Shown here one piece after another: positions 1-44,719 of a stretch of DNA of 44,719 bases (its first letter is position 1; each line of letters begins with the position of its first letter). Position numbers and translations under genes: made by a program. The stretch lies in IMG/VR virus record IMGVR_UViG_3300023223_000867, positions 1-44,719 of that record; one strand, given 5' to 3'. The notes beneath the pieces were generated by a model. It ran no database searches. It was given only the letters and a program-made list of their open reading frames with translations, and was not told the DNA's origin. This DNA comes from a virus.

Positions 1-131
1 TGAACTGGTGCCATCCCGGGTTGTTGAACTGGTGCCATCCCGGGTTGTTGAACTGGTGCCATCCCGGGTTGTTGAACTGGTGCCATCCCGGGTTGTTGAA
101 CTGGTGCCATCCCGGGTTGTTGAACTGGTGC
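1..131. repeat. 24-bp tandem repeat array, left window edge
   Basis: Five perfect copies of a 24-bp unit (starting TGAACTGGTGCC) lie head to tail from the first base, followed by an 11-base partial copy. Read on the minus strand the unit encodes the octapeptide PGMAPVQQ in frame with the DUF2815 protein. The first 126 bases are identical to the last 126 bases of the window, so this is one array cut by the window edges and the true copy number may have been collapsed by assembly. Confidence 0.95.
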
Positions 132-668
132 GCCTGCAGAACCAAATACATTACTTGCATCATAACCGCCACTAATAGCTAATCTAGGTGCAGTACAATC
201 AACAATTCTGACACCTGACAGAGTCGATGAAACACCTTTAGACACATTATCGTATGAATGATGACCTATTAATAATTCAACCTGCGTGCCCGCGTAAAGC
301 ATTGACACATATGACTGCGGTGAAAGTTCGTTTTTCAACATATCAAATACTTGAGGGCACGCTTGATATGTGCCAGCGTTAATGCATAAATAACCATTGA
401 ACTGACCATCAGCATTGAACTTGTCAGTGGGTAATACTTCTTTTATGCACCACAACCCACCTGCAGGTAACACACCTTTCCAACAACCGTTTAAAAATTC
501 AGCATTCGCTAAAGTATTAAAATCGGCTAAATCCGGCTCTTGTGGATGAACCACTATTTTAGCTGTCCATTTGGGCTTTCCGACAGCGTTATCTGTGTTA
601 GGATTAGTGATCCCATCCCACACCAGTATCCCTTTGACCGTACATAAATTACCATCATAAATTGCCAT
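1..668 (-). CDS. DUF2815-type ssDNA-binding protein, N-terminal part (gene continues across the window edge)
   Basis: Starts with ATG at 668-666 (MAIYDGNLCTVKGILVW) directly after the stop of the upstream nuclease gene. The N-terminal domain of roughly 180 residues resembles the DUF2815 family, a phage single-stranded DNA-binding OB-fold family found beside DUF2800 nucleases and replicative polymerases; it would coat ssDNA at the fork. It is followed by PGMAPVQQ octapeptide repeats that run off the window edge. Joining the two edges through their 126-base overlap gives a continuous 315-aa protein ending at 44314. The Pro/Gln repeat linker is unusual for an ssDNA-binding protein. Family assignment is by motif and context; the continuity across the edge is seen directly. 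Confidence 0.8.
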   Translation of the reverse strand, partial: MAIYDGNLCTVKGILVWDGITNPNTDNAVGKPKWTAKIVVHPQEPDLADFNTLANAEFLNGCWKGVLPAGGLWCIKEVLPTDKFNADGQFNGYLCINAGTYQACPQVFDMLKNELSPQSYVSMLYAGTQVELLIGHHSYDNVSKGVSSTLSGVRIVDCTAPRLAISGGYDASNVFGSAGAPVQQPGMAPVQQPGMAPVQQPGMAPVQQPGMAPVQQPGMAPV

Positions 669-669
669 G

Positions 670-1827
670 TTATTGACCTCGTTTTTTTCCGAACACACTA
701 GATGCACGGGTTGTAGTTGAATCGACAATTTTTGTTTTGCCTTTGGAACGTGTAGCATAAACATTAATGACATCTTCGTCAATAAGTTTTTTCTTGTCGG
801 GTGATCTCAGTGCTAGTGCTTGAGTCGGTGTGATTAATTTTTCCTTGACTAGTTTGGCACCATACATCTGACCGAGTATTTTGATCTCAGGTTCTGGTTT
901 CGTCCAATGCAGCGCGCCTATCGGATTATCAAGCGCTAAACCATCGACTAATTGACCTTGGCCAAACATCGCAATGATTTGGGCGTCAACAGCATTGAGT
1001 CGTTCATCGATTGCTGCTTTTGCACGTTTTAAAATGTTGCGATGCAACGCGAGTTGATCTGCAGGAATAATTTCAACGCTCATCGCCGTGCCCACATCGA
1101 TAGCATTCATGGCTGCGTGATTGGCTGTCTGACAAGCAAAATAAGCGCTGCAGTGTTTGCAGTGTTTGCCGCTTTTTGCTGGTGGATTTGGTGCAAGTGC
1201 TAATGCACCTTGATGATGGAGTTGATTAGCATAGGCTCGCAATTCGCTAGCCATAACCGTCCATACTCTGATCGTGCCATCGGGATGATAAGCACGCGGT
1301 TGAACGATCCTGATATTAACCTGTATGTGCAAATCATCATGACCAATTTGATCGATAATACCAATAACACCATCGATCATTTGCCAATTCTCGAAAGCCT
1401 CAACAACACCATGACCATATTTAAACTCCCAAATATCTAAAACTCTAGCCTGAGCGTTAAAAACCCAACAATCTGGGATCGCTGCGTTTTCAGTCGCATG
1501 AATTCTTGGTATTTGGACTAATTGTTCAATCTGGATCTGTTGCAATAAACCATCAGCCTGACAAACTTTGAGCACATCCATGACATATTGTTCGGCTGCA
1601 TCACACATAGCAGTGTCGATCACTACGCCGTTCGGTGCGATCTGATCAACAAAATCATGACAGAGCACCTTGGGGTAATTTTTCAATACTTGCTCAGATA
1701 CGTGATGCGTTGCAGTACCTTCGAGCGATGATTCTGATTTCTCAGTTTGCGGATACATCTCCTGCATGACCACTGAGGCGGCACACCATGCCCACCGCGC
1801 GGCATCGTGTGCTTTTAACCTTGCCAT
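670..1827 (-). CDS. DUF2800 PD-(D/E)XK nuclease (Cas4/RecB-like)
   Basis: A 385-aa protein of the DUF2800 family, phage-encoded relatives of Cas4/RecB exonucleases. Visible signatures are an early EGTATH box, the nuclease core with D upstream of E-x-K in DIWEFKYGHG near residue 132, a following Gln-Trp segment, and a cysteine cluster (CKHCSAYFAC) near residues 225-235 fitting the iron-sulphur cluster of Cas4-type enzymes. It probably processes DNA ends in replication or recombination. The start at 1827 overlaps the end of the upstream gene by 13 bases, and the ssDNA-binding gene starts 2 bases after its stop, so the three are one leftward operon. The RecB-like fold is inferred from motifs. 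Confidence 0.82.
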   Translation of the reverse strand: MARLKAHDAARWAWCAASVVMQEMYPQTEKSESSLEGTATHHVSEQVLKNYPKVLCHDFVDQIAPNGVVIDTAMCDAAEQYVMDVLKVCQADGLLQQIQIEQLVQIPRIHATENAAIPDCWVFNAQARVLDIWEFKYGHGVVEAFENWQMIDGVIGIIDQIGHDDLHIQVNIRIVQPRAYHPDGTIRVWTVMASELRAYANQLHHQGALALAPNPPAKSGKHCKHCSAYFACQTANHAAMNAIDVGTAMSVEIIPADQLALHRNILKRAKAAIDERLNAVDAQIIAMFGQGQLVDGLALDNPIGALHWTKPEPEIKILGQMYGAKLVKEKLITPTQALALRSPDKKKLIDEDVINVYATRSKGKTKIVDSTTTRASSVFGKKRGQ

Positions 1828-2603
1828 AATTCATCCAACCTTGCTGCTATGGGCGCTACTAAATCAGGGCAAGCATGCAACTGCGGTAATACTTCTAATT
1901 CAAATTCAACCAATACAGCGTTTACAGTATTGGCGTATTCAGAATTTGATTGAATTCGAGATGTGACAGTCGTTAATAATTGAGGGAAAGTAATAGGCGT
2001 TATCTGAGTATCATCGCCGCCACCTCCGCCGCCACCGAATGCAGCTTGTGCGGCGGTTTGCTCTACTGCGCCGATCACAACTTCTGCGCCACCTTGCGCG
2101 GCTATTCGGGCTTTATTTTCCGTTTCGACTTGCTCGATTAAACCAGGTTGTTTGGTTTTGATCCCTGCTTTATATTTCCAGCTGTCATCTTTCTTGAGCC
2201 TGGTTTTACCACTTGAATGAATACGAGCATCCCATGGTAGGCCATTTGGATCAAGTTCTTCGTTTGCCGGTGCCACCGCAGAGGTCGCAGCTTGAGTCTT
2301 TGGGTCAGATAAATCAGCCCTTTGTGAAATCTGAGCGACATTATCATTAGTGATTTTTGAGGCTATTTCGCCTGATTCGAGCGTTTCACCTGGGGCTAGT
2401 ACTCTAGGTAAAATCACCTGTGATTCTGCAGTAACGCTACTTAAAGCTGTTCCTACAACTACAGGTTTAGAATCAGGATGCAATGAGGCCGTCACAACAT
2501 TACTCGATTCTAAATCCTGAGCGATACCAGCCAACGCACGCAAGATCAGTTTATCATCCACTGATATTCCGTATTCAGCATCTAACTCAATGGTTAATTT
2601 CAT
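1815..2603 (-). CDS. Replication-operon protein with LPWDARIH motif, function unknown
   Basis: First gene (262 aa) of the leftward replication operon, starting 39 bases downstream of its promoter -10 with an AGGA-type ribosome site. The centre carries GLPWDARIHSSGK followed by a Trp-Lys-rich stretch (about residues 120-150), a motif I recognise from phage proteins encoded next to DUF2800, DUF2815 and polymerase genes. Flanking parts are low complexity: an Ala/Thr/Ser-rich region before it and a run of seven glycines near residue 193. The C-terminal 60 residues look helical. The motif and context suggest a replication accessory factor, but no catalytic motif is visible and I assign no activity. 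Confidence 0.6.
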   Translation of the reverse strand: MKLTIELDAEYGISVDDKLILRALAGIAQDLESSNVVTASLHPDSKPVVVGTALSSVTAESQVILPRVLAPGETLESGEIASKITNDNVAQISQRADLSDPKTQAATSAVAPANEELDPNGLPWDARIHSSGKTRLKKDDSWKYKAGIKTKQPGLIEQVETENKARIAAQGGAEVVIGAVEQTAAQAAFGGGGGGGDDTQITPITFPQLLTTVTSRIQSNSEYANTVNAVLVEFELEVLPQLHACPDLVAPIAARLDELWQG

Positions 2604-2641
2604 GGTTATTATATCCTCGTTTTTAATTAATTAAGGATTGG

Positions 2642-2683
2642 ATCATATTCCTTATTGACAACACTGTCAACAATAATTATGCT
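2642..2683. promoter_or_regulatory. Bidirectional early promoter around one shared operator
   Basis: The operator ATTGACAACACTGTCAAC is at 2654-2671. Rightward, -35 TTGACA (2655-2660) and -10 TATGCT (2678-2683) are 17 bp apart and point at the 2714 gene. Leftward, TTGACA on the minus strand (2670-2665) and TATGAT (2647-2642) are also 17 bp apart and point at the 2603 gene. One inverted repeat therefore supplies both -35 boxes, so anything binding it would switch both replication arms together. Hexamers and spacings are read directly; promoter activity is inferred. Confidence 0.85.
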
Positions 2684-2713
2684 AGAAGCTCTTTTGATTA
2701 CTGAGTGTATCCC

Positions 2714-2908
2714 ATGTTTAAAGGAACTAGGAAAATTCAAGAACTAACCGTTAAGTATTTTAAAAACATTGATACTCATGGACAAGAGAAAGTTGATAAT
2801 TGTGTTAGGTTAGCTAACGCGACTAGATGGACTTATCAATATTATCTTAGTTTACCTGATGATCAATTTAACGCAGCTATGATGAAGTGTTTCCCAAATG
2901 AACACTGA
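2714..2908 (+). CDS. Small early protein, function unknown
   Basis: A 64-aa protein beginning MFKGTRKIQELTVKYF. I prefer ATG 2714 because a GAG ribosome-site element lies 7-9 bases before it; a GTG at 2705 would add three residues. It is the first gene of the rightward early transcript and overlaps the next ORF by 11 bases. It is basic at the N terminus, with no membrane segment and no recognisable domain. Confidence 0.55.
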   Translation: MFKGTRKIQELTVKYFKNIDTHGQEKVDNCVRLANATRWTYQYYLSLPDDQFNAAMMKCFPNEH

Positions 2909-3071
2909 TAAAATAAACCAACACATAATTACTGTGCTTAGTCAATTGTCGTTAAACACTGTACTCGATGAGGATAATGATTTAATCGTTGAGCTGCTTT
3001 TAGGCGATCAAGTTATTAGTAACTGTTGTATTGGTTCTGAAGAAATTAAACAAATGATGAACACGCCTTAA
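2898..3071 (+). CDS. Small early protein, function unknown
   Basis: A 57-aa ORF (MNTDKINQHIITVLSQ...) sitting exactly between its neighbours: it overlaps the gene before by 11 bases, and its TAA overlaps the helicase ATG as TAATG. This tight coupling in both directions is the main support for it being real. Mostly helical, acidic in the middle (DEDNDL), with a Cys pair; no recognisable domain. Confidence 0.6.
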   Translation: MNTDKINQHIITVLSQLSLNTVLDEDNDLIVELLLGDQVISNCCIGSEEIKQMMNTP

Positions 3072-4702
3072 TGCAACTCAGAGATTATCAAGCAGCGACA
3101 GAATTTGAAATAAACAAAGCCTGGGAAGCTGTCACTAATGTATTAGCTGTCTTGCCTTGCGGTGGCGGTAAAACAGTTGTTTTTGCCAAAATTCTCAAAG
3201 ATCATAATGGCGCTGCTTGCGCTATTGCTCATCGTCAAGAATTAGTCAGTCAGATCAGTGTGGCGCTGGCTAAATTCGGTGTGAGTCATCGCATCATTGC
3301 GCCAAAAGCTTTAATTCACGATATTGTTCAACTACATGTTGAGGAAGTGGGGCGAAGTTTTTATAATCCCTCAGCCAAAGTTGCGGTAGCGGGTGTTGAT
3401 ACGCTGAACAGGCGCGCTGATACCATGCGTCAATGGCTCAATAGTGTCACGCTTTGGGTAATTGATGAAGCGCATCATGTGCTAATAGATAATAAATGGG
3501 GTAACGCTTGCAATTTATTTCCGAATGCTAAAGGTTTGGGGGTTACAGCTACACCTAATCGTGCCGATGGTGCCGGACTAGGTCGTCATGCTGATGGCTT
3601 ATTTGATACCATGATCGAAGGTTCGACAATGCGCGAACTGATTAATCAATCGTATTTAACTGATTATCGAATATTTGCGCCACCTTCTGATCTCGATATG
3701 GAAGGCGTTAAAACCACAGCACTCGGTGAATTCTCACCCAAAGAAACCAAGAAACGAATTGAGCGATCACACATTCTCGGTGATGTCGTTAAACACTATT
3801 TGCGGATCGCGCCTGATAAATTAGGGATCACTTTCGCCGCTGATGTGGAAAATGCCACACTGATCGCTGCACGATTCAATGATACTGGTGTACCAGCTGC
3901 AGTCGTTACCGCTAAAACGCCGCTCAGAGAACGAACCGCAATATTAAAACGATTTAAAAACCGTGACTTATTACAACTGGTTAATGTTGATTTATTTGGT
4001 GAAGGGTTTGATCTGCCAGCAATAGAAGTGGTTAGTTTTGCCAGGCCGACGATGAGTTATTCGCTTTATGTTCAGCAGTTTGGTCGAGCGCTCAGGTTGA
4101 TGAATGGGAAACATTGGGCAATCATCATTGATCATGTGGGTAATATTAAACGGCACGGTTTACCTGATAAATTACAAACCTGGACGCTTGATCGCCGCGA
4201 ACGTTCCAGCCGTAAAAAACACGATCCTGATCTTATTCCTCTCAAAACCTGTAAGGCTTGCACAGGGTTATATGAAGCTGTATATAAAATTTGCCCGTAT
4301 TGCGGTGAACTCGATGTGCCAGCAGGCCGATCATCACCTAAGCAAGTTGATGGTGATTTGTTTGAATTAGATGCCGCCACCTTGGCAGCGATGCGTGGCG
4401 AAATATTAGCCATTAGTAATGATTTAGATGGTACGAAACTGAAAGGTGATGCGCTTCAACGATTTGCGCAACTCAAACGTCACGCTGTTAAACAAGAAGC
4501 GCAGACGACACTCAGATCGGCGATCAGGCTGCTCGGTGGTTACCATATCAACCAGGGTATTAACCAATCAGAGAGCTGGAAACGTTTTTATTTTCGGTTT
4601 GGTGTTGATGTCATGAGTGCTCAAGCATTACCTACACGCGAAGCTAATGAACTACAAGAACGGATCATTGAGCACTTGACAGCTTGCGGTGTGGTTTGTT
4701 AA
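3071..4702 (+). CDS. Superfamily 2 DEAH-type helicase with C-terminal zinc ribbon
   Basis: A 543-aa helicase of the SSL2/RecG-like phage type that would unwind or translocate on DNA using ATP. Motifs in order: Q-motif-like QLRDYQ (residues 2-7), Walker A PCGGGKT (29-35), DEAH (132-135), motif III TATPNR (159-164) and arginine-finger motif VI QFGRALR (336-342). A four-cysteine zinc ribbon follows (C394, C397, C408, C411), then a helical C-terminal tail. It is the main product of the rightward early operon and is followed by a terminator. A 24-residue piece at 186-208 recurs in a separate small gene at 5688. The exact role (replication, recombination or transcription-linked) cannot be told. Confidence 0.9.
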   Translation: MQLRDYQAATEFEINKAWEAVTNVLAVLPCGGGKTVVFAKILKDHNGAACAIAHRQELVSQISVALAKFGVSHRIIAPKALIHDIVQLHVEEVGRSFYNPSAKVAVAGVDTLNRRADTMRQWLNSVTLWVIDEAHHVLIDNKWGNACNLFPNAKGLGVTATPNRADGAGLGRHADGLFDTMIEGSTMRELINQSYLTDYRIFAPPSDLDMEGVKTTALGEFSPKETKKRIERSHILGDVVKHYLRIAPDKLGITFAADVENATLIAARFNDTGVPAAVVTAKTPLRERTAILKRFKNRDLLQLVNVDLFGEGFDLPAIEVVSFARPTMSYSLYVQQFGRALRLMNGKHWAIIIDHVGNIKRHGLPDKLQTWTLDRRERSSRKKHDPDLIPLKTCKACTGLYEAVYKICPYCGELDVPAGRSSPKQVDGDLFELDAATLAAMRGEILAISNDLDGTKLKGDALQRFAQLKRHAVKQEAQTTLRSAIRLLGGYHINQGINQSESWKRFYFRFGVDVMSAQALPTREANELQERIIEHLTACGVVC

Positions 4703-4737
4703 TGTAATTGTGTCAGATGGAGTGAATTTCCCCCGAG

Positions 4738-4760
4738 AACCCTTGAAAGAGGGTTTTTTA
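4738..4760 (+). terminator. Rho-independent terminator after the helicase gene
   Basis: Stem AACCCT (4738-4743) pairs with AGGGTT (4750-4755) around a six-base loop and runs into a T tract. It sits 36 bases after the helicase stop and just before the next promoter, separating two transcription units. Confidence 0.8.
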
Positions 4761-4770
4761 TTGTCTGTCT

Positions 4771-4800
4771 GTTGACAGCTTCGTCAATAAGGCTCATAAT
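4771..4800 (+). promoter_or_regulatory. Operator-embedded sigma70-type promoter
   Basis: Operator GTTGACAGCTTCGTCAAT at 4771-4788 contains -35 TTGACA (4772-4777); -10 CATAAT is at 4795-4800 after exactly 17 bp. The downstream leader (GCTCAATTAA, then AACAGGTGA) recurs at 16.7 kb and on the minus strand near 21.75 kb. It drives the small membrane-protein genes from 4832. Confidence 0.85.
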
Positions 4801-4831
4801 GACTGCTCAATTAACCAACAGGTGAAATAAA

Positions 4832-5014
4832 ATGATGAAATACAGAATCGCAGCGACAGCATGTTTAATGTTGCAAATAGTTCTAATTATGTTTAGTGTC
4901 CAAGTTATTAATGCTGAGAATGTAACAGAAGATACGAAGTTATTTCATTTCGGACTTATAATTCTCAATGTTGTTTTTGGTGGGGTTAATATAAAAACAA
5001 TTTTTTCGGATTAA
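4832..5014 (+). CDS. Small two-segment membrane protein
   Basis: A 60-aa protein preceded by AGGTGA. Residues about 7-27 form a hydrophobic, signal-like or membrane segment ending in NAEN, and residues about 38-52 form a second hydrophobic stretch. It is the first gene behind an operator-type promoter with the conserved leader, like the lone membrane-protein gene at 21530 on the other strand. This suggests an envelope-acting accessory (moron-type) gene, for example in superinfection exclusion; that role is only inference. Confidence 0.6.
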   Translation: MMKYRIAATACLMLQIVLIMFSVQVINAENVTEDTKLFHFGLIILNVVFGGVNIKTIFSD

Positions 5015-5035
5015 ATAATCAATGAGGGATCTAAA

Positions 5036-5320
5036 ATGAAAGATTTTTTAAACGGTATCATCAAAGCCGATGCTTTTCAATGGTTGGGGTTTTCAATCTT
5101 CTGTTTATTTTCCAGCGCTGTGGTCATTTTATTTATATCTTTATCTTCAGATCATAAAATAAAATGCTATTACATGAAATCTGATTCAAGTAATTCTGTT
5201 GTGTCGTATAAAGTCATGGGTCATGTTGATTGGGGTGGAGATGTTACTGTATTTATCGGTCATCATCCCACTGATTCAAAGGCAATACTGTCTGATTTAA
5301 AACAATGTGCGAGTAAATAA
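5036..5320 (+). CDS. Single-pass membrane protein, function unknown
   Basis: A 94-aa protein with one clear membrane segment at about residues 15-37 (WLGFSIFCLFSSAVVILFI) and a polar C-terminal domain with two cysteines. GAGGGA precedes the start by about 7 bases. It lies 21 bases after the previous small membrane protein in the same transcript. No family recognised. Confidence 0.6.
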   Translation: MKDFLNGIIKADAFQWLGFSIFCLFSSAVVILFISLSSDHKIKCYYMKSDSSNSVVSYKVMGHVDWGGDVTVFIGHHPTDSKAILSDLKQCASK

Positions 5321-5322
5321 TC

Positions 5323-5691
5323 ATGGATATGTTATCAACCTTGTTTATAATCAGCGTCACATTTTCAGTGTTATTCGTCATTGTGATGGCAACTAGAACC
5401 AATGATTTACCTTATTTAACCAGGCGATTAACGGTTGAGTTAATGTTTTCTCGTCGTCTAGCGGATGAGATCCAGGTTATCTGTGATTCATTCAGGCAAG
5501 GTGATGATGAATTTGGAGATATTGCGATTATTCAATGCGCTAGGCAGGTTTTTGTGAGTGGTAATGAGATTAACCAAATATTTGAAAGTTTCCCTGGTAT
5601 GATTAAACATCCTGCATCGTTTAGAGCTAGATGCAGCAATCAAAGAGTAGCATTTAACGAATTGCTTAAAGCTATGGGGGTGGGAAGATGA
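5323..5691 (+). CDS. Membrane-anchored small protein, function unknown
   Basis: A 122-aa protein with an N-terminal hydrophobic anchor (about residues 4-23) and a soluble helical domain. It starts 2 bases after the preceding stop and overlaps the next ORF by 4 bases, so translation is probably coupled. No recognisable domain; the three adjacent membrane proteins from 4832 to 5691 may act together at the inner membrane. Confidence 0.6.
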   Translation: MDMLSTLFIISVTFSVLFVIVMATRTNDLPYLTRRLTVELMFSRRLADEIQVICDSFRQGDDEFGDIAIIQCARQVFVSGNEINQIFESFPGMIKHPASFRARCSNQRVAFNELLKAMGVGR

Positions 5692-5948
5692 TGACGCCAG
5701 ACGAAGCTGCTTTCACTAAACCTCAAACAAATTTTAATCTAACAGTGCGTGAATTGATAGATCAAGGGTATCTTACTGATTATAAAATATTAGCAAGACC
5801 ACCATCTAATTTGAAATTAAAACTGGTTTCAAACAGCATGAGAGATCACGCGGTGCTAAGCGATAAAATCAGTATACCTGGTCAAGATCGCAGCGTTGAA
5901 TCAGTGTGGATAATATGGCTCGTTGGTTTGGGGGCTTGGTGGTTATGA
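5688..5948 (+). CDS. Small protein carrying a helicase-derived segment
   Basis: An 86-aa ORF whose residues 19-42 (TVRELIDQGYLTDYKILA...) closely match residues 186-208 of the phage's own SF2 helicase (TMRELINQSYLTDYRIFA...). The underlying DNA is clearly related but diverged. The rest does not match and ends in a hydrophobic, Trp-rich tail (WIIWLVGLGAWWL). It lacks all ATPase motifs, so it is not a helicase; it is either a decayed copy of a related helicase gene or a short protein that kept this segment. It has a GGGAAG ribosome site and is coupled at both ends, which argues that it is expressed. Confidence 0.5.
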   Translation: MMTPDEAAFTKPQTNFNLTVRELIDQGYLTDYKILARPPSNLKLKLVSNSMRDHAVLSDKISIPGQDRSVESVWIIWLVGLGAWWL

Positions 5949-6334
5949 GCACACCACTCACTAAGTGCAGTCCTGTCTGGTTATCAAAACAAGATGAGAA
6001 TGATCCAAACTTGAGAAAAAATTATCGCCGATCTGTTCGTTATTACAAAAAGCTTTATGCCGCATGGCCAGATTGGTGTGCTAATCATTCTGATTTTAAG
6101 AAAATTTATCATGAAGCAAAACGACTTAGAAAAATGGGAAAAGATGTTCATGTTGATCACATTGTGCCAATTTGTTCACCGATAGTGTGTGGTCTCCATG
6201 TCCCGTGGAATTTAGAAATCATTCCAGCAAAAACAAATATGTCCAAATCTAACAACATGTGGCCTGGACATCCGTTTGAAAATCACGAATTATTTAAAAT
6301 GACTCGTGAACCCCATCAGTTACGGTTGTTGTGA
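5945..6334 (+). CDS. HNH endonuclease
   Basis: A 129-aa HNH-fold nuclease. The ATG at 5945 overlaps the previous stop as ATGA, which I prefer over an in-frame ATG 39 bases upstream. The core reads HVDHIVPI near residues 68-75, then LEIIPAKTNMSKSNN, matching the phage HNH layout D-H...N...N with a metal-binding His. Such genes are either free-standing homing nucleases or DNA-processing enzymes. No intron or intein is visible nearby. Confidence 0.8.
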   Translation: MSTPLTKCSPVWLSKQDENDPNLRKNYRRSVRYYKKLYAAWPDWCANHSDFKKIYHEAKRLRKMGKDVHVDHIVPICSPIVCGLHVPWNLEIIPAKTNMSKSNNMWPGHPFENHELFKMTREPHQLRLL

Positions 6335-6627
6335 TGTTTGCTTATCAGTCGACAGCTTGCAGGTGCAGAAAGTGCCGTGCTCGTAGAACGTTGAAAAGAC
6401 ATCCTGATAATTATATAAAAATTCCTCGATGCTATTGCGGATCTAATGAGTGGGTTGTCGATGCTTATAGAATGAATAAGGAATATTTGATTTGGAGATC
6501 TGAAAAATGCGATTGTCCTGGTTATTCGTTCCCGCACAGACGCACAGGCGGTTGGTGCTTTCACAACCCTAAACGGAATTTTAATGATGAACATGAGTAT
6601 GATGAATTTGTTAAACAACATCAATGA
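6334..6627 (+). CDS. Cysteine-rich zinc-ribbon-like protein
   Basis: A 97-aa basic protein whose ATG overlaps the HNH stop (TGATG). Cysteines pair as CRCRKC near the N terminus, CYCG near residue 40 and CDC near residue 61, suggesting one or two zinc-binding knuckles. The fixed coupling with the HNH gene suggests a joint role, but no family is recognised. Confidence 0.6.
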   Translation: MFAYQSTACRCRKCRARRTLKRHPDNYIKIPRCYCGSNEWVVDAYRMNKEYLIWRSEKCDCPGYSFPHRRTGGWCFHNPKRNFNDEHEYDEFVKQHQ

Positions 6628-6639
6628 GGAGACAATCAA

Positions 6640-6951
6640 ATGCAAATAGCTGATGTTATTATTAAAAAATGCTTACCTAATGTGGTTGGCGTTCATTTCG
6701 ATAAGTGGACTGTGACGTTTAATCATGTGTATAGAAGTCAATCGATTAGCTTAAAAATCCACAACAGAATCGATTTCATGTCGTATAAAGATGTTCGTTT
6801 TTGTGTTGAGTTTTTAATCGATCCTACTAACGGATCATTGAGTTTCAGAAAAGTCAATGTTGTTTGTAAATGTATTGATTACACGTTGCATAGGCATCTG
6901 TTAGCTAATCAAATTAAATCTCAATTGATAGGGGTAGATGACTGTGAATAA
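6640..6951 (+). CDS. Hypothetical protein
   Basis: A 103-aa ORF with a good GAGGAG ribosome site 10 bases before the ATG. It alternates short beta-like stretches and has no cysteine motif or membrane segment. It overlaps the VRR-NUC gene by 14 bases. I do not recognise a family. Confidence 0.55.
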   Translation: MQIADVIIKKCLPNVVGVHFDKWTVTFNHVYRSQSISLKIHNRIDFMSYKDVRFCVEFLIDPTNGSLSFRKVNVVCKCIDYTLHRHLLANQIKSQLIGVDDCE

Positions 6952-7417
6952 TTTCATGCTTTGGGCGATGCGCTGGCATGTTCCAGATGCTGCAATCAAA
7001 GAGATATTTAACTTGTACGGTGTTGATGTTATGCCTACTAGCGACATGTCTGAGGCGGCGATTACTCAACGTGTAAGGCTTAAAGCTAGTCAGAAGGGCG
7101 CTAGGTTATGGCGCAATAATGTTGGTGCGTATGACCCCGAAAACCCGCCAACTTCGTGGACTCGATGGGGTTTGTGTAATGAATCAGCCGCACAAAATAA
7201 AAAATTAAAATCTAGCGACCTGATTGGTATAACGCCAATTGTTATCGCACAGCAGCATGTAGGGCAAACATTCGGTATTTTTACAGCATATGAGCTGAAA
7301 GCAGGCGGTTGGAAATATTCAGGCAATCAACGCGAACAAGCCCAATTTAGTTTTATTAACCTGGTGAGTGCAATGGGCGGCATAGCGAAATTTATTAATA
7401 GTGAGGATCAGTTGTGA
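6938..7417 (+). CDS. VRR-NUC domain nuclease
   Basis: A 159-aa protein whose C-terminal two thirds match the phage VRR-NUC layout: GARLWRNNVGAYD near residue 53, GLCNES, KSSDLIGITP with the metal-binding Asp near residue 91, then ELKAGGWK with the E-x-K pair near residues 120-122, and a following Gln helix. VRR-NUC is a PD-(D/E)XK variant that in FAN1 cuts branched DNA; in phages it probably resolves replication or recombination intermediates. The N-terminal about 45 residues are family-variable. Confidence 0.85.
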   Translation: MTVNNFMLWAMRWHVPDAAIKEIFNLYGVDVMPTSDMSEAAITQRVRLKASQKGARLWRNNVGAYDPENPPTSWTRWGLCNESAAQNKKLKSSDLIGITPIVIAQQHVGQTFGIFTAYELKAGGWKYSGNQREQAQFSFINLVSAMGGIAKFINSEDQL

Positions 7418-7728
7418 ATAGAATAATATTAAAACACGAAAATACAATGTTACAGCACAGAATACCCATAAAAGACCGAAACAAAGGGATTTGTGTTTTT
7501 AAAATCAGCGGTACATGTGAAGTAACAGACAGAGTTGTTGATTGTCTATTTACAGGCACTAGAGAACAAGCCCAAAGTGTACGACTTATCACTAAAGAAC
7601 AATGTTTAAAAGAAGGAAATTTGAGAAGTCGCCGTGTGTTTTCAAGTAAAAACGGTAAAATTAAATATCATCCTTATAATACGTCAACCGCAGAATCACC
7701 TGAACAAAAATTATACAATGACACCTGA
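7414..7728 (+). CDS. Hypothetical protein
   Basis: A 104-aa basic protein starting at GTG 7414, which overlaps the preceding TGA and has GAGGA 9 bases upstream. No membrane segment or known motif. It overlaps the next start by 11 bases. Confidence 0.5.
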   Translation: MNRIILKHENTMLQHRIPIKDRNKGICVFKISGTCEVTDRVVDCLFTGTREQAQSVRLITKEQCLKEGNLRSRRVFSSKNGKIKYHPYNTSTAESPEQKLYNDT

Positions 7729-7933
7729 ACACCGTACAAAATATTTCGTTGAGCACGACGGTGTCAAGTCTGTTTGTTGGTTTATGGGTGGTCTGTTTAT
7801 TTTTGATAATTATAGAACTGAAACAGATGTTAAAATAATACAGTGTTTGGGTAATGAACGTCAATATTTTGGCACATTGGATAAAGCGCGTAAACTTCAA
7901 ACAGTCATTGACAAGATCGTCAACAAGTCTTAA
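7718..7933 (+). CDS. Small hypothetical protein with an operator in its 3' end
   Basis: A 71-aa ORF beginning MTPEHRTKYFVEH. I choose ATG 7718 because it overlaps the previous stop; the longer reading from 7634 would run through the neighbouring gene. Its last codons contain a copy of the phage operator, so the coding sequence and the promoter for the tRNA unit overlap. Confidence 0.5.
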   Translation: MTPEHRTKYFVEHDGVKSVCWFMGGLFIFDNYRTETDVKIIQCLGNERQYFGTLDKARKLQTVIDKIVNKS

Positions 7934-7936
7934 TAT
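7907..7936 (+). promoter_or_regulatory. Operator-embedded promoter for the tRNA and TetR-like unit
   Basis: Operator ATTGACAAGATCGTCAAC at 7907-7924 with -35 TTGACA (7908-7913) and -10 TAATAT (7931-7936), 17 bp apart. It lies inside the end of the preceding gene and fires into the tRNA-like element, tRNA-Asp and the TetR-type gene. That would make the putative regulator self-controlled. Confidence 0.75.
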
Positions 7937-7944
7937 CTATCCAA

Positions 7945-8013
7945 GCGTGAGTGATGAATGTCGAGGAAATTGATTCTTCATCTATGTGGGTTCGAGTCCC
8001 ACCTCATGCGCCA
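7945..8013 (+). tRNA. tRNA-like element lacking a normal D-arm (possible pseudo-tRNA)
   Basis: The 7-bp acceptor GCGTGAG (7945-7951) pairs with CTCATGC (8003-8009), followed by G and an encoded CCA. The T-arm GTGGG-TTCGAGT-CCCAC (7986-8002) is perfect. Between them are only 34 bases instead of about 41. These can form one hairpin, GAGGA/TCTTC around AATTGAT (putative TTG anticodon but no U33), or alternatively GATGAA/TTCATC. No D-stem fits. It is either a decayed tRNA or a tRNA mimic; amino-acid identity is not assigned. Confidence 0.55.
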
Positions 8014-8020
8014 TTTTAAT

Positions 8021-8097
<77 letters not shown>

Positions 8098-8116
8098 AAT
8101 AACACCGAGGCAAATT

Positions 8117-8416
8117 ATGTCAACAAAAAGAATGAAACCCGATGATCGACGTGATGAGATCCTTGCTGCTGCTTTGCGTGTTGCGATGATACACGGATAC
8201 GCTGCCTTTACTCGCATCCAAGTTGCTAATGAAGCTAATTGCGCCGAATCCCTGGTGTCTAAGTATTTTGGCACAATGGCGAAGTTCAGACGTAACGTTA
8301 TGCGCGCTGCTATTAGAAATAATAATAAAGTCATCATCATGCAAGGTGTTTTAATTAAGGACAAACATGCCTTAAAAGCAGCAACACCATCAATGTTAAA
8401 ATTATTACCGATCTAA
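8117..8416 (+). CDS. Minimal TetR-type HTH DNA-binding protein
   Basis: A 99-aa protein with a GAGG ribosome site. Residues about 10-60 read as a TetR N-terminal domain: an RRDEILAAALRVAMIHGYAAF helix, then a helix-turn-helix with VANEANCAESLVSKYFG, the last matching the Y-x-x-F box of the recognition region. Normal TetR proteins have about 200 residues with a ligand-binding C-terminal domain; here only about 35 basic residues follow. TetR-type dimers bind palindromes, so this is the best candidate for the protein reading the repeated TTGAC-N6-GTCAA operator, one copy of which lies upstream. That link is inference. Confidence 0.75.
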   Translation: MSTKRMKPDDRRDEILAAALRVAMIHGYAAFTRIQVANEANCAESLVSKYFGTMAKFRRNVMRAAIRNNNKVIIMQGVLIKDKHALKAATPSMLKLLPI

Positions 8417-8418
8417 CA

Positions 8419-10839
8419 ATGCTTGAGTTACCCGCATGTTTTTATGCGCTCGCCCAGTACAACCAGTTTGTCATCTGGCAGGCGATCCCGAGCAAAACAA
8501 AACCTGGTAAATTTGAAAAAATAACCATTAACCCTGCCACGTTATTTCCTCACAACGCTCATGATCCCTCTATCTGGTATGACGCGGCTAGCGCTATCGC
8601 AATCGCTGCGAACCTTGGTGATACGTTCAGTATCGGGTTTGTGTTTACTGCTAATGATCCATTCTGGTTTTTTGATCTCGACAACTGCACGACACCAGAT
8701 AATCAATGGACGCCTGAAACCTTAGCTTTTATTGCCCATTTTACCGGGGCAGCTGTTGAGGTATCAATTAGTGGTAAAGGTCTGCACATCATCGGCTCAG
8801 GTGCAGCATCATTACCTGAGCATGGGACTAATAACAAACATATCGGCCATCAATTTTATAGTCATAAACGATTTGTAGCATTAACCGGCAATCAGACCAG
8901 CGGCGATGCAGCATTTGACGCCTCTCACTTATTGCCTGATTTTGCTGCTTATTATTTCCCACCGACAACCGCCACCATATCAGCAGAATGGACAACCGAA
9001 CCTGATCCCAAATCCAGGCCTCTAAAAACAGACAAAGCGCTCATTAGTAAAATGTTGTCATCAAACAGTGCTCATACTGTTTTTGGAAAAAAAATCAGCG
9101 TCGCTGATCTATGGAATGCCAACCCTGAAACACTTGCAAGTGTTTATCCGCCATTTAACGAAACTGACCCGTTTGATCGTTCATCAGCCGACCAAGCATT
9201 GTGCAATCATCTGGCGTTTTGGACGGGTAAAGATTGCGACAGAATTGAGCGATTAATGAGTCAATCAGGTTTAATGAGAGATAAATGGGATAAACGTCCG
9301 AAATATCGAACAGCTACGATCCTAAAAGCTATCAGCGGTTGTCAGGATGTTTACGGTTCACAAAAAGCGGAACAGGAAGAAGCTCAGACAGTCTGGCAAC
9401 CCGACCAACAGATCACTAATACCGCTATTACCGCCAACGGTGGATCGCAAATCGTCACTTATGAAGAACGCCCGCAATATTTCGCTGGTCATTTTTTCCT
9501 GACCCGGTCAAGCAAGGTGTTTTGTCCTGATGGTGTGATGCGCAATCAAACCGAATATAACGCGATGTACAGCATTGCTGAGTTTGCTGAGCCATTCGGA
9601 GGTAAGCCTGTCACCGAGGCATGGAAAGCTTATGTGACTGCCACAGACGTGACTCGCATGTCGGTTTATGACACTGCGTATCGGCCTGAGTATGGATTCG
9701 GTGTGACGTTTACTGATTGTGAGCGAGAATATGTCAACGAATATATTAACCGCGACGGCAAGCGTGTTGTAGGCGACGCATCACCGTTCCTCAACCATGT
9801 GAAAATCATGTTACCTAATGGTCGCGATGCTGAAATATTACTGTCATGGATGGCTGCGCTGGTTCAGTATCCTGGTGTTAAATTTAAATGGTCACCGTTT
9901 CTACAAGGCGCTGAAGGTAATGGTAAAAGTCTGATCACTCGATTATTAAGATACTGTATTGGAGTTGACCATTTTGAAGATGTTGACCCTGAAGAATTCT
10001 GTAGCAGTGGTGGAAAATTTAACGCTTATGTTAAAAATAAGCGATTAGCGGCATTAGAAGAAATAAAAACTGGCTCACGAAACCAAGCTGAAGCAGCGCT
10101 TAAACGATTTATCGGTAACGATTATCAATCGGTGCGAGCCATGCAGACTGATCAGATCACGCTACGTACTTGTATTAATTGGATCCTCAATAGCAACCAC
10201 AAAGACGCTATACACGTCGGTGATGTTACACGTCGATTTGCTATATTATTTTGTGCTCAACAGGAGCTTGACGATCTCATTCAATATGATATGCAGCGAG
10301 GCGGTAAATATTTTCGTGAATTGTTTAAATGGTTGGATGGTGGCGGTTGGGGGATCGCGGCTAACTGGCTTGATACTTATGCGATCCCTGTGGAATTTAA
10401 TCCAGCCGGTGATGCGGATAAAGCGCCTCAAACAACCAGTTTCTTAGAAGCAATTAGCGAATCAAAGAGCGCACCACACCAGGCGGTTGCTGAACTGCTG
10501 AGCAGTGGTAGGCCTGGCACGCTGAATAGTTGGGTCAGTATTCAAGCGATCAGAAGCATATTACAGTCTGATTATGGGATCAGGTCGCCGAGCGGCAAAA
10601 TGTTGGCAAAATATCTCAAAGCTGAAGGTTATATTAAACATCCTGCATTAATCAACCAAGGTAGACTCACAAGGACTGTCATGCAAGAAGGTGGGCAGCG
10701 TTCAGTGATTTATGTCAAGTCAGGTAGCGTGCAAGCAGGGCTCACTGACGCCGCTGATGTAACAGAAAAATATCTCAATGCCCAGGGTTATCTTGGATTG
10801 CCTGCTGCGCAACAATCAACAGGAGTACAACCATTATGA
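8419..10839 (+). CDS. Primase-helicase (AEP-type primase/polymerase domain plus DUF5906 ATPase)
   Basis: An 806-aa replication protein. The N-terminal domain has archaeo-eukaryotic primase signatures: acidic FFDLDNC (D86, D88) and S-x-SGKGLHIIG (116-125, His123). A segment at about 247-305 (SSADQALCNHLAFWTGKDCDRIERLM...) matches the NrS-1 polymerase-type helicase-binding domain. The C-terminal half is a helicase of the virulence-associated E/DUF5906 class with Walker A GAEGNGKS near residue 497 and a downstream EEIKTGSRN segment. It would prime and unwind at the origin. It overlaps the next gene by 4 bases. Domains are recognised by motif; the polymerising ability of the N-terminal domain is inferred. 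Confidence 0.88.
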   Translation: MLELPACFYALAQYNQFVIWQAIPSKTKPGKFEKITINPATLFPHNAHDPSIWYDAASAIAIAANLGDTFSIGFVFTANDPFWFFDLDNCTTPDNQWTPETLAFIAHFTGAAVEVSISGKGLHIIGSGAASLPEHGTNNKHIGHQFYSHKRFVALTGNQTSGDAAFDASHLLPDFAAYYFPPTTATISAEWTTEPDPKSRPLKTDKALISKMLSSNSAHTVFGKKISVADLWNANPETLASVYPPFNETDPFDRSSADQALCNHLAFWTGKDCDRIERLMSQSGLMRDKWDKRPKYRTATILKAISGCQDVYGSQKAEQEEAQTVWQPDQQITNTAITANGGSQIVTYEERPQYFAGHFFLTRSSKVFCPDGVMRNQTEYNAMYSIAEFAEPFGGKPVTEAWKAYVTATDVTRMSVYDTAYRPEYGFGVTFTDCEREYVNEYINRDGKRVVGDASPFLNHVKIMLPNGRDAEILLSWMAALVQYPGVKFKWSPFLQGAEGNGKSLITRLLRYCIGVDHFEDVDPEEFCSSGGKFNAYVKNKRLAALEEIKTGSRNQAEAALKRFIGNDYQSVRAMQTDQITLRTCINWILNSNHKDAIHVGDVTRRFAILFCAQQELDDLIQYDMQRGGKYFRELFKWLDGGGWGIAANWLDTYAIPVEFNPAGDADKAPQTTSFLEAISESKSAPHQAVAELLSSGRPGTLNSWVSIQAIRSILQSDYGIRSPSGKMLAKYLKAEGYIKHPALINQGRLTRTVMQEGGQRSVIYVKSGSVQAGLTDAADVTEKYLNAQGYLGLPAAQQSTGVQPL

Positions 10840-11024
10840 CCATTTTAATAATTATTTATATACTTAGCATCTTGATCTGTTTTTCGACTTGGTTTATTGA
10901 AATACGTGATCGATTAGATTTTTTTGATTTTATTATGATATTCGTTCCTGTTGTTAATACGGTTGTGGCTTATATGTTAATGCGATTCTTTATTTCAGAT
11001 TATATCGATAGGAGCGAACCATGA
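10836..11024 (+). CDS. Small two-pass membrane protein
   Basis: A 62-aa protein with AGGAG 10 bases before its ATG. Two hydrophobic segments (about residues 2-20 and 30-50) are separated by a charged EIRDRLD turn, giving a hairpin topology. It lies between the primase-helicase and the DUF4406 gene, overlapping both by 4 bases. It could be a membrane anchor or an antiholin-like protein, but an early-region position makes lysis unlikely. Confidence 0.55.
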   Translation: MTILIIIYILSILICFSTWFIEIRDRLDFFDFIMIFVPVVNTVVAYMLMRFFISDYIDRSEP

Positions 11025-11368
11025 ACAGTAAAATAAAAATGGTTTACGTGGCTTGTGCTCTGACGGCGGATACTGAATTTGAACGAAATCTTAATATACA
11101 GGCAGCAAGACACGTTGGGTATAAACTGTCTAAAGCAGGGTTTTATCCTGTTATGCCAACAGTTAACACTGAGGGATTTGAGAATGCTAATACTATTGAT
11201 TTTTGGTATGAAGCCACATTAGAGTTGTTGAGGCGGTGTGATATTGTTTATGTGGTTAACGGTTCACATGATTCAACAGGTGTTGAGGATGAACTTGCTG
11301 AAGCTAGAAAAATCAGAATACCTTTTTATGATGACATCAAACATCTGATTACGAGGGAAAGTTATTGA
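11021..11368 (+). CDS. DUF4406 / nucleoside 2-deoxyribosyltransferase-like protein
   Basis: A 115-aa Rossmann-like protein of the DUF4406 type. Signatures are an N-terminal VYVACALTAD strand and loop, a middle RCDIVYVVNGSHDSTGVEDELAEA segment near residues 68-90 with the S-x-GV-x-x-E nucleotide-binding loop, and a final short strand. Relatives cleave or transfer the glycosidic bond of deoxynucleosides, so a nucleotide-salvage role is plausible; the family is often catalytically uncharacterised. An operator and promoter overlap its stop codon. Confidence 0.75.
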   Translation: MNSKIKMVYVACALTADTEFERNLNIQAARHVGYKLSKAGFYPVMPTVNTEGFENANTIDFWYEATLELLRRCDIVYVVNGSHDSTGVEDELAEARKIRIPFYDDIKHLITRESY

Positions 11369-11393
11369 CGAAACTGTCAATAAAGAATATCAT
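11364..11393 (+). promoter_or_regulatory. Operator-embedded promoter for the small-gene cluster
   Basis: Operator ATTGACGAAACTGTCAAT at 11364-11381 overlaps the stop of the DUF4406 gene. -35 TTGACG (11365-11370) and -10 TATCAT (11388-11393) are 17 bp apart; a CATAAT follows 3 bases later. The leader TTAACAGG before the 11417 gene resembles that of the other operator promoters. Confidence 0.75.
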
Positions 11394-11416
11394 AATATTT
11401 TTAACAGGCGATTATT

Positions 11417-11683
11417 ATGATCAAAACCAAACGAGGTTATCACTCCATCACCAACGGTATAACAACTTGGTGTTTCTATGAACAGGCTGTTGCTAGTGTT
11501 TTAAGCGCTTATATTGATGGTGACGTTGACAAATTAACTGATCTTTGTATTCTTATAATTAATAATCTTACAGGCGTGTCAGACTATTCTAAGTGGCCTC
11601 ATACTGTTACTAATGAGTTTGAGTTAGGTAATCAAATAATACGAGATAAACATCGTGCTGAGAGGGGAAAAGATAAATTATGA
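11417..11683 (+). CDS. Hypothetical protein
   Basis: An 88-aa ORF with AACAGGCG upstream as ribosome site, the first gene of the cluster behind the 11.36-kb promoter. It begins with a Tyr/His/Trp-rich segment and is acidic in the middle; no known motif. Its stop overlaps the next ATG by 4 bases. Confidence 0.55.
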   Translation: MIKTKRGYHSITNGITTWCFYEQAVASVLSAYIDGDVDKLTDLCILIINNLTGVSDYSKWPHTVTNEFELGNQIIRDKHRAERGKDKL

Positions 11684-12015
11684 GTCACTACCAACATTTA
11701 AATGATGAAATTGTAAAGCTTCAAGTTCAGAAACAGGCGCTTGAAGTACTCATCAGAAACCTTGAATCACCTGAAGTTATCGAGGGTATGAAAGCTGAAT
11801 GTATCGGAGAAATTAGTTATCACATCGAAGAACAGTGTCCTAACTGTGTTCATTGTGACGATGATGAAGTTTGTGAAACGTGCGGCGATGGTCAGGTTTT
11901 AACTAGAAAGATAATCGTTTCATGGACGATTATGAAAGATGTTTATAGGTTAATGCACGGATCAAAAATCAAACTACTTAACCAGCAAGGAAAGGACATA
12001 ACAGGTGACATATGA
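11680..12015 (+). CDS. Coiled-coil plus zinc-knuckle protein
   Basis: A 111-aa protein. Residues about 5-30 are a helical, heptad-like stretch (DEIVKLQVQKQALEVLI). A four-cysteine cluster follows: CPNCVHC near residues 53-58 and CETCGDG near 67-73, a DnaJ-like zinc arrangement. It probably binds nucleic acid or protein through zinc; no family assigned. Four-base overlaps on both sides. Confidence 0.6.
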   Translation: MSHYQHLNDEIVKLQVQKQALEVLIRNLESPEVIEGMKAECIGEISYHIEEQCPNCVHCDDDEVCETCGDGQVLTRKIIVSWTIMKDVYRLMHGSKIKLLNQQGKDITGDI

Positions 12016-12212
12016 GTGATAAAAAACCAAATATAGTGATCGCTGGTGATGCGGTTTGGGCAGGCATTGATCTAGATGATTGTGCTGAAATAAAAAACGC
12101 TTTCGTTATTCAGTTTGAAAATATCGAACAAATGAAAGCTGCAATAAAAGCTGGATCATGCGAATTTGATTTCATGAGATCTGATGAACAAGGAATTGAC
12201 CAGTATGAGTAA
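12012..12212 (+). CDS. Hypothetical protein
   Basis: A 66-aa acidic ORF overlapping the preceding gene by 4 bases (ATGA) and the following one by 8. No motif or membrane segment recognised; the support is its place in a tightly packed gene series. Confidence 0.5.
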   Translation: MSDKKPNIVIAGDAVWAGIDLDDCAEIKNAFVIQFENIEQMKAAIKAGSCEFDFMRSDEQGIDQYE

Positions 12213-12447
12213 TTTTAAGCACGTTTGGAAATGTCCTTATTGTGATGCTGGAGATAATGAGAAGTGGAATAAGTCGTGTTATTACAAGCTGATAGATCAC
12301 ATAAAAGATAAGCACTTAGATAAAGCTTTCAGTGATATGGTTTGTCGTTTTAAGACTGAAAGCAAAAAGCAGCTGATAGATAGCCGGTGGAGATTTTTCA
12401 GAAAATGCATTAAAAGCACAAAGATTAAAGGAAAAGACCATGATTAA
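12205..12447 (+). CDS. C2H2-type zinc-finger-like small protein
   Basis: An 80-aa protein beginning MSNFKHVWKCPYCDAG; I choose ATG 12205, close to the previous stop, over 12184. CPYC and a downstream H-x4-H (residues about 27-32, DHIKDKHLD) form a CCHH finger. The rest is basic. A DNA- or RNA-binding early regulator is plausible but unproven. Confidence 0.6.
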   Translation: MSNFKHVWKCPYCDAGDNEKWNKSCYYKLIDHIKDKHLDKAFSDMVCRFKTESKKQLIDSRWRFFRKCIKSTKIKGKDHD

Positions 12448-12649
12448 CTTAAACCAGGCTTGTCCTCGTTGTGACGGCTTCACATTTGAACCTGATAACG
12501 ATGAGAAAGATTGCAAGCTTTGCTTTGGTAGCGGTGATTTAGGTGATGCTGTAATGCGACATATAGAGAACTCTCACAAGGCTGGTGGACGTCACGGCGA
12601 TCCAATCATGCAATTAGTAGCAAAGCATTTAATTGATAATGCTGATTAA
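12440..12649 (+). CDS. DnaJ-like zinc-knuckle small protein
   Basis: A 69-aa protein with CPRC and CKLCFGSG (residues 8-11 and 28-34), the CxxCxGxG layout of a DnaJ cysteine-rich zinc site. Overlaps the preceding gene by 8 bases. Function unknown. Confidence 0.6.
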   Translation: MINLNQACPRCDGFTFEPDNDEKDCKLCFGSGDLGDAVMRHIENSHKAGGRHGDPIMQLVAKHLIDNAD

Positions 12650-12723
12650 CGGCTTTGCGGGTAAGTACCAAGTTATAAGGGCTGTAGAGATTCACCACTA
12701 AATTTAAAAGGTATGTAGTAAAT

Positions 12724-12993
12724 ATGAGTAAGTTAAGCGAAATAAATAGGCTTCATAAGGACCTAGAAAGAAAAAATAAAAAGTTAGACGCATTGTTGTG
12801 GGTCTGGTGTGACGGTGGTTGTGATGGTGGAGTTAATAGATACACTCCAAAAGAACTTACATTAGAAATGGTCGAAACGGCAGAAAGAAATACCAAGAGA
12901 TTACGGTCATGGTATGAGAATCATAAATTCAAAAAGCAATGGAAGTTAATGTCCGATCAGGAAAGAAATGAGTGGTTTAAAACACACAAATAG
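12724..12993 (+). CDS. Hypothetical basic helical protein
   Basis: An 89-aa protein rich in Lys/Arg/Glu with a heptad-like N terminus (INRLHKDLERKNKKLDALL) and an Asp/Gly-Cys segment (CDGGCDGG). No family recognised. A 74-base gap precedes it, in which I see no promoter or gene. Confidence 0.5.
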   Translation: MSKLSEINRLHKDLERKNKKLDALLWVWCDGGCDGGVNRYTPKELTLEMVETAERNTKRLRSWYENHKFKKQWKLMSDQERNEWFKTHK

Positions 12994-13010
12994 TTACGGG
13001 GAAAGTTAAA

Positions 13011-13229
13011 ATGCAATTAGATGAGTATATAAAAGAAGCTTTTTTAGCTAGATGGCATGGTGAAGTTGTTACTTCAAGTTTAGATGAAATGAAAAAGCAG
13101 CTACATAAAAATTTAAAAGATCAAACTAATGGTTATTGGTCTGGTAGTTCCGCTTACGGAATTATGGTTGATTACGGATTTTTAATTGATGCGAAATTTG
13201 AAAACCACAAACCTAAAAAAACTAACTAA
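13011..13229 (+). CDS. Hypothetical protein with the repeated GGGGAAAGTT leader
   Basis: A 72-aa ORF. Its leader TTACGGGGAAAGTT (12994-13007) reappears almost unchanged before the 13669 gene, providing a strong ribosome site. The protein is helical with a Tyr/Gly/Ser patch (NGYWSGSSAYG). No known domain. Confidence 0.5.
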   Translation: MQLDEYIKEAFLARWHGEVVTSSLDEMKKQLHKNLKDQTNGYWSGSSAYGIMVDYGFLIDAKFENHKPKKTN

Positions 13230-13245
13230 GCTTGGTGAAGTATTT

Positions 13246-13326
13246 ATGAATGACTACGCTGAAGAATGCCAAGTGAGCCAACCACCAGCAACTCCTGGCT
13301 ACATTAAAAATCATCGTAGCGCGTAA
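13246..13326 (+). CDS. Very short ORF, possibly a gene
   Basis: A 26-aa ORF (MNDYAEECQVSQPPATPGY...) that fills most of the 113-base gap between two small genes, preceded by GGTGAAG 7 bases before the ATG. Support is only positional; it may not be translated. Confidence 0.2.
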   Translation: MNDYAEECQVSQPPATPGYIKNHRSA

Positions 13327-13342
13327 CCAAGGAAAGTTTCAC

Positions 13343-13651
13343 ATGCTAGAACCAATAGAAAAAGGTCAGCCAGGATGGAAGAAAAGAAGGCTTCAAATCA
13401 CGATATTGGAAATTGTTAGCAGGGCTACGACTCCTCAAACAGGCTGGGATATTTATCAAAAACTAATGAAGAAGAAAAACTATTCAGTCCAAGGTAATGA
13501 TCTTTGTATAAAAATGAATTCTCTTTGTGAGATGGGTTATTTAAAAAGAGTGGGTCATTATGATTGTGACTCACAGTATGTTCTTAACAAATATAAGACA
13601 TTAATTGTTTGTTTAGCCGATGATCAATGTCACACAGTAGAACTAAAATAA
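13343..13651 (+). CDS. Winged-helix-like small protein
   Basis: A 102-aa basic protein with AAGGAAAG upstream. The order of helices, the segment TGWDIYQKLMKK followed by LCIKMNSLCEMGYLKRV near residues 52-68, and a Tyr-containing strand after it resemble a winged helix-turn-helix, so it may be a DNA-binding regulator. This is a pattern-level call only; no family recognised. Confidence 0.45.
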   Translation: MLEPIEKGQPGWKKRRLQITILEIVSRATTPQTGWDIYQKLMKKKNYSVQGNDLCIKMNSLCEMGYLKRVGHYDCDSQYVLNKYKTLIVCLADDQCHTVELK

Positions 13652-13668
13652 TTACGGGGAAAGTTTAA

Positions 13669-13875
13669 ATGTTAATTACAGTACAAGAATTAGGGCAGAG
13701 CAATCAAGTAGATTTGTGTAAAAGCTGCTGTCATGAAATGCCAACATGTGAAGGTGCTGGCTCTGATAATTTAATACTCGGTGACGGTTTAGGTGGTGAT
13801 AATACATGCGCTTGTGCTTATTACGAACCAATAGAATTGCGCCACCCTAAACATGATGGATGCGGAAGCATTTAA
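13669..13875 (+). CDS. Cysteine-rich small protein
   Basis: A 68-aa protein with seven cysteines, including a CKSCCHEMPTC cluster near residues 18-28 and CACAYYE later, suggesting zinc or metal binding. It carries the TTACGGGGAAAGTT leader (13652-13665). Function unknown. Confidence 0.55.
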   Translation: MLITVQELGQSNQVDLCKSCCHEMPTCEGAGSDNLILGDGLGGDNTCACAYYEPIELRHPKHDGCGSI

Positions 13876-13894
13876 ACACCGGAAACTTTTTAAC

Positions 13895-14023
13895 ATGAGA
13901 AAAAGTAAAGTAAGTGATTGGTTCGATAAAGATGGCGCTTGTAAAATTTGCGAGGGCGAACTGCCTCACGGTCATCATGGAGATTGTTTTGTATACTCAA
14001 AAACACTTCAACTCTTGAACTAA
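13895..14023 (+). CDS. 42-aa zinc-knuckle protein, last gene of the early region
   Basis: A 42-aa ORF (MRKSKVSDWFDKDGACKICEG...) with C-x2-C followed by HGHHGDC, a compact CCHC/CCHH metal site. It ends 23 bases before a strong terminator, the place expected for the last gene of the unit. The leader ACCGGAAACTTT resembles those of neighbouring small genes. Confidence 0.55.
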   Translation: MRKSKVSDWFDKDGACKICEGELPHGHHGDCFVYSKTLQLLN

Positions 14024-14045
14024 CCTTGGAAAATTTATTCACCTA

Positions 14046-14066
14046 GCCGCCTCAGGGCGGTTTTTT
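14046..14066 (+). terminator. Strong rho-independent terminator closing the early region
   Basis: CCGCC (14047-14051), loop TCAG, GGCGG (14056-14060), then six T. Extra G and T bases at the ends can lengthen the stem. It separates the small-gene cluster from the late genes. Confidence 0.9.
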
Positions 14067-14379
14067 ATTACCTGTGGGATCTGTAGCCGCTACGATGTCT
14101 ATATGTCTATTTGCGTTTTAACACTTTAGCCATCGTGTAACCCTTGTGTGGTGTGGTCTGCGGCACCATTCGCCTACATGTCTATTAGATCAGGCTTTCT
14201 TAGATACATTAGACTAAGTTACTACTTTTTCTATTAACTTATTCATTCTACTACTAACTTGATAATTTTAACTATAACTAGTAATATAAAGAAAGAAGTA
14301 TATAAAATCAATCACTTAGATACGGCTAGATATCATATTTTTTAAGTGTCATAAACTGACCGATATAGGAGAAAACATT
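14067..14379. other. AT-rich intergenic region upstream of the terminase genes
   Basis: About 310 bases without a convincing gene. Seen: ATGTCTAT three times (14095-14102, 14103-14110, 14178-14185, the first two in tandem), several TTAGATAC/TAGATATC-like elements (near 14200, 14316, 14328) and very AT-rich DNA after 14200. The last bases hold the TAGGAGAA ribosome site of the 14380 gene. It could hold the packaging site, an origin or the late promoter; I see no operator copy and cannot choose. Confidence 0.5.
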
Positions 14380-14946
14380 ATGAAAACAACGAATTACAAC
14401 GCCTTGATAGAATATAATCCAGATACAGGAAGGCTAATTTACACAGATACAGGTTTAGATGCCACCACTGTGGTTAAATCAAATAATAGAGAGTATTTAA
14501 GAGTCACTGTACGCGGTATAACTTATGCTGGTCATAAATTAGCCTGGATGCTAGTCACAGGTGAAGAACCTGCATCTGATACTAGAATAAGATTCATCGA
14601 TGGTGATCCTCTGAATATTAAGGCTAACAATCTGACCTATGGGCACGGAAAATTATCTAATCGGTTATTGAAGCCGCGTTATTTGATCCGTAATACTCAA
14701 GAAATCGTCTATAAGTATGAAGTAGTGAGTATTAGAGGCGATCAAATAACATGGTTAAATAAATTTCTCTCTATAGCAGAAGCTCAAGCGTATATAGACG
14801 AGCTGAATAAACCACCGTTCAAAACTACACTGAGCATCACAGATAAGCTGGTCAAAGGCGTCATTGAAGGCGAGGCTGTGGAATATACCAGCAAGAACAA
14901 AGCCGAATCAATAGCTATTGCTCAAGCGCTACTATTAGGACTATAA
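14380..14946 (+). CDS. HNH-like protein with a degenerate active site
   Basis: A 188-aa protein resembling phage HNH_3/AP2-type proteins: an N-terminal YNPDTGRLIY strand segment, then HKLAWMLVTGEEP (about residues 51-63), then IRFIDGDPLNIKANNL (about 68-83). In active members the second block reads D-H-I-(N/D)-G; here the His-containing pair is replaced by Arg-Phe while the GD and N-N residues remain. It may therefore bind DNA without cutting, or cut poorly. HNH proteins next to terminase genes can assist packaging cleavage in HK97-like phages, which would fit the position. It is the first gene of the late region. Confidence 0.65.
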   Translation: MKTTNYNALIEYNPDTGRLIYTDTGLDATTVVKSNNREYLRVTVRGITYAGHKLAWMLVTGEEPASDTRIRFIDGDPLNIKANNLTYGHGKLSNRLLKPRYLIRNTQEIVYKYEVVSIRGDQITWLNKFLSIAEAQAYIDELNKPPFKTTLSITDKLVKGVIEGEAVEYTSKNKAESIAIAQALLLGL

Positions 14947-14954
14947 TTGACAAC

Positions 14955-15392
14955 ATGGACAATAAGATTTCAGAATGTACAGCCTGCGAAGAGAATTTTG
15001 CACAATTCTATGTAATGGAAGGTAAACCATCACCTGCCTACAGACACGCATATAGCACAGAGAATTGCAAAGCAGCAACTGTGGCATCCAATGCTCAGCA
15101 GGTTTTGAACCGTGAGCATGTACAGCTCAGGATCTATGAACTACAGACTATTAAGACTGAATCATTTAGAATTTCAGCCAGAAAAAAGAAAATGTATCTT
15201 CTAAAAATCATTGAGACTCAGTTACAGACAAAAGGTGGTGATGACGATCAAATTATTAAAGGCGATCTCAAAGCAGCACTCTCTGCCATTGCTGAATTGA
15301 ATAAAATGGATGGTCACCTGGCAGCGAGTAAGAAGGATTTAACCATATCAACCATAGAGATCAATATAGACGAAGATGACGACGATCTATAA
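14955..15392 (+). CDS. terS: Terminase small subunit
   Basis: A 145-aa protein directly before, and overlapping by 17 bases, the large terminase gene. The N-terminal half (FAQFYVMEGKPSPAYRHAY... SNAQQVLNREHVQLRI) has the HTH-containing layout of Terminase_2-type small subunits, which recognise the packaging site. The middle is helical for oligomerisation and the C terminus is strongly acidic (EINIDEDDDDL), a common feature for contacting the large subunit. Identification rests on layout plus position. Confidence 0.8.
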   Translation: MDNKISECTACEENFAQFYVMEGKPSPAYRHAYSTENCKAATVASNAQQVLNREHVQLRIYELQTIKTESFRISARKKKMYLLKIIETQLQTKGGDDDQIIKGDLKAALSAIAELNKMDGHLAASKKDLTISTIEINIDEDDDDL

Positions 15393-16647
15393 ATTCAAAA
15401 AAACGTTCAAACAAAAGCAAGCGACTAAATTATTAGCAGCCGTAAAATATGCGTTACTATTTGGTGGTAGTCGTTCAGGTAAAACATTCATTATAGTTCG
15501 TAATATCATTATTAGAGCGTCTAAAGTCAAAAGCCGTCATTTGATATGCAGGTTCAGATTTAACAGTGTTAAAACTTCAATAGGTATGGACACACTACCT
15601 AAAGTAATGTCTTTATGTTTTCCTGATCTCCCTTACACACTTAATAAAACAGATTGGTTTGTCACGCTGCCAAATGGATCGGAAATATGGTTAGCGGGCA
15701 CTGATGATAAAGAGAGAACTGAGAAAGTTTTAGGGACTGAATTCAGTACAATATATTTCAATGAATCAAGTCAATTCACCGAATGGGAAACAATCACATT
15801 AATCCTCACTCGGCTTGCTGAGAATACTAAATTAGTTAATCGGGCGTGGTTTGATTGTAATCCACCCACTAAAAAACATTGGTCTTATATCGTTTTTATT
15901 GAAGGAGTTATTCCAAAAACACGAGAACAAATACCTGGGTTTGAAAAGAATTACGGCAACATGCTGATGAACCCAGGCGATAATATTGATAACTTGCCTA
16001 ATGATTATATTGATATGCTCAAAGGATTACCTTTAAAGCAGCGTCAACGATTTTTAGAAGGTAAGTTCTTGCTTGATATTGAAGGGGCTTTATGGACTCA
16101 ACAAATGATTGATGAGGCTAAAGCGATGCCTGAACCATGGCAGCTCAAACGCACAATCATTGCTGTTGATCCCGCCACCACAAACGAGGAAGATTCGGAC
16201 GAATGGGGTATAGGAGCAGCCAGCGCTTACGCTAACGATATTTATAGCGTTGATGCTGACTATACCGCCAAAATGTCACCTGGTGATGCTGTTGTTGCAA
16301 TTATCGAGGCGTATAACCATCATCATGCTGATGCTGTTGTTGTGGAAACTAACCAAGGCGGTAAGATGATTGAAACGCTTTTACGTAACGCAGGATTCAC
16401 AGGCAGAGTAATCAATGTTCACGCTAGCAAATCTAAATTTTCCAGGGCTGAACCAATTGCAGCACTCTACGAATCTAATGATACGAAACAATGCCAAGTC
16501 AAGCACAGACCAGGTCTTGAGGAGCTTGAAGAAGAGATCACGCAGTACGTCCCACTCACTGCCAAAAAATCACCTAATCGCTTAGATTGGGTTGTTTGGG
16601 CGTTAACTGAGCTATCAGGTGGTGGTATTGCCGCTGGTGGTTTTTAA
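15376..16647 (+). CDS. terL: Terminase large subunit
   Basis: A 423-aa packaging motor. N-terminal ATPase: Walker A GGSRSGKT near residues 30-37 and a Walker B-type segment STIYFNESSQF near 124-134 with the catalytic Glu. C-terminal RNase H-like nuclease: VDPATT near residue 264 and a later Asp/Glu set (VVVETNQGG near 321, RLDWVVWAL near 403). The protein drives DNA into the prohead and cuts the concatemer. Length and motif order are usual for this family. A new operator-type promoter starts right after its stop. Confidence 0.93.
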   Translation: MTTIYKFKKTFKQKQATKLLAAVKYALLFGGSRSGKTFIIVRNIIIRASKVKSRHLICRFRFNSVKTSIGMDTLPKVMSLCFPDLPYTLNKTDWFVTLPNGSEIWLAGTDDKERTEKVLGTEFSTIYFNESSQFTEWETITLILTRLAENTKLVNRAWFDCNPPTKKHWSYIVFIEGVIPKTREQIPGFEKNYGNMLMNPGDNIDNLPNDYIDMLKGLPLKQRQRFLEGKFLLDIEGALWTQQMIDEAKAMPEPWQLKRTIIAVDPATTNEEDSDEWGIGAASAYANDIYSVDADYTAKMSPGDAVVAIIEAYNHHHADAVVVETNQGGKMIETLLRNAGFTGRVINVHASKSKFSRAEPIAALYESNDTKQCQVKHRPGLEELEEEITQYVPLTAKKSPNRLDWVVWALTELSGGGIAAGGF

Positions 16648-16649
16648 TT

Positions 16650-16680
16650 GTTGACAGCATCGTCAATAGAAGAGTACACT
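16650..16680 (+). promoter_or_regulatory. Operator-embedded promoter inside the late region
   Basis: Operator GTTGACAGCATCGTCAAT at 16650-16667, -35 TTGACA (16651-16656) and -10 TACACT (16675-16680) with 18 bp. The leader (GCTCAATTAA, TTAACAGGT) is nearly the same as at 4.8 kb and on the minus strand at 21.75 kb. It lies just downstream of the terminase gene and drives the 16715 gene. Confidence 0.8.
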
Positions 16681-16714
16681 AACAGCTCAATTAATTAACA
16701 GGTAATATGGGAAA

Positions 16715-17164
16715 ATGAAAATACCATTAGGAACAATAGTAAAAGATCTCGTAACAGGTTTAATTGGAGTTGCAGAAAATCGAGCTGAATTTATGTATGG
16801 ATGTGATCGATATCTGGTACAACCACGAATCGGAGGAGATGGGAAAATACCTGAAAGTCATATGATTGATGAAACTCAACTTGTTTTATTAGAGCACTGT
16901 GATCCTGTTATGCAACCGCCTTTAGAGCCTGTTAAAATCTTTGAAATGGGGCAAGAAGTAATAGATCCAATAAAAGAAGCTAAAGGTGTTATTACTGGTC
17001 GCGCTGTCTATTTGAATGGATGCGCTAGGGTGATGATATCGCCTAAACAATCATCTGACAAAGATTTATCACCATGGTGGGTTGATGAAGGGTTGCCTGT
17101 AGCCACAAAGAAAAAACATTCCGCGCCATTTATATGCAGCGGAGTTAGGCGTAAAGATAGGTGA
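16715..17164 (+). CDS. Two-repeat SH3-like small protein
   Basis: A 149-aa protein made of two related halves: residues about 5-60 (GTIVKDLVTGLIGVAENRAEFMYGC...) and about 72-125 (GQEVIDPIKEAKGVITGRAVYLNGC...), each with a GxxVxDxxxxxxGV start and a GC-x-R-(Y/V) strand. Single-domain relatives occur in many phages near head genes, function unknown. It has its own operator promoter and the conserved leader, so it behaves like an inserted accessory gene between terminase and portal. Confidence 0.6.
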   Translation: MKIPLGTIVKDLVTGLIGVAENRAEFMYGCDRYLVQPRIGGDGKIPESHMIDETQLVLLEHCDPVMQPPLEPVKIFEMGQEVIDPIKEAKGVITGRAVYLNGCARVMISPKQSSDKDLSPWWVDEGLPVATKKKHSAPFICSGVRRKDR

Positions 17165-17304
17165 ATAAGTTTAGGCACCAAATCTAAACAACAAAACCTG
17201 GAGCTGATCACTCGTTCGGTAACTTCGGCGCATATATCACCCTTCTCTAGCCTTCTCAGGCAAATTGTGCTATATATCAGCAAACTATTGTCTGAAGATA
17301 CCCT

Positions 17305-18678
17305 GTGAAAAAATCCAATGTCGTAGAGATCACCAAGAACGATACCCTCATAGGTAAAATCATCAATGGTTTTCAATTCACCCTGCGACGTATGCAAGGC
17401 GGCTTAGGTTTTGGTATCAGTCCGGACGGTAAGAGAGACTATAATAAAATCTTTGGTTATGGTACTAACCTGCGCTACAGCGATTATTTCGCTATGTACG
17501 AGCGTCACGATTTCGGACATGTGATCGTTGATAAAATTGCTAAAGCTTGTTGGAATGAATTACCTAAAATAATGAGCGGTGAGACTCAGATCCTCAAGGA
17601 CGAAATGGATCAGCTTAAAAAGATGGGGTTTTTTAAAGCTTTGCAACGTGCTGATCGACTCAATAGAATAGGTAATTTCAGTGTATTATTGATCGGCATG
17701 CCTGATGGATTAGATCTTGATAAGCCGCTAGGCTCAGCTACTGATATACAAGGCATGTATTTTAATCCTTATAATTTTAATGGTATTGAGATCCTTAAAC
17801 AAGAGGATGACCCACTATCGCAGCGTTTTGGACTACCTGAACTTTATCAATTACAAACAACAAACCATGGTGAAAAAGAGAAAGATTCTCATGTTGTGTC
17901 AGTCGTGGTGCATCATTCCAGGATCATTCACCTGGCAGAGGGAGCGCTTGATTCTGCTGTTGAAGGCACCAGCGCATTAAAAGCCGTGTGGAATTCATTA
18001 ATTAACATTACTAAAACGACTGGTGGTAGTGCTGAAGCTTATTTCCGTAATGCCAGACAGCAATTAGCGCTTGAGGCTGACAAAGACGCAAGACTTAAAA
18101 AAGGTAGTGAGGAACTTGCTGCATTAAAAGAAAACGTCGAAGATCATATGAATGGTTGGGATCCAGTTCTCAGGCTGCAGAACATGAAAGCCAATAACCT
18201 CAATATCCAAATGATTAGCCCCCGTGAGACTTTTGACATTAACGCTGAATCAATCAGTGGTGAAACAGGTATACCGATCAGAATACTCACCGGTAAAGGT
18301 GGTGGTCAAACGACAGGTACAGAAGATCGGGCAAGCTGGAACGCTTTAATCTCAGATAGACGTACTGACGAATGCGATGACTATCTGATGCAAGGCTTAC
18401 AGATTATGAGTAATGGTGGGATGTTTAAATTGCCTGATAATGCTATTGTCGAATGGCCACCGCAAGCATCGACGAATGAAAAAGAAGCGGCTGAAGTAAT
18501 CAAAAACAAAGCAGAAGCATTTAAATTTGTGATTGAAGCGCTCAGCATGCCTGTCGGCGATGAGGCTGATGCTACTGTAGTACTTGAAACAATAGGCTTT
18601 GAAGGTATTGAGATTGATACCAGTGATATTGAGCCAGAACCAACGGAGCCAGAAGATGACAGCGAAGAGAATGAGTAA
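17305..18678 (+). CDS. Portal protein (DUF1073 type)
   Basis: A 457-aa protein starting at GTG 17305, the portal of the head vertex through which DNA enters and leaves. The DUF1073-type layout is visible: the SDYFAMYERHDFGHVIVDKIAKACW segment near residues 50-75, an RADRLNRIGNFSVLLIGM strand near 114, an IIHLAEG segment and an NIQMISPRETFDINAE segment, then SGETGIPIRILTGKGGGQTTGTEDR near 315-340, characteristic of the wing/stem part of this group. The C terminus is acidic. Position between terminase and head genes agrees. The 140-base gap before it contains no gene that I can support. Confidence 0.85.
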   Translation: MKKSNVVEITKNDTLIGKIINGFQFTLRRMQGGLGFGISPDGKRDYNKIFGYGTNLRYSDYFAMYERHDFGHVIVDKIAKACWNELPKIMSGETQILKDEMDQLKKMGFFKALQRADRLNRIGNFSVLLIGMPDGLDLDKPLGSATDIQGMYFNPYNFNGIEILKQEDDPLSQRFGLPELYQLQTTNHGEKEKDSHVVSVVVHHSRIIHLAEGALDSAVEGTSALKAVWNSLINITKTTGGSAEAYFRNARQQLALEADKDARLKKGSEELAALKENVEDHMNGWDPVLRLQNMKANNLNIQMISPRETFDINAESISGETGIPIRILTGKGGGQTTGTEDRASWNALISDRRTDECDDYLMQGLQIMSNGGMFKLPDNAIVEWPPQASTNEKEAAEVIKNKAEAFKFVIEALSMPVGDEADATVVLETIGFEGIEIDTSDIEPEPTEPEDDSEENE

Positions 18679-19030
18679 AGAAGATCTAGTTGCTAATACG
18701 ATTACATTTATTCAAGGCAATGAGATTGATGAGCCTAATCCTAATTTCCCGAATGGTTATGTGGACATCATAGCGTTAGATGGATTGGAAGGTAATCCAG
18801 TCATTCCTGGTGCTGGTACTTTTACAGTATCGGTAAAAACAGATATTGATGGCGGTTTTAAAACTGTCGGAACAATTAGCGCTGCTGAGGCTGCGGGTTC
18901 AGCAGGTAGTGATGGTGACGCTGTTGGGTTAACATTCACTGAATTACCGCTGGAAGTTAAAATCATACCAGCGGGCGTTACTACAGCGACCCATTATCGC
19001 GCAATTTTTAAACAAACGAGTTCTCAATGA
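18671..19030 (+). CDS. Structural-region protein, paralogue of the next gene
   Basis: A 119-aa protein starting MSKEDLVANTITFIQGN (ATG 18671, overlapping the portal stop). Its sequence aligns along its whole length with the first about 125 residues of the next gene: K-E-x-L-x-x-x-T-I-x-F-x-Q-N, then D-I-I-x-L-D-G, T-D-x-x-G-G-F-K, and Y-R-x-x-x-K-Q-(T/S)-S-x-Q. It is beta-rich and probably a virion component (head fibre or decoration type), inferred from position. Confidence 0.6.
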   Translation: MSKEDLVANTITFIQGNEIDEPNPNFPNGYVDIIALDGLEGNPVIPGAGTFTVSVKTDIDGGFKTVGTISAAEAAGSAGSDGDAVGLTFTELPLEVKIIPAGVTTATHYRAIFKQTSSQ

Positions 19031-19031
19031 T

Positions 19032-20195
19032 ATGACAATGAAACGGATCAACAAGGAAGCCTTGATCAATTCAACTATCTTTTTCACCCAAAATGATGAA
19101 ACCATTGATCGAGTCGAGCACTCTTTCGCTATGAACCATATAGACATTATTAGCCTGGATGGTTCTGGTGATCCTGTTACACCAACAACCGGTTCATTTG
19201 ATATTTTTGTACGTACTGATGTCAATGGTGGATTTAAACGGATCACAGAGCGCTCTAATTATCCTGCTAATCTTACAGGTGGATCAAAATTATCTGATGG
19301 GGTGGCGGTCGATGCTAAATTTGTCGGTTTTCCACTTGAATTTAAAATAGTACCTAGCATTGATATCAATATTGCTGTTTCATACCGTGTGAATATTAAA
19401 CAATCCAGCGTGCAGTTAGGTCGAGTACCGATAGAAACATCCGCTAGAGGCGATGTAGCGATCCCTGTATTTGTTCAAGATCAAACCACTCAAAGCCTGG
19501 ATTTATTGTTTACTCAGGATGTTGATACCTCTGAATTAGACGTTGACACTGTTAAAGATAGTCGGTTTTTCGATGTAGTCGCAGGAGAAGGTGTAAAATT
19601 TAGTATTAATGATATTATCGAGATAGGGAGCGGATCTCAATTCATCCAGGCAAGAGTCAAAGCAATTATTGTTGATAGCATTGAAATATTCAGTCCAATG
19701 AATAGTGTTTATCCAGCAGGTACAACTATTGTTATTAAAAATGATAACTTAAGAGTAGATGGATCAACAATCCCTCAAATATTCGAAATATCACCAGAAA
19801 TCAGTCAAATAGGTGATATAACTCGGTTAATTCTGCGAATGGAAGGTACTGCACCAATGGACAGTGGGACATTTGGCACTTTACCCGCAGTGACGAACGG
19901 TGTAGTTTTAAGACGTAAAAAACCAGATGGTGATTTCAATAATCTTTTGAATTTTAAAACTAATGGTGATTTTGTAGCGCATTGCTTTGACCATAATTTT
20001 TTGCCTAATAATGGTCAGGGTATTAGACTGCTTGTTGCTCGTTTAAGTTATGGAGGACAAGAGAGACACGGGGTTGTTCAAAGGCTCGACGGAACGTTAT
20101 TAGAAGAATTGCAGGTTGTGATCCAGGATGACCTGACAGGTGCCACGTTTACTAATTTCACACTCTTCGCTCAAGGACATGAGGTGCAACAATAA
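19032..20195 (+). CDS. Two-domain structural-region protein
   Basis: A 387-aa protein. Residues about 4-128 repeat the preceding 119-aa protein; the remaining about 255 residues are a separate beta-rich domain containing VVAGEGVKFSINDIIEIGSGSQF. The gene pair probably arose by duplication of the N-terminal domain. Position between portal and the Mu F-like gene suggests a head-associated or virion surface protein. No family recognised. Confidence 0.6.
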   Translation: MTMKRINKEALINSTIFFTQNDETIDRVEHSFAMNHIDIISLDGSGDPVTPTTGSFDIFVRTDVNGGFKRITERSNYPANLTGGSKLSDGVAVDAKFVGFPLEFKIVPSIDINIAVSYRVNIKQSSVQLGRVPIETSARGDVAIPVFVQDQTTQSLDLLFTQDVDTSELDVDTVKDSRFFDVVAGEGVKFSINDIIEIGSGSQFIQARVKAIIVDSIEIFSPMNSVYPAGTTIVIKNDNLRVDGSTIPQIFEISPEISQIGDITRLILRMEGTAPMDSGTFGTLPAVTNGVVLRRKKPDGDFNNLLNFKTNGDFVAHCFDHNFLPNNGQGIRLLVARLSYGGQERHGVVQRLDGTLLEELQVVIQDDLTGATFTNFTLFAQGHEVQQ

Positions 20196-20479
20196 TGACA
20201 TTACAAGATGCAGCAGCAGCAAGGACAGCGGCCGACTTAAGAAATCCTATCGATTATAATTCTGTAACAATGGGTGAATTAAACACCTTGATCAGTACGT
20301 CTGATGGTGAGGTCGTATTGACTTTAACCACAGAAGGTGAAAACGGATCGTTAGAAATTGTACAGACAGATAGCAGTAAGATTGATTTGTCTGATTTTAT
20401 AGATGCTGTGAAATCAAAAGATTACGATGTTAGCCATGTTCTGCTACCGAATCAAGTAACTATATTTGTGAGATTTTAA
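20195..20479 (+). CDS. Hypothetical head-region protein
   Basis: A 94-aa protein whose ATG overlaps the preceding stop by one base (TAATG). It has an alpha-helical start (LQDAAAARTAADLRN) and a beta-rich remainder. No motif recognised; role inferred as virion assembly from context only. Confidence 0.5.
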   Translation: MTLQDAAAARTAADLRNPIDYNSVTMGELNTLISTSDGEVVLTLTTEGENGSLEIVQTDSSKIDLSDFIDAVKSKDYDVSHVLLPNQVTIFVRF

Positions 20480-20481
20480 TA

Positions 20482-21525
20482 ATGGCAATCAGCAACAACC
20501 CCACAAAAACACGCGGTATTGAGAAAGCGTGGCGACGAGAAATCAATAAGCGATGGGCAACCTTCACGCGGGATACGATCAGGGAACTTCGTGCTGTTGG
20601 CGGGTTCACGGTTAATAATTCACCTGGTTACAATCATATAAACGTAAGCGATAAACTTAAACAAATCAATGCTTTGCATGCTACCCCTGTTAAAAACATG
20701 CAGGAAGTGAATGAAATAGATCTGAAAATTAGGTCAATTATGGATGAATGCGAGACTATTATGGTCAATGCATTTGAAGCCGATCCCAGTCAGTTGAGAG
20801 CCTACATTGCTTTTTTTCAAGAGAAAATTGACGAGTTATTATTAGGCACTTGGCAAGAAAAATATCAACGCAGAGCTTATAACCTTGCGATCACGCGGGC
20901 AAACGCTGCGTTGCGCCGTCAAGGTGCCAGATTGAAGATCACAACAGCTGATCGCGCCCTTGCTGCCAGGATTCAAACATTTACCGCCACCGCATCCCTG
21001 GGTATTACAGCAATTGATTTAGCTGCTTTTCCGCTCCATCAGGAAACATTAGAATTTTTATTCACTCGCTCGTTTGAAGCACTCGAAGGATTAACAGTTG
21101 ATTTAGCACGCCAGGTTCGGATTATTTTATTTAATGGTGTTGAACAAGGATTAGGTATTGCGGAATTAACCAGACAGATAAGAGATCGCATAAATGTTAG
21201 CCGTTCAAGAGCTAGATTAATCGCTCAAACTGAGATAATACAAGCTTTTCAACGAGGCACAATCAACCAATCGCAACTAGCCAGCGAGTTTATTGGCGAA
21301 GAGGTCAAGTTGCGATGGGACACCAGGAGAGATAGCAGAGTCAGACCCCTCCATGTGGAGTTTCATGGGCAAATTATGACTCAGGCTGAGGCACGTAAAA
21401 AAATCAATATTAGTCCGTTTCGATGCCGTTGTGGATTATCACCTATCATCATGGAAGCAGACACGCCTGAATTGCGATCACAGCTTGCAGAAGAACGCAG
21501 ACAGTTAATTGCGCTTGCTGCATAA
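20482..21525 (+). CDS. Mu F / SPP1 gp7-like minor head protein
   Basis: A 347-aa minor head morphogenesis protein. The C-terminal third has the family signature: ARLIAQTEIIQAFQRGTI, then LRWDTRRDSRVRPLHVEFHGQ near residues 275-295 with the conserved R-D-x-R-V-R-x-x-H, and FRCRCGLSP near 315-323 with the paired cysteines. Family members sit on the portal inside the head. The N-terminal part is helical. It is the last gene of the portal-side head block; a convergent gene follows 4 bases later. Confidence 0.85.
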   Translation: MAISNNPTKTRGIEKAWRREINKRWATFTRDTIRELRAVGGFTVNNSPGYNHINVSDKLKQINALHATPVKNMQEVNEIDLKIRSIMDECETIMVNAFEADPSQLRAYIAFFQEKIDELLLGTWQEKYQRRAYNLAITRANAALRRQGARLKITTADRALAARIQTFTATASLGITAIDLAAFPLHQETLEFLFTRSFEALEGLTVDLARQVRIILFNGVEQGLGIAELTRQIRDRINVSRSRARLIAQTEIIQAFQRGTINQSQLASEFIGEEVKLRWDTRRDSRVRPLHVEFHGQIMTQAEARKKINISPFRCRCGLSPIIMEADTPELRSQLAEERRQLIALAA

Positions 21526-21529
21526 TTCC

Positions 21530-21739
21530 TTATTCGTCACCAAACCCGCGAATATTTTCCAACGGTAACCATAAATCATTATGCTTAACCATACATCCTG
21601 AAAAATACCCATATTTATGTTCTTTAAAAGAAATTGATTTTTGATCACACCTCTCTTGATTGATCAAATAAAAACCTATGAGTCCACCAACGATCACCAA
21701 TATTATGGCCAATATCGCAATAATTGTTTCTTTGTCCAT
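21530..21739 (-). CDS. Lone antisense membrane protein with its own promoter
   Basis: A 69-aa protein on the strand opposite to all surrounding late genes. Residues about 5-25 form one strong membrane segment (IIAILAIILVIVGGLIGFYL), followed by a polar 43-residue tail with two cysteines. GGTGATG-type ribosome site and an operator promoter lie directly upstream, with the leader shared with the 4832 and 16715 genes. This cassette (private promoter, single gene, reversed strand) is typical of an accessory moron; function unknown. Confidence 0.7.
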   Translation of the reverse strand: MDKETIIAILAIILVIVGGLIGFYLINQERCDQKSISFKEHKYGYFSGCMVKHNDLWLPLENIRGFGDE

Positions 21740-21772
21740 CCTGCATCACCTTGTTAATTTAATTGAGCGGTC

Positions 21773-21802
21773 ATTATGCTCCTTATTGACGAAGCTGTCA
21801 AT
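21773..21802 (-). promoter_or_regulatory. Leftward operator-embedded promoter for the antisense membrane gene
   Basis: On the minus strand: -35 TTGACA (21801-21796) inside the operator at 21785-21802, 17-bp spacer, -10 CATAAT (21778-21773). The core is identical to that at 4771-4800 including the spacer start, and the downstream GCTCAATTAA and AACAAGGTGA leader match too. Confidence 0.85.
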
Positions 21803-21827
21803 AATAGATATCGAATATAAATTCCTT

Positions 21828-21845
21828 ATTGACAGCTTCGTCAAT
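21828..21845. promoter_or_regulatory. Second operator copy, exact inverse of the one 26 bp away
   Basis: ATTGACAGCTTCGTCAAT is the exact reverse complement of the operator at 21785-21802. The pair forms a large inverted repeat between the antisense gene and the capsid genes. Neither strand has a clearly good -10 at 17 bp, so it may act mainly as a regulator-binding site. Confidence 0.75.
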
Positions 21846-21865
21846 TAAATCAATCAGTTAGAGCA

Positions 21866-21894
21866 TTGACGTGTGACTCAGCATAAGCTACTAT
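21866..21894 (+). promoter_or_regulatory. Rightward promoter for the capsid module
   Basis: -35 TTGACG (21866-21871), 17-bp spacer, -10 TACTAT (21889-21894), leading to the 21916 start with AGGAG 8 bases upstream. It lacks the inverted repeat but lies 20 bases past an operator copy, so it may restart transcription after the antisense gene. Confidence 0.6.
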
Positions 21895-21915
21895 TCGGAA
21901 AACAGGAGTGCATTT

Positions 21916-23229
21916 GTGCTTATAGCGATCAATAGCCATACAAGCGGAAAATTTAAACGGCAACAAATCAACGGGCGATCACATCTCGTAACATCAATGA
22001 TGCCTATTCGCGGTGATATTTCGATGAACGGGATCATGTATCCTGATGCACAAGTTAATAAATCATTTAATCAATTACACGATTTACCAGCACCTAATGG
22101 TCATCCTAAAATTAATGGTATTCATGTTAGCGCCTTTAAACCGGCCAGTATGAACGCTCATAACATCGGCGGATTTATCCGCAACCCTAAGAAAAAAGGT
22201 AAAGAGGTTAATGTTGATTTTTTACTTGATGAGAGTGTTGCCAATCTTTCGGATGATGGTAGAGAGTTGATTAAGCGTATTGAAACCGGTGAAAAAGTTG
22301 GTGTATCTACAGGTTTAAATATTGACATATTAATTAACCAATCAGGTGAGGACGATTTCGGTACAAAGTTCGATCGCATCGGTGAGGGGTTTAATTTTGA
22401 TCATGTGGCTATACTGCTCAATGAAAAAGCTGCTGGTGAGCATGCTGGTACTGAGCTAAAACTTAATACAGAAGATCCTAATGATCCAATATTTGTTGTT
22501 AACCTGGCACAGTGTAACGATTTAAGCGCTGATGATATTCGTCACAAGTTACATGTAATGATTCAGAGCGCCGACGAAGATGTGCATAGATGGGTTGTTG
22601 ATATTTTTCCAGAATCAAAAGTGTTCATATGGAATGAAGAAGTCGGCAACAGTACCCGATTATTTAAGCAATCGTATTCGGTCAGCTCAACAGATGAAGT
22701 TTCAATTATTGATATCCCTGTTGAAGTCAAATTAATTAGAGAATTTAAACCAACCATAACTAACGAGGATCAGGACATGGACAAAACCAAACTAATATTA
22801 GCGATTATTGGTTTGACTACTAACGCCTTGAGTGGTGATGATGAGGCTCGTCTATCGTCGATGACTGAATCTGAACTAATCAAAGAATTAGCGGCCAATA
22901 CTAAAAACGCTGTAAGTATTGATCAAGCTAGAGAAGTCTTAACCGCTGATGGTTTTGATTTTAAAGCTTTTGACAATTTCAAAACAAACGAAAGTGCATT
23001 TAAAGAATATCAAGATGCTGAAGAAACTCGACTGAATAAAATCAGAGAGTCAATCACTTCTGCAAATTCTGAATATACTGCTGATTTACTGGCAAACAAA
23101 TCTGAAAACGAGTTACTGGTGATCAATAAAATGATTACTGGTAATAAAATCGCTAAACGTGTCGGCACAGGTCAGGCACCAATAGCAAATAGTCAGGCAC
23201 TAGCAACGTCTAACGAATACGACATGTAG
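21916..23229 (+). CDS. DUF2213-type protein, probable prohead protease/scaffold
   Basis: A 437-aa protein starting at GTG 21916 behind AGGAG. The N-terminal about 180 residues match DUF2213 phage proteins: LVTSMMPIRGDISMNGIMYPDAQV, then LPAPNGHPKINGIHVSAF, ETGEKVGVSTGLN and DFGTKFDRIGEGFNFDHVAILLNEKAAG, an arrangement related to prohead proteases in which a His and Ser act. The C-terminal half is helical and charged, as expected of a scaffold. It lies directly upstream of the decoration and major capsid genes. Combined protease-scaffold function is inferred. Confidence 0.75.
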   Translation: MLIAINSHTSGKFKRQQINGRSHLVTSMMPIRGDISMNGIMYPDAQVNKSFNQLHDLPAPNGHPKINGIHVSAFKPASMNAHNIGGFIRNPKKKGKEVNVDFLLDESVANLSDDGRELIKRIETGEKVGVSTGLNIDILINQSGEDDFGTKFDRIGEGFNFDHVAILLNEKAAGEHAGTELKLNTEDPNDPIFVVNLAQCNDLSADDIRHKLHVMIQSADEDVHRWVVDIFPESKVFIWNEEVGNSTRLFKQSYSVSSTDEVSIIDIPVEVKLIREFKPTITNEDQDMDKTKLILAIIGLTTNALSGDDEARLSSMTESELIKELAANTKNAVSIDQAREVLTADGFDFKAFDNFKTNESAFKEYQDAEETRLNKIRESITSANSEYTADLLANKSENELLVINKMITGNKIAKRVGTGQAPIANSQALATSNEYDM

Positions 23230-23240
23230 GAGGGTTCACC

Positions 23241-23714
23241 ATGTCTCAACCAGCAGAAGTAATAGAAGTGGTAGGCGGGATCGCAGGTCAACCTGTCGTT
23301 AGTGAAGCTTTGGCCGCTGCAGCAACAACAATCAAACCAGGTCATCTGATTGAAGAATTAGCAGCCGGTACAGTTCAAGAGCATGGAGGAACAGCACTTA
23401 ATGCTCAAAAGTTATTTGCATTAACCGATCTAACGTTGGGCGGCACTAGAGACGATGTTTATGCAGCAGCATCATTAGTTCGCTATGGTGCCTTTAATAC
23501 TGGTCAAAGGGTGTTTGGTCGTGTGGCAGTCGGCTCAGTGGCCATTGTAATTGGTGACGAATTACAATCTAACGGTGACGGCACAGTTGAAAAACTAGTA
23601 GCATCGGCAGCAACAGCACAATCAGCTCGCGACTCTATTGTCGGATATGCTCGCGAAGCAATCGATAATAGCGGTGGTTCAGCTGAAGTGTTTATTGAAT
23701 TGAGGGTAGCATAA
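23241..23714 (+). CDS. Capsid decoration/cement-like protein
   Basis: A 157-aa Ala/Gly-rich, beta-rich protein with a AGGAGG ribosome site and a one-base overlap with the major capsid gene. The segment KPGHLIEELAAGTVQEHGG near residues 32-50 and repeated short strands fit small head decoration proteins encoded next to capsid genes. No strict family signature, so the role is inferred from context. Confidence 0.6.
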   Translation: MSQPAEVIEVVGGIAGQPVVSEALAAAATTIKPGHLIEELAAGTVQEHGGTALNAQKLFALTDLTLGGTRDDVYAAASLVRYGAFNTGQRVFGRVAVGSVAIVIGDELQSNGDGTVEKLVASAATAQSARDSIVGYAREAIDNSGGSAEVFIELRVA

Positions 23715-24817
23715 TGGGCGATATAGTATTAGGTAAGCTTTATTCAGCAATGGGTAATAGTCGCGCAGAACATGCAGCTATGATTGCGATGAATGGGCAA
23801 AATTGGGCAAATTATGAGCAAACACACAACGATGTATTTGCTGCACATAATTTGCAAAAATATCGAGTGTTTAACGTTGATGGGGAACTCATCGAGAAAA
23901 ACGACGATAAACAAGCACTGATTACCAACGCTAACGGCACTGTGAGACATGAAGATTTTTTAGTTATTCGTGACATGGTAATTGAAGTTCGTAGACGTGT
24001 ATTACATGGTATTGCGGATTTGCGTGAGGCTGGTTTATCGTTTTCTGTATCAATTGGTGATCAATTAGTCGGCTTTGAAAACGTTAATGAGTTTCAAGAA
24101 GCAAAACAGGAAATGAATCCGCAGAATTATGATAACAATGACACTGTTTTCACTGAGGATTTTGTCCCGAACCCGATCACACATAGCACGTTCTCTGTGC
24201 CATGGCGACAAGAAGGGTTTAACTATAAACGTTCATTAGGTATGAAGGAAAGTTTACGCCAAGTTGGTGAGCGATTAGAAGAAACGTTGTTTAATGGTAA
24301 TACAGGAATTGCTGTCACGTTTCAGGGCACAAGTTTTCCTATTTTTGGTTACACGACTGATCCAAATCGCGGCACAGGTACTATCAGCAACTGGACGTTA
24401 ACGGCTAGCCAGGGATTGATTGTCAATGAACTAATTGAGCAAATCGGTTCCATGTGGAGTACACAAGGCGGTGTTGCTAATAACTCAGTCATGGTTTATG
24501 TGGCTAATGATATTTGGACAATCTTGCAAAAAGATTACAACACCACTAATCCAAGCAAAACAATTCTTGCTCGAATGAAAGATATTGCCCAGGTTAAGGA
24601 CATTAAACCCGCTGAGAAATTAGCAAGCACTCAGGTTGTATTAGTTGAGATGGAAGCACGGACAGTAGAGCTAGCGATTGCTAGTGATATTATCGTGACT
24701 CCTCACACTAAGACGAGTGTTATGTTACCTCAAGTACTTACAACTTATGCTGCGATGGTTCATAAAATTAAATCGGACAGCAATAGTAAAACGGGTATTC
24801 GTCACTTAACTGTTTAA
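23714..24817 (+). CDS. Major capsid protein
   Basis: A 367-aa protein at the usual place between decoration and connector genes. The central RRRVLHGIADLREAGLSFSVSIGDQLVGFEN stretch near residues 95-125, the long NGNTGIAV loop and the C-terminal IVTPHTKTSVMLPQVLTTYAAMVHKI strand fit HK97-fold capsid proteins of the DUF6260-type group. It forms the icosahedral shell. Length is normal for the group. Confidence 0.82.
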   Translation: MGDIVLGKLYSAMGNSRAEHAAMIAMNGQNWANYEQTHNDVFAAHNLQKYRVFNVDGELIEKNDDKQALITNANGTVRHEDFLVIRDMVIEVRRRVLHGIADLREAGLSFSVSIGDQLVGFENVNEFQEAKQEMNPQNYDNNDTVFTEDFVPNPITHSTFSVPWRQEGFNYKRSLGMKESLRQVGERLEETLFNGNTGIAVTFQGTSFPIFGYTTDPNRGTGTISNWTLTASQGLIVNELIEQIGSMWSTQGGVANNSVMVYVANDIWTILQKDYNTTNPSKTILARMKDIAQVKDIKPAEKLASTQVVLVEMEARTVELAIASDIIVTPHTKTSVMLPQVLTTYAAMVHKIKSDSNSKTGIRHLTV

Positions 24818-24873
24818 TATTATACGGTGCCTCTGCTTGCAAGCACTGTGTTTTAATTTTGGAGCAATAAATC

Positions 24874-25251
24874 ATGAGCAAAGAAAAAACTAGAAAGTAC
24901 ATTGTCACTCATCCAGGTGTGTGTTTGAAAGGTACTAAAGAAGAGGAAAAAGGTGCTAAAGTTGACCTGACTGAAGAGAAAGCAGCAGCAATGGTTAATA
25001 AAGTTCGTTTGCTTGGTGATTATGAAGCTGAATTATCGAACGGCGATTCAACCAAAGAACTTGAAGCAATGACCGCTGAGCGTGATGATACACGCAAGGC
25101 ATATGACATCTCAGCTAATACAATCGCAACAACTACCGCTGAGCGTGATGAACTGGTTAAAGCACTGGAAGCAATGACCGCTGAGCGTGATGAACTGGTT
25201 AAAGCACTGGAAGCAATGACACCTAAACCAGCTAAACCAGCTAAGAAGTAA
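24874..25251 (+). CDS. Head-region protein with tandem coiled-coil repeats
   Basis: A 125-aa protein. The first 45 residues (YIVTHPGVCLKG...VDLTEEKAAAMV) resemble a short module often found behind capsid genes. The C-terminal part is a heptad-like helix with two exact 14-residue copies of TAERDELVKALEAM plus degenerate earlier copies, ending in a Lys/Pro-rich tail (KPAKPAKK). GGAGC precedes the start. Role unknown, perhaps head-tail joining. Confidence 0.6.
   Translation: MSKEKTRKYIVTHPGVCLKGTKEEEKGAKVDLTEEKAAAMVNKVRLLGDYEAELSNGDSTKELEAMTAERDDTRKAYDISANTIATTTAERDELVKALEAMTAERDELVKALEAMTPKPAKPAKK
25135..25218 (+). repeat. Two exact 42-bp tandem repeats within a coding sequence
   Basis: Two perfect 42-bp copies at 25135-25176 and 25177-25218, each coding TAERDELVKALEAM, with degenerate relatives just upstream. 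Exact identity indicates recent slippage. Confidence 0.9.
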
Positions 25252-25256
25252 ATCAA

Positions 25257-25622
25257 ATGGGCAACAGAGTAACAGATGTTGAAGTTAAAGCGATCAAGAA
25301 AGTCACACCATCGACGCTTATCACGACGCCCTGGATCAATGCGGCTAACGCAGTGGTTAATAGCATCAATCCAACTTGCGGTACTTCGTTTGATGAAGAG
25401 ACATTAACACAAGTCGAGTTGTTTCTGTCTGCTCACTTTGTTGGCACCATTAGCCCGAATAAATCAGCTGAGAAATTTGAGAATTATTCCCAGACTTTCC
25501 ATGTCGGATCTAATGCACTTAGTGGTGTAATGTCAGACAAATACGGGCAAACTGCCAATCTGTTAACTAATGGATGTTTAGCAGAACTTGACAAAGCGCC
25601 AGCAACGGTTGATTTTTTATGA
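25257..25622 (+). CDS. DUF4054-like head-tail connector protein
   Basis: A 121-aa protein in the adaptor position. The helical N terminus (TLITTPWINAANAVVNSI) with LTQVELFLSAHFVG near residues 48-61 fits DUF4054/gp6-like connectors that sit below the portal and start the neck. It overlaps the next gene by 4 bases. Confidence 0.65.
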   Translation: MGNRVTDVEVKAIKKVTPSTLITTPWINAANAVVNSINPTCGTSFDEETLTQVELFLSAHFVGTISPNKSAEKFENYSQTFHVGSNALSGVMSDKYGQTANLLTNGCLAELDKAPATVDFL

Positions 25623-25930
25623 GCTTTGAACTTGATCAGCAGATCACGTTTTGGTTACCTGTTAGCAACAACGGTTCAGGTGGCATTACCTATGCTGCCG
25701 GTGTGCTCACTGATGCGAAAATTGCTGATGTTAATGATATTGTGTTTACAAAAGAAGGGAAGAAGCAACACGCAACCAGGGCAGTCTATACAAGAGTTCC
25801 TTTGCCTATTGGTGCAAAATTTATTGAGGCGGATCACGAAAACATTGCAGTACCAGTGACAGGATCACAGTTAGTTATTAAAGCGTCAAGTAACTCATCA
25901 CTGACGGATATGAACAGGGCGCTTTCATAA
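25619..25930 (+). CDS. Head-tail joining protein candidate
   Basis: A 103-aa beta-rich protein between the connector and the HK97 gp10-like gene; this slot usually holds the head closure (stopper) protein. The ITFWLPVSNNGSGGITYAAG start and YTRVPLPIGAKF strand fit a small beta-barrel. No firm family match. Confidence 0.5.
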   Translation: MSFELDQQITFWLPVSNNGSGGITYAAGVLTDAKIADVNDIVFTKEGKKQHATRAVYTRVPLPIGAKFIEADHENIAVPVTGSQLVIKASSNSSLTDMNRALS

Positions 25931-26298
25931 TGACTGTACGGATTAGAGGCCAGAAGCAAGTGTTGCGAAACCTTAACCGGCAAATAAGTTTGATCAAAGG
26001 CCGAACAGTAGAAGGATTGTTAGCAGCTGGTTTGTTTGTGGAGAATGAAAGCAATAAAACAGTCCCACAGGATACCGGTGTATTGCTTAATTCATCGTTC
26101 ACTAGTCCAGGTAGCATTGGCGGTAATCCGATTGTGAAAGTCGGTTACACAGCAAAATACGCGCCTTTTGTGCATGAAATGCCGAGCAGCAATAATTTTA
26201 GCAAGACAGGTACAGGATCGAAATTTTTATTAAATGCTGTAACACAAAATATCAGAACGATACTGAAAATTATAGCTAAACGAGCAATGATTAGATGA
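25930..26298 (+). CDS. HK97 gp10-like tail component
   Basis: A 122-aa protein with the HK97 gp10 layout: basic N-terminal RIRGQKQVLRNLNRQ, then VENESNKTVPQDTGVLLNSS near residues 36-56 with the P-x-D-T-G-x-L motif, and VGYTAKYAPFVHEMP near 71-86 with the Y-A-x-x-x-(H/E) motif. The family links head and tail or caps the tail. One base overlaps the upstream stop. Confidence 0.8.
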   Translation: MTVRIRGQKQVLRNLNRQISLIKGRTVEGLLAAGLFVENESNKTVPQDTGVLLNSSFTSPGSIGGNPIVKVGYTAKYAPFVHEMPSSNNFSKTGTGSKFLLNAVTQNIRTILKIIAKRAMIR

Positions 26299-26690
26299 AT
26301 AGTGTTAGTGAAGATATAGCCACATTATTGGCGGCTAACGCGCTTGGTACAATAGGTACTGATTTATTTTTCCTGGCTTGGGGTGATGGGGTTGATTCAC
26401 AAATATTGATTTTAGATGTTGGCGGATTCAGTACTGAAGATAAAGAAAATTCAGAACAGCCAATCTTTCAGGTATTATCAAGAGGCAAACCAGGCGAAGA
26501 TATGAAAACTGCATACGCGACAATCAGAGCAGTTCACGAATTTTTAATTGCTGAACCTACACAAGACATTGGGGTAGGTAACGAATACCAACAATTTACA
26601 CCCATTTCTACAATAATGGGATTAGGGCGCGACGATAATAATCGGGCTGTTTACTCAATGAATTATTACACATTCAGAGCATCAATATAG
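26295..26690 (+). CDS. Minor tail / tail-terminator-like protein
   Basis: A 131-aa protein between the gp10-like and tube genes, the usual slot for the tail terminator that ends tube growth. The alpha/beta mix with YQQFTPISTIMGLGRDDNNRAVYSMNYYTF at the C terminus agrees. It overlaps its upstream neighbour by 4 bases. Assignment mainly by position. Confidence 0.6.
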   Translation: MNSVSEDIATLLAANALGTIGTDLFFLAWGDGVDSQILILDVGGFSTEDKENSEQPIFQVLSRGKPGEDMKTAYATIRAVHEFLIAEPTQDIGVGNEYQQFTPISTIMGLGRDDNNRAVYSMNYYTFRASI

Positions 26691-26702
26691 GAGCATGACA
26701 TC

Positions 26703-27101
26703 ATGTCAGTCGGAATAGGTATTATTGGTAGAGATGTGACATTTACTTTCGGCGGTGCTGCGCTGCTCGGCATCTTATCAAAAGGGATCGCTTTCTCAAA
26801 CGAAATGGGTGATACAACAGACGATGATTCGTCAGGATTCACTGAATTTTTAGCAACAAGTTTATTAAAATCTGCTGAATTTAGCATCTCAGGCACGTTG
26901 AAAAATCTCGAACTAGTTTCAGCTTATTTTAATGCAAGCAACATCTTTGAAGTTATTATGACTTATCCTGACGGGTCAACCATAACATTTGATGCAGCAA
27001 TGACGGGAGCGCCAAGTCTAAGCCATGAAGCGAATACACTGTCAACTTATGAAGCCAGTTTTACATCCAGCGGCACCATCGTATTTGTTGCGGGCGTTTA
27101 A
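26703..27101 (+). CDS. Major tail tube protein
   Basis: A 132-aa beta-rich protein with good GGAGC ribosome site, directly before the G/GT chaperone genes. Segments TFTFGGAALLGI, EFSISGTLKNLE and STYEASFTSSGTIVF fit the tube-protein beta-barrel with a long loop. Hexameric rings of this protein form the tail tube. Shorter than lambda V, but in the range for tubes of this type. Confidence 0.72.
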   Translation: MSVGIGIIGRDVTFTFGGAALLGILSKGIAFSNEMGDTTDDDSSGFTEFLATSLLKSAEFSISGTLKNLELVSAYFNASNIFEVIMTYPDGSTITFDAAMTGAPSLSHEANTLSTYEASFTSSGTIVFVAGV

Positions 27102-27103
27102 TC

Positions 27104-27442
27104 GTGAATATTAATAAACCGATCAAGTTAACATGGGAAGGCAAGCCATATCAACTGCTTGTCACCATGGCTCATATTGATGAAATCGAAAGAGATATTA
27201 ATTTGCTTGAGATGACTCAGCGATGCGCAACAATGGATTTGCGATTAAGTCATGTTGCCAAATTAATATCAATCATACTCAATTTTGCAGGTGCTAAAAC
27301 AACACAAGAACAGATCTATATAGGCATGTTCGTCGGTGCTGAAACCGATATCGTCGCAGTGATCGACATGCTCCACGATGTTCTCAGCGTGTTATTTTTC
27401 GAGTCAAAAAAAAAGTCCGAAACGGAGACACTAAGCACATAA
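27104..27442 (+). CDS. Tail assembly chaperone G (zero-frame product)
   Basis: A 112-aa protein from GTG 27104, in the lambda gpG position between tube and tape-measure genes. It binds and protects the tape measure during tail assembly in known systems. Its last codons (SKKKSETETLST) follow a slippery run, so most ribosomes stop at 27442 while a few shift into the GT product. Confidence 0.8.
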   Translation: MNINKPIKLTWEGKPYQLLVTMAHIDEIERDINLLEMTQRCATMDLRLSHVAKLISIILNFAGAKTTQEQIYIGMFVGAETDIVAVIDMLHDVLSVLFFESKKKSETETLST

Positions 27443-27651
27443 CTGATTACCCTTGGGATGATTTATTAGCGTTAGTCGTGGGTAGTAAATGGATGTCTCT
27501 ATCTGAATATTTGAACAGTACACCAGCCGTCGTCGGTTTAATAATTGAATTTAATCGTCCTAAACATATCAACGGTATTCATGAGGACGATATTGAAAGG
27601 ATGGATGTTCGCCGCGCTGAGTTAGAAGCACAAGGAATCAAGGTTTTATAA
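27104..27651 (+). CDS. Tail assembly chaperone GT (-1 programmed frameshift product)
   Basis: The nine-A run 27406-27414 followed by G gives the slippery heptamer A-AAA-AAG (27409-27415) exactly in phase. A small hairpin TCCG-AAA-CGGA (27416-27426) follows at once. In the -1 frame the sequence is open up to TAA 27649-27651, adding about 78 residues (containing PWDDLLALVVGSKWMSLSEYL) to 104 zero-frame residues, about 182 aa in total. The T-domain stop overlaps the tape-measure ATG as TAATG. This matches the conserved G/GT arrangement of long-tailed phages; frameshifting itself is inferred. Confidence 0.9.
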
Positions 27652-30317
27652 TGGGTAATGTGTCTATTGGTTCTTTGACAGTCAGTATCGGCGCTGATAC
27701 ATCAGGCATCGATAGATCACTGAAAAAAAATCAACAACAATTAAAAAAATGGTCTGCTGCTTCTAAAGCTGCTATATCAATCGCGGTCGCTTTAGCCACT
27801 CGTAAAATTATCGAATATTCAGATGCCTTCACCAGTTTAAACAACAAGTTGAAAGTTGCTACTAATTCCACGGCTGAGCTTGAAAAAGTCACAGAAGCAT
27901 TATTCAAAATATCAAATGACACTCGCTCGTCTGTGGAGTCTACTGCAGAACTGTACGCGAAGCTAGAACGTTCAACGCGTGGTTTGAACATTAGTCAAGA
28001 GCGATTACTCAGGATCACCGAATCAGTCAACAAATCGTTTGCTATTGGTGGGGCTAGTACTCAAGAAGCAGCAGGAGCGATTAGACAGCTAGGTCAAGCG
28101 CTTGCATCGGGCACACTTAGAGGTGATGAATTCAACTCGATCGCCGAACAAGCGCCCATCATCATGGAAGCCATTAAAAAAGCCACAGGTAAAACTGCTG
28201 GTGAATTAAGAAAGCTCGCTGCAGATGGCACGATCACCGCTGAAATACTGATTGAATCATTAGAGAGATACGAAGATGAGATCGATGGTGATTTTGCTAA
28301 AGCTACCGCCACCTATGGTCAAAAACTTGAAGTTGCATCTAATAATGCCATTAAATTTGTTGGTCAGAATGAAAAACTCAATCAATCAATTTCCACACTT
28401 GGTGATACGGTTGTATTTTTGTCTGAGAATTTAGACACGCTACTCACTGTCGGTAAAAGCGTTTCATTGATTTACGGCGGAATATTAGTCAGTTCGTTAG
28501 TTAAATCTACTAACGAAAAATTCAGATCAATAAAAGCAACAGAAATGTTAGCGCTCGCAGAAGCCAAAGCAGCCAAAGCAGCATTTGCAGCCTCATCATT
28601 AGTCACAGCTAAAAAACTAAGTGACTCTAAAAAAATAGCTTCGGCTGCTGTGACTGAAGCGCGTACATCATTAGTTTTATTAAACGCCAACAAAGCTGCT
28701 GCAGTACAAGCATTAATAAATGCTAAAGCTACAGATAGAGTAACGACCGCTTTGGTATTTCAATTACAATCTGAATTAGCGAGAGCTAAAGCAATAACGG
28801 TAGCAATAGGAGACGCTACTATTCAAACAGCGGTAGAAACACAACTTGCAGCAGCAAAAACATCTAGTGCCGCTGCATCTAAAGCACTTGCTGCTGCAGA
28901 AACAGGCGCTTCGTTAGCTGCTAAGAATGCAACAGCTGCAAAGGTTGCTGCATCTGTGGTCACAAAGGAATTGACTGTTGCTAAAAATGCCAGTGCGATA
29001 GCCAGTCAAAGAGTCAGCGTTGCAAACGCTCTGATGACTGCTAGCATCGTTAAAACAACTATTGCAATGAGAGTATTAACAGGTGCTGCAAGGCTTGCAA
29101 GTAGTGCTATGGCGTTTTTAGGTGGCCCCGTTGGTGTACTTTTCACTGTTGTAGCATCACTGGCTCTGTTTGTTGACTGGGAAACTAAATCAGAAAAACA
29201 AACTAAGTTAACCAATAAAGCAATTGACGATCAGATCGAATCATTGAAAGGGTTAACCAAAGCTCAGTTAGAAGCGCAAAATCAGAAATTCGAGCAGCAA
29301 TCAAGAAAAATAGCTACTCGAATTAAAGAACAAATAAAAGCCATTAAAGAACTTGAACAACGACAATCTGAAGCTTCAAGATCAACTAAGGAATTTGGAT
29401 CTGGTTTCGCTTTTTTGGGTGGCCAAGTTGATTCAGCTAAAGAAAAACTACAACAATTGTTCGCAGAACAAGAAAAATTACAACAGTTGGGCAGTAAGAT
29501 ATTTGATTTGAAATTAAAAATATCAATTGATGAAGCCGCCACAGAAGAAGAATTAATTAAACTTGAGAAAATCAAAACAGCTAAAGAAATTGAAGCCGCT
29601 AAAAATAAAGCTAAGCGTGAAGCCGATCGTATTGCTGAAGAGAAACAACGCCGTCAAGATGAAGCCGACGAAATATTACTTGATTTTGAAAAGCGTTTCG
29701 CCAGTGAGAAAGAACTTCAAGCAATATTTAACCAAGAAGATAAGGATCGTTTAGCCATTGCTTTTGCTGAAAAAATGACTTCAAAAGAAGAACAGAATCA
29801 AATATTAGAACAACTTGAAAAAGATCATCAGAAAACACTAAGAGATATTGAAATTGCTGAAAATGAAGCAAAACGCCAAATATTTGAACGCAATGCTTCA
29901 TCGCTTCTTAACAGTTTAAAGATTATTGGCGGTAAGTCTGTTAAAATTCAAAGAGCGATCGCATTAGCTCAGGCAGGCATATCAATTGCAACAGGGATCG
30001 CAAGAGCACAAGAGTTAGGGTTTCCTGCTAACATAGCTGAAATGGTAAGAGTTGCGGCGGTTGGTGTTAGTGCCATTAGAAGTATTAAAAGTGCTAAAAT
30101 CGGATCAGCTGGTTCTGTACCGAGTGGAGGAGGATCATCTGGTTCTGTTTCAGGTGGTGGCGGATCCACACCAGCACAATCGACGAGTCAGCAACCTGCT
30201 AGTCGCATAACCGTGAATTTTGTTGGTGAAGGAAAATTATCACCTGAAGCTGTGCGCGAACTAATAGAACAAATAAATGAGGCGGTTGGTGATGGTGCCA
30301 ACCTGGAAATAGATTGA
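27651..30317 (+). CDS. Tail tape measure protein
   Basis: An 888-aa protein directly after the G/GT genes. The N-terminal part (residues about 60-200, GASTQEAAGAIRQLGQALASGTLRGDEFNSI) matches the lambda-type tape-measure domain. Then comes a long Ala/Lys/Ser helical rod, a hydrophobic stretch near residue 490 (AMAFLGGPVGVLFTVVASLALFV) that may insert into the host membrane, charged coiled coils, and a Gly/Ser-rich C terminus. It sets tail length, roughly 0.15 nm per residue in known phages. Confidence 0.92.
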   Translation: MGNVSIGSLTVSIGADTSGIDRSLKKNQQQLKKWSAASKAAISIAVALATRKIIEYSDAFTSLNNKLKVATNSTAELEKVTEALFKISNDTRSSVESTAELYAKLERSTRGLNISQERLLRITESVNKSFAIGGASTQEAAGAIRQLGQALASGTLRGDEFNSIAEQAPIIMEAIKKATGKTAGELRKLAADGTITAEILIESLERYEDEIDGDFAKATATYGQKLEVASNNAIKFVGQNEKLNQSISTLGDTVVFLSENLDTLLTVGKSVSLIYGGILVSSLVKSTNEKFRSIKATEMLALAEAKAAKAAFAASSLVTAKKLSDSKKIASAAVTEARTSLVLLNANKAAAVQALINAKATDRVTTALVFQLQSELARAKAITVAIGDATIQTAVETQLAAAKTSSAAASKALAAAETGASLAAKNATAAKVAASVVTKELTVAKNASAIASQRVSVANALMTASIVKTTIAMRVLTGAARLASSAMAFLGGPVGVLFTVVASLALFVDWETKSEKQTKLTNKAIDDQIESLKGLTKAQLEAQNQKFEQQSRKIATRIKEQIKAIKELEQRQSEASRSTKEFGSGFAFLGGQVDSAKEKLQQLFAEQEKLQQLGSKIFDLKLKISIDEAATEEELIKLEKIKTAKEIEAAKNKAKREADRIAEEKQRRQDEADEILLDFEKRFASEKELQAIFNQEDKDRLAIAFAEKMTSKEEQNQILEQLEKDHQKTLRDIEIAENEAKRQIFERNASSLLNSLKIIGGKSVKIQRAIALAQAGISIATGIARAQELGFPANIAEMVRVAAVGVSAIRSIKSAKIGSAGSVPSGGGSSGSVSGGGGSTPAQSTSQQPASRITVNFVGEGKLSPEAVRELIEQINEAVGDGANLEID

Positions 30318-30331
30318 TAGGAAGATAAACC

Positions 30332-32314
30332 ATGGCGATTATACCCAAACCACCTGGCACGATTGATCCACCCAATAATCCAAGCGCTGAGGCAGCGGGC
30401 ACCGTAGCAGCACCTAATGATCCAACAGCGAAGGCCGCTGGTTCTGTGGCAATACCCAATAATCCAAGCGCTGAGGCTGTCGCAGCAATACCCCGAACAC
30501 TAACACCATTAGTCAATATAGATTTTGCCGCTGGTTGTTTTTCTCAAAGATGTGATCCTATATCGTTTGCTGATCTATTCACTTATTCACGCAGCAGCTC
30601 AGCGACTTTTATTAATCGTCGATTGGATGATTGCGGTAATGCTGAATTTTTCCTTGATACTGATTTTGTTGGCAATGTGACAAACTTAGCTTTATTTAGT
30701 GAGCAATTCGACAATGCAGCGTGGGTTAAAGCTAATACTATTGTTTTGGCTAATAATGATAATAATGTTGATGGGTTTAAAACAGCGGACAGATTGCATC
30801 CTGCAACAACTGGAACTCTGAGAGGTATCAGTCAGGCAATCACCGCCACCACAGCTGAACATAATGTCAGTTTTAGAGTTAAAGCGGCCGGTTTTCAATG
30901 GGTTAAAGTATTTGATGCCGCTAATACTAACGGCGCGTGGTTTAATGTGTCAGTTGGCGTGGTTGGTACAATCACTGGTAATTGTGAGCCATCTATTGAA
31001 CCTTTGGGAAACGGTTGGTTTAGATGTTCAATTGGTGATGCAGGCGCAGTTGCCGGTTTTGCTAATATCATATTAGCCGATGCTGATAATTCAACTACCG
31101 CGACTTTAAATGGTACAGATGGTGTATTATTAGATGCTGCTCAACTGACTTTGGGTGTCAAAGCTTTACCGTATGTTAAAACGTTAGCATCGACAGTATT
31201 ACAAGCATTTGCTGAGACTTTACGGATTGAGTACGATCCTGTAACGAGTGAAAATTTAGGTGCGTTAATTGAAGGTTCCAGCACTAATTTACTATCGAAA
31301 AGCGATGAATTTGATGATGTTAGTTGGATAAAAACTAATTCTACGATAACAGTTAATAATATCAAATCTCCTGATAATACTATAAGCTCGGATAAAATAG
31401 AAGCAGGGTCAACAGCTTCTATTTTGCCATCATTGTCAAAATCCGTAACTGTAGTAATTTCTAATACTCACACAAATAGTTATTATGTTAAAAAAGGTGA
31501 AGTTGATTTCATACAAATATCATATAACACTGGACAAGTGGCAAATAATCCTAGAGCAAATTATGACATAGTACAAGGAGTTTTAGGAACTGTAGACGCC
31601 GATATTATCGCTGATATAGAAAATATCGGCAATGGGTATTTTAGAATTTCTGCCACCGTTGTAACCGCCACCACTGCTTTAAATTGTATAACGAATTTAA
31701 TAAAATCAGCAACAGACACTCGTAATCAATCCAACTCATGGATTGCAGGAGAGGGGATCTTTATATGGGGCGCTCAACTTGAGCAACAATCTTTCGCTAC
31801 TAGTTATATAAGAACAGAACTATCGACTGTGTCAAGAGTTGCTGATGATTTAAGCATCCCTCAAGCAGGAAATGAAGTTCCAACGGGTTCTGATGTTACA
31901 TATTTTACAGATATTGATTTTCCATCATTACCATCTGGCGGAACTAGTAATACGAGACATGTGTTTAGATCGAATGGCATCAGCTCGACATTCAGTATAT
32001 TGAGTGTGAAATCAACGGGGGAGCTTGAAGTATTTCACGGTTCAGCCGCACCAGATATTGCGGCTGATGGATTTTTTCCAAATTCATTTAAATGCGCTTT
32101 TACATTCACAAAATCAACAAATAATATACAAGGTTTTATTGATGGTTTAGCAGCCAGTGGTGGTGATGCAGGGAGTCAATGGGAACTAAATTCATCAGGT
32201 ATAATGCAAATAGGTGCAAGTGGATCTGGTGGTAGCGGTAATATTTTCGGCCATATTAAATCACTACAAATATATAACACAGCATTAACAGCTCAAGAGG
32301 TGGCATTATTATGA
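30332..32314 (+). CDS. Tail/receptor-binding-type protein with PNNPSAEA repeats
   Basis: A 660-aa protein behind the tape measure. The N terminus holds three imperfect 17-residue units around PNNPSAEA/PNDPTAKA, at DNA level containing two exact 20-bp pieces. Two related carbohydrate-binding-like beta-sandwich domains follow (one from about 110 with NLALFSEQFDNAAWVKAN, one from about 320 with NLLSKSDEFDDVSWIKTN). The C terminus resembles a LamG-like jelly roll (IFGHIKSLQIYNTALTAQEV). A role in host surface binding is plausible; the domain names are pattern calls. Confidence 0.6.
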   Translation: MAIIPKPPGTIDPPNNPSAEAAGTVAAPNDPTAKAAGSVAIPNNPSAEAVAAIPRTLTPLVNIDFAAGCFSQRCDPISFADLFTYSRSSSATFINRRLDDCGNAEFFLDTDFVGNVTNLALFSEQFDNAAWVKANTIVLANNDNNVDGFKTADRLHPATTGTLRGISQAITATTAEHNVSFRVKAAGFQWVKVFDAANTNGAWFNVSVGVVGTITGNCEPSIEPLGNGWFRCSIGDAGAVAGFANIILADADNSTTATLNGTDGVLLDAAQLTLGVKALPYVKTLASTVLQAFAETLRIEYDPVTSENLGALIEGSSTNLLSKSDEFDDVSWIKTNSTITVNNIKSPDNTISSDKIEAGSTASILPSLSKSVTVVISNTHTNSYYVKKGEVDFIQISYNTGQVANNPRANYDIVQGVLGTVDADIIADIENIGNGYFRISATVVTATTALNCITNLIKSATDTRNQSNSWIAGEGIFIWGAQLEQQSFATSYIRTELSTVSRVADDLSIPQAGNEVPTGSDVTYFTDIDFPSLPSGGTSNTRHVFRSNGISSTFSILSVKSTGELEVFHGSAAPDIAADGFFPNSFKCAFTFTKSTNNIQGFIDGLAASGGDAGSQWELNSSGIMQIGASGSGGSGNIFGHIKSLQIYNTALTAQEVALL

Positions 32315-32661
32315 AACAAATGATTTTAAAAATTGATGATGACGCAGATATTAATTTAATGCCTGAAGATCTGCGAAAAGCTATCAGTAAAACTAAAATC
32401 CAGTGGCCTCAAGGTCAGTTAATTGGCACTAAATCATATTATAATAAACGATTGATTTTGATCCTAAGTCCTATTGAACCTGAAGAAATTGAATCATTGT
32501 TTGATGATTTTGATCTTGCCTGGTCGATATTAGCTGTGGAAGGCGAAATAGTCGATCAAAAACCTATATTGAAATTCATGGAAGATGTAGACGGCGAAGA
32601 TGTAACAGATATTACTGGAAAACTTCAAATTTTCGCAGGGCATTTGTGGACTTATGATTAA
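32311..32661 (+). CDS. Hypothetical tail-region protein
   Basis: A 116-aa acidic protein, coupled by 4-base and 8-base overlaps to its neighbours. The alpha/beta pattern does not match a family I know. The place, before the tail-tip genes, suggests a minor tail protein. Confidence 0.5.
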   Translation: MKQMILKIDDDADINLMPEDLRKAISKTKIQWPQGQLIGTKSYYNKRLILILSPIEPEEIESLFDDFDLAWSILAVEGEIVDQKPILKFMEDVDGEDVTDITGKLQIFAGHLWTYD

Positions 32662-33415
32662 ACCAATCCTAATACCCACAAATAACCCTGGTGGTTCGTT
32701 GTTAGGGTTTGGTAACCTATTGACAGCATCTACTACTGATGACGCTGAGAAAGCGCTGATACCTAATACTTTTGAGCGTTGGCGACCACCGAGCGGCGCA
32801 GTAACCGTTAAATTTCAAATGTCTGTAACCGCTGAAATTGACTTTATTGGGATCGCAGCACATGCTTTAACTGGTGAATCTTTCGTGTTATCGACAGCCG
32901 CAACAGTTGGTGGTGCGTTAACAGAAAGAGCTGCAGCAAGTCCAACTGACAATGGCGCTTTAATGTTTAGCTTCGATCCTGTAACGGTTCAAGAAATCGC
33001 ATTTACCGCGACCCTATCAGCAGCTAATGAAATCGGTGTTATATTTGCAGGAAAAGCACTTCAAATGCCTCGTAACATTTACGGTGGTCATTCACCGATC
33101 ACGCTTTCACAAGTGACGGAATTTCAATCACCTGTTTCTGAAACAGGACAATTTTTAAGCAGAAATATTATTAGACAAGGATTAAAGACAACTATGAGCT
33201 GGCAGTTTTTAGATCCTGATTTTTATAGAAACGACTTTCAGTTGTTTGTGAATTCAGTCAGAAAAAATCCTTTCTTTGTCAAATGGCGACCGGATCTATT
33301 CAGTAATGAGGTAGCTTTTTGTCAAACTATCGGTGATATTAAACCAACTAATATGGGTGGTGGTCACACGTTAATGTCTGTATCAGCACCCATCATAGCG
33401 CATGCTGACTTATGA
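32654..33415 (+). CDS. Tail-tip protein candidate
   Basis: A 253-aa beta-rich protein directly before the large tip protein and overlapping it by 4 bases. Segments ERWRPPSGAVTVKFQMS and FFVKWRPDLFSNEVAF near the ends resemble distal-tail-type proteins found before hub proteins. It probably forms part of the ring at the tail end; assigned by position and composition. Confidence 0.55.
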   Translation: MIKPILIPTNNPGGSLLGFGNLLTASTTDDAEKALIPNTFERWRPPSGAVTVKFQMSVTAEIDFIGIAAHALTGESFVLSTAATVGGALTERAAASPTDNGALMFSFDPVTVQEIAFTATLSAANEIGVIFAGKALQMPRNIYGGHSPITLSQVTEFQSPVSETGQFLSRNIIRQGLKTTMSWQFLDPDFYRNDFQLFVNSVRKNPFFVKWRPDLFSNEVAFCQTIGDIKPTNMGGGHTLMSVSAPIIAHADL

Positions 33416-36192
33416 GTTTTGACAGTAAAAGAATCGAATTCAGTCGCGAGCATTTTAATCTTGTGGAGATTGATCTTGATTATTGCTCTAACACTTTTGG
33501 TGTTGCACCGTGTGTCGGAGGTGTTAGAGCAATAACTACAACAGCTGTATCAGTTGATGATTTCACAGTGGGCGATGAGATTGAAGGCGGTACGTCGGGC
33601 GCTAAAGGAAATATAACAAATATAGCAGGCACAGCACCTACTTATACTTTCCAATATAGGATCACTAACGGAATTGATTTTCAAACAGCAGCTGAAACAA
33701 TCACTAATAATACAGCAACAGGGGTTGCGACAAAAAACGGAAGTGCGCCGACACTAATTACATCAGGTGATGACAAATGTTTTAACACACGTGAATCAAC
33801 TCAGGATGAAATTAATTATACAGTGGCTACGACAACCGGCGAACAAACAATCACCATCGCTGCAGCGGGTAAAACATTCACGCGTTCTGCTGGATCGTAT
33901 TTGACTGACGGGTTTAAAGTTGGTCACACTGTTACATCTTCTGGATCCACAAATGTAATCAATAATCAGTCAGCGCTTTTAATATCAGCATTAACTGCAA
34001 CAGTAATGACGTTTTCTACAGCTGTAGGGCTTGTTGATGAAACAGGTGATGGTGATGAAGTAATAATATTAAATAGCATAAAAACATATAGATTCTGCGA
34101 TCCACGAAGTCCTTTGCCCACAAATTTACCATCTGGTTCGGGGGATCCTGATGTCATCCCCTCTTTATCTGATGTTAATGTAACAGCATCTAAAATCGAT
34201 CTTACAGGCGGATTAGGTCAGCGAACTAGCGCATCATTCAATTTTACCGATAATCCACACAGTGATATTGATGTTGATAAATACATTTCAGAACGCAGTT
34301 GGGCGGGTTTGTCAGCCTTGGAACGCGGTACTTTTTGGACAAAATTAAGGGCGAGAAATCCTAATTATCAGTTCAGAGACATCAGACATTTATCAGGTTA
34401 TCTCAATGATGATGGTTCATTTGATTCTGCCAATTTTCAGACAAGACATTATGTGATTGAAAACTTAAACGCCACTAATGGTCAAGCGACAATCGCAGCC
34501 AAAGATCCATTAAAATTAGTCATGCGTAAAAAAGCGTTAGTACCATTACTGAATACCGGTCAATTGACAGCGAACCTTGCAGCAGGAGTGACGACAGCTA
34601 CATTGAAACCGGCTGGTGTGGGTAATTCAGAATATGATGATGATGGTTCATTAGTAATTAAAGATGAAGTAATGACGTTCACCAGGGCTGCTGATGTGTT
34701 GACGCTAGTCAGAGGACAAAGAAATACATCAGATATAGCACATAATATTAATGATACAGTGCAGCAATGTTATGTTAAAAATGCTCAAGTTAACATTATC
34801 GTTCAGGATTTATTAGAAAATTTTGCCAATTTTGATAGTAATCTGATCCCTACCGCCGCATGGCAATCAGAGATCGATACGTTTTTAAGCGGATTGCTTG
34901 ATGGTATTATTACCAAGCCAAGAGATGTATTTAAAGTATTAAAAGAATTATCAGATGCTATGCCACATTATCTGTGGTGGGACGAAAGAACACAATTTGT
35001 TAATCTGACAGCATTAAAAGCACCACCGTTAAGCGCTGATATTCTCGATATGGATGAAAACCTGGTAGCTGATAGTTTCAAAACAAAAGATTTACCCAAT
35101 ATGAGACGATCAGCTATTGTTGTTAATTTCGGCCAATTTGATCCAACAAAAAGACTTGATGAGCCTGGTAACTGGGAGCAAAGCTACATAAGAATAGATC
35201 AAGCTTCAATTACAAAATATCAATCAAATCAAATACTAACAATCAACTCAAGATGGATCTCAAACACTAATAAAGCCGCGGCTCTACAATTAGCTGCGTT
35301 AAAAGGTCGAAGGTTTTCAGATATTCCTCGCGAAATCAATTTTTCTCTTGATGCGAAAGATTCTGATGTGTGGATCGGCCAAAGTCGTGATATTAATCAT
35401 CGCGATATATTAGACTTCACGGGTATACCTGTTGATACAACGTTTCAGATCACCAGTGCGAGAGAAACTGACAATTATGATTATGTTGGTTTAGAATTTA
35501 CTTATGGTGACGAATTACCCGAGGATGAGGGAGGGGCTGATCCTGATGTTGATCTTGTGATATTTGGATCAGATCTAAGAAATGTTAATTTGCGCACCGT
35601 TTACGATACTCTTTTTCCAGCACCGGATGCGTCGACTAAAGCTAAATTTGTTATTGATGTCGGGGTAGTGATAGGATCAGCATCAATACTTACTGATGGG
35701 ATAGATACTGGATCGTGGCCTGCTGGCGCAACTGTCACTTTGCAAATCAACAGTACAGGTTTTTCAGTTGGCGCTGGTGGACTTGCTGGTGGTAATGGTG
35801 GTGTCGCTATAAATCTCAGTAATGATTTAGAGATCATCAATAATGGAGTCATCGGAGGCGGCGGCGGAGGTGGCGGTGATGATGTTGATGGTGATTATGA
35901 AGCTGGCGGCGGAGGTGGCGCAGGCGATAAAGTAGGTAGTGGAAAATTTTCAACAATTTCACCGCCATCAACAGGAACAACAATTAACGGCTCTAACGGA
36001 ACATTGACAGATGGTAGTACAGGTGGTACAGCAATCGGGACTGTTTCTGCGATTGCTGGTGATGGGGCTGATTTAGGCGAAGATGGTGTTAGCGCTTCAC
36101 AGGCTGCTGGTATCGCTGGATTAGCCATTAAGAAAAATGGGTTTGTGCTGACGGAAACTGTGACCGGCGACATAAGAGGAGTAATATCATGA
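33412..36192 (+). CDS. Large tail tip/hub protein with glycine-rich C terminus
   Basis: A 926-aa protein. Residues about 1-30 (REHFNLVEIDLDYCSNTFG) and the downstream CFNTRESTQDEINY near 123-136 fit the BR0599/tail-hub type proteins of siphophages. A central body with PKDPLKL-like strands and a Trp-rich LPHYLWWDERT segment near 515 follows. The C terminus (about 785-926) is a glycine-rich domain with runs such as GGGGGGGG, as in phage receptor-binding polyglycine domains. It is likely the central baseplate or tip component that also carries a surface-binding end. Confidence 0.68.
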   Translation: MSFDSKRIEFSREHFNLVEIDLDYCSNTFGVAPCVGGVRAITTTAVSVDDFTVGDEIEGGTSGAKGNITNIAGTAPTYTFQYRITNGIDFQTAAETITNNTATGVATKNGSAPTLITSGDDKCFNTRESTQDEINYTVATTTGEQTITIAAAGKTFTRSAGSYLTDGFKVGHTVTSSGSTNVINNQSALLISALTATVMTFSTAVGLVDETGDGDEVIILNSIKTYRFCDPRSPLPTNLPSGSGDPDVIPSLSDVNVTASKIDLTGGLGQRTSASFNFTDNPHSDIDVDKYISERSWAGLSALERGTFWTKLRARNPNYQFRDIRHLSGYLNDDGSFDSANFQTRHYVIENLNATNGQATIAAKDPLKLVMRKKALVPLLNTGQLTANLAAGVTTATLKPAGVGNSEYDDDGSLVIKDEVMTFTRAADVLTLVRGQRNTSDIAHNINDTVQQCYVKNAQVNIIVQDLLENFANFDSNLIPTAAWQSEIDTFLSGLLDGIITKPRDVFKVLKELSDAMPHYLWWDERTQFVNLTALKAPPLSADILDMDENLVADSFKTKDLPNMRRSAIVVNFGQFDPTKRLDEPGNWEQSYIRIDQASITKYQSNQILTINSRWISNTNKAAALQLAALKGRRFSDIPREINFSLDAKDSDVWIGQSRDINHRDILDFTGIPVDTTFQITSARETDNYDYVGLEFTYGDELPEDEGGADPDVDLVIFGSDLRNVNLRTVYDTLFPAPDASTKAKFVIDVGVVIGSASILTDGIDTGSWPAGATVTLQINSTGFSVGAGGLAGGNGGVAINLSNDLEIINNGVIGGGGGGGGDDVDGDYEAGGGGGAGDKVGSGKFSTISPPSTGTTINGSNGTLTDGSTGGTAIGTVSAIAGDGADLGEDGVSASQAAGIAGLAIKKNGFVLTETVTGDIRGVIS

Positions 36193-36569
36193 TAGAATTA
36201 AAAAGGTGGTATCACGAGGACTGTACTATAGGAAGATTGAAAATAGAAGGTTTTCAGTGTTTTACTTTAGAACTCCCATGGCTTAATAACCATAAAAACA
36301 TCAGCTGTATTCACACGGGCGTTTATGGTTATTTTTTCCGCAACAGTTCTCGTAATGGTTCAGTTTTAGAGTTATTAAATGTTCATGGTAGAACGAATAT
36401 ACAAATCCATTCAGGCAACTACATATCGCAGATCAGGGGTTGTATTTTGACAGGTGATAGTGTTAAGTGGTTAAATAGTGATAAGATACCTGACGTGACT
36501 AATTCAAGAAACACATTGAGACGGATTTTAGCGCTGGCAGGTCGATCAGGGCATATTTTTATAAACTAA
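36189..36569 (+). CDS. DUF5675 family protein
   Basis: A 126-aa protein matching DUF5675: MIELKRWYHEDCTIGRLKIEG, then FTLELPW near residues 26-32, and HGRTNIQIHSGN... RGCILTG near 67-92, giving His and Cys in the order seen in L,D-transpeptidase-like active sites. The family is common beside phage tail and lysis genes; its enzyme activity is not established. It overlaps the tip-protein gene by 4 bases. It is a possible cell-wall-active protein. Confidence 0.7.
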   Translation: MIELKRWYHEDCTIGRLKIEGFQCFTLELPWLNNHKNISCIHTGVYGYFFRNSSRNGSVLELLNVHGRTNIQIHSGNYISQIRGCILTGDSVKWLNSDKIPDVTNSRNTLRRILALAGRSGHIFIN

Positions 36570-36586
36570 CGAGGTATAGAACAATA

Positions 36587-36982
36587 ATGAGCACTATTCG
36601 TCTAGCAAAAACACAACAGTTCGTTAAGGATGGATTACTTTTTGCGCCTGAATCATTCAGAAAAGCTCCTTATTACGAGCTTGAATTAGTTTGTAATGGT
36701 TGTGGGGCGGCTAATGCTAAATTCGATTTTATCCCAGATACTATTTATCTCACTTATATTGGATATGCATGTCATATTCATGATTGGATGTACGACGAAG
36801 GCTTAAACATCGAAGATAAAGAATGCGCGGATCGGGTATTCTTAAATAATTTATATCGTATTATTAAGCATGAAAACGCTTGGTATAAACCAACATTTTT
36901 GATGAGACAACGAGCCTTGAAATATTATTTAGCTGTAAAATATTTCGGCGGTGATGCTTTTTGGAATGGTAAGCAAATATAA
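36587..36982 (+). CDS. Phospholipase A2-like protein
   Basis: A 131-aa protein with the PLA2 active-site pattern: CNGCGAANAKFDFIPD near residues 35-50, then GYACHIHDWMYDEG near 62-75 containing the C-x-x-H-D pair that holds the catalytic His and calcium-ligand Asp, and ECADRVFLNNLYR near 83-95, the conserved Asp/Arg helix. Prokaryotic PLA2-like proteins of this size exist. In a phage late region it may attack host membranes during lysis or entry. Activity is not shown by sequence alone; start codon has AACGAGG upstream. Confidence 0.65.
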   Translation: MSTIRLAKTQQFVKDGLLFAPESFRKAPYYELELVCNGCGAANAKFDFIPDTIYLTYIGYACHIHDWMYDEGLNIEDKECADRVFLNNLYRIIKHENAWYKPTFLMRQRALKYYLAVKYFGGDAFWNGKQI

Positions 36983-37541
36983 AACTGATCTCGATGACGT
37001 TCGAGACATCAGGCATAACCGCTATTTAAAGAGAAATAATATTGTGCCAATCGTCAGCAAACAAATCATTAGCTCAAGTCAACAAGGCTCAAGGCTTAGA
37101 GTCCGATTAATGTATGTTTTCAGTGATGGTAGGGAAGTTACTTTAAGCGGGATATATGTTAACGATCAAGATGCTGCTGATCAAAAGCTCATCGATTTAG
37201 AATCTATTGTCTTATTCAAAACTCAAGAACTTGACGCTGAGAAATCAGAAGATCAAGATAGCGCCATTGTGGATACTGGTGAAGCAAGCCAAAAACAAAT
37301 AGCAAAGCAATATCTCATTCGAGCGATGCAAGAAAAAGACCCGTTTATCTCGTTAAATAAGTTAACAAAAGTTCTCAATTTCATCACCAATCAAGGCTGG
37401 ACACCCACTCAAATAAAAACAGCTCTCAACTTAACAAATGATGAATGGGATAAAATCACAACTCGATATAATTATTTGAAAAGCGTTGAAGCTGCATTGA
37501 TTAACTATCAAGATATTATTAACTCAGAGGTTATGCTGTGA
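36954..37541 (+). CDS. Hypothetical tail-region protein
   Basis: A protein of about 195 aa overlapping the PLA2-like gene by up to 29 bases. The start is uncertain: ATG 36954 and ATG 36966 (MVSKYKTDLDDVRDIRH) are both possible, neither with a strong ribosome site. The C-terminal helical segment (WTPTQIKTALNLTNDEWDKI) resembles helical DUF-type phage proteins. Function unknown; a tail fibre or chaperone accessory is possible. Confidence 0.5.
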   Translation: MLFGMVSKYKTDLDDVRDIRHNRYLKRNNIVPIVSKQIISSSQQGSRLRVRLMYVFSDGREVTLSGIYVNDQDAADQKLIDLESIVLFKTQELDAEKSEDQDSAIVDTGEASQKQIAKQYLIRAMQEKDPFISLNKLTKVLNFITNQGWTPTQIKTALNLTNDEWDKITTRYNYLKSVEAALINYQDIINSEVML

Positions 37542-38935
37542 GTTTTATATATTACAGAGATGGAGCGACAACTGGTACTGCGACTGGTGACGGTGGACTG
37601 TACGCAACAGAACAAGATTTATCGAGCGGGTGGACAAGTGCATTCACGACAACTGCAGAATATTACGCATCAGAAGAAGCGGCTCTTGCTGCAACATCCT
37701 TTGCTGCTGGTGATACTCTTATTTCTACCAGCGACCACGATCACGACTATAACTCTTCAGGGACTAAAACATTAACAGCCGCAAGTTCTGGCGCGTTTAC
37801 AAAATTTCAAAGTGTTTCAGCAACCGATGGAAGTTATGAAGCTGGATCACTTGAAAGAAATGATATAACTGGTGGTGACATCTCTTGGATAGGGAGAAGA
37901 AAACACCAAGGTGTACGATACGGCTCTGATGACAACTTAGTGATTGGAGGTGGTTCAGGTGGTGACAAAGCTCAACTATATTTTAGAGATAGTATCTTAT
38001 TTTTAAATGGTAATAGCGATCAATTGGCCGTTAGTTCTGCGGATGGATGTTCTATAAAACTAGTTGATTCAGATATCTCGTTTGGTGGTAATACGGCGTT
38101 TATATCTCTTAGAGCAGGCGGTAATTTAGAATGGATCGGCGGTGCAGTTATTGGTGCTGCAACTGCAGTTACTTGGCTATTTGATAACGGGTTAAATGGC
38201 GCGGCTACGGCTGGTGGTATGACTGCATATTTGGAAGGTGTGGACTTATCGAAAGTTGCCGGAATACTTGGCGGCGTAGGTAGTAGTGAAGCAAACGAGG
38301 ATATTATCAGTGTAACTCTGTATAGATGCGCCCTCGGCACTGTGGGAACGACCAGGGTTGAGGAGTCATTAACTAATTTAGATCATTTCTTCAAGATGAC
38401 TCAGTGTTTTGATGCCTCGACAGGTGCAGATATTCAAGATTTTGAAAGTAGTTATTTCGGAACAGTTGAACAGGACTTGTCTATTTTTAGACAAGAATCT
38501 CCAGATTTCCCAAGTGGTGATCAAGGTTCTTACGAGATGATTAGTTCGGCAAATACAGACGCCACCACTCCATTGACCTATCAATTGTCAAGATTTGCTG
38601 CATTATCAAACACGGCATCGGACGAATTCGAGGTTTATATTACAAGCGATACAGCTTTAACCGATACTGATTTTTGGGTAGAGGTTATTTATCCTGATGG
38701 CACTAACAAACATATATCTAACTTCGTAAGCTCACAAAACGCTGATGTGTTCGCTGCAGGAACTACTTTGACAACTGACAGTTCTTCCACTTGGACATTA
38801 GGCAAGTCAAATAAATACGTCATAAGCATCCCCACTAGCGGAGATGAAGGCGCAGATGGATCGGTAAAAATTATCATTAATTTAGGGAAAGCCTCAACAA
38901 CTATTTATCTAGCTAGTAGCGCCGGTGTAAAATAA
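37538..38935 (+). CDS. Beta-rich tail/appendage protein
   Basis: A 465-aa protein starting at GTG 37538, 4 bases into the end of the preceding gene. It is rich in Gly, Ser, Thr and Asp with regularly spaced short strands (for example KAQLYFRDSILFLNG, CSIKLVDSDISFGG, FISLRAGGNLEWIGG), the pattern of a beta-helix followed by a jelly-roll-like C terminus. Such proteins are tail spikes or capsid/tail appendages that touch the host surface. No enzymatic motif identified. Confidence 0.6.
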   Translation: MSFIYYRDGATTGTATGDGGLYATEQDLSSGWTSAFTTTAEYYASEEAALAATSFAAGDTLISTSDHDHDYNSSGTKTLTAASSGAFTKFQSVSATDGSYEAGSLERNDITGGDISWIGRRKHQGVRYGSDDNLVIGGGSGGDKAQLYFRDSILFLNGNSDQLAVSSADGCSIKLVDSDISFGGNTAFISLRAGGNLEWIGGAVIGAATAVTWLFDNGLNGAATAGGMTAYLEGVDLSKVAGILGGVGSSEANEDIISVTLYRCALGTVGTTRVEESLTNLDHFFKMTQCFDASTGADIQDFESSYFGTVEQDLSIFRQESPDFPSGDQGSYEMISSANTDATTPLTYQLSRFAALSNTASDEFEVYITSDTALTDTDFWVEVIYPDGTNKHISNFVSSQNADVFAAGTTLTTDSSSTWTLGKSNKYVISIPTSGDEGADGSVKIIINLGKASTTIYLASSAGVK

Positions 38936-39105
38936 TGGCTGATAGAGTCTATTTTGTTGACGGAGTTCTTCATCAGGAAACTGGCGAAAGAAATGTTATT
39001 GTTGATGGTGTTGTGTTGCAAGAAACAACCTTGATTGCAACTGGTGAACCACTAACCGCTTTTTTCACAGAGCCACAACGGATCGTAAAAACGAGAACGA
39101 GATGA
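38935..39105 (+). CDS. Short tail-region protein
   Basis: A 56-aa ORF (MADRVYFVDGVLHQETG...) translationally coupled on both sides: TAATG with the preceding stop and ATGA with the next start. It contains two short V-D-G-V repeats (FVDGVLHQETG and IVDGVVLQETT). Its fit between two genes makes it credible despite its size. Confidence 0.6.
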   Translation: MADRVYFVDGVLHQETGERNVIVDGVVLQETTLIATGEPLTAFFTEPQRIVKTRTR

Positions 39106-39419
39106 CCGATATCTTAACGCTAGACGTTGCTAAAGCGCCTTTAATTTATATGCCTAAATACAATAATATTGTTGTAAGACACGAATTTGGTGCGGTAATT
39201 GTATTTATTGGCCAAAAACGAGTAGAATTAACGACGATGATAGCTCATGACATAGGTTATGCGATTCACTCCAGTGAAAAACAACCTGATGAAATGGTTG
39301 TTTTATCGATTAACGGTGAAAAAATAGAATTATTGTGGCCAATTGCTTTAAAGCTTGCAACAGCGCTTTTAAGAAAGGCAGACGATGCAGATGATTTTCA
39401 AATTAGGAGAATGACATGA
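39102..39419 (+). CDS. Hypothetical late protein
   Basis: A 105-aa protein coupled to both neighbours by 4-base overlaps. Beta strands around VVRHEFGAVIVFIGQ and a helical Ala/Leu C terminus (ALKLATALLRKADDADD). No family recognised. Confidence 0.5.
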   Translation: MTDILTLDVAKAPLIYMPKYNNIVVRHEFGAVIVFIGQKRVELTTMIAHDIGYAIHSSEKQPDEMVVLSINGEKIELLWPIALKLATALLRKADDADDFQIRRMT

Positions 39420-39877
39420 TCGGTAGACTTTACACAGTGGCTATAGGCTCACAAGCTCAAACAGTCGCTAAAACATTAATTGAGATCGCAAGCGCTGCTG
39501 ATTCGGTAACTCTTATTGAACGGTTAAGCTTAAGTCAGACTAGTTTTGACACCAGTGAAAATTTAGGGATCTTAGTTCAACGCATCACAACCACCGGCAC
39601 AGGAACAGCAACCACGCCTGAGCCTTTACAAACGGGTGACGCTGCATTTGGTGGAGTGGTCGAAACAAATTCAACTGCGGAACCTACATACACAGCTGGC
39701 ACTGAAATTTTAGAATCAGGATTTAATGCGCTATCGGGTTTCTTGTGGACACCAGCGAGTGATGATGAGGTTATCGCAATTTCTCCATCCGCTTTAGTTG
39801 GCTTCAGTTTAGATGTAGCGCCAAGCGCTTCAATGAATTTTAGTTATGCTTGCACCATTAGAGAGATTGGCGGCTAA
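39416..39877 (+). CDS. Hypothetical virion-associated protein
   Basis: A 153-aa Thr/Ala-rich beta protein with a TTGTGTGTATTP-like middle and a ALVGFSLDVAPSASMNFSYACTIREIGG C terminus that resembles small phage structural beta-barrels. Function unknown. Confidence 0.5.
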   Translation: MIGRLYTVAIGSQAQTVAKTLIEIASAADSVTLIERLSLSQTSFDTSENLGILVQRITTTGTGTATTPEPLQTGDAAFGGVVETNSTAEPTYTAGTEILESGFNALSGFLWTPASDDEVIAISPSALVGFSLDVAPSASMNFSYACTIREIGG

Positions 39878-39883
39878 AACGGT

Positions 39884-40615
39884 GTGTCACCTCAATTAAT
39901 AATCAATTGGAAACGTCCGAGAAGGACGTTATCCTTACCTGAATTAAACGAATATCCTGAGACTCAGGTTGTCGAGCTTTATCCAGCGTTTTTATCGCCA
40001 GACTCTCATCGAATCTCGTTTAGTATTCATCACCAGGCATTATTAGAATTAAATTTTTATCCTGAAACCCCAGGTGTTGAGCTTTATCCTGCATGGGTTG
40101 GTGTTGATTCAAATAAAATACAATTTAATATAACAAGACAAACATTAAACGAACTAAACAGATATCAGAATTTTGCCCCGATCACTGCTTGGGAAACACA
40201 ATTTAATAAAATAAAAAATGTTACCAATCGTCAACTAAATGAATTACCAATATTAAGTTCTTACCCTCAAATTCAGATTGTCGAATTTTACCCGGGATTC
40301 TTGGCGCCAGACTCCCATCGAATATCGTTCGACATCGGACATCAGTTATTACCTGAGTTAAACACTCGGCCATTAGCACCATCAGAGGTCACTCTTCCTG
40401 CATTTTTAGAACCTATCGCATTCAAGTCGAAATATGAACGAGTGTTTTTATCTGAGTCTCTTGACGCGGCTCTATTGGCCAGTGCTGGCGCAGTCGCAGT
40501 GATAGGATTTTTAAAAGGTGAAATTTCTGTATTTTCTGCTTATAATGGAGAAATCAAAGTTATCAATGCTTTAACTGGTGAGGTTAGTGTGATCAATCCA
40601 CTTAAGATTCAATAA
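39884..40615 (+). CDS. Repeat-containing late protein
   Basis: A 243-aa protein from GTG 39884, with no clear ribosome site. It contains repeats of about 40 residues around LPELNxYPxxQxVExYPxFLxPDSHRISFxIxHQ: copies begin near residues 18, 55 and 122, with a degenerate one at about 88. The last 45 residues are a different strand-rich motif repeated as a short GEIKV/GEVSV pattern. Next gene starts at its stop (TAATG). Function unknown; the repeat is likely a virion fibre element. Confidence 0.55.
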   Translation: MSPQLIINWKRPRRTLSLPELNEYPETQVVELYPAFLSPDSHRISFSIHHQALLELNFYPETPGVELYPAWVGVDSNKIQFNITRQTLNELNRYQNFAPITAWETQFNKIKNVTNRQLNELPILSSYPQIQIVEFYPGFLAPDSHRISFDIGHQLLPELNTRPLAPSEVTLPAFLEPIAFKSKYERVFLSESLDAALLASAGAVAVIGFLKGEISVFSAYNGEIKVINALTGEVSVINPLKIQ

Positions 40616-40932
40616 TGGCCACCTTAGAAATACATCCTGATAATTCGGTTGCTGTGCAAATAACGCTCAGTAATCCTATCACCGATCTATTTGTCAACGA
40701 TGCCACTGTGGTTGCTGAAATACAAGACAGCACTGATAATAGTGTTATTCAATCTAGTTTTTCTCTTCCTTTTGTTGCTTCATCTAACGGTGTTTATAGA
40801 GCGACATTATCGCCGATTGCAGGTTTAACCTTAGGTGTCATTTACAATGTGATCATTGATGCAACAGGGACAGACTCATTGATCGGTCATTGGGTAGCGC
40901 CAATCAAAGCAAGTTTAGCGGGGATAAGTTAA
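40615..40932 (+). CDS. Ig-like small late protein
   Basis: A 105-aa protein with a beta-sandwich pattern: AVQITLSNPITDLFVNDATVVAEIQD, a VYRATLSPIAGLTLGVIYNVII strand pair and a WVAPIKAS end, resembling phage Ig-like/adhesion domains. It shares one base with the preceding stop. Confidence 0.5.
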   Translation: MATLEIHPDNSVAVQITLSNPITDLFVNDATVVAEIQDSTDNSVIQSSFSLPFVASSNGVYRATLSPIAGLTLGVIYNVIIDATGTDSLIGHWVAPIKASLAGIS

Positions 40933-40936
40933 TATT

Positions 40937-41155
40937 ATGTCAATAGAAGAAGAGATTGCAGAAATTAACAAACGCTTGGATAATATTGAAAGACTAGTTG
41001 AGCAACAGACGACGAATATTAATGCTCTAACATTATCCACACAGGGGATAGTTGATGTTTGGTCGGCTGGCAGAACTTTACAAAAAGCAATTAAGTGGTT
41101 ATCAGGTTTTTCAGTCATCGCTGTCATTATTGCTAAGTGGACAGGGAAGATTTGA
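40937..41155 (+). CDS. Holin-like protein (coiled coil plus one membrane segment)
   Basis: A 72-aa protein, last gene of the late operon. Residues 1-30 form a charged helix with heptads (EEEIAEINKRLDNIERLVEQQTTNINAL), residues about 52-68 a hydrophobic segment (LSGFSVIAVIIAKW), and the end is basic (TGKI). This arrangement matches XhlA/hemolysin-type phage holins, which pierce the inner membrane. Position at the end of the late operon fits lysis. A single segment only, so the call is moderate. Confidence 0.6.
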   Translation: MSIEEEIAEINKRLDNIERLVEQQTTNINALTLSTQGIVDVWSAGRTLQKAIKWLSGFSVIAVIIAKWTGKI

Positions 41156-41266
41156 TTTTTTAGCAGCGCCTTTTTCGCTTTCCCTTTGTCCAAGTTTTTC
41201 GTAAATTCTGAAATATTCAATCATAGCGTCGGCGGTTCTATAATCCTGCGTACTTGGTTTAATCAT
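41111..41266 (-). CDS. Small ORF at the end of the leftward operon
   Basis: A 51-aa ORF (MIKPSTQDYRTADAMIEYF...) starting with ATG 41266-41264, overlapping the PagL-like stop as ATGA. It has a basic middle and a polar end and overlaps the convergent holin-like gene by 45 bases. The coupling supports it; no family recognised. Confidence 0.4.
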   Translation of the reverse strand: MIKPSTQDYRTADAMIEYFRIYEKLGQRESEKGAAKKSNLPCPLSNNDSDD

Positions 41267-41757
41267 CGCCCATCACCCCATAATAAAATTTTTAAAAATA
41301 TTCCGTCAGCACCGGTATTTTCACCACGCAAACCAGCGTTTGATTGATGATTGACTTCTAACCGCCACCAGCCGCATTGATAACCGATTGATTCTTGAAA
41401 CAAAAATGGACTTGATGTGGCTCTTGATATTTTTGTTGTGTATGCCAAACCGAAATCAAAGTAAAAATTACAGTTGTTCTTGAAGTTATATTTATAAATA
41501 TTGCGGCTAACTGATAAAGTATGATGATGTTCAATTGGCTTAAAACCATATTGTCTTTGAGTATCACGGGTGCCCGGTGAAAGAGTGTAATCCTGCCAAT
41601 ACTGATAATCAACCTTCCATTTATTTCGCTCAATTGAAAATGATTGGATGCTACTGCCTGATTTATCAGCTTTATACGGCGTACCGTAACCATAATAAAT
41701 CTCAGTCGCTGCGATTGGAGTGCTTACTAATATTAATAGTAGGGTTAATAGTTTCAT
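41263..41757 (-). CDS. PagL-like lipid A 3-O-deacylase (acyloxyacyl hydrolase)
   Basis: A 164-aa outer-membrane protein: N-terminal signal peptide (about residues 1-17, MKLLTLLLILVSTPIAA), then an eight-strand-like barrel pattern. The C-terminal WRLEVNHQSNAGLRGENTGADGIFLKI aligns with PagL, where H-x-S-N-A-G carries the catalytic His and Ser: here H137 and S139. The third catalytic residue, a Glu 12 residues after the Ser in PagL, is Asp151. PagL removes a 3-O acyl chain from lipid A in the outer leaflet. It has an AAGGAA ribosome site and lies in the early replication operon. Family call is strong; activity with Asp is inferred. Confidence 0.85.
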   Translation of the reverse strand: MKLLTLLLILVSTPIAATEIYYGYGTPYKADKSGSSIQSFSIERNKWKVDYQYWQDYTLSPGTRDTQRQYGFKPIEHHHTLSVSRNIYKYNFKNNCNFYFDFGLAYTTKISRATSSPFLFQESIGYQCGWWRLEVNHQSNAGLRGENTGADGIFLKILLWGDGR

Positions 41758-41768
41758 TTTGGTTTTCC

Positions 41769-41972
41769 TTATAACTCTTTTTCGAGTTCTTTAATGATTG
41801 ATTTGATGCAACTCTTGCAAGGCTGAACGCTTCCGCCAACAGATAATGTTAAATGTTGCGCATCTGAAAAACACCAATCAAATGACTTACGAAACCTACC
41901 ACACCAATAAACATCCTTGTTTAATTTCTGGCTGTCTATATGAGTTAATTTTATCGTGTGTTTAACGCTCAT
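41769..41972 (-). CDS. Cysteine-containing small protein
   Basis: A 67-aa protein coupled to the preceding gene by 4 bases. WCGRF, WCF and CKSC near residues 23, 33 and 52 with a His at about 40 suggest a zinc site. Function unknown. Confidence 0.55.
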   Translation of the reverse strand: MSVKHTIKLTHIDSQKLNKDVYWCGRFRKSFDWCFSDAQHLTLSVGGSVQPCKSCIKSIIKELEKEL

Positions 41973-42241
41973 TTTATTAACCCAAACGCTCTATTAAATT
42001 GTTCAATATCCTTTTTAGTTCTTCTCGGTAGAGTTTTAGGATGACCGCAAAACGGACAAACTTTATATTTATTGTACTCATACACATAATAACAACTCAT
42101 GCATGTTTTTATTCTTATTGGTTTAACTACATCATCTTCACTCTTGATTTTTGGTGTGAATTTCCACATGTGAACACAGTCGCAAGGTTTGTACTTGTAA
42201 CCACAATGTTTTTCTACTGGGCACGTAACACAATCGCTCAT
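41969..42241 (-). CDS. Zinc-ribbon-type small protein
   Basis: A 90-aa protein starting MSDCVTCPVEKHCG, overlapping the polymerase stop as ATGA. Two cysteine pairs at the N terminus (CVTC, CDC) and a CMSC...CPFCG zinc ribbon near residues 48-64. A basic end follows. Coupling to the polymerase suggests a replication or transcription helper, but this is unproven. Confidence 0.6.
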   Translation of the reverse strand: MSDCVTCPVEKHCGYKYKPCDCVHMWKFTPKIKSEDDVVKPIRIKTCMSCYYVYEYNKYKVCPFCGHPKTLPRRTKKDIEQFNRAFGLIK

Positions 42242-44253
42242 CTCAACGGCTCCACTAATTTATTTGCTTGTTCAATATAATAATCAAAATTAATCGGTGC
42301 TGTCATATTATCCAAATTATTACACGGACAGACCTTCCATCCGACATCGATACCTATTCTACGCCATGGAGGATCGACAATCATTGGTTCGTTATCATTA
42401 TAAGTAACAAGACCGTCTTTTATTGCAGTTTCGTATTCAGCAACACTGCTAATGGTATAAAGATTATCCGTTTCTCTTGTTGGATCATACATTATCATCG
42501 TAGGTTTATTTTTAGCCAATGGCGGCATTAGTTTAACCAACTCAACGCCGCGTGCATCAGTGATATAATATCGAGTGATATTTTGCAATGGTCTAGCTGT
42601 CTCACCAACTAACGGCACGTTATGCATGCCAACCAACTTACTAGATCGTGGCACTTTAGCGCGTTTCATAAAATCCATAATATCTTTGTGGTTACGGATA
42701 AAATCACCGATATCTTGACCATTAACTAACGCGGCTTCTGCGGCTTTCTTCACAACTAGAGCACTATGATCTTTATGCCAGGGTAACTCCCTTATATCGT
42801 CGCGGTCATGAGCATATGCGCCTTTGCGTTTCAATGATCCATCGGTAAATTCGCCGATATAATTATTAACATCTCGGATAAACATTCTATTGTACTCAAC
42901 TCGCTCTAATTCAAGCAGTGTGAAGCGCTCCCAGCAATCACAAACTTCATTGACCCACTGCTCAAGATGTCGCGGTATACGCACAGTCAGGCCATCTGTA
43001 TTGACCTGGATCATGGTAAGTTCACTTGATTTGATTAATTGTTCAGCCAGCATACATAGAAGCAATTGACCGTTGATTGTGATTGACATAGTGTAAGCAG
43101 GATCATAAAACGGGCTGTAAACATTATTACTGTCACCATAAACACCATTTAATGCTAGTTTGAGCATGTCATTTTCAGGTGTTTTTTTAGTTGTATTTTT
43201 TCGCTGATTATAAACATCAATATAAATATCACAAAAACCCTCACCTAAATGCTCAGGGAAAAGCCTGTTGGCGATTGCTAAATTAGTATAAAAACTGTCC
43301 ACATCAATATCAAGAATCATCCAGTAATTATCGCTAACGACTGTCTGAGAACTTACCGAACCATGAATACCACCAAGTCCGAAATCATAGCTAAACCCGT
43401 TTATTATAGCTGATAAATTTTTGTAGACACCTTTCGTTTCAGTTACTCTTTGTGCTTTGAAATAGTTCAGTACGCGAGTAAATTCAGACTGTTCAAATGC
43501 AATGTAAGGGAAAACAACAGTGTTTAAATCAATCGATGCCCTGATTGTTTGCCTCGGTTGTTTTCTATTCCACTGATCTTTGTAATAACATGAGCCTGGG
43601 ATCGCTTCTTCCAACTTCATGATGAAATAATCTTTGCCAATTTTTGTATCATTATGATTCATGAAATTTTTAAAATGCTTGGTGGTTAACTCTTCACGCA
43701 TTTTAATCTGAGGCTGTGATAACCAGTAGAATTTTTTAGTTTGTTTAACATCATGACGATTATAGGAGCGCAATATTGGATAATTTTCGCGGCCTACATT
43801 TTTACCAGGCTCAAACGGTAGATCTTCAATGTTCCAGCTACGCATATTAAACTCAAGCACTTTAAGACTGGTTGATTTGGCACGGTTGTCGAAATGATGA
43901 ATTTTAAATAGATCAATTTGCTCAACAATCCAATCAGACTCCCACACCATGTGTTTAAAACTGCCGTCATCAATGATTGATTGGCATTTTAAATAAATAT
44001 TATAAGCGTTAGTGATCAAACCGTTAATGATGTCGTGAGCGATGGGGTAATCGAAACCAATATTATTATAACCGACCATTCGAGCGCCGAGATTGCTTAG
44101 CTGATACATAAATTGACAAAACGCATAATAATCGTTATGTTTCTCAGATATTTCAAAAAACCATTCTTGATCGCTGGTCGCATGCTCAACCGCACATGTC
44201 CAGATGTCTGGGTAGGTTTCAAAATCATAAATGTAGTCTAGATCAGCGGTCAT
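42238..44253 (-). CDS. Family B DNA polymerase with 3'-5' exonuclease
   Basis: A 671-aa replicative polymerase with an AAGGA ribosome site. Exonuclease motifs: I D10/E12 (YDFETYP), II N64/D68 (NNIGFD), III Y164-x3-D168 (YNRHD). Polymerase motifs: (Y)xGG-like LGGIHG near 293-298, A D317 in DIDVDSFY, B K365-x3-NG-x-YG (KLALNGVYG, 365-373), C VNTDG with D420. In motif C the first Asp of the usual DTD is Asn418, seen also in some other phage enzymes of this type. It copies the genome with proofreading, working with the primase-helicase and the DUF2815 protein of the same operon. Confidence 0.9.
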   Translation of the reverse strand: MTADLDYIYDFETYPDIWTCAVEHATSDQEWFFEISEKHNDYYAFCQFMYQLSNLGARMVGYNNIGFDYPIAHDIINGLITNAYNIYLKCQSIIDDGSFKHMVWESDWIVEQIDLFKIHHFDNRAKSTSLKVLEFNMRSWNIEDLPFEPGKNVGRENYPILRSYNRHDVKQTKKFYWLSQPQIKMREELTTKHFKNFMNHNDTKIGKDYFIMKLEEAIPGSCYYKDQWNRKQPRQTIRASIDLNTVVFPYIAFEQSEFTRVLNYFKAQRVTETKGVYKNLSAIINGFSYDFGLGGIHGSVSSQTVVSDNYWMILDIDVDSFYTNLAIANRLFPEHLGEGFCDIYIDVYNQRKNTTKKTPENDMLKLALNGVYGDSNNVYSPFYDPAYTMSITINGQLLLCMLAEQLIKSSELTMIQVNTDGLTVRIPRHLEQWVNEVCDCWERFTLLELERVEYNRMFIRDVNNYIGEFTDGSLKRKGAYAHDRDDIRELPWHKDHSALVVKKAAEAALVNGQDIGDFIRNHKDIMDFMKRAKVPRSSKLVGMHNVPLVGETARPLQNITRYYITDARGVELVKLMPPLAKNKPTMIMYDPTRETDNLYTISSVAEYETAIKDGLVTYNDNEPMIVDPPWRRIGIDVGWKVCPCNNLDNMTAPINFDYYIEQANKLVEPLR

Positions 44254-44313
44254 TTCGATTGTCCTTAGATAGAATAAAAAATACCCGACCTTACAGCCGA
44301 GCCAACAGGGGAA

Positions 44314-44719
44314 TTAACCACCAGGCTGTAAATAACCGTTACCAGCTGGTGCCACGACCGCATGCTGCACAGCCGTTACACCAGGTTGAGATCCCGCAGG
44401 CAGCGCAACAGATTCTTGAGTCGCACCAACCGCCACCGATGCATCGTTTGGGGCTGGATGAGCTTTAGCTAAACCTTGGTTTATTAACGTTTCATTCGAA
44501 TGACCAGCAGCAATATGTGCAGTATAATCAAGCCCTTCATTCATTAACACGGGGTCTTTTGGTTGTTGTTGAACTGGTGCCATCCCGGGTTGTTGAACTG
44601 GTGCCATCCCGGGTTGTTGAACTGGTGCCATCCCGGGTTGTTGAACTGGTGCCATCCCGGGTTGTTGAACTGGTGCCATCCCGGGTTGTTGAACTGGTGC
44701 CATCCCGGGTTGTTGAACT
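44314..44719 (-). CDS. DUF2815-type ssDNA-binding protein, repeat and C-terminal part
   Basis: Continuation of the gene at 1-668, in frame through the 126-base edge overlap. It carries the PGMAPVQQ repeats, then an about 80-residue tail containing DYTAHIAAGHSNETLINQGLAKAHP and ending in NGYLQPGG. The helical segment before the end looks like a ubiquitin-associated-like or partner-binding motif, but no family is recognised. Stop at 44314, 61 bases before the polymerase start. The M at 44703 is an internal repeat residue, not a start. Confidence 0.8.
   Translation of the reverse strand, partial: VQQPGMAPVQQPGMAPVQQPGMAPVQQPGMAPVQQPGMAPVQQPGMAPVQQQPKDPVLMNEGLDYTAHIAAGHSNETLINQGLAKAHPAPNDASVAVGATQESVALPAGSQPGVTAVQHAVVAPAGNGYLQPGG
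44570..44719. repeat. 24-bp tandem repeat array, right window edge
   Basis: Six perfect 24-bp units and 6 bases of a seventh. The last 126 bases equal the first 126 of the window. All copies are identical, so the array is young or kept uniform by recombination, and its true length cannot be read here. Confidence 0.95.

What the first reader, a model, noticed from the sequence alone, without database searches (positions are those of the whole stretch)
2642..21894. A dispersed regulon: seven copies of an 18-bp operator whose left arm is the -35 box
Copies at 2654, 4771, 7907, 11364, 16650, 21785 and 21828 share the core TTGAC-N6-GTCAA. In five of them TTGACA or TTGACG is followed 17 or 18 bp later by a -10-like hexamer on the plus strand, and at 2654 and 21785 also or only on the minus strand. 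They start almost every early unit and two accessory genes inside the late region. A protein binding the palindrome would cover the -35 and switch the whole set at once. I know of no described phage regulon with this layout.
Basis: partly seen in the sequence, partly recalled or inferred. Interest (0 to 1): 0.8.

Follow-up and report, generated by a model that had tools for sequence, protein, structure and literature searches.

The report
Phage early promoters sharing a repressor site
Many related bacterial viruses appear to switch their early genes together through one small DNA-binding protein whose docking site is built around the promoter's -35 box, a control system that has so far been annotated only as a lone regulator gene in the records seen here.

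Summary
All seven TTGAC-N6-GTCAA sites are present (0.08 expected), with the -35/-10 arrangement described, plus an eighth near-perfect copy at 766-783. The regulator is probably the 99-aa TetR-type protein at 8117-8416, downstream of the copy at 7908. Of 22 phages examined that carry a TetR relative, nine including the window have 5-17 TGAC-N6-GTCA sites and few at other spacings; thirteen do not. In 101 non-redundant IMG/VR loci, fetched by a neighbouring helicase or nuclease gene and holding a TetR relative, N6 occurs 292 times against 15-30 at each other spacing, and -10-like hexamers peak at 17 bp. There 137 of 275 TTGAC[AG]-N17-TAnnnT promoters carry the second arm at N6, and only 6 of 292 sites have a -10 on both sides, so these are not merely two-way promoters. 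Best reading: a small TetR-like repressor, often self-regulating, shuts off early units and some accessory genes by covering the -35. Binding and direction of control are inferred. Dispersed phage operators are known (mycobacteriophage L5); ten paper searches showed no description of this TetR form.

The parts
766..783 (-). Eighth operator (one mismatch to TTGACN6GTCAA) with minus-strand promoter TTGACG-17-TATGCT, reading towards the gene that starts at 668; lies inside the 3' end of the exonuclease gene
   Evidence: comparable place in Scuro 28351, CP-T1 4613, PVN06 32240, L032 5247
2654..2671 (.). Operator in the divergent early region; -10 at 17 bp in both directions (plus TATGCT, minus TATGAT)
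4771..4788 (+). Operator/promoter (TTGACA-17-CATAAT) of the early cluster from 4832
7907..7924 (+). Operator/promoter (TTGACA-17-TAATAT) upstream of tRNA-Asp, the tetR-like gene and the primase gene
11364..11381 (+). Operator/promoter (TTGACG-17-TATCAT) of the small-gene cluster from 11417
16650..16667 (+). Operator/promoter (TTGACA-18-TACACT) of accessory gene 16715-17164, between the terminase and portal genes
21785..21802 (-). Operator/promoter (TTGACA-17-CATAAT) of the minus-strand gene 21530-21739 inside the late region
21828..21845 (.). Operator copy 43 bp from the previous one; no convincing -10 on either side
8117..8416 (+). 99-aa TetR-type HTH protein, proposed binder (scanned within ORF 7958-8416: PF00440 24.1 bits against cut-off 24; phrog_8723 95.9 bits). 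The listed start 7958 lies before the tRNA, so 8117 is taken as the start
8021..8097 (+). tRNA-Asp (gtc) between the 7908 promoter and the tetR-like gene
670..1827 (-). DUF2800 / exonuclease gene (leftward early unit)
1815..2603 (-). First gene of the leftward early unit (phrog_11133, unknown function)
3071..4702 (+). Early DNA helicase gene (phrog_16)
6938..7417 (+). Early endonuclease gene (phrog_93), used as bait for the second set of relatives
8419..10839 (+). Primase gene downstream of the tetR-like gene
1..668 (-). 5' part of a gene that reads in frame across the record ends into the 44314-44703 ORF; called SSB-like only from gene names at the same place in PY6 and AeroV348

Best explanation
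The palindrome is the operator of a phage-encoded master regulator, the small TetR-like protein at 8117-8416, which probably acts as a repressor. Host RNA polymerase fires the strong early promoters at infection; the TetR-like protein is made from one of them, binds TGAC(R)N4(Y)GTCA, probably as a dimer, covers the -35 and so turns off the replication units, several accessory genes and its own promoter together. Shown here: the sites, their exact spacing, their tie to -35/-10 promoters, and their recurrence together with this gene in related phages. Inferred: that this protein is the binder, that it is a dimer, that it represses, and the timing (early shut-off and feedback in lytic growth rather than, or as well as, immunity).
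For: Sites far above chance in the window. Nine phages with the gene, window included, have 5-17 TGACN6GTCA sites and at most 6 at any other spacing N0-N14 (Geezett read for 50,000 of 50,707 bases). Escherichia phage ZCEC13 has 15, one ending 44 bp before its tetR. The nearest relative found, L032 (TetR 67% identical), has 6. IMG/VR loci fetched by helicase or endonuclease: 144 of 155 have the TetR-like gene; in 101 after 90% clustering N6 totals 292 against 15-30 at each other spacing; within 120 bp before the TetR match there are 36 N6 sites (in 33 of 101 loci) and 0-2 at each other spacing; TAnnnT is at spacer 17 in 149 of 584 arms, the next highest being 39 at spacer 12 (15 at 16, 25 at 18). 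Of TTGAC[AG]-N17-TAnnnT promoters 137 of 275 (these loci), 55 of 65 (the nine) and 5 of 7 (window) have GTCA at N6, against 3 of 43 in the 13 other phages. The divergent exonuclease/helicase region has a site in 9 of 9 phages and the region upstream of tetR in 8 of 9 (sites; genes). Among window proteins with matches in operator-bearing phages it is the only one with a recognised transcription-regulator domain. A site over the -35 with a 17-bp spacer suits repression (inference).
Against: No binding, transcription or knockout data. Carrying the gene is not enough: 13 of the 22 phages examined have a TetR relative (weak in phiPLPE) but only 0-3 N6 sites, and two of them, SppYZU01 and Psp6, have a recognition helix much like those of operator phages. 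The 22 were hand-picked. Only 50 of 101 representative loci have N6 >= 3 and as the commonest spacing. 124 of 292 sites there, 45 of 112 in the nine phages and 3 of 8 in the window have no TAnnnT at 17/18 on either side (the test is strict, CATAAT fails it). CP-T1 and L032 have no operator directly upstream of tetR. The 11 loci without a TetR hit total 6 N6 sites against 0-4 at other spacings. The window's own protein finds only Scuro and KsaM-C1 among six operator phages by tblastn; the others are linked through the KsaM-C1 protein. The residue-operator association is not corrected for relatedness, and the operator phages are not one clade in a poorly supported tree. The TetR_N score is only just above the cut-off and the fold was poor (pLDDT 48).
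Confidence: 0.77

Rival explanations
1. The palindrome is only two -35 boxes back to back, kept for two-way promoters, with no protein reading it.
For: At 2655 both arms have a -10 at 17 bp and genes diverge.
Against: TAnnnT at 17/18 on both sides is found at 1 of 8 sites in the window, 2 of 112 in the nine phages and 6 of 292 in the IMG/VR representatives. The fixed N6, and the preference for TGACG...CGTCA over the -35 consensus TTGACA (sixth base G in 101 and A in 37 of 149 oriented sites), are not explained by RNA polymerase alone.
Confidence: 0.04
2. Another protein (host factor or another phage protein) reads the palindrome; the TetR-like gene is a passenger of the module.
For: No binding data. 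The module (exonuclease, helicase, nuclease, primase, polymerase) is inherited together, so linkage alone would give co-occurrence. Thirteen TetR carriers lack the palindrome, and the 11 loci without a TetR hit are not clearly free of it.
Against: Hosts named in the records are diverse (Klebsiella, Escherichia, Edwardsiella, Vibrio, Acinetobacter). The region before tetR is a frequent place of the site, mostly 50-65 bp away. In several TetR carriers without the palindrome another repeated motif stands at the same promoters, and their recognition helices are mostly of another type.
Confidence: 0.12
3. The same protein is an activator, needed for the early promoters.
For: Some TetR-family proteins activate (titles in the listing); many sites are at promoters.
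Against: The site is centred at about -27, over the -35, with a 17-bp spacer and near-consensus hexamers, among the best in the window; such promoters should fire unaided and a protein there should block RNA polymerase (inference). In relatives with other motifs these lie, by eye, between -35 and -10 or over the -10.
Confidence: 0.07
4. The regulator is an immunity repressor that maintains a dormant, perhaps plasmid-like state, not just an early shut-off protein (compatible with the best explanation).
For: CP-T1's record gives its source as an induced lysogen; it is reported as temperate with none of the genes of the three known lysogeny mechanisms (PMC3391216, passages), and it has 9 sites. 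L5 uses dispersed sites for immunity.
Against: The same paper allows that the CP-T1 stock is a virulent mutant that lost a lysogeny cassette, and lists phage 138, which has tetR, as lytic. Jedunavirus HHU1, which has the gene, is described as lytic with no lysogeny genes (PMC12518310, passages). None of the 30 window proteins scanned against PHROGs was named integrase or partition protein.
Confidence: 0.2

Closest known systems
Mycobacteriophage L5/Bxb1 immunity repressor with stoperators (PMC6550527, passages read)
   Same: One phage protein, many dispersed sites, some within early promoters; site sequences and repressor specificity differ between related phages; a conserved site near the repressor gene
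   Different: L5 sites are 13-14 bp without dyad symmetry, bound by a monomer and mostly outside promoters, blocking elongation; here dyads, largely at promoters with the -35 as one arm, and the proposed protein is TetR-type
Phage P1 C1 repressor operators (recalled; only a search listing seen)
   Same: Dispersed operators for one phage repressor (recalled)
   Different: Recalled as asymmetric sites and an unrelated repressor; not compared here
T7 Gp5.7 (PMC5569994, abstract and outline seen)
   Same: Small phage DNA-binding protein that represses host-polymerase promoters on the phage genome during lytic growth
   Different: Winged-helix-like protein that also interacts with RNA polymerase; the abstract names no palindromic operator set
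TetR family regulators (Pfam PF00440; PDB matches such as Mce3R and TetR-family regulators)
   Same: N-terminal HTH; palindromic operators and self-regulation are usual (recalled)
   Different: 99 aa, too short for the usual C-terminal ligand domain; a conserved short tail (..IAQGL..D.HA.KA..) instead
tetR genes of phages CP-T1, 138 and phiPLPE (PMC3391216, passages read)
   Same: The CP-T1 and 138 genes match this family, and CP-T1 has 9 operators
   Different: The paper's passages call them co-opted cellular regulators linked to osmotic stress; 'promoter', 'operator' and 'palindrom' have 0 occurrences in its main text. phiPLPE shows no N6 excess (1 site)

Membership tests
TetR family regulator | TetR_N helix-turn-helix domain | tested here: met
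   PF00440 24.1 bits against cut-off 24; a profile of 13 relatives matches 191 distinct PDB sequences, the 60 shown being named transcription regulators, mostly TetR family
TetR family regulator | C-terminal ligand-binding domain of usual size | tested here: not met
   99 aa in all; the PDB matches shown end by about profile position 85 of 101
TetR family regulator | Binds a palindromic operator as a dimer | not testable with these tools
   Palindromes found; binding not measured; monomer model poor
L5-type dispersed-operator repressor system | Many repressor sites throughout the genome | tested here: met
   As candidate sites: 8 in the window, 5-17 in eight relatives
L5-type dispersed-operator repressor system | Asymmetric sites, mostly outside promoters, that stop elongation | tested here: not met
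   Sites are dyads with a peak of -10 hexamers at 17 bp; effect on elongation not testable here
L5-type dispersed-operator repressor system | Superinfection immunity in a lysogen | not testable with these tools
   No experiment; CP-T1 reported temperate
Early module of the Jedunavirus-type phages compared here | TetR-like gene between helicase/nuclease and primase, plus TGACN6GTCA promoters | tested here: met

The most novel reading that the evidence does not exclude
A large phage group, including lytic Klebsiella and Escherichia phages, carries a compact immunity-type switch: a TetR repressor without ligand domain that changes its recognition helix and all its dispersed core-promoter operators together. 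In phages such as CP-T1 this alone could hold a dormant, integrase-free lysogeny, which would explain its temperate behaviour and make related phages mutually immune according to operator type.
Probability: 0.2. Interest if true: 0.82.

Novelty: new variant of a known kind. Interest (0 to 1): 0.68.

Why it matters
It gives a testable function and target set to a gene annotated in the records seen here only as 'TetR regulator', 'hypothetical' and the like; the KsaM-C1 version alone matches 103 phage records, some of them duplicates, among them HHU1, described as a lytic therapy candidate. It predicts early promoters directly from sequence, offers a natural series of one repressor type with different operator sequences, and bears on the reported puzzle of how CP-T1 can be temperate without lysogeny genes.

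Tried and rejected
Considered and rejected: chance in AT-rich DNA (relatives of 48-53% G+C and loci up to 65% show it too); two-way promoters alone; activator (position, inference).

Led nowhere: close relatives of the window's TetR-like protein or terminase in IMG/VR by single-protein search (0 confirmed relatives); megablast of window 1-22000 against phages matched only 61 bases of the tRNA; single-sequence AlphaFold model too poor to use (no fold search done); the TetR tree has few supported branches; a dyad search in representative loci with at most 1 N6 site gave tandem repeats and unassigned dyads, so replacement operators were not established there. In one search the ranking was disturbed by undefined values; it was redone, and only 105 is used.

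Motifs reported for relatives without the palindrome rest on repeats between the divergent region and other places, most without a formal test.

Selection and rows dropped. The 22 genomes were hand-picked: the window, 13 of the 17 records, 7 of the 103 (LAPP1 first seen), and phiPLPE from a paper. IMG/VR loci are capped lists: the best 80 of 213 and 80 of 185, 155 distinct. 11 of 155 had no TetR hit (counted apart); 43 of 144 fell to clustering; loci under 10 kb, near relatives (85% identity) and loci with exactly 2 sites were dropped (77 kept). Three loci have the lengths of named isolates (48,814, 47,405 and 42,746 bases) and are probably JD001, KpV52 and MSW-3, so the second set is not wholly independent. 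KsaM-C1, JD001, PEAT2, LAPP1 and Geezett share many sites by descent; without four of them the -10 peak remains (28 of 96 arms at 17).

Literature: searches (open PubMed Central papers only). None listed a paper that by title or abstract start describes this regulon; most subscription papers are not held. PMC11633184 and PMC11672853: passages only; 0 occurrences of TetR and of promoter.
Full report
What was checked. The window is one whole IMG/VR virus record of 44,719 bases. TTGACNNNNNNGTCAA occurs seven times, against 0.08 expected from shuffles, and is its strongest 5-bp dyad. All seven fit RTTGACRNNNNYGTCAAY. The three best sigma-70-like promoters of the window by a simple count are operator promoters. 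The copy at 21829 has no convincing -10.

An eighth site. ATGACATCTTCGTCAA at 767-782 has a minus-strand promoter TTGACG-17-TATGCT about 100 bp before a gene starting at 668. That gene reads in frame across the record's ends, so the genome looks circular. I call it SSB-like only from gene names at the same place in AeroV348 and PY6; its tblastn matches are to unnamed genes of PD0307 and CKB-S1. A site at or next to the 3' end of the exonuclease gene also occurs in Scuro (28351), CP-T1 (4613), PVN06 (32240), JD001 (35804), KsaM-C1 (11429), Geezett (37996) and L032 (5247). With it the sites stand at the leftward exonuclease unit and rightward helicase unit (2655), the gene at 668 (767), the 4832 cluster, the tRNA-tetR-primase unit (7908), the 11417 cluster, and genes 16715-17164 and 21530-21739 within the late region.

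The candidate binder. The ORF at 8117-8416 encodes a 99-residue protein with a TetR_N domain (24.1 bits, cut-off 24), in phrog_8723. tblastn found 17 phage records with relatives. Its relative from KsaM-C1 found 103, including Klebsiella Jedunaviruses, Pectobacterium PEAT2, Edwardsiella phages, Vibrio CP-T1 and Acinetobacter Scuro. Window proteins with matches in operator-bearing phages are the exonuclease, one unknown, the helicase, the nuclease, the TetR-like protein, the primase and the polymerase, and in single or few phages an HNH protein, the small terminase, the portal and some others. The TetR-like protein is the only recognised transcription regulator among them. Directly it finds only Scuro and KsaM-C1 of the six operator phages in that test; the rest are linked through KsaM-C1.

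First comparison. In 22 genomes that carry a TetR relative (weak in phiPLPE) I counted TGAC-Nk-GTCA for k = 0-14. Nine show an N6 spike: window 8, Scuro 5, KsaM-C1 14, JD001 14, PEAT2 17, LAPP1 16, Geezett 17, CP-T1 9, PVN06 12, with at most 6 at any other k. The other 13 have 0-3. In the nine, TAnnnT lies at spacer 17 in 57 of 224 arms; the next highest is 19 at spacer 19 (3 at 16, 12 at 18). The divergent early region has a site in 9 of 9, and the region upstream of tetR in 8 of 9 (209 bp upstream in the window, with tRNA between); CP-T1 is the exception (sites; genes). Several of the other 13 carry different repeated motifs in the divergent region and at tetR, such as TGCTAGATTAGCGCT in CKB-S1 (36488, and 40824 before tetR at 40857), which by eye lie between -35 and -10. 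Their recognition helices are mostly of another type (PPA, APS, NSS against xGxV or ESLV), but SppYZU01 and Psp6 have an xGxV-like helix without the spike. This fits operator and protein changing together, but the numbers are small and the operator phages are not one clade in the tree.

Second comparison. To avoid choosing phages by the operator or the regulator, I fetched IMG/VR loci by a neighbouring endonuclease (best 80 of 213) or helicase (best 80 of 185): 155 loci, 144 with a TetR-like gene, 101 after clustering at 90% identity. N6 totals 292; each other spacing 15-30. Within 120 bp before the TetR match there are 36 N6 sites in 33 loci, 25 of them 50-65 bp away, and 0-2 at each other spacing. 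The -10 peak is again at spacer 17 (149 of 584 arms; next highest 39 at 12). Starting from promoters instead, 137 of 275 TTGAC[AG]-N17-TAnnnT sequences have GTCA at N6 and at most 1 at any other offset; 55 of 65 in the nine phages, 5 of 7 in the window, 3 of 43 in the 13 others. Only 6 of 292 sites have TAnnnT at 17/18 on both sides, so two-way promoters do not explain the dyad; 162 have it on one side and 124 on neither. Of the 101 loci 50 have at least 3 sites with N6 the commonest spacing; 51 do not. Three loci probably are named isolates. The nearest relative, L032, has a TetR 67% identical and 6 sites, at the exonuclease end, the divergent region and before the nuclease among others, but none directly before tetR.

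What RNA polymerase and the regulator each seem to require. In 149 sites oriented by their -10, the base before TGAC on the -35 side is T in 147, but the base after GTCA is A in 57 and T in 57. So the outer T seems to belong to the promoter, and TGAC-N6-GTCA to the regulator. The sixth -35 base is G in 101 and A in 37, away from the TTGACA consensus and symmetrical with C at the other arm (113 of 149). Many of these sites are related by descent.

Protein-operator link. In 77 distinct proteins (48 from loci with at least 3 sites, 29 with at most 1), five of the eight alignment columns most associated with operator presence lie in the HTH region; an arginine there is present in 48 of 48 against 20 of 29. 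Not corrected for relatedness, so suggestive only.

Mechanism. The dyad spans roughly -36 to -20 of a promoter with good hexamers and a 17-bp spacer. A protein there should exclude RNA polymerase; an activator centred at about -27 would be unusual (recalled knowledge). I therefore favour repression, with self-control where tetR has its own site: early promoters fire at once, TetR accumulates, and early and some accessory genes go off together. Whether it also keeps a dormant state is open: CP-T1 is reported as temperate without known lysogeny genes, though the authors allow that the stock is a mutant (PMC3391216, passages); Jedunavirus HHU1 is described as lytic (PMC12518310, passages).

Known systems. 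Dispersed phage operators are known, as in L5-type mycobacteriophages (PMC6550527, passages), where sites lack dyad symmetry, are bound by a monomer and mostly stop elongation. T7 Gp5.7 is a small lytic repressor of early promoters (PMC5569994, abstract). I found no description of a phage TetR regulon with the -35 as operator arm in searches, which cover open PubMed Central papers only.

Noticed in passing
4772-4840, 16651-16715 (plus) and 21740-21801 (minus): These three promoters share, besides the operator, much of the first 30 transcribed bases (GCTCAATTAA..AACA.GGT), as if a promoter-operator-leader cassette had been copied in front of other genes.
   Followed up: partly
7945-8010: A tRNA-like element just before tRNA-Asp, below the Rfam cut-off (25.5 against 29 bits), folding well (-25 kcal/mol, z -2.8); possibly a decayed tRNA.
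   Followed up: partly
1-668 and 44314-44719: The record ends lie inside one gene, within a tandem repeat coding for MAPVQQPG units; the ends probably close a circle at this repeat.
   Followed up: partly
L021:22967, L022:22373, L023:35150, L024:203: Four Jedunavirus-like phages have a TGACNNNNNNGTCA site just upstream of the terminase small subunit region; where its flanks were scored (three of the four) there is no good -10 beside it. Function unknown.
   Followed up: no
L013, L014, L016-L019 divergent early regions: Six related phages have TTGAC and GTCAA about 30 bp apart in the divergent early region, as two overlapping promoters facing each other (read by eye).
   Followed up: no
L016:7107, 8014, 12382, 19992, 28188: Pseudoalteromonas phage PY6 has five similar GTAGCGC-N4-GCGCTAC palindromes flanked by TGAC and GTCAA arms, possibly its own operator version.
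   Followed up: no
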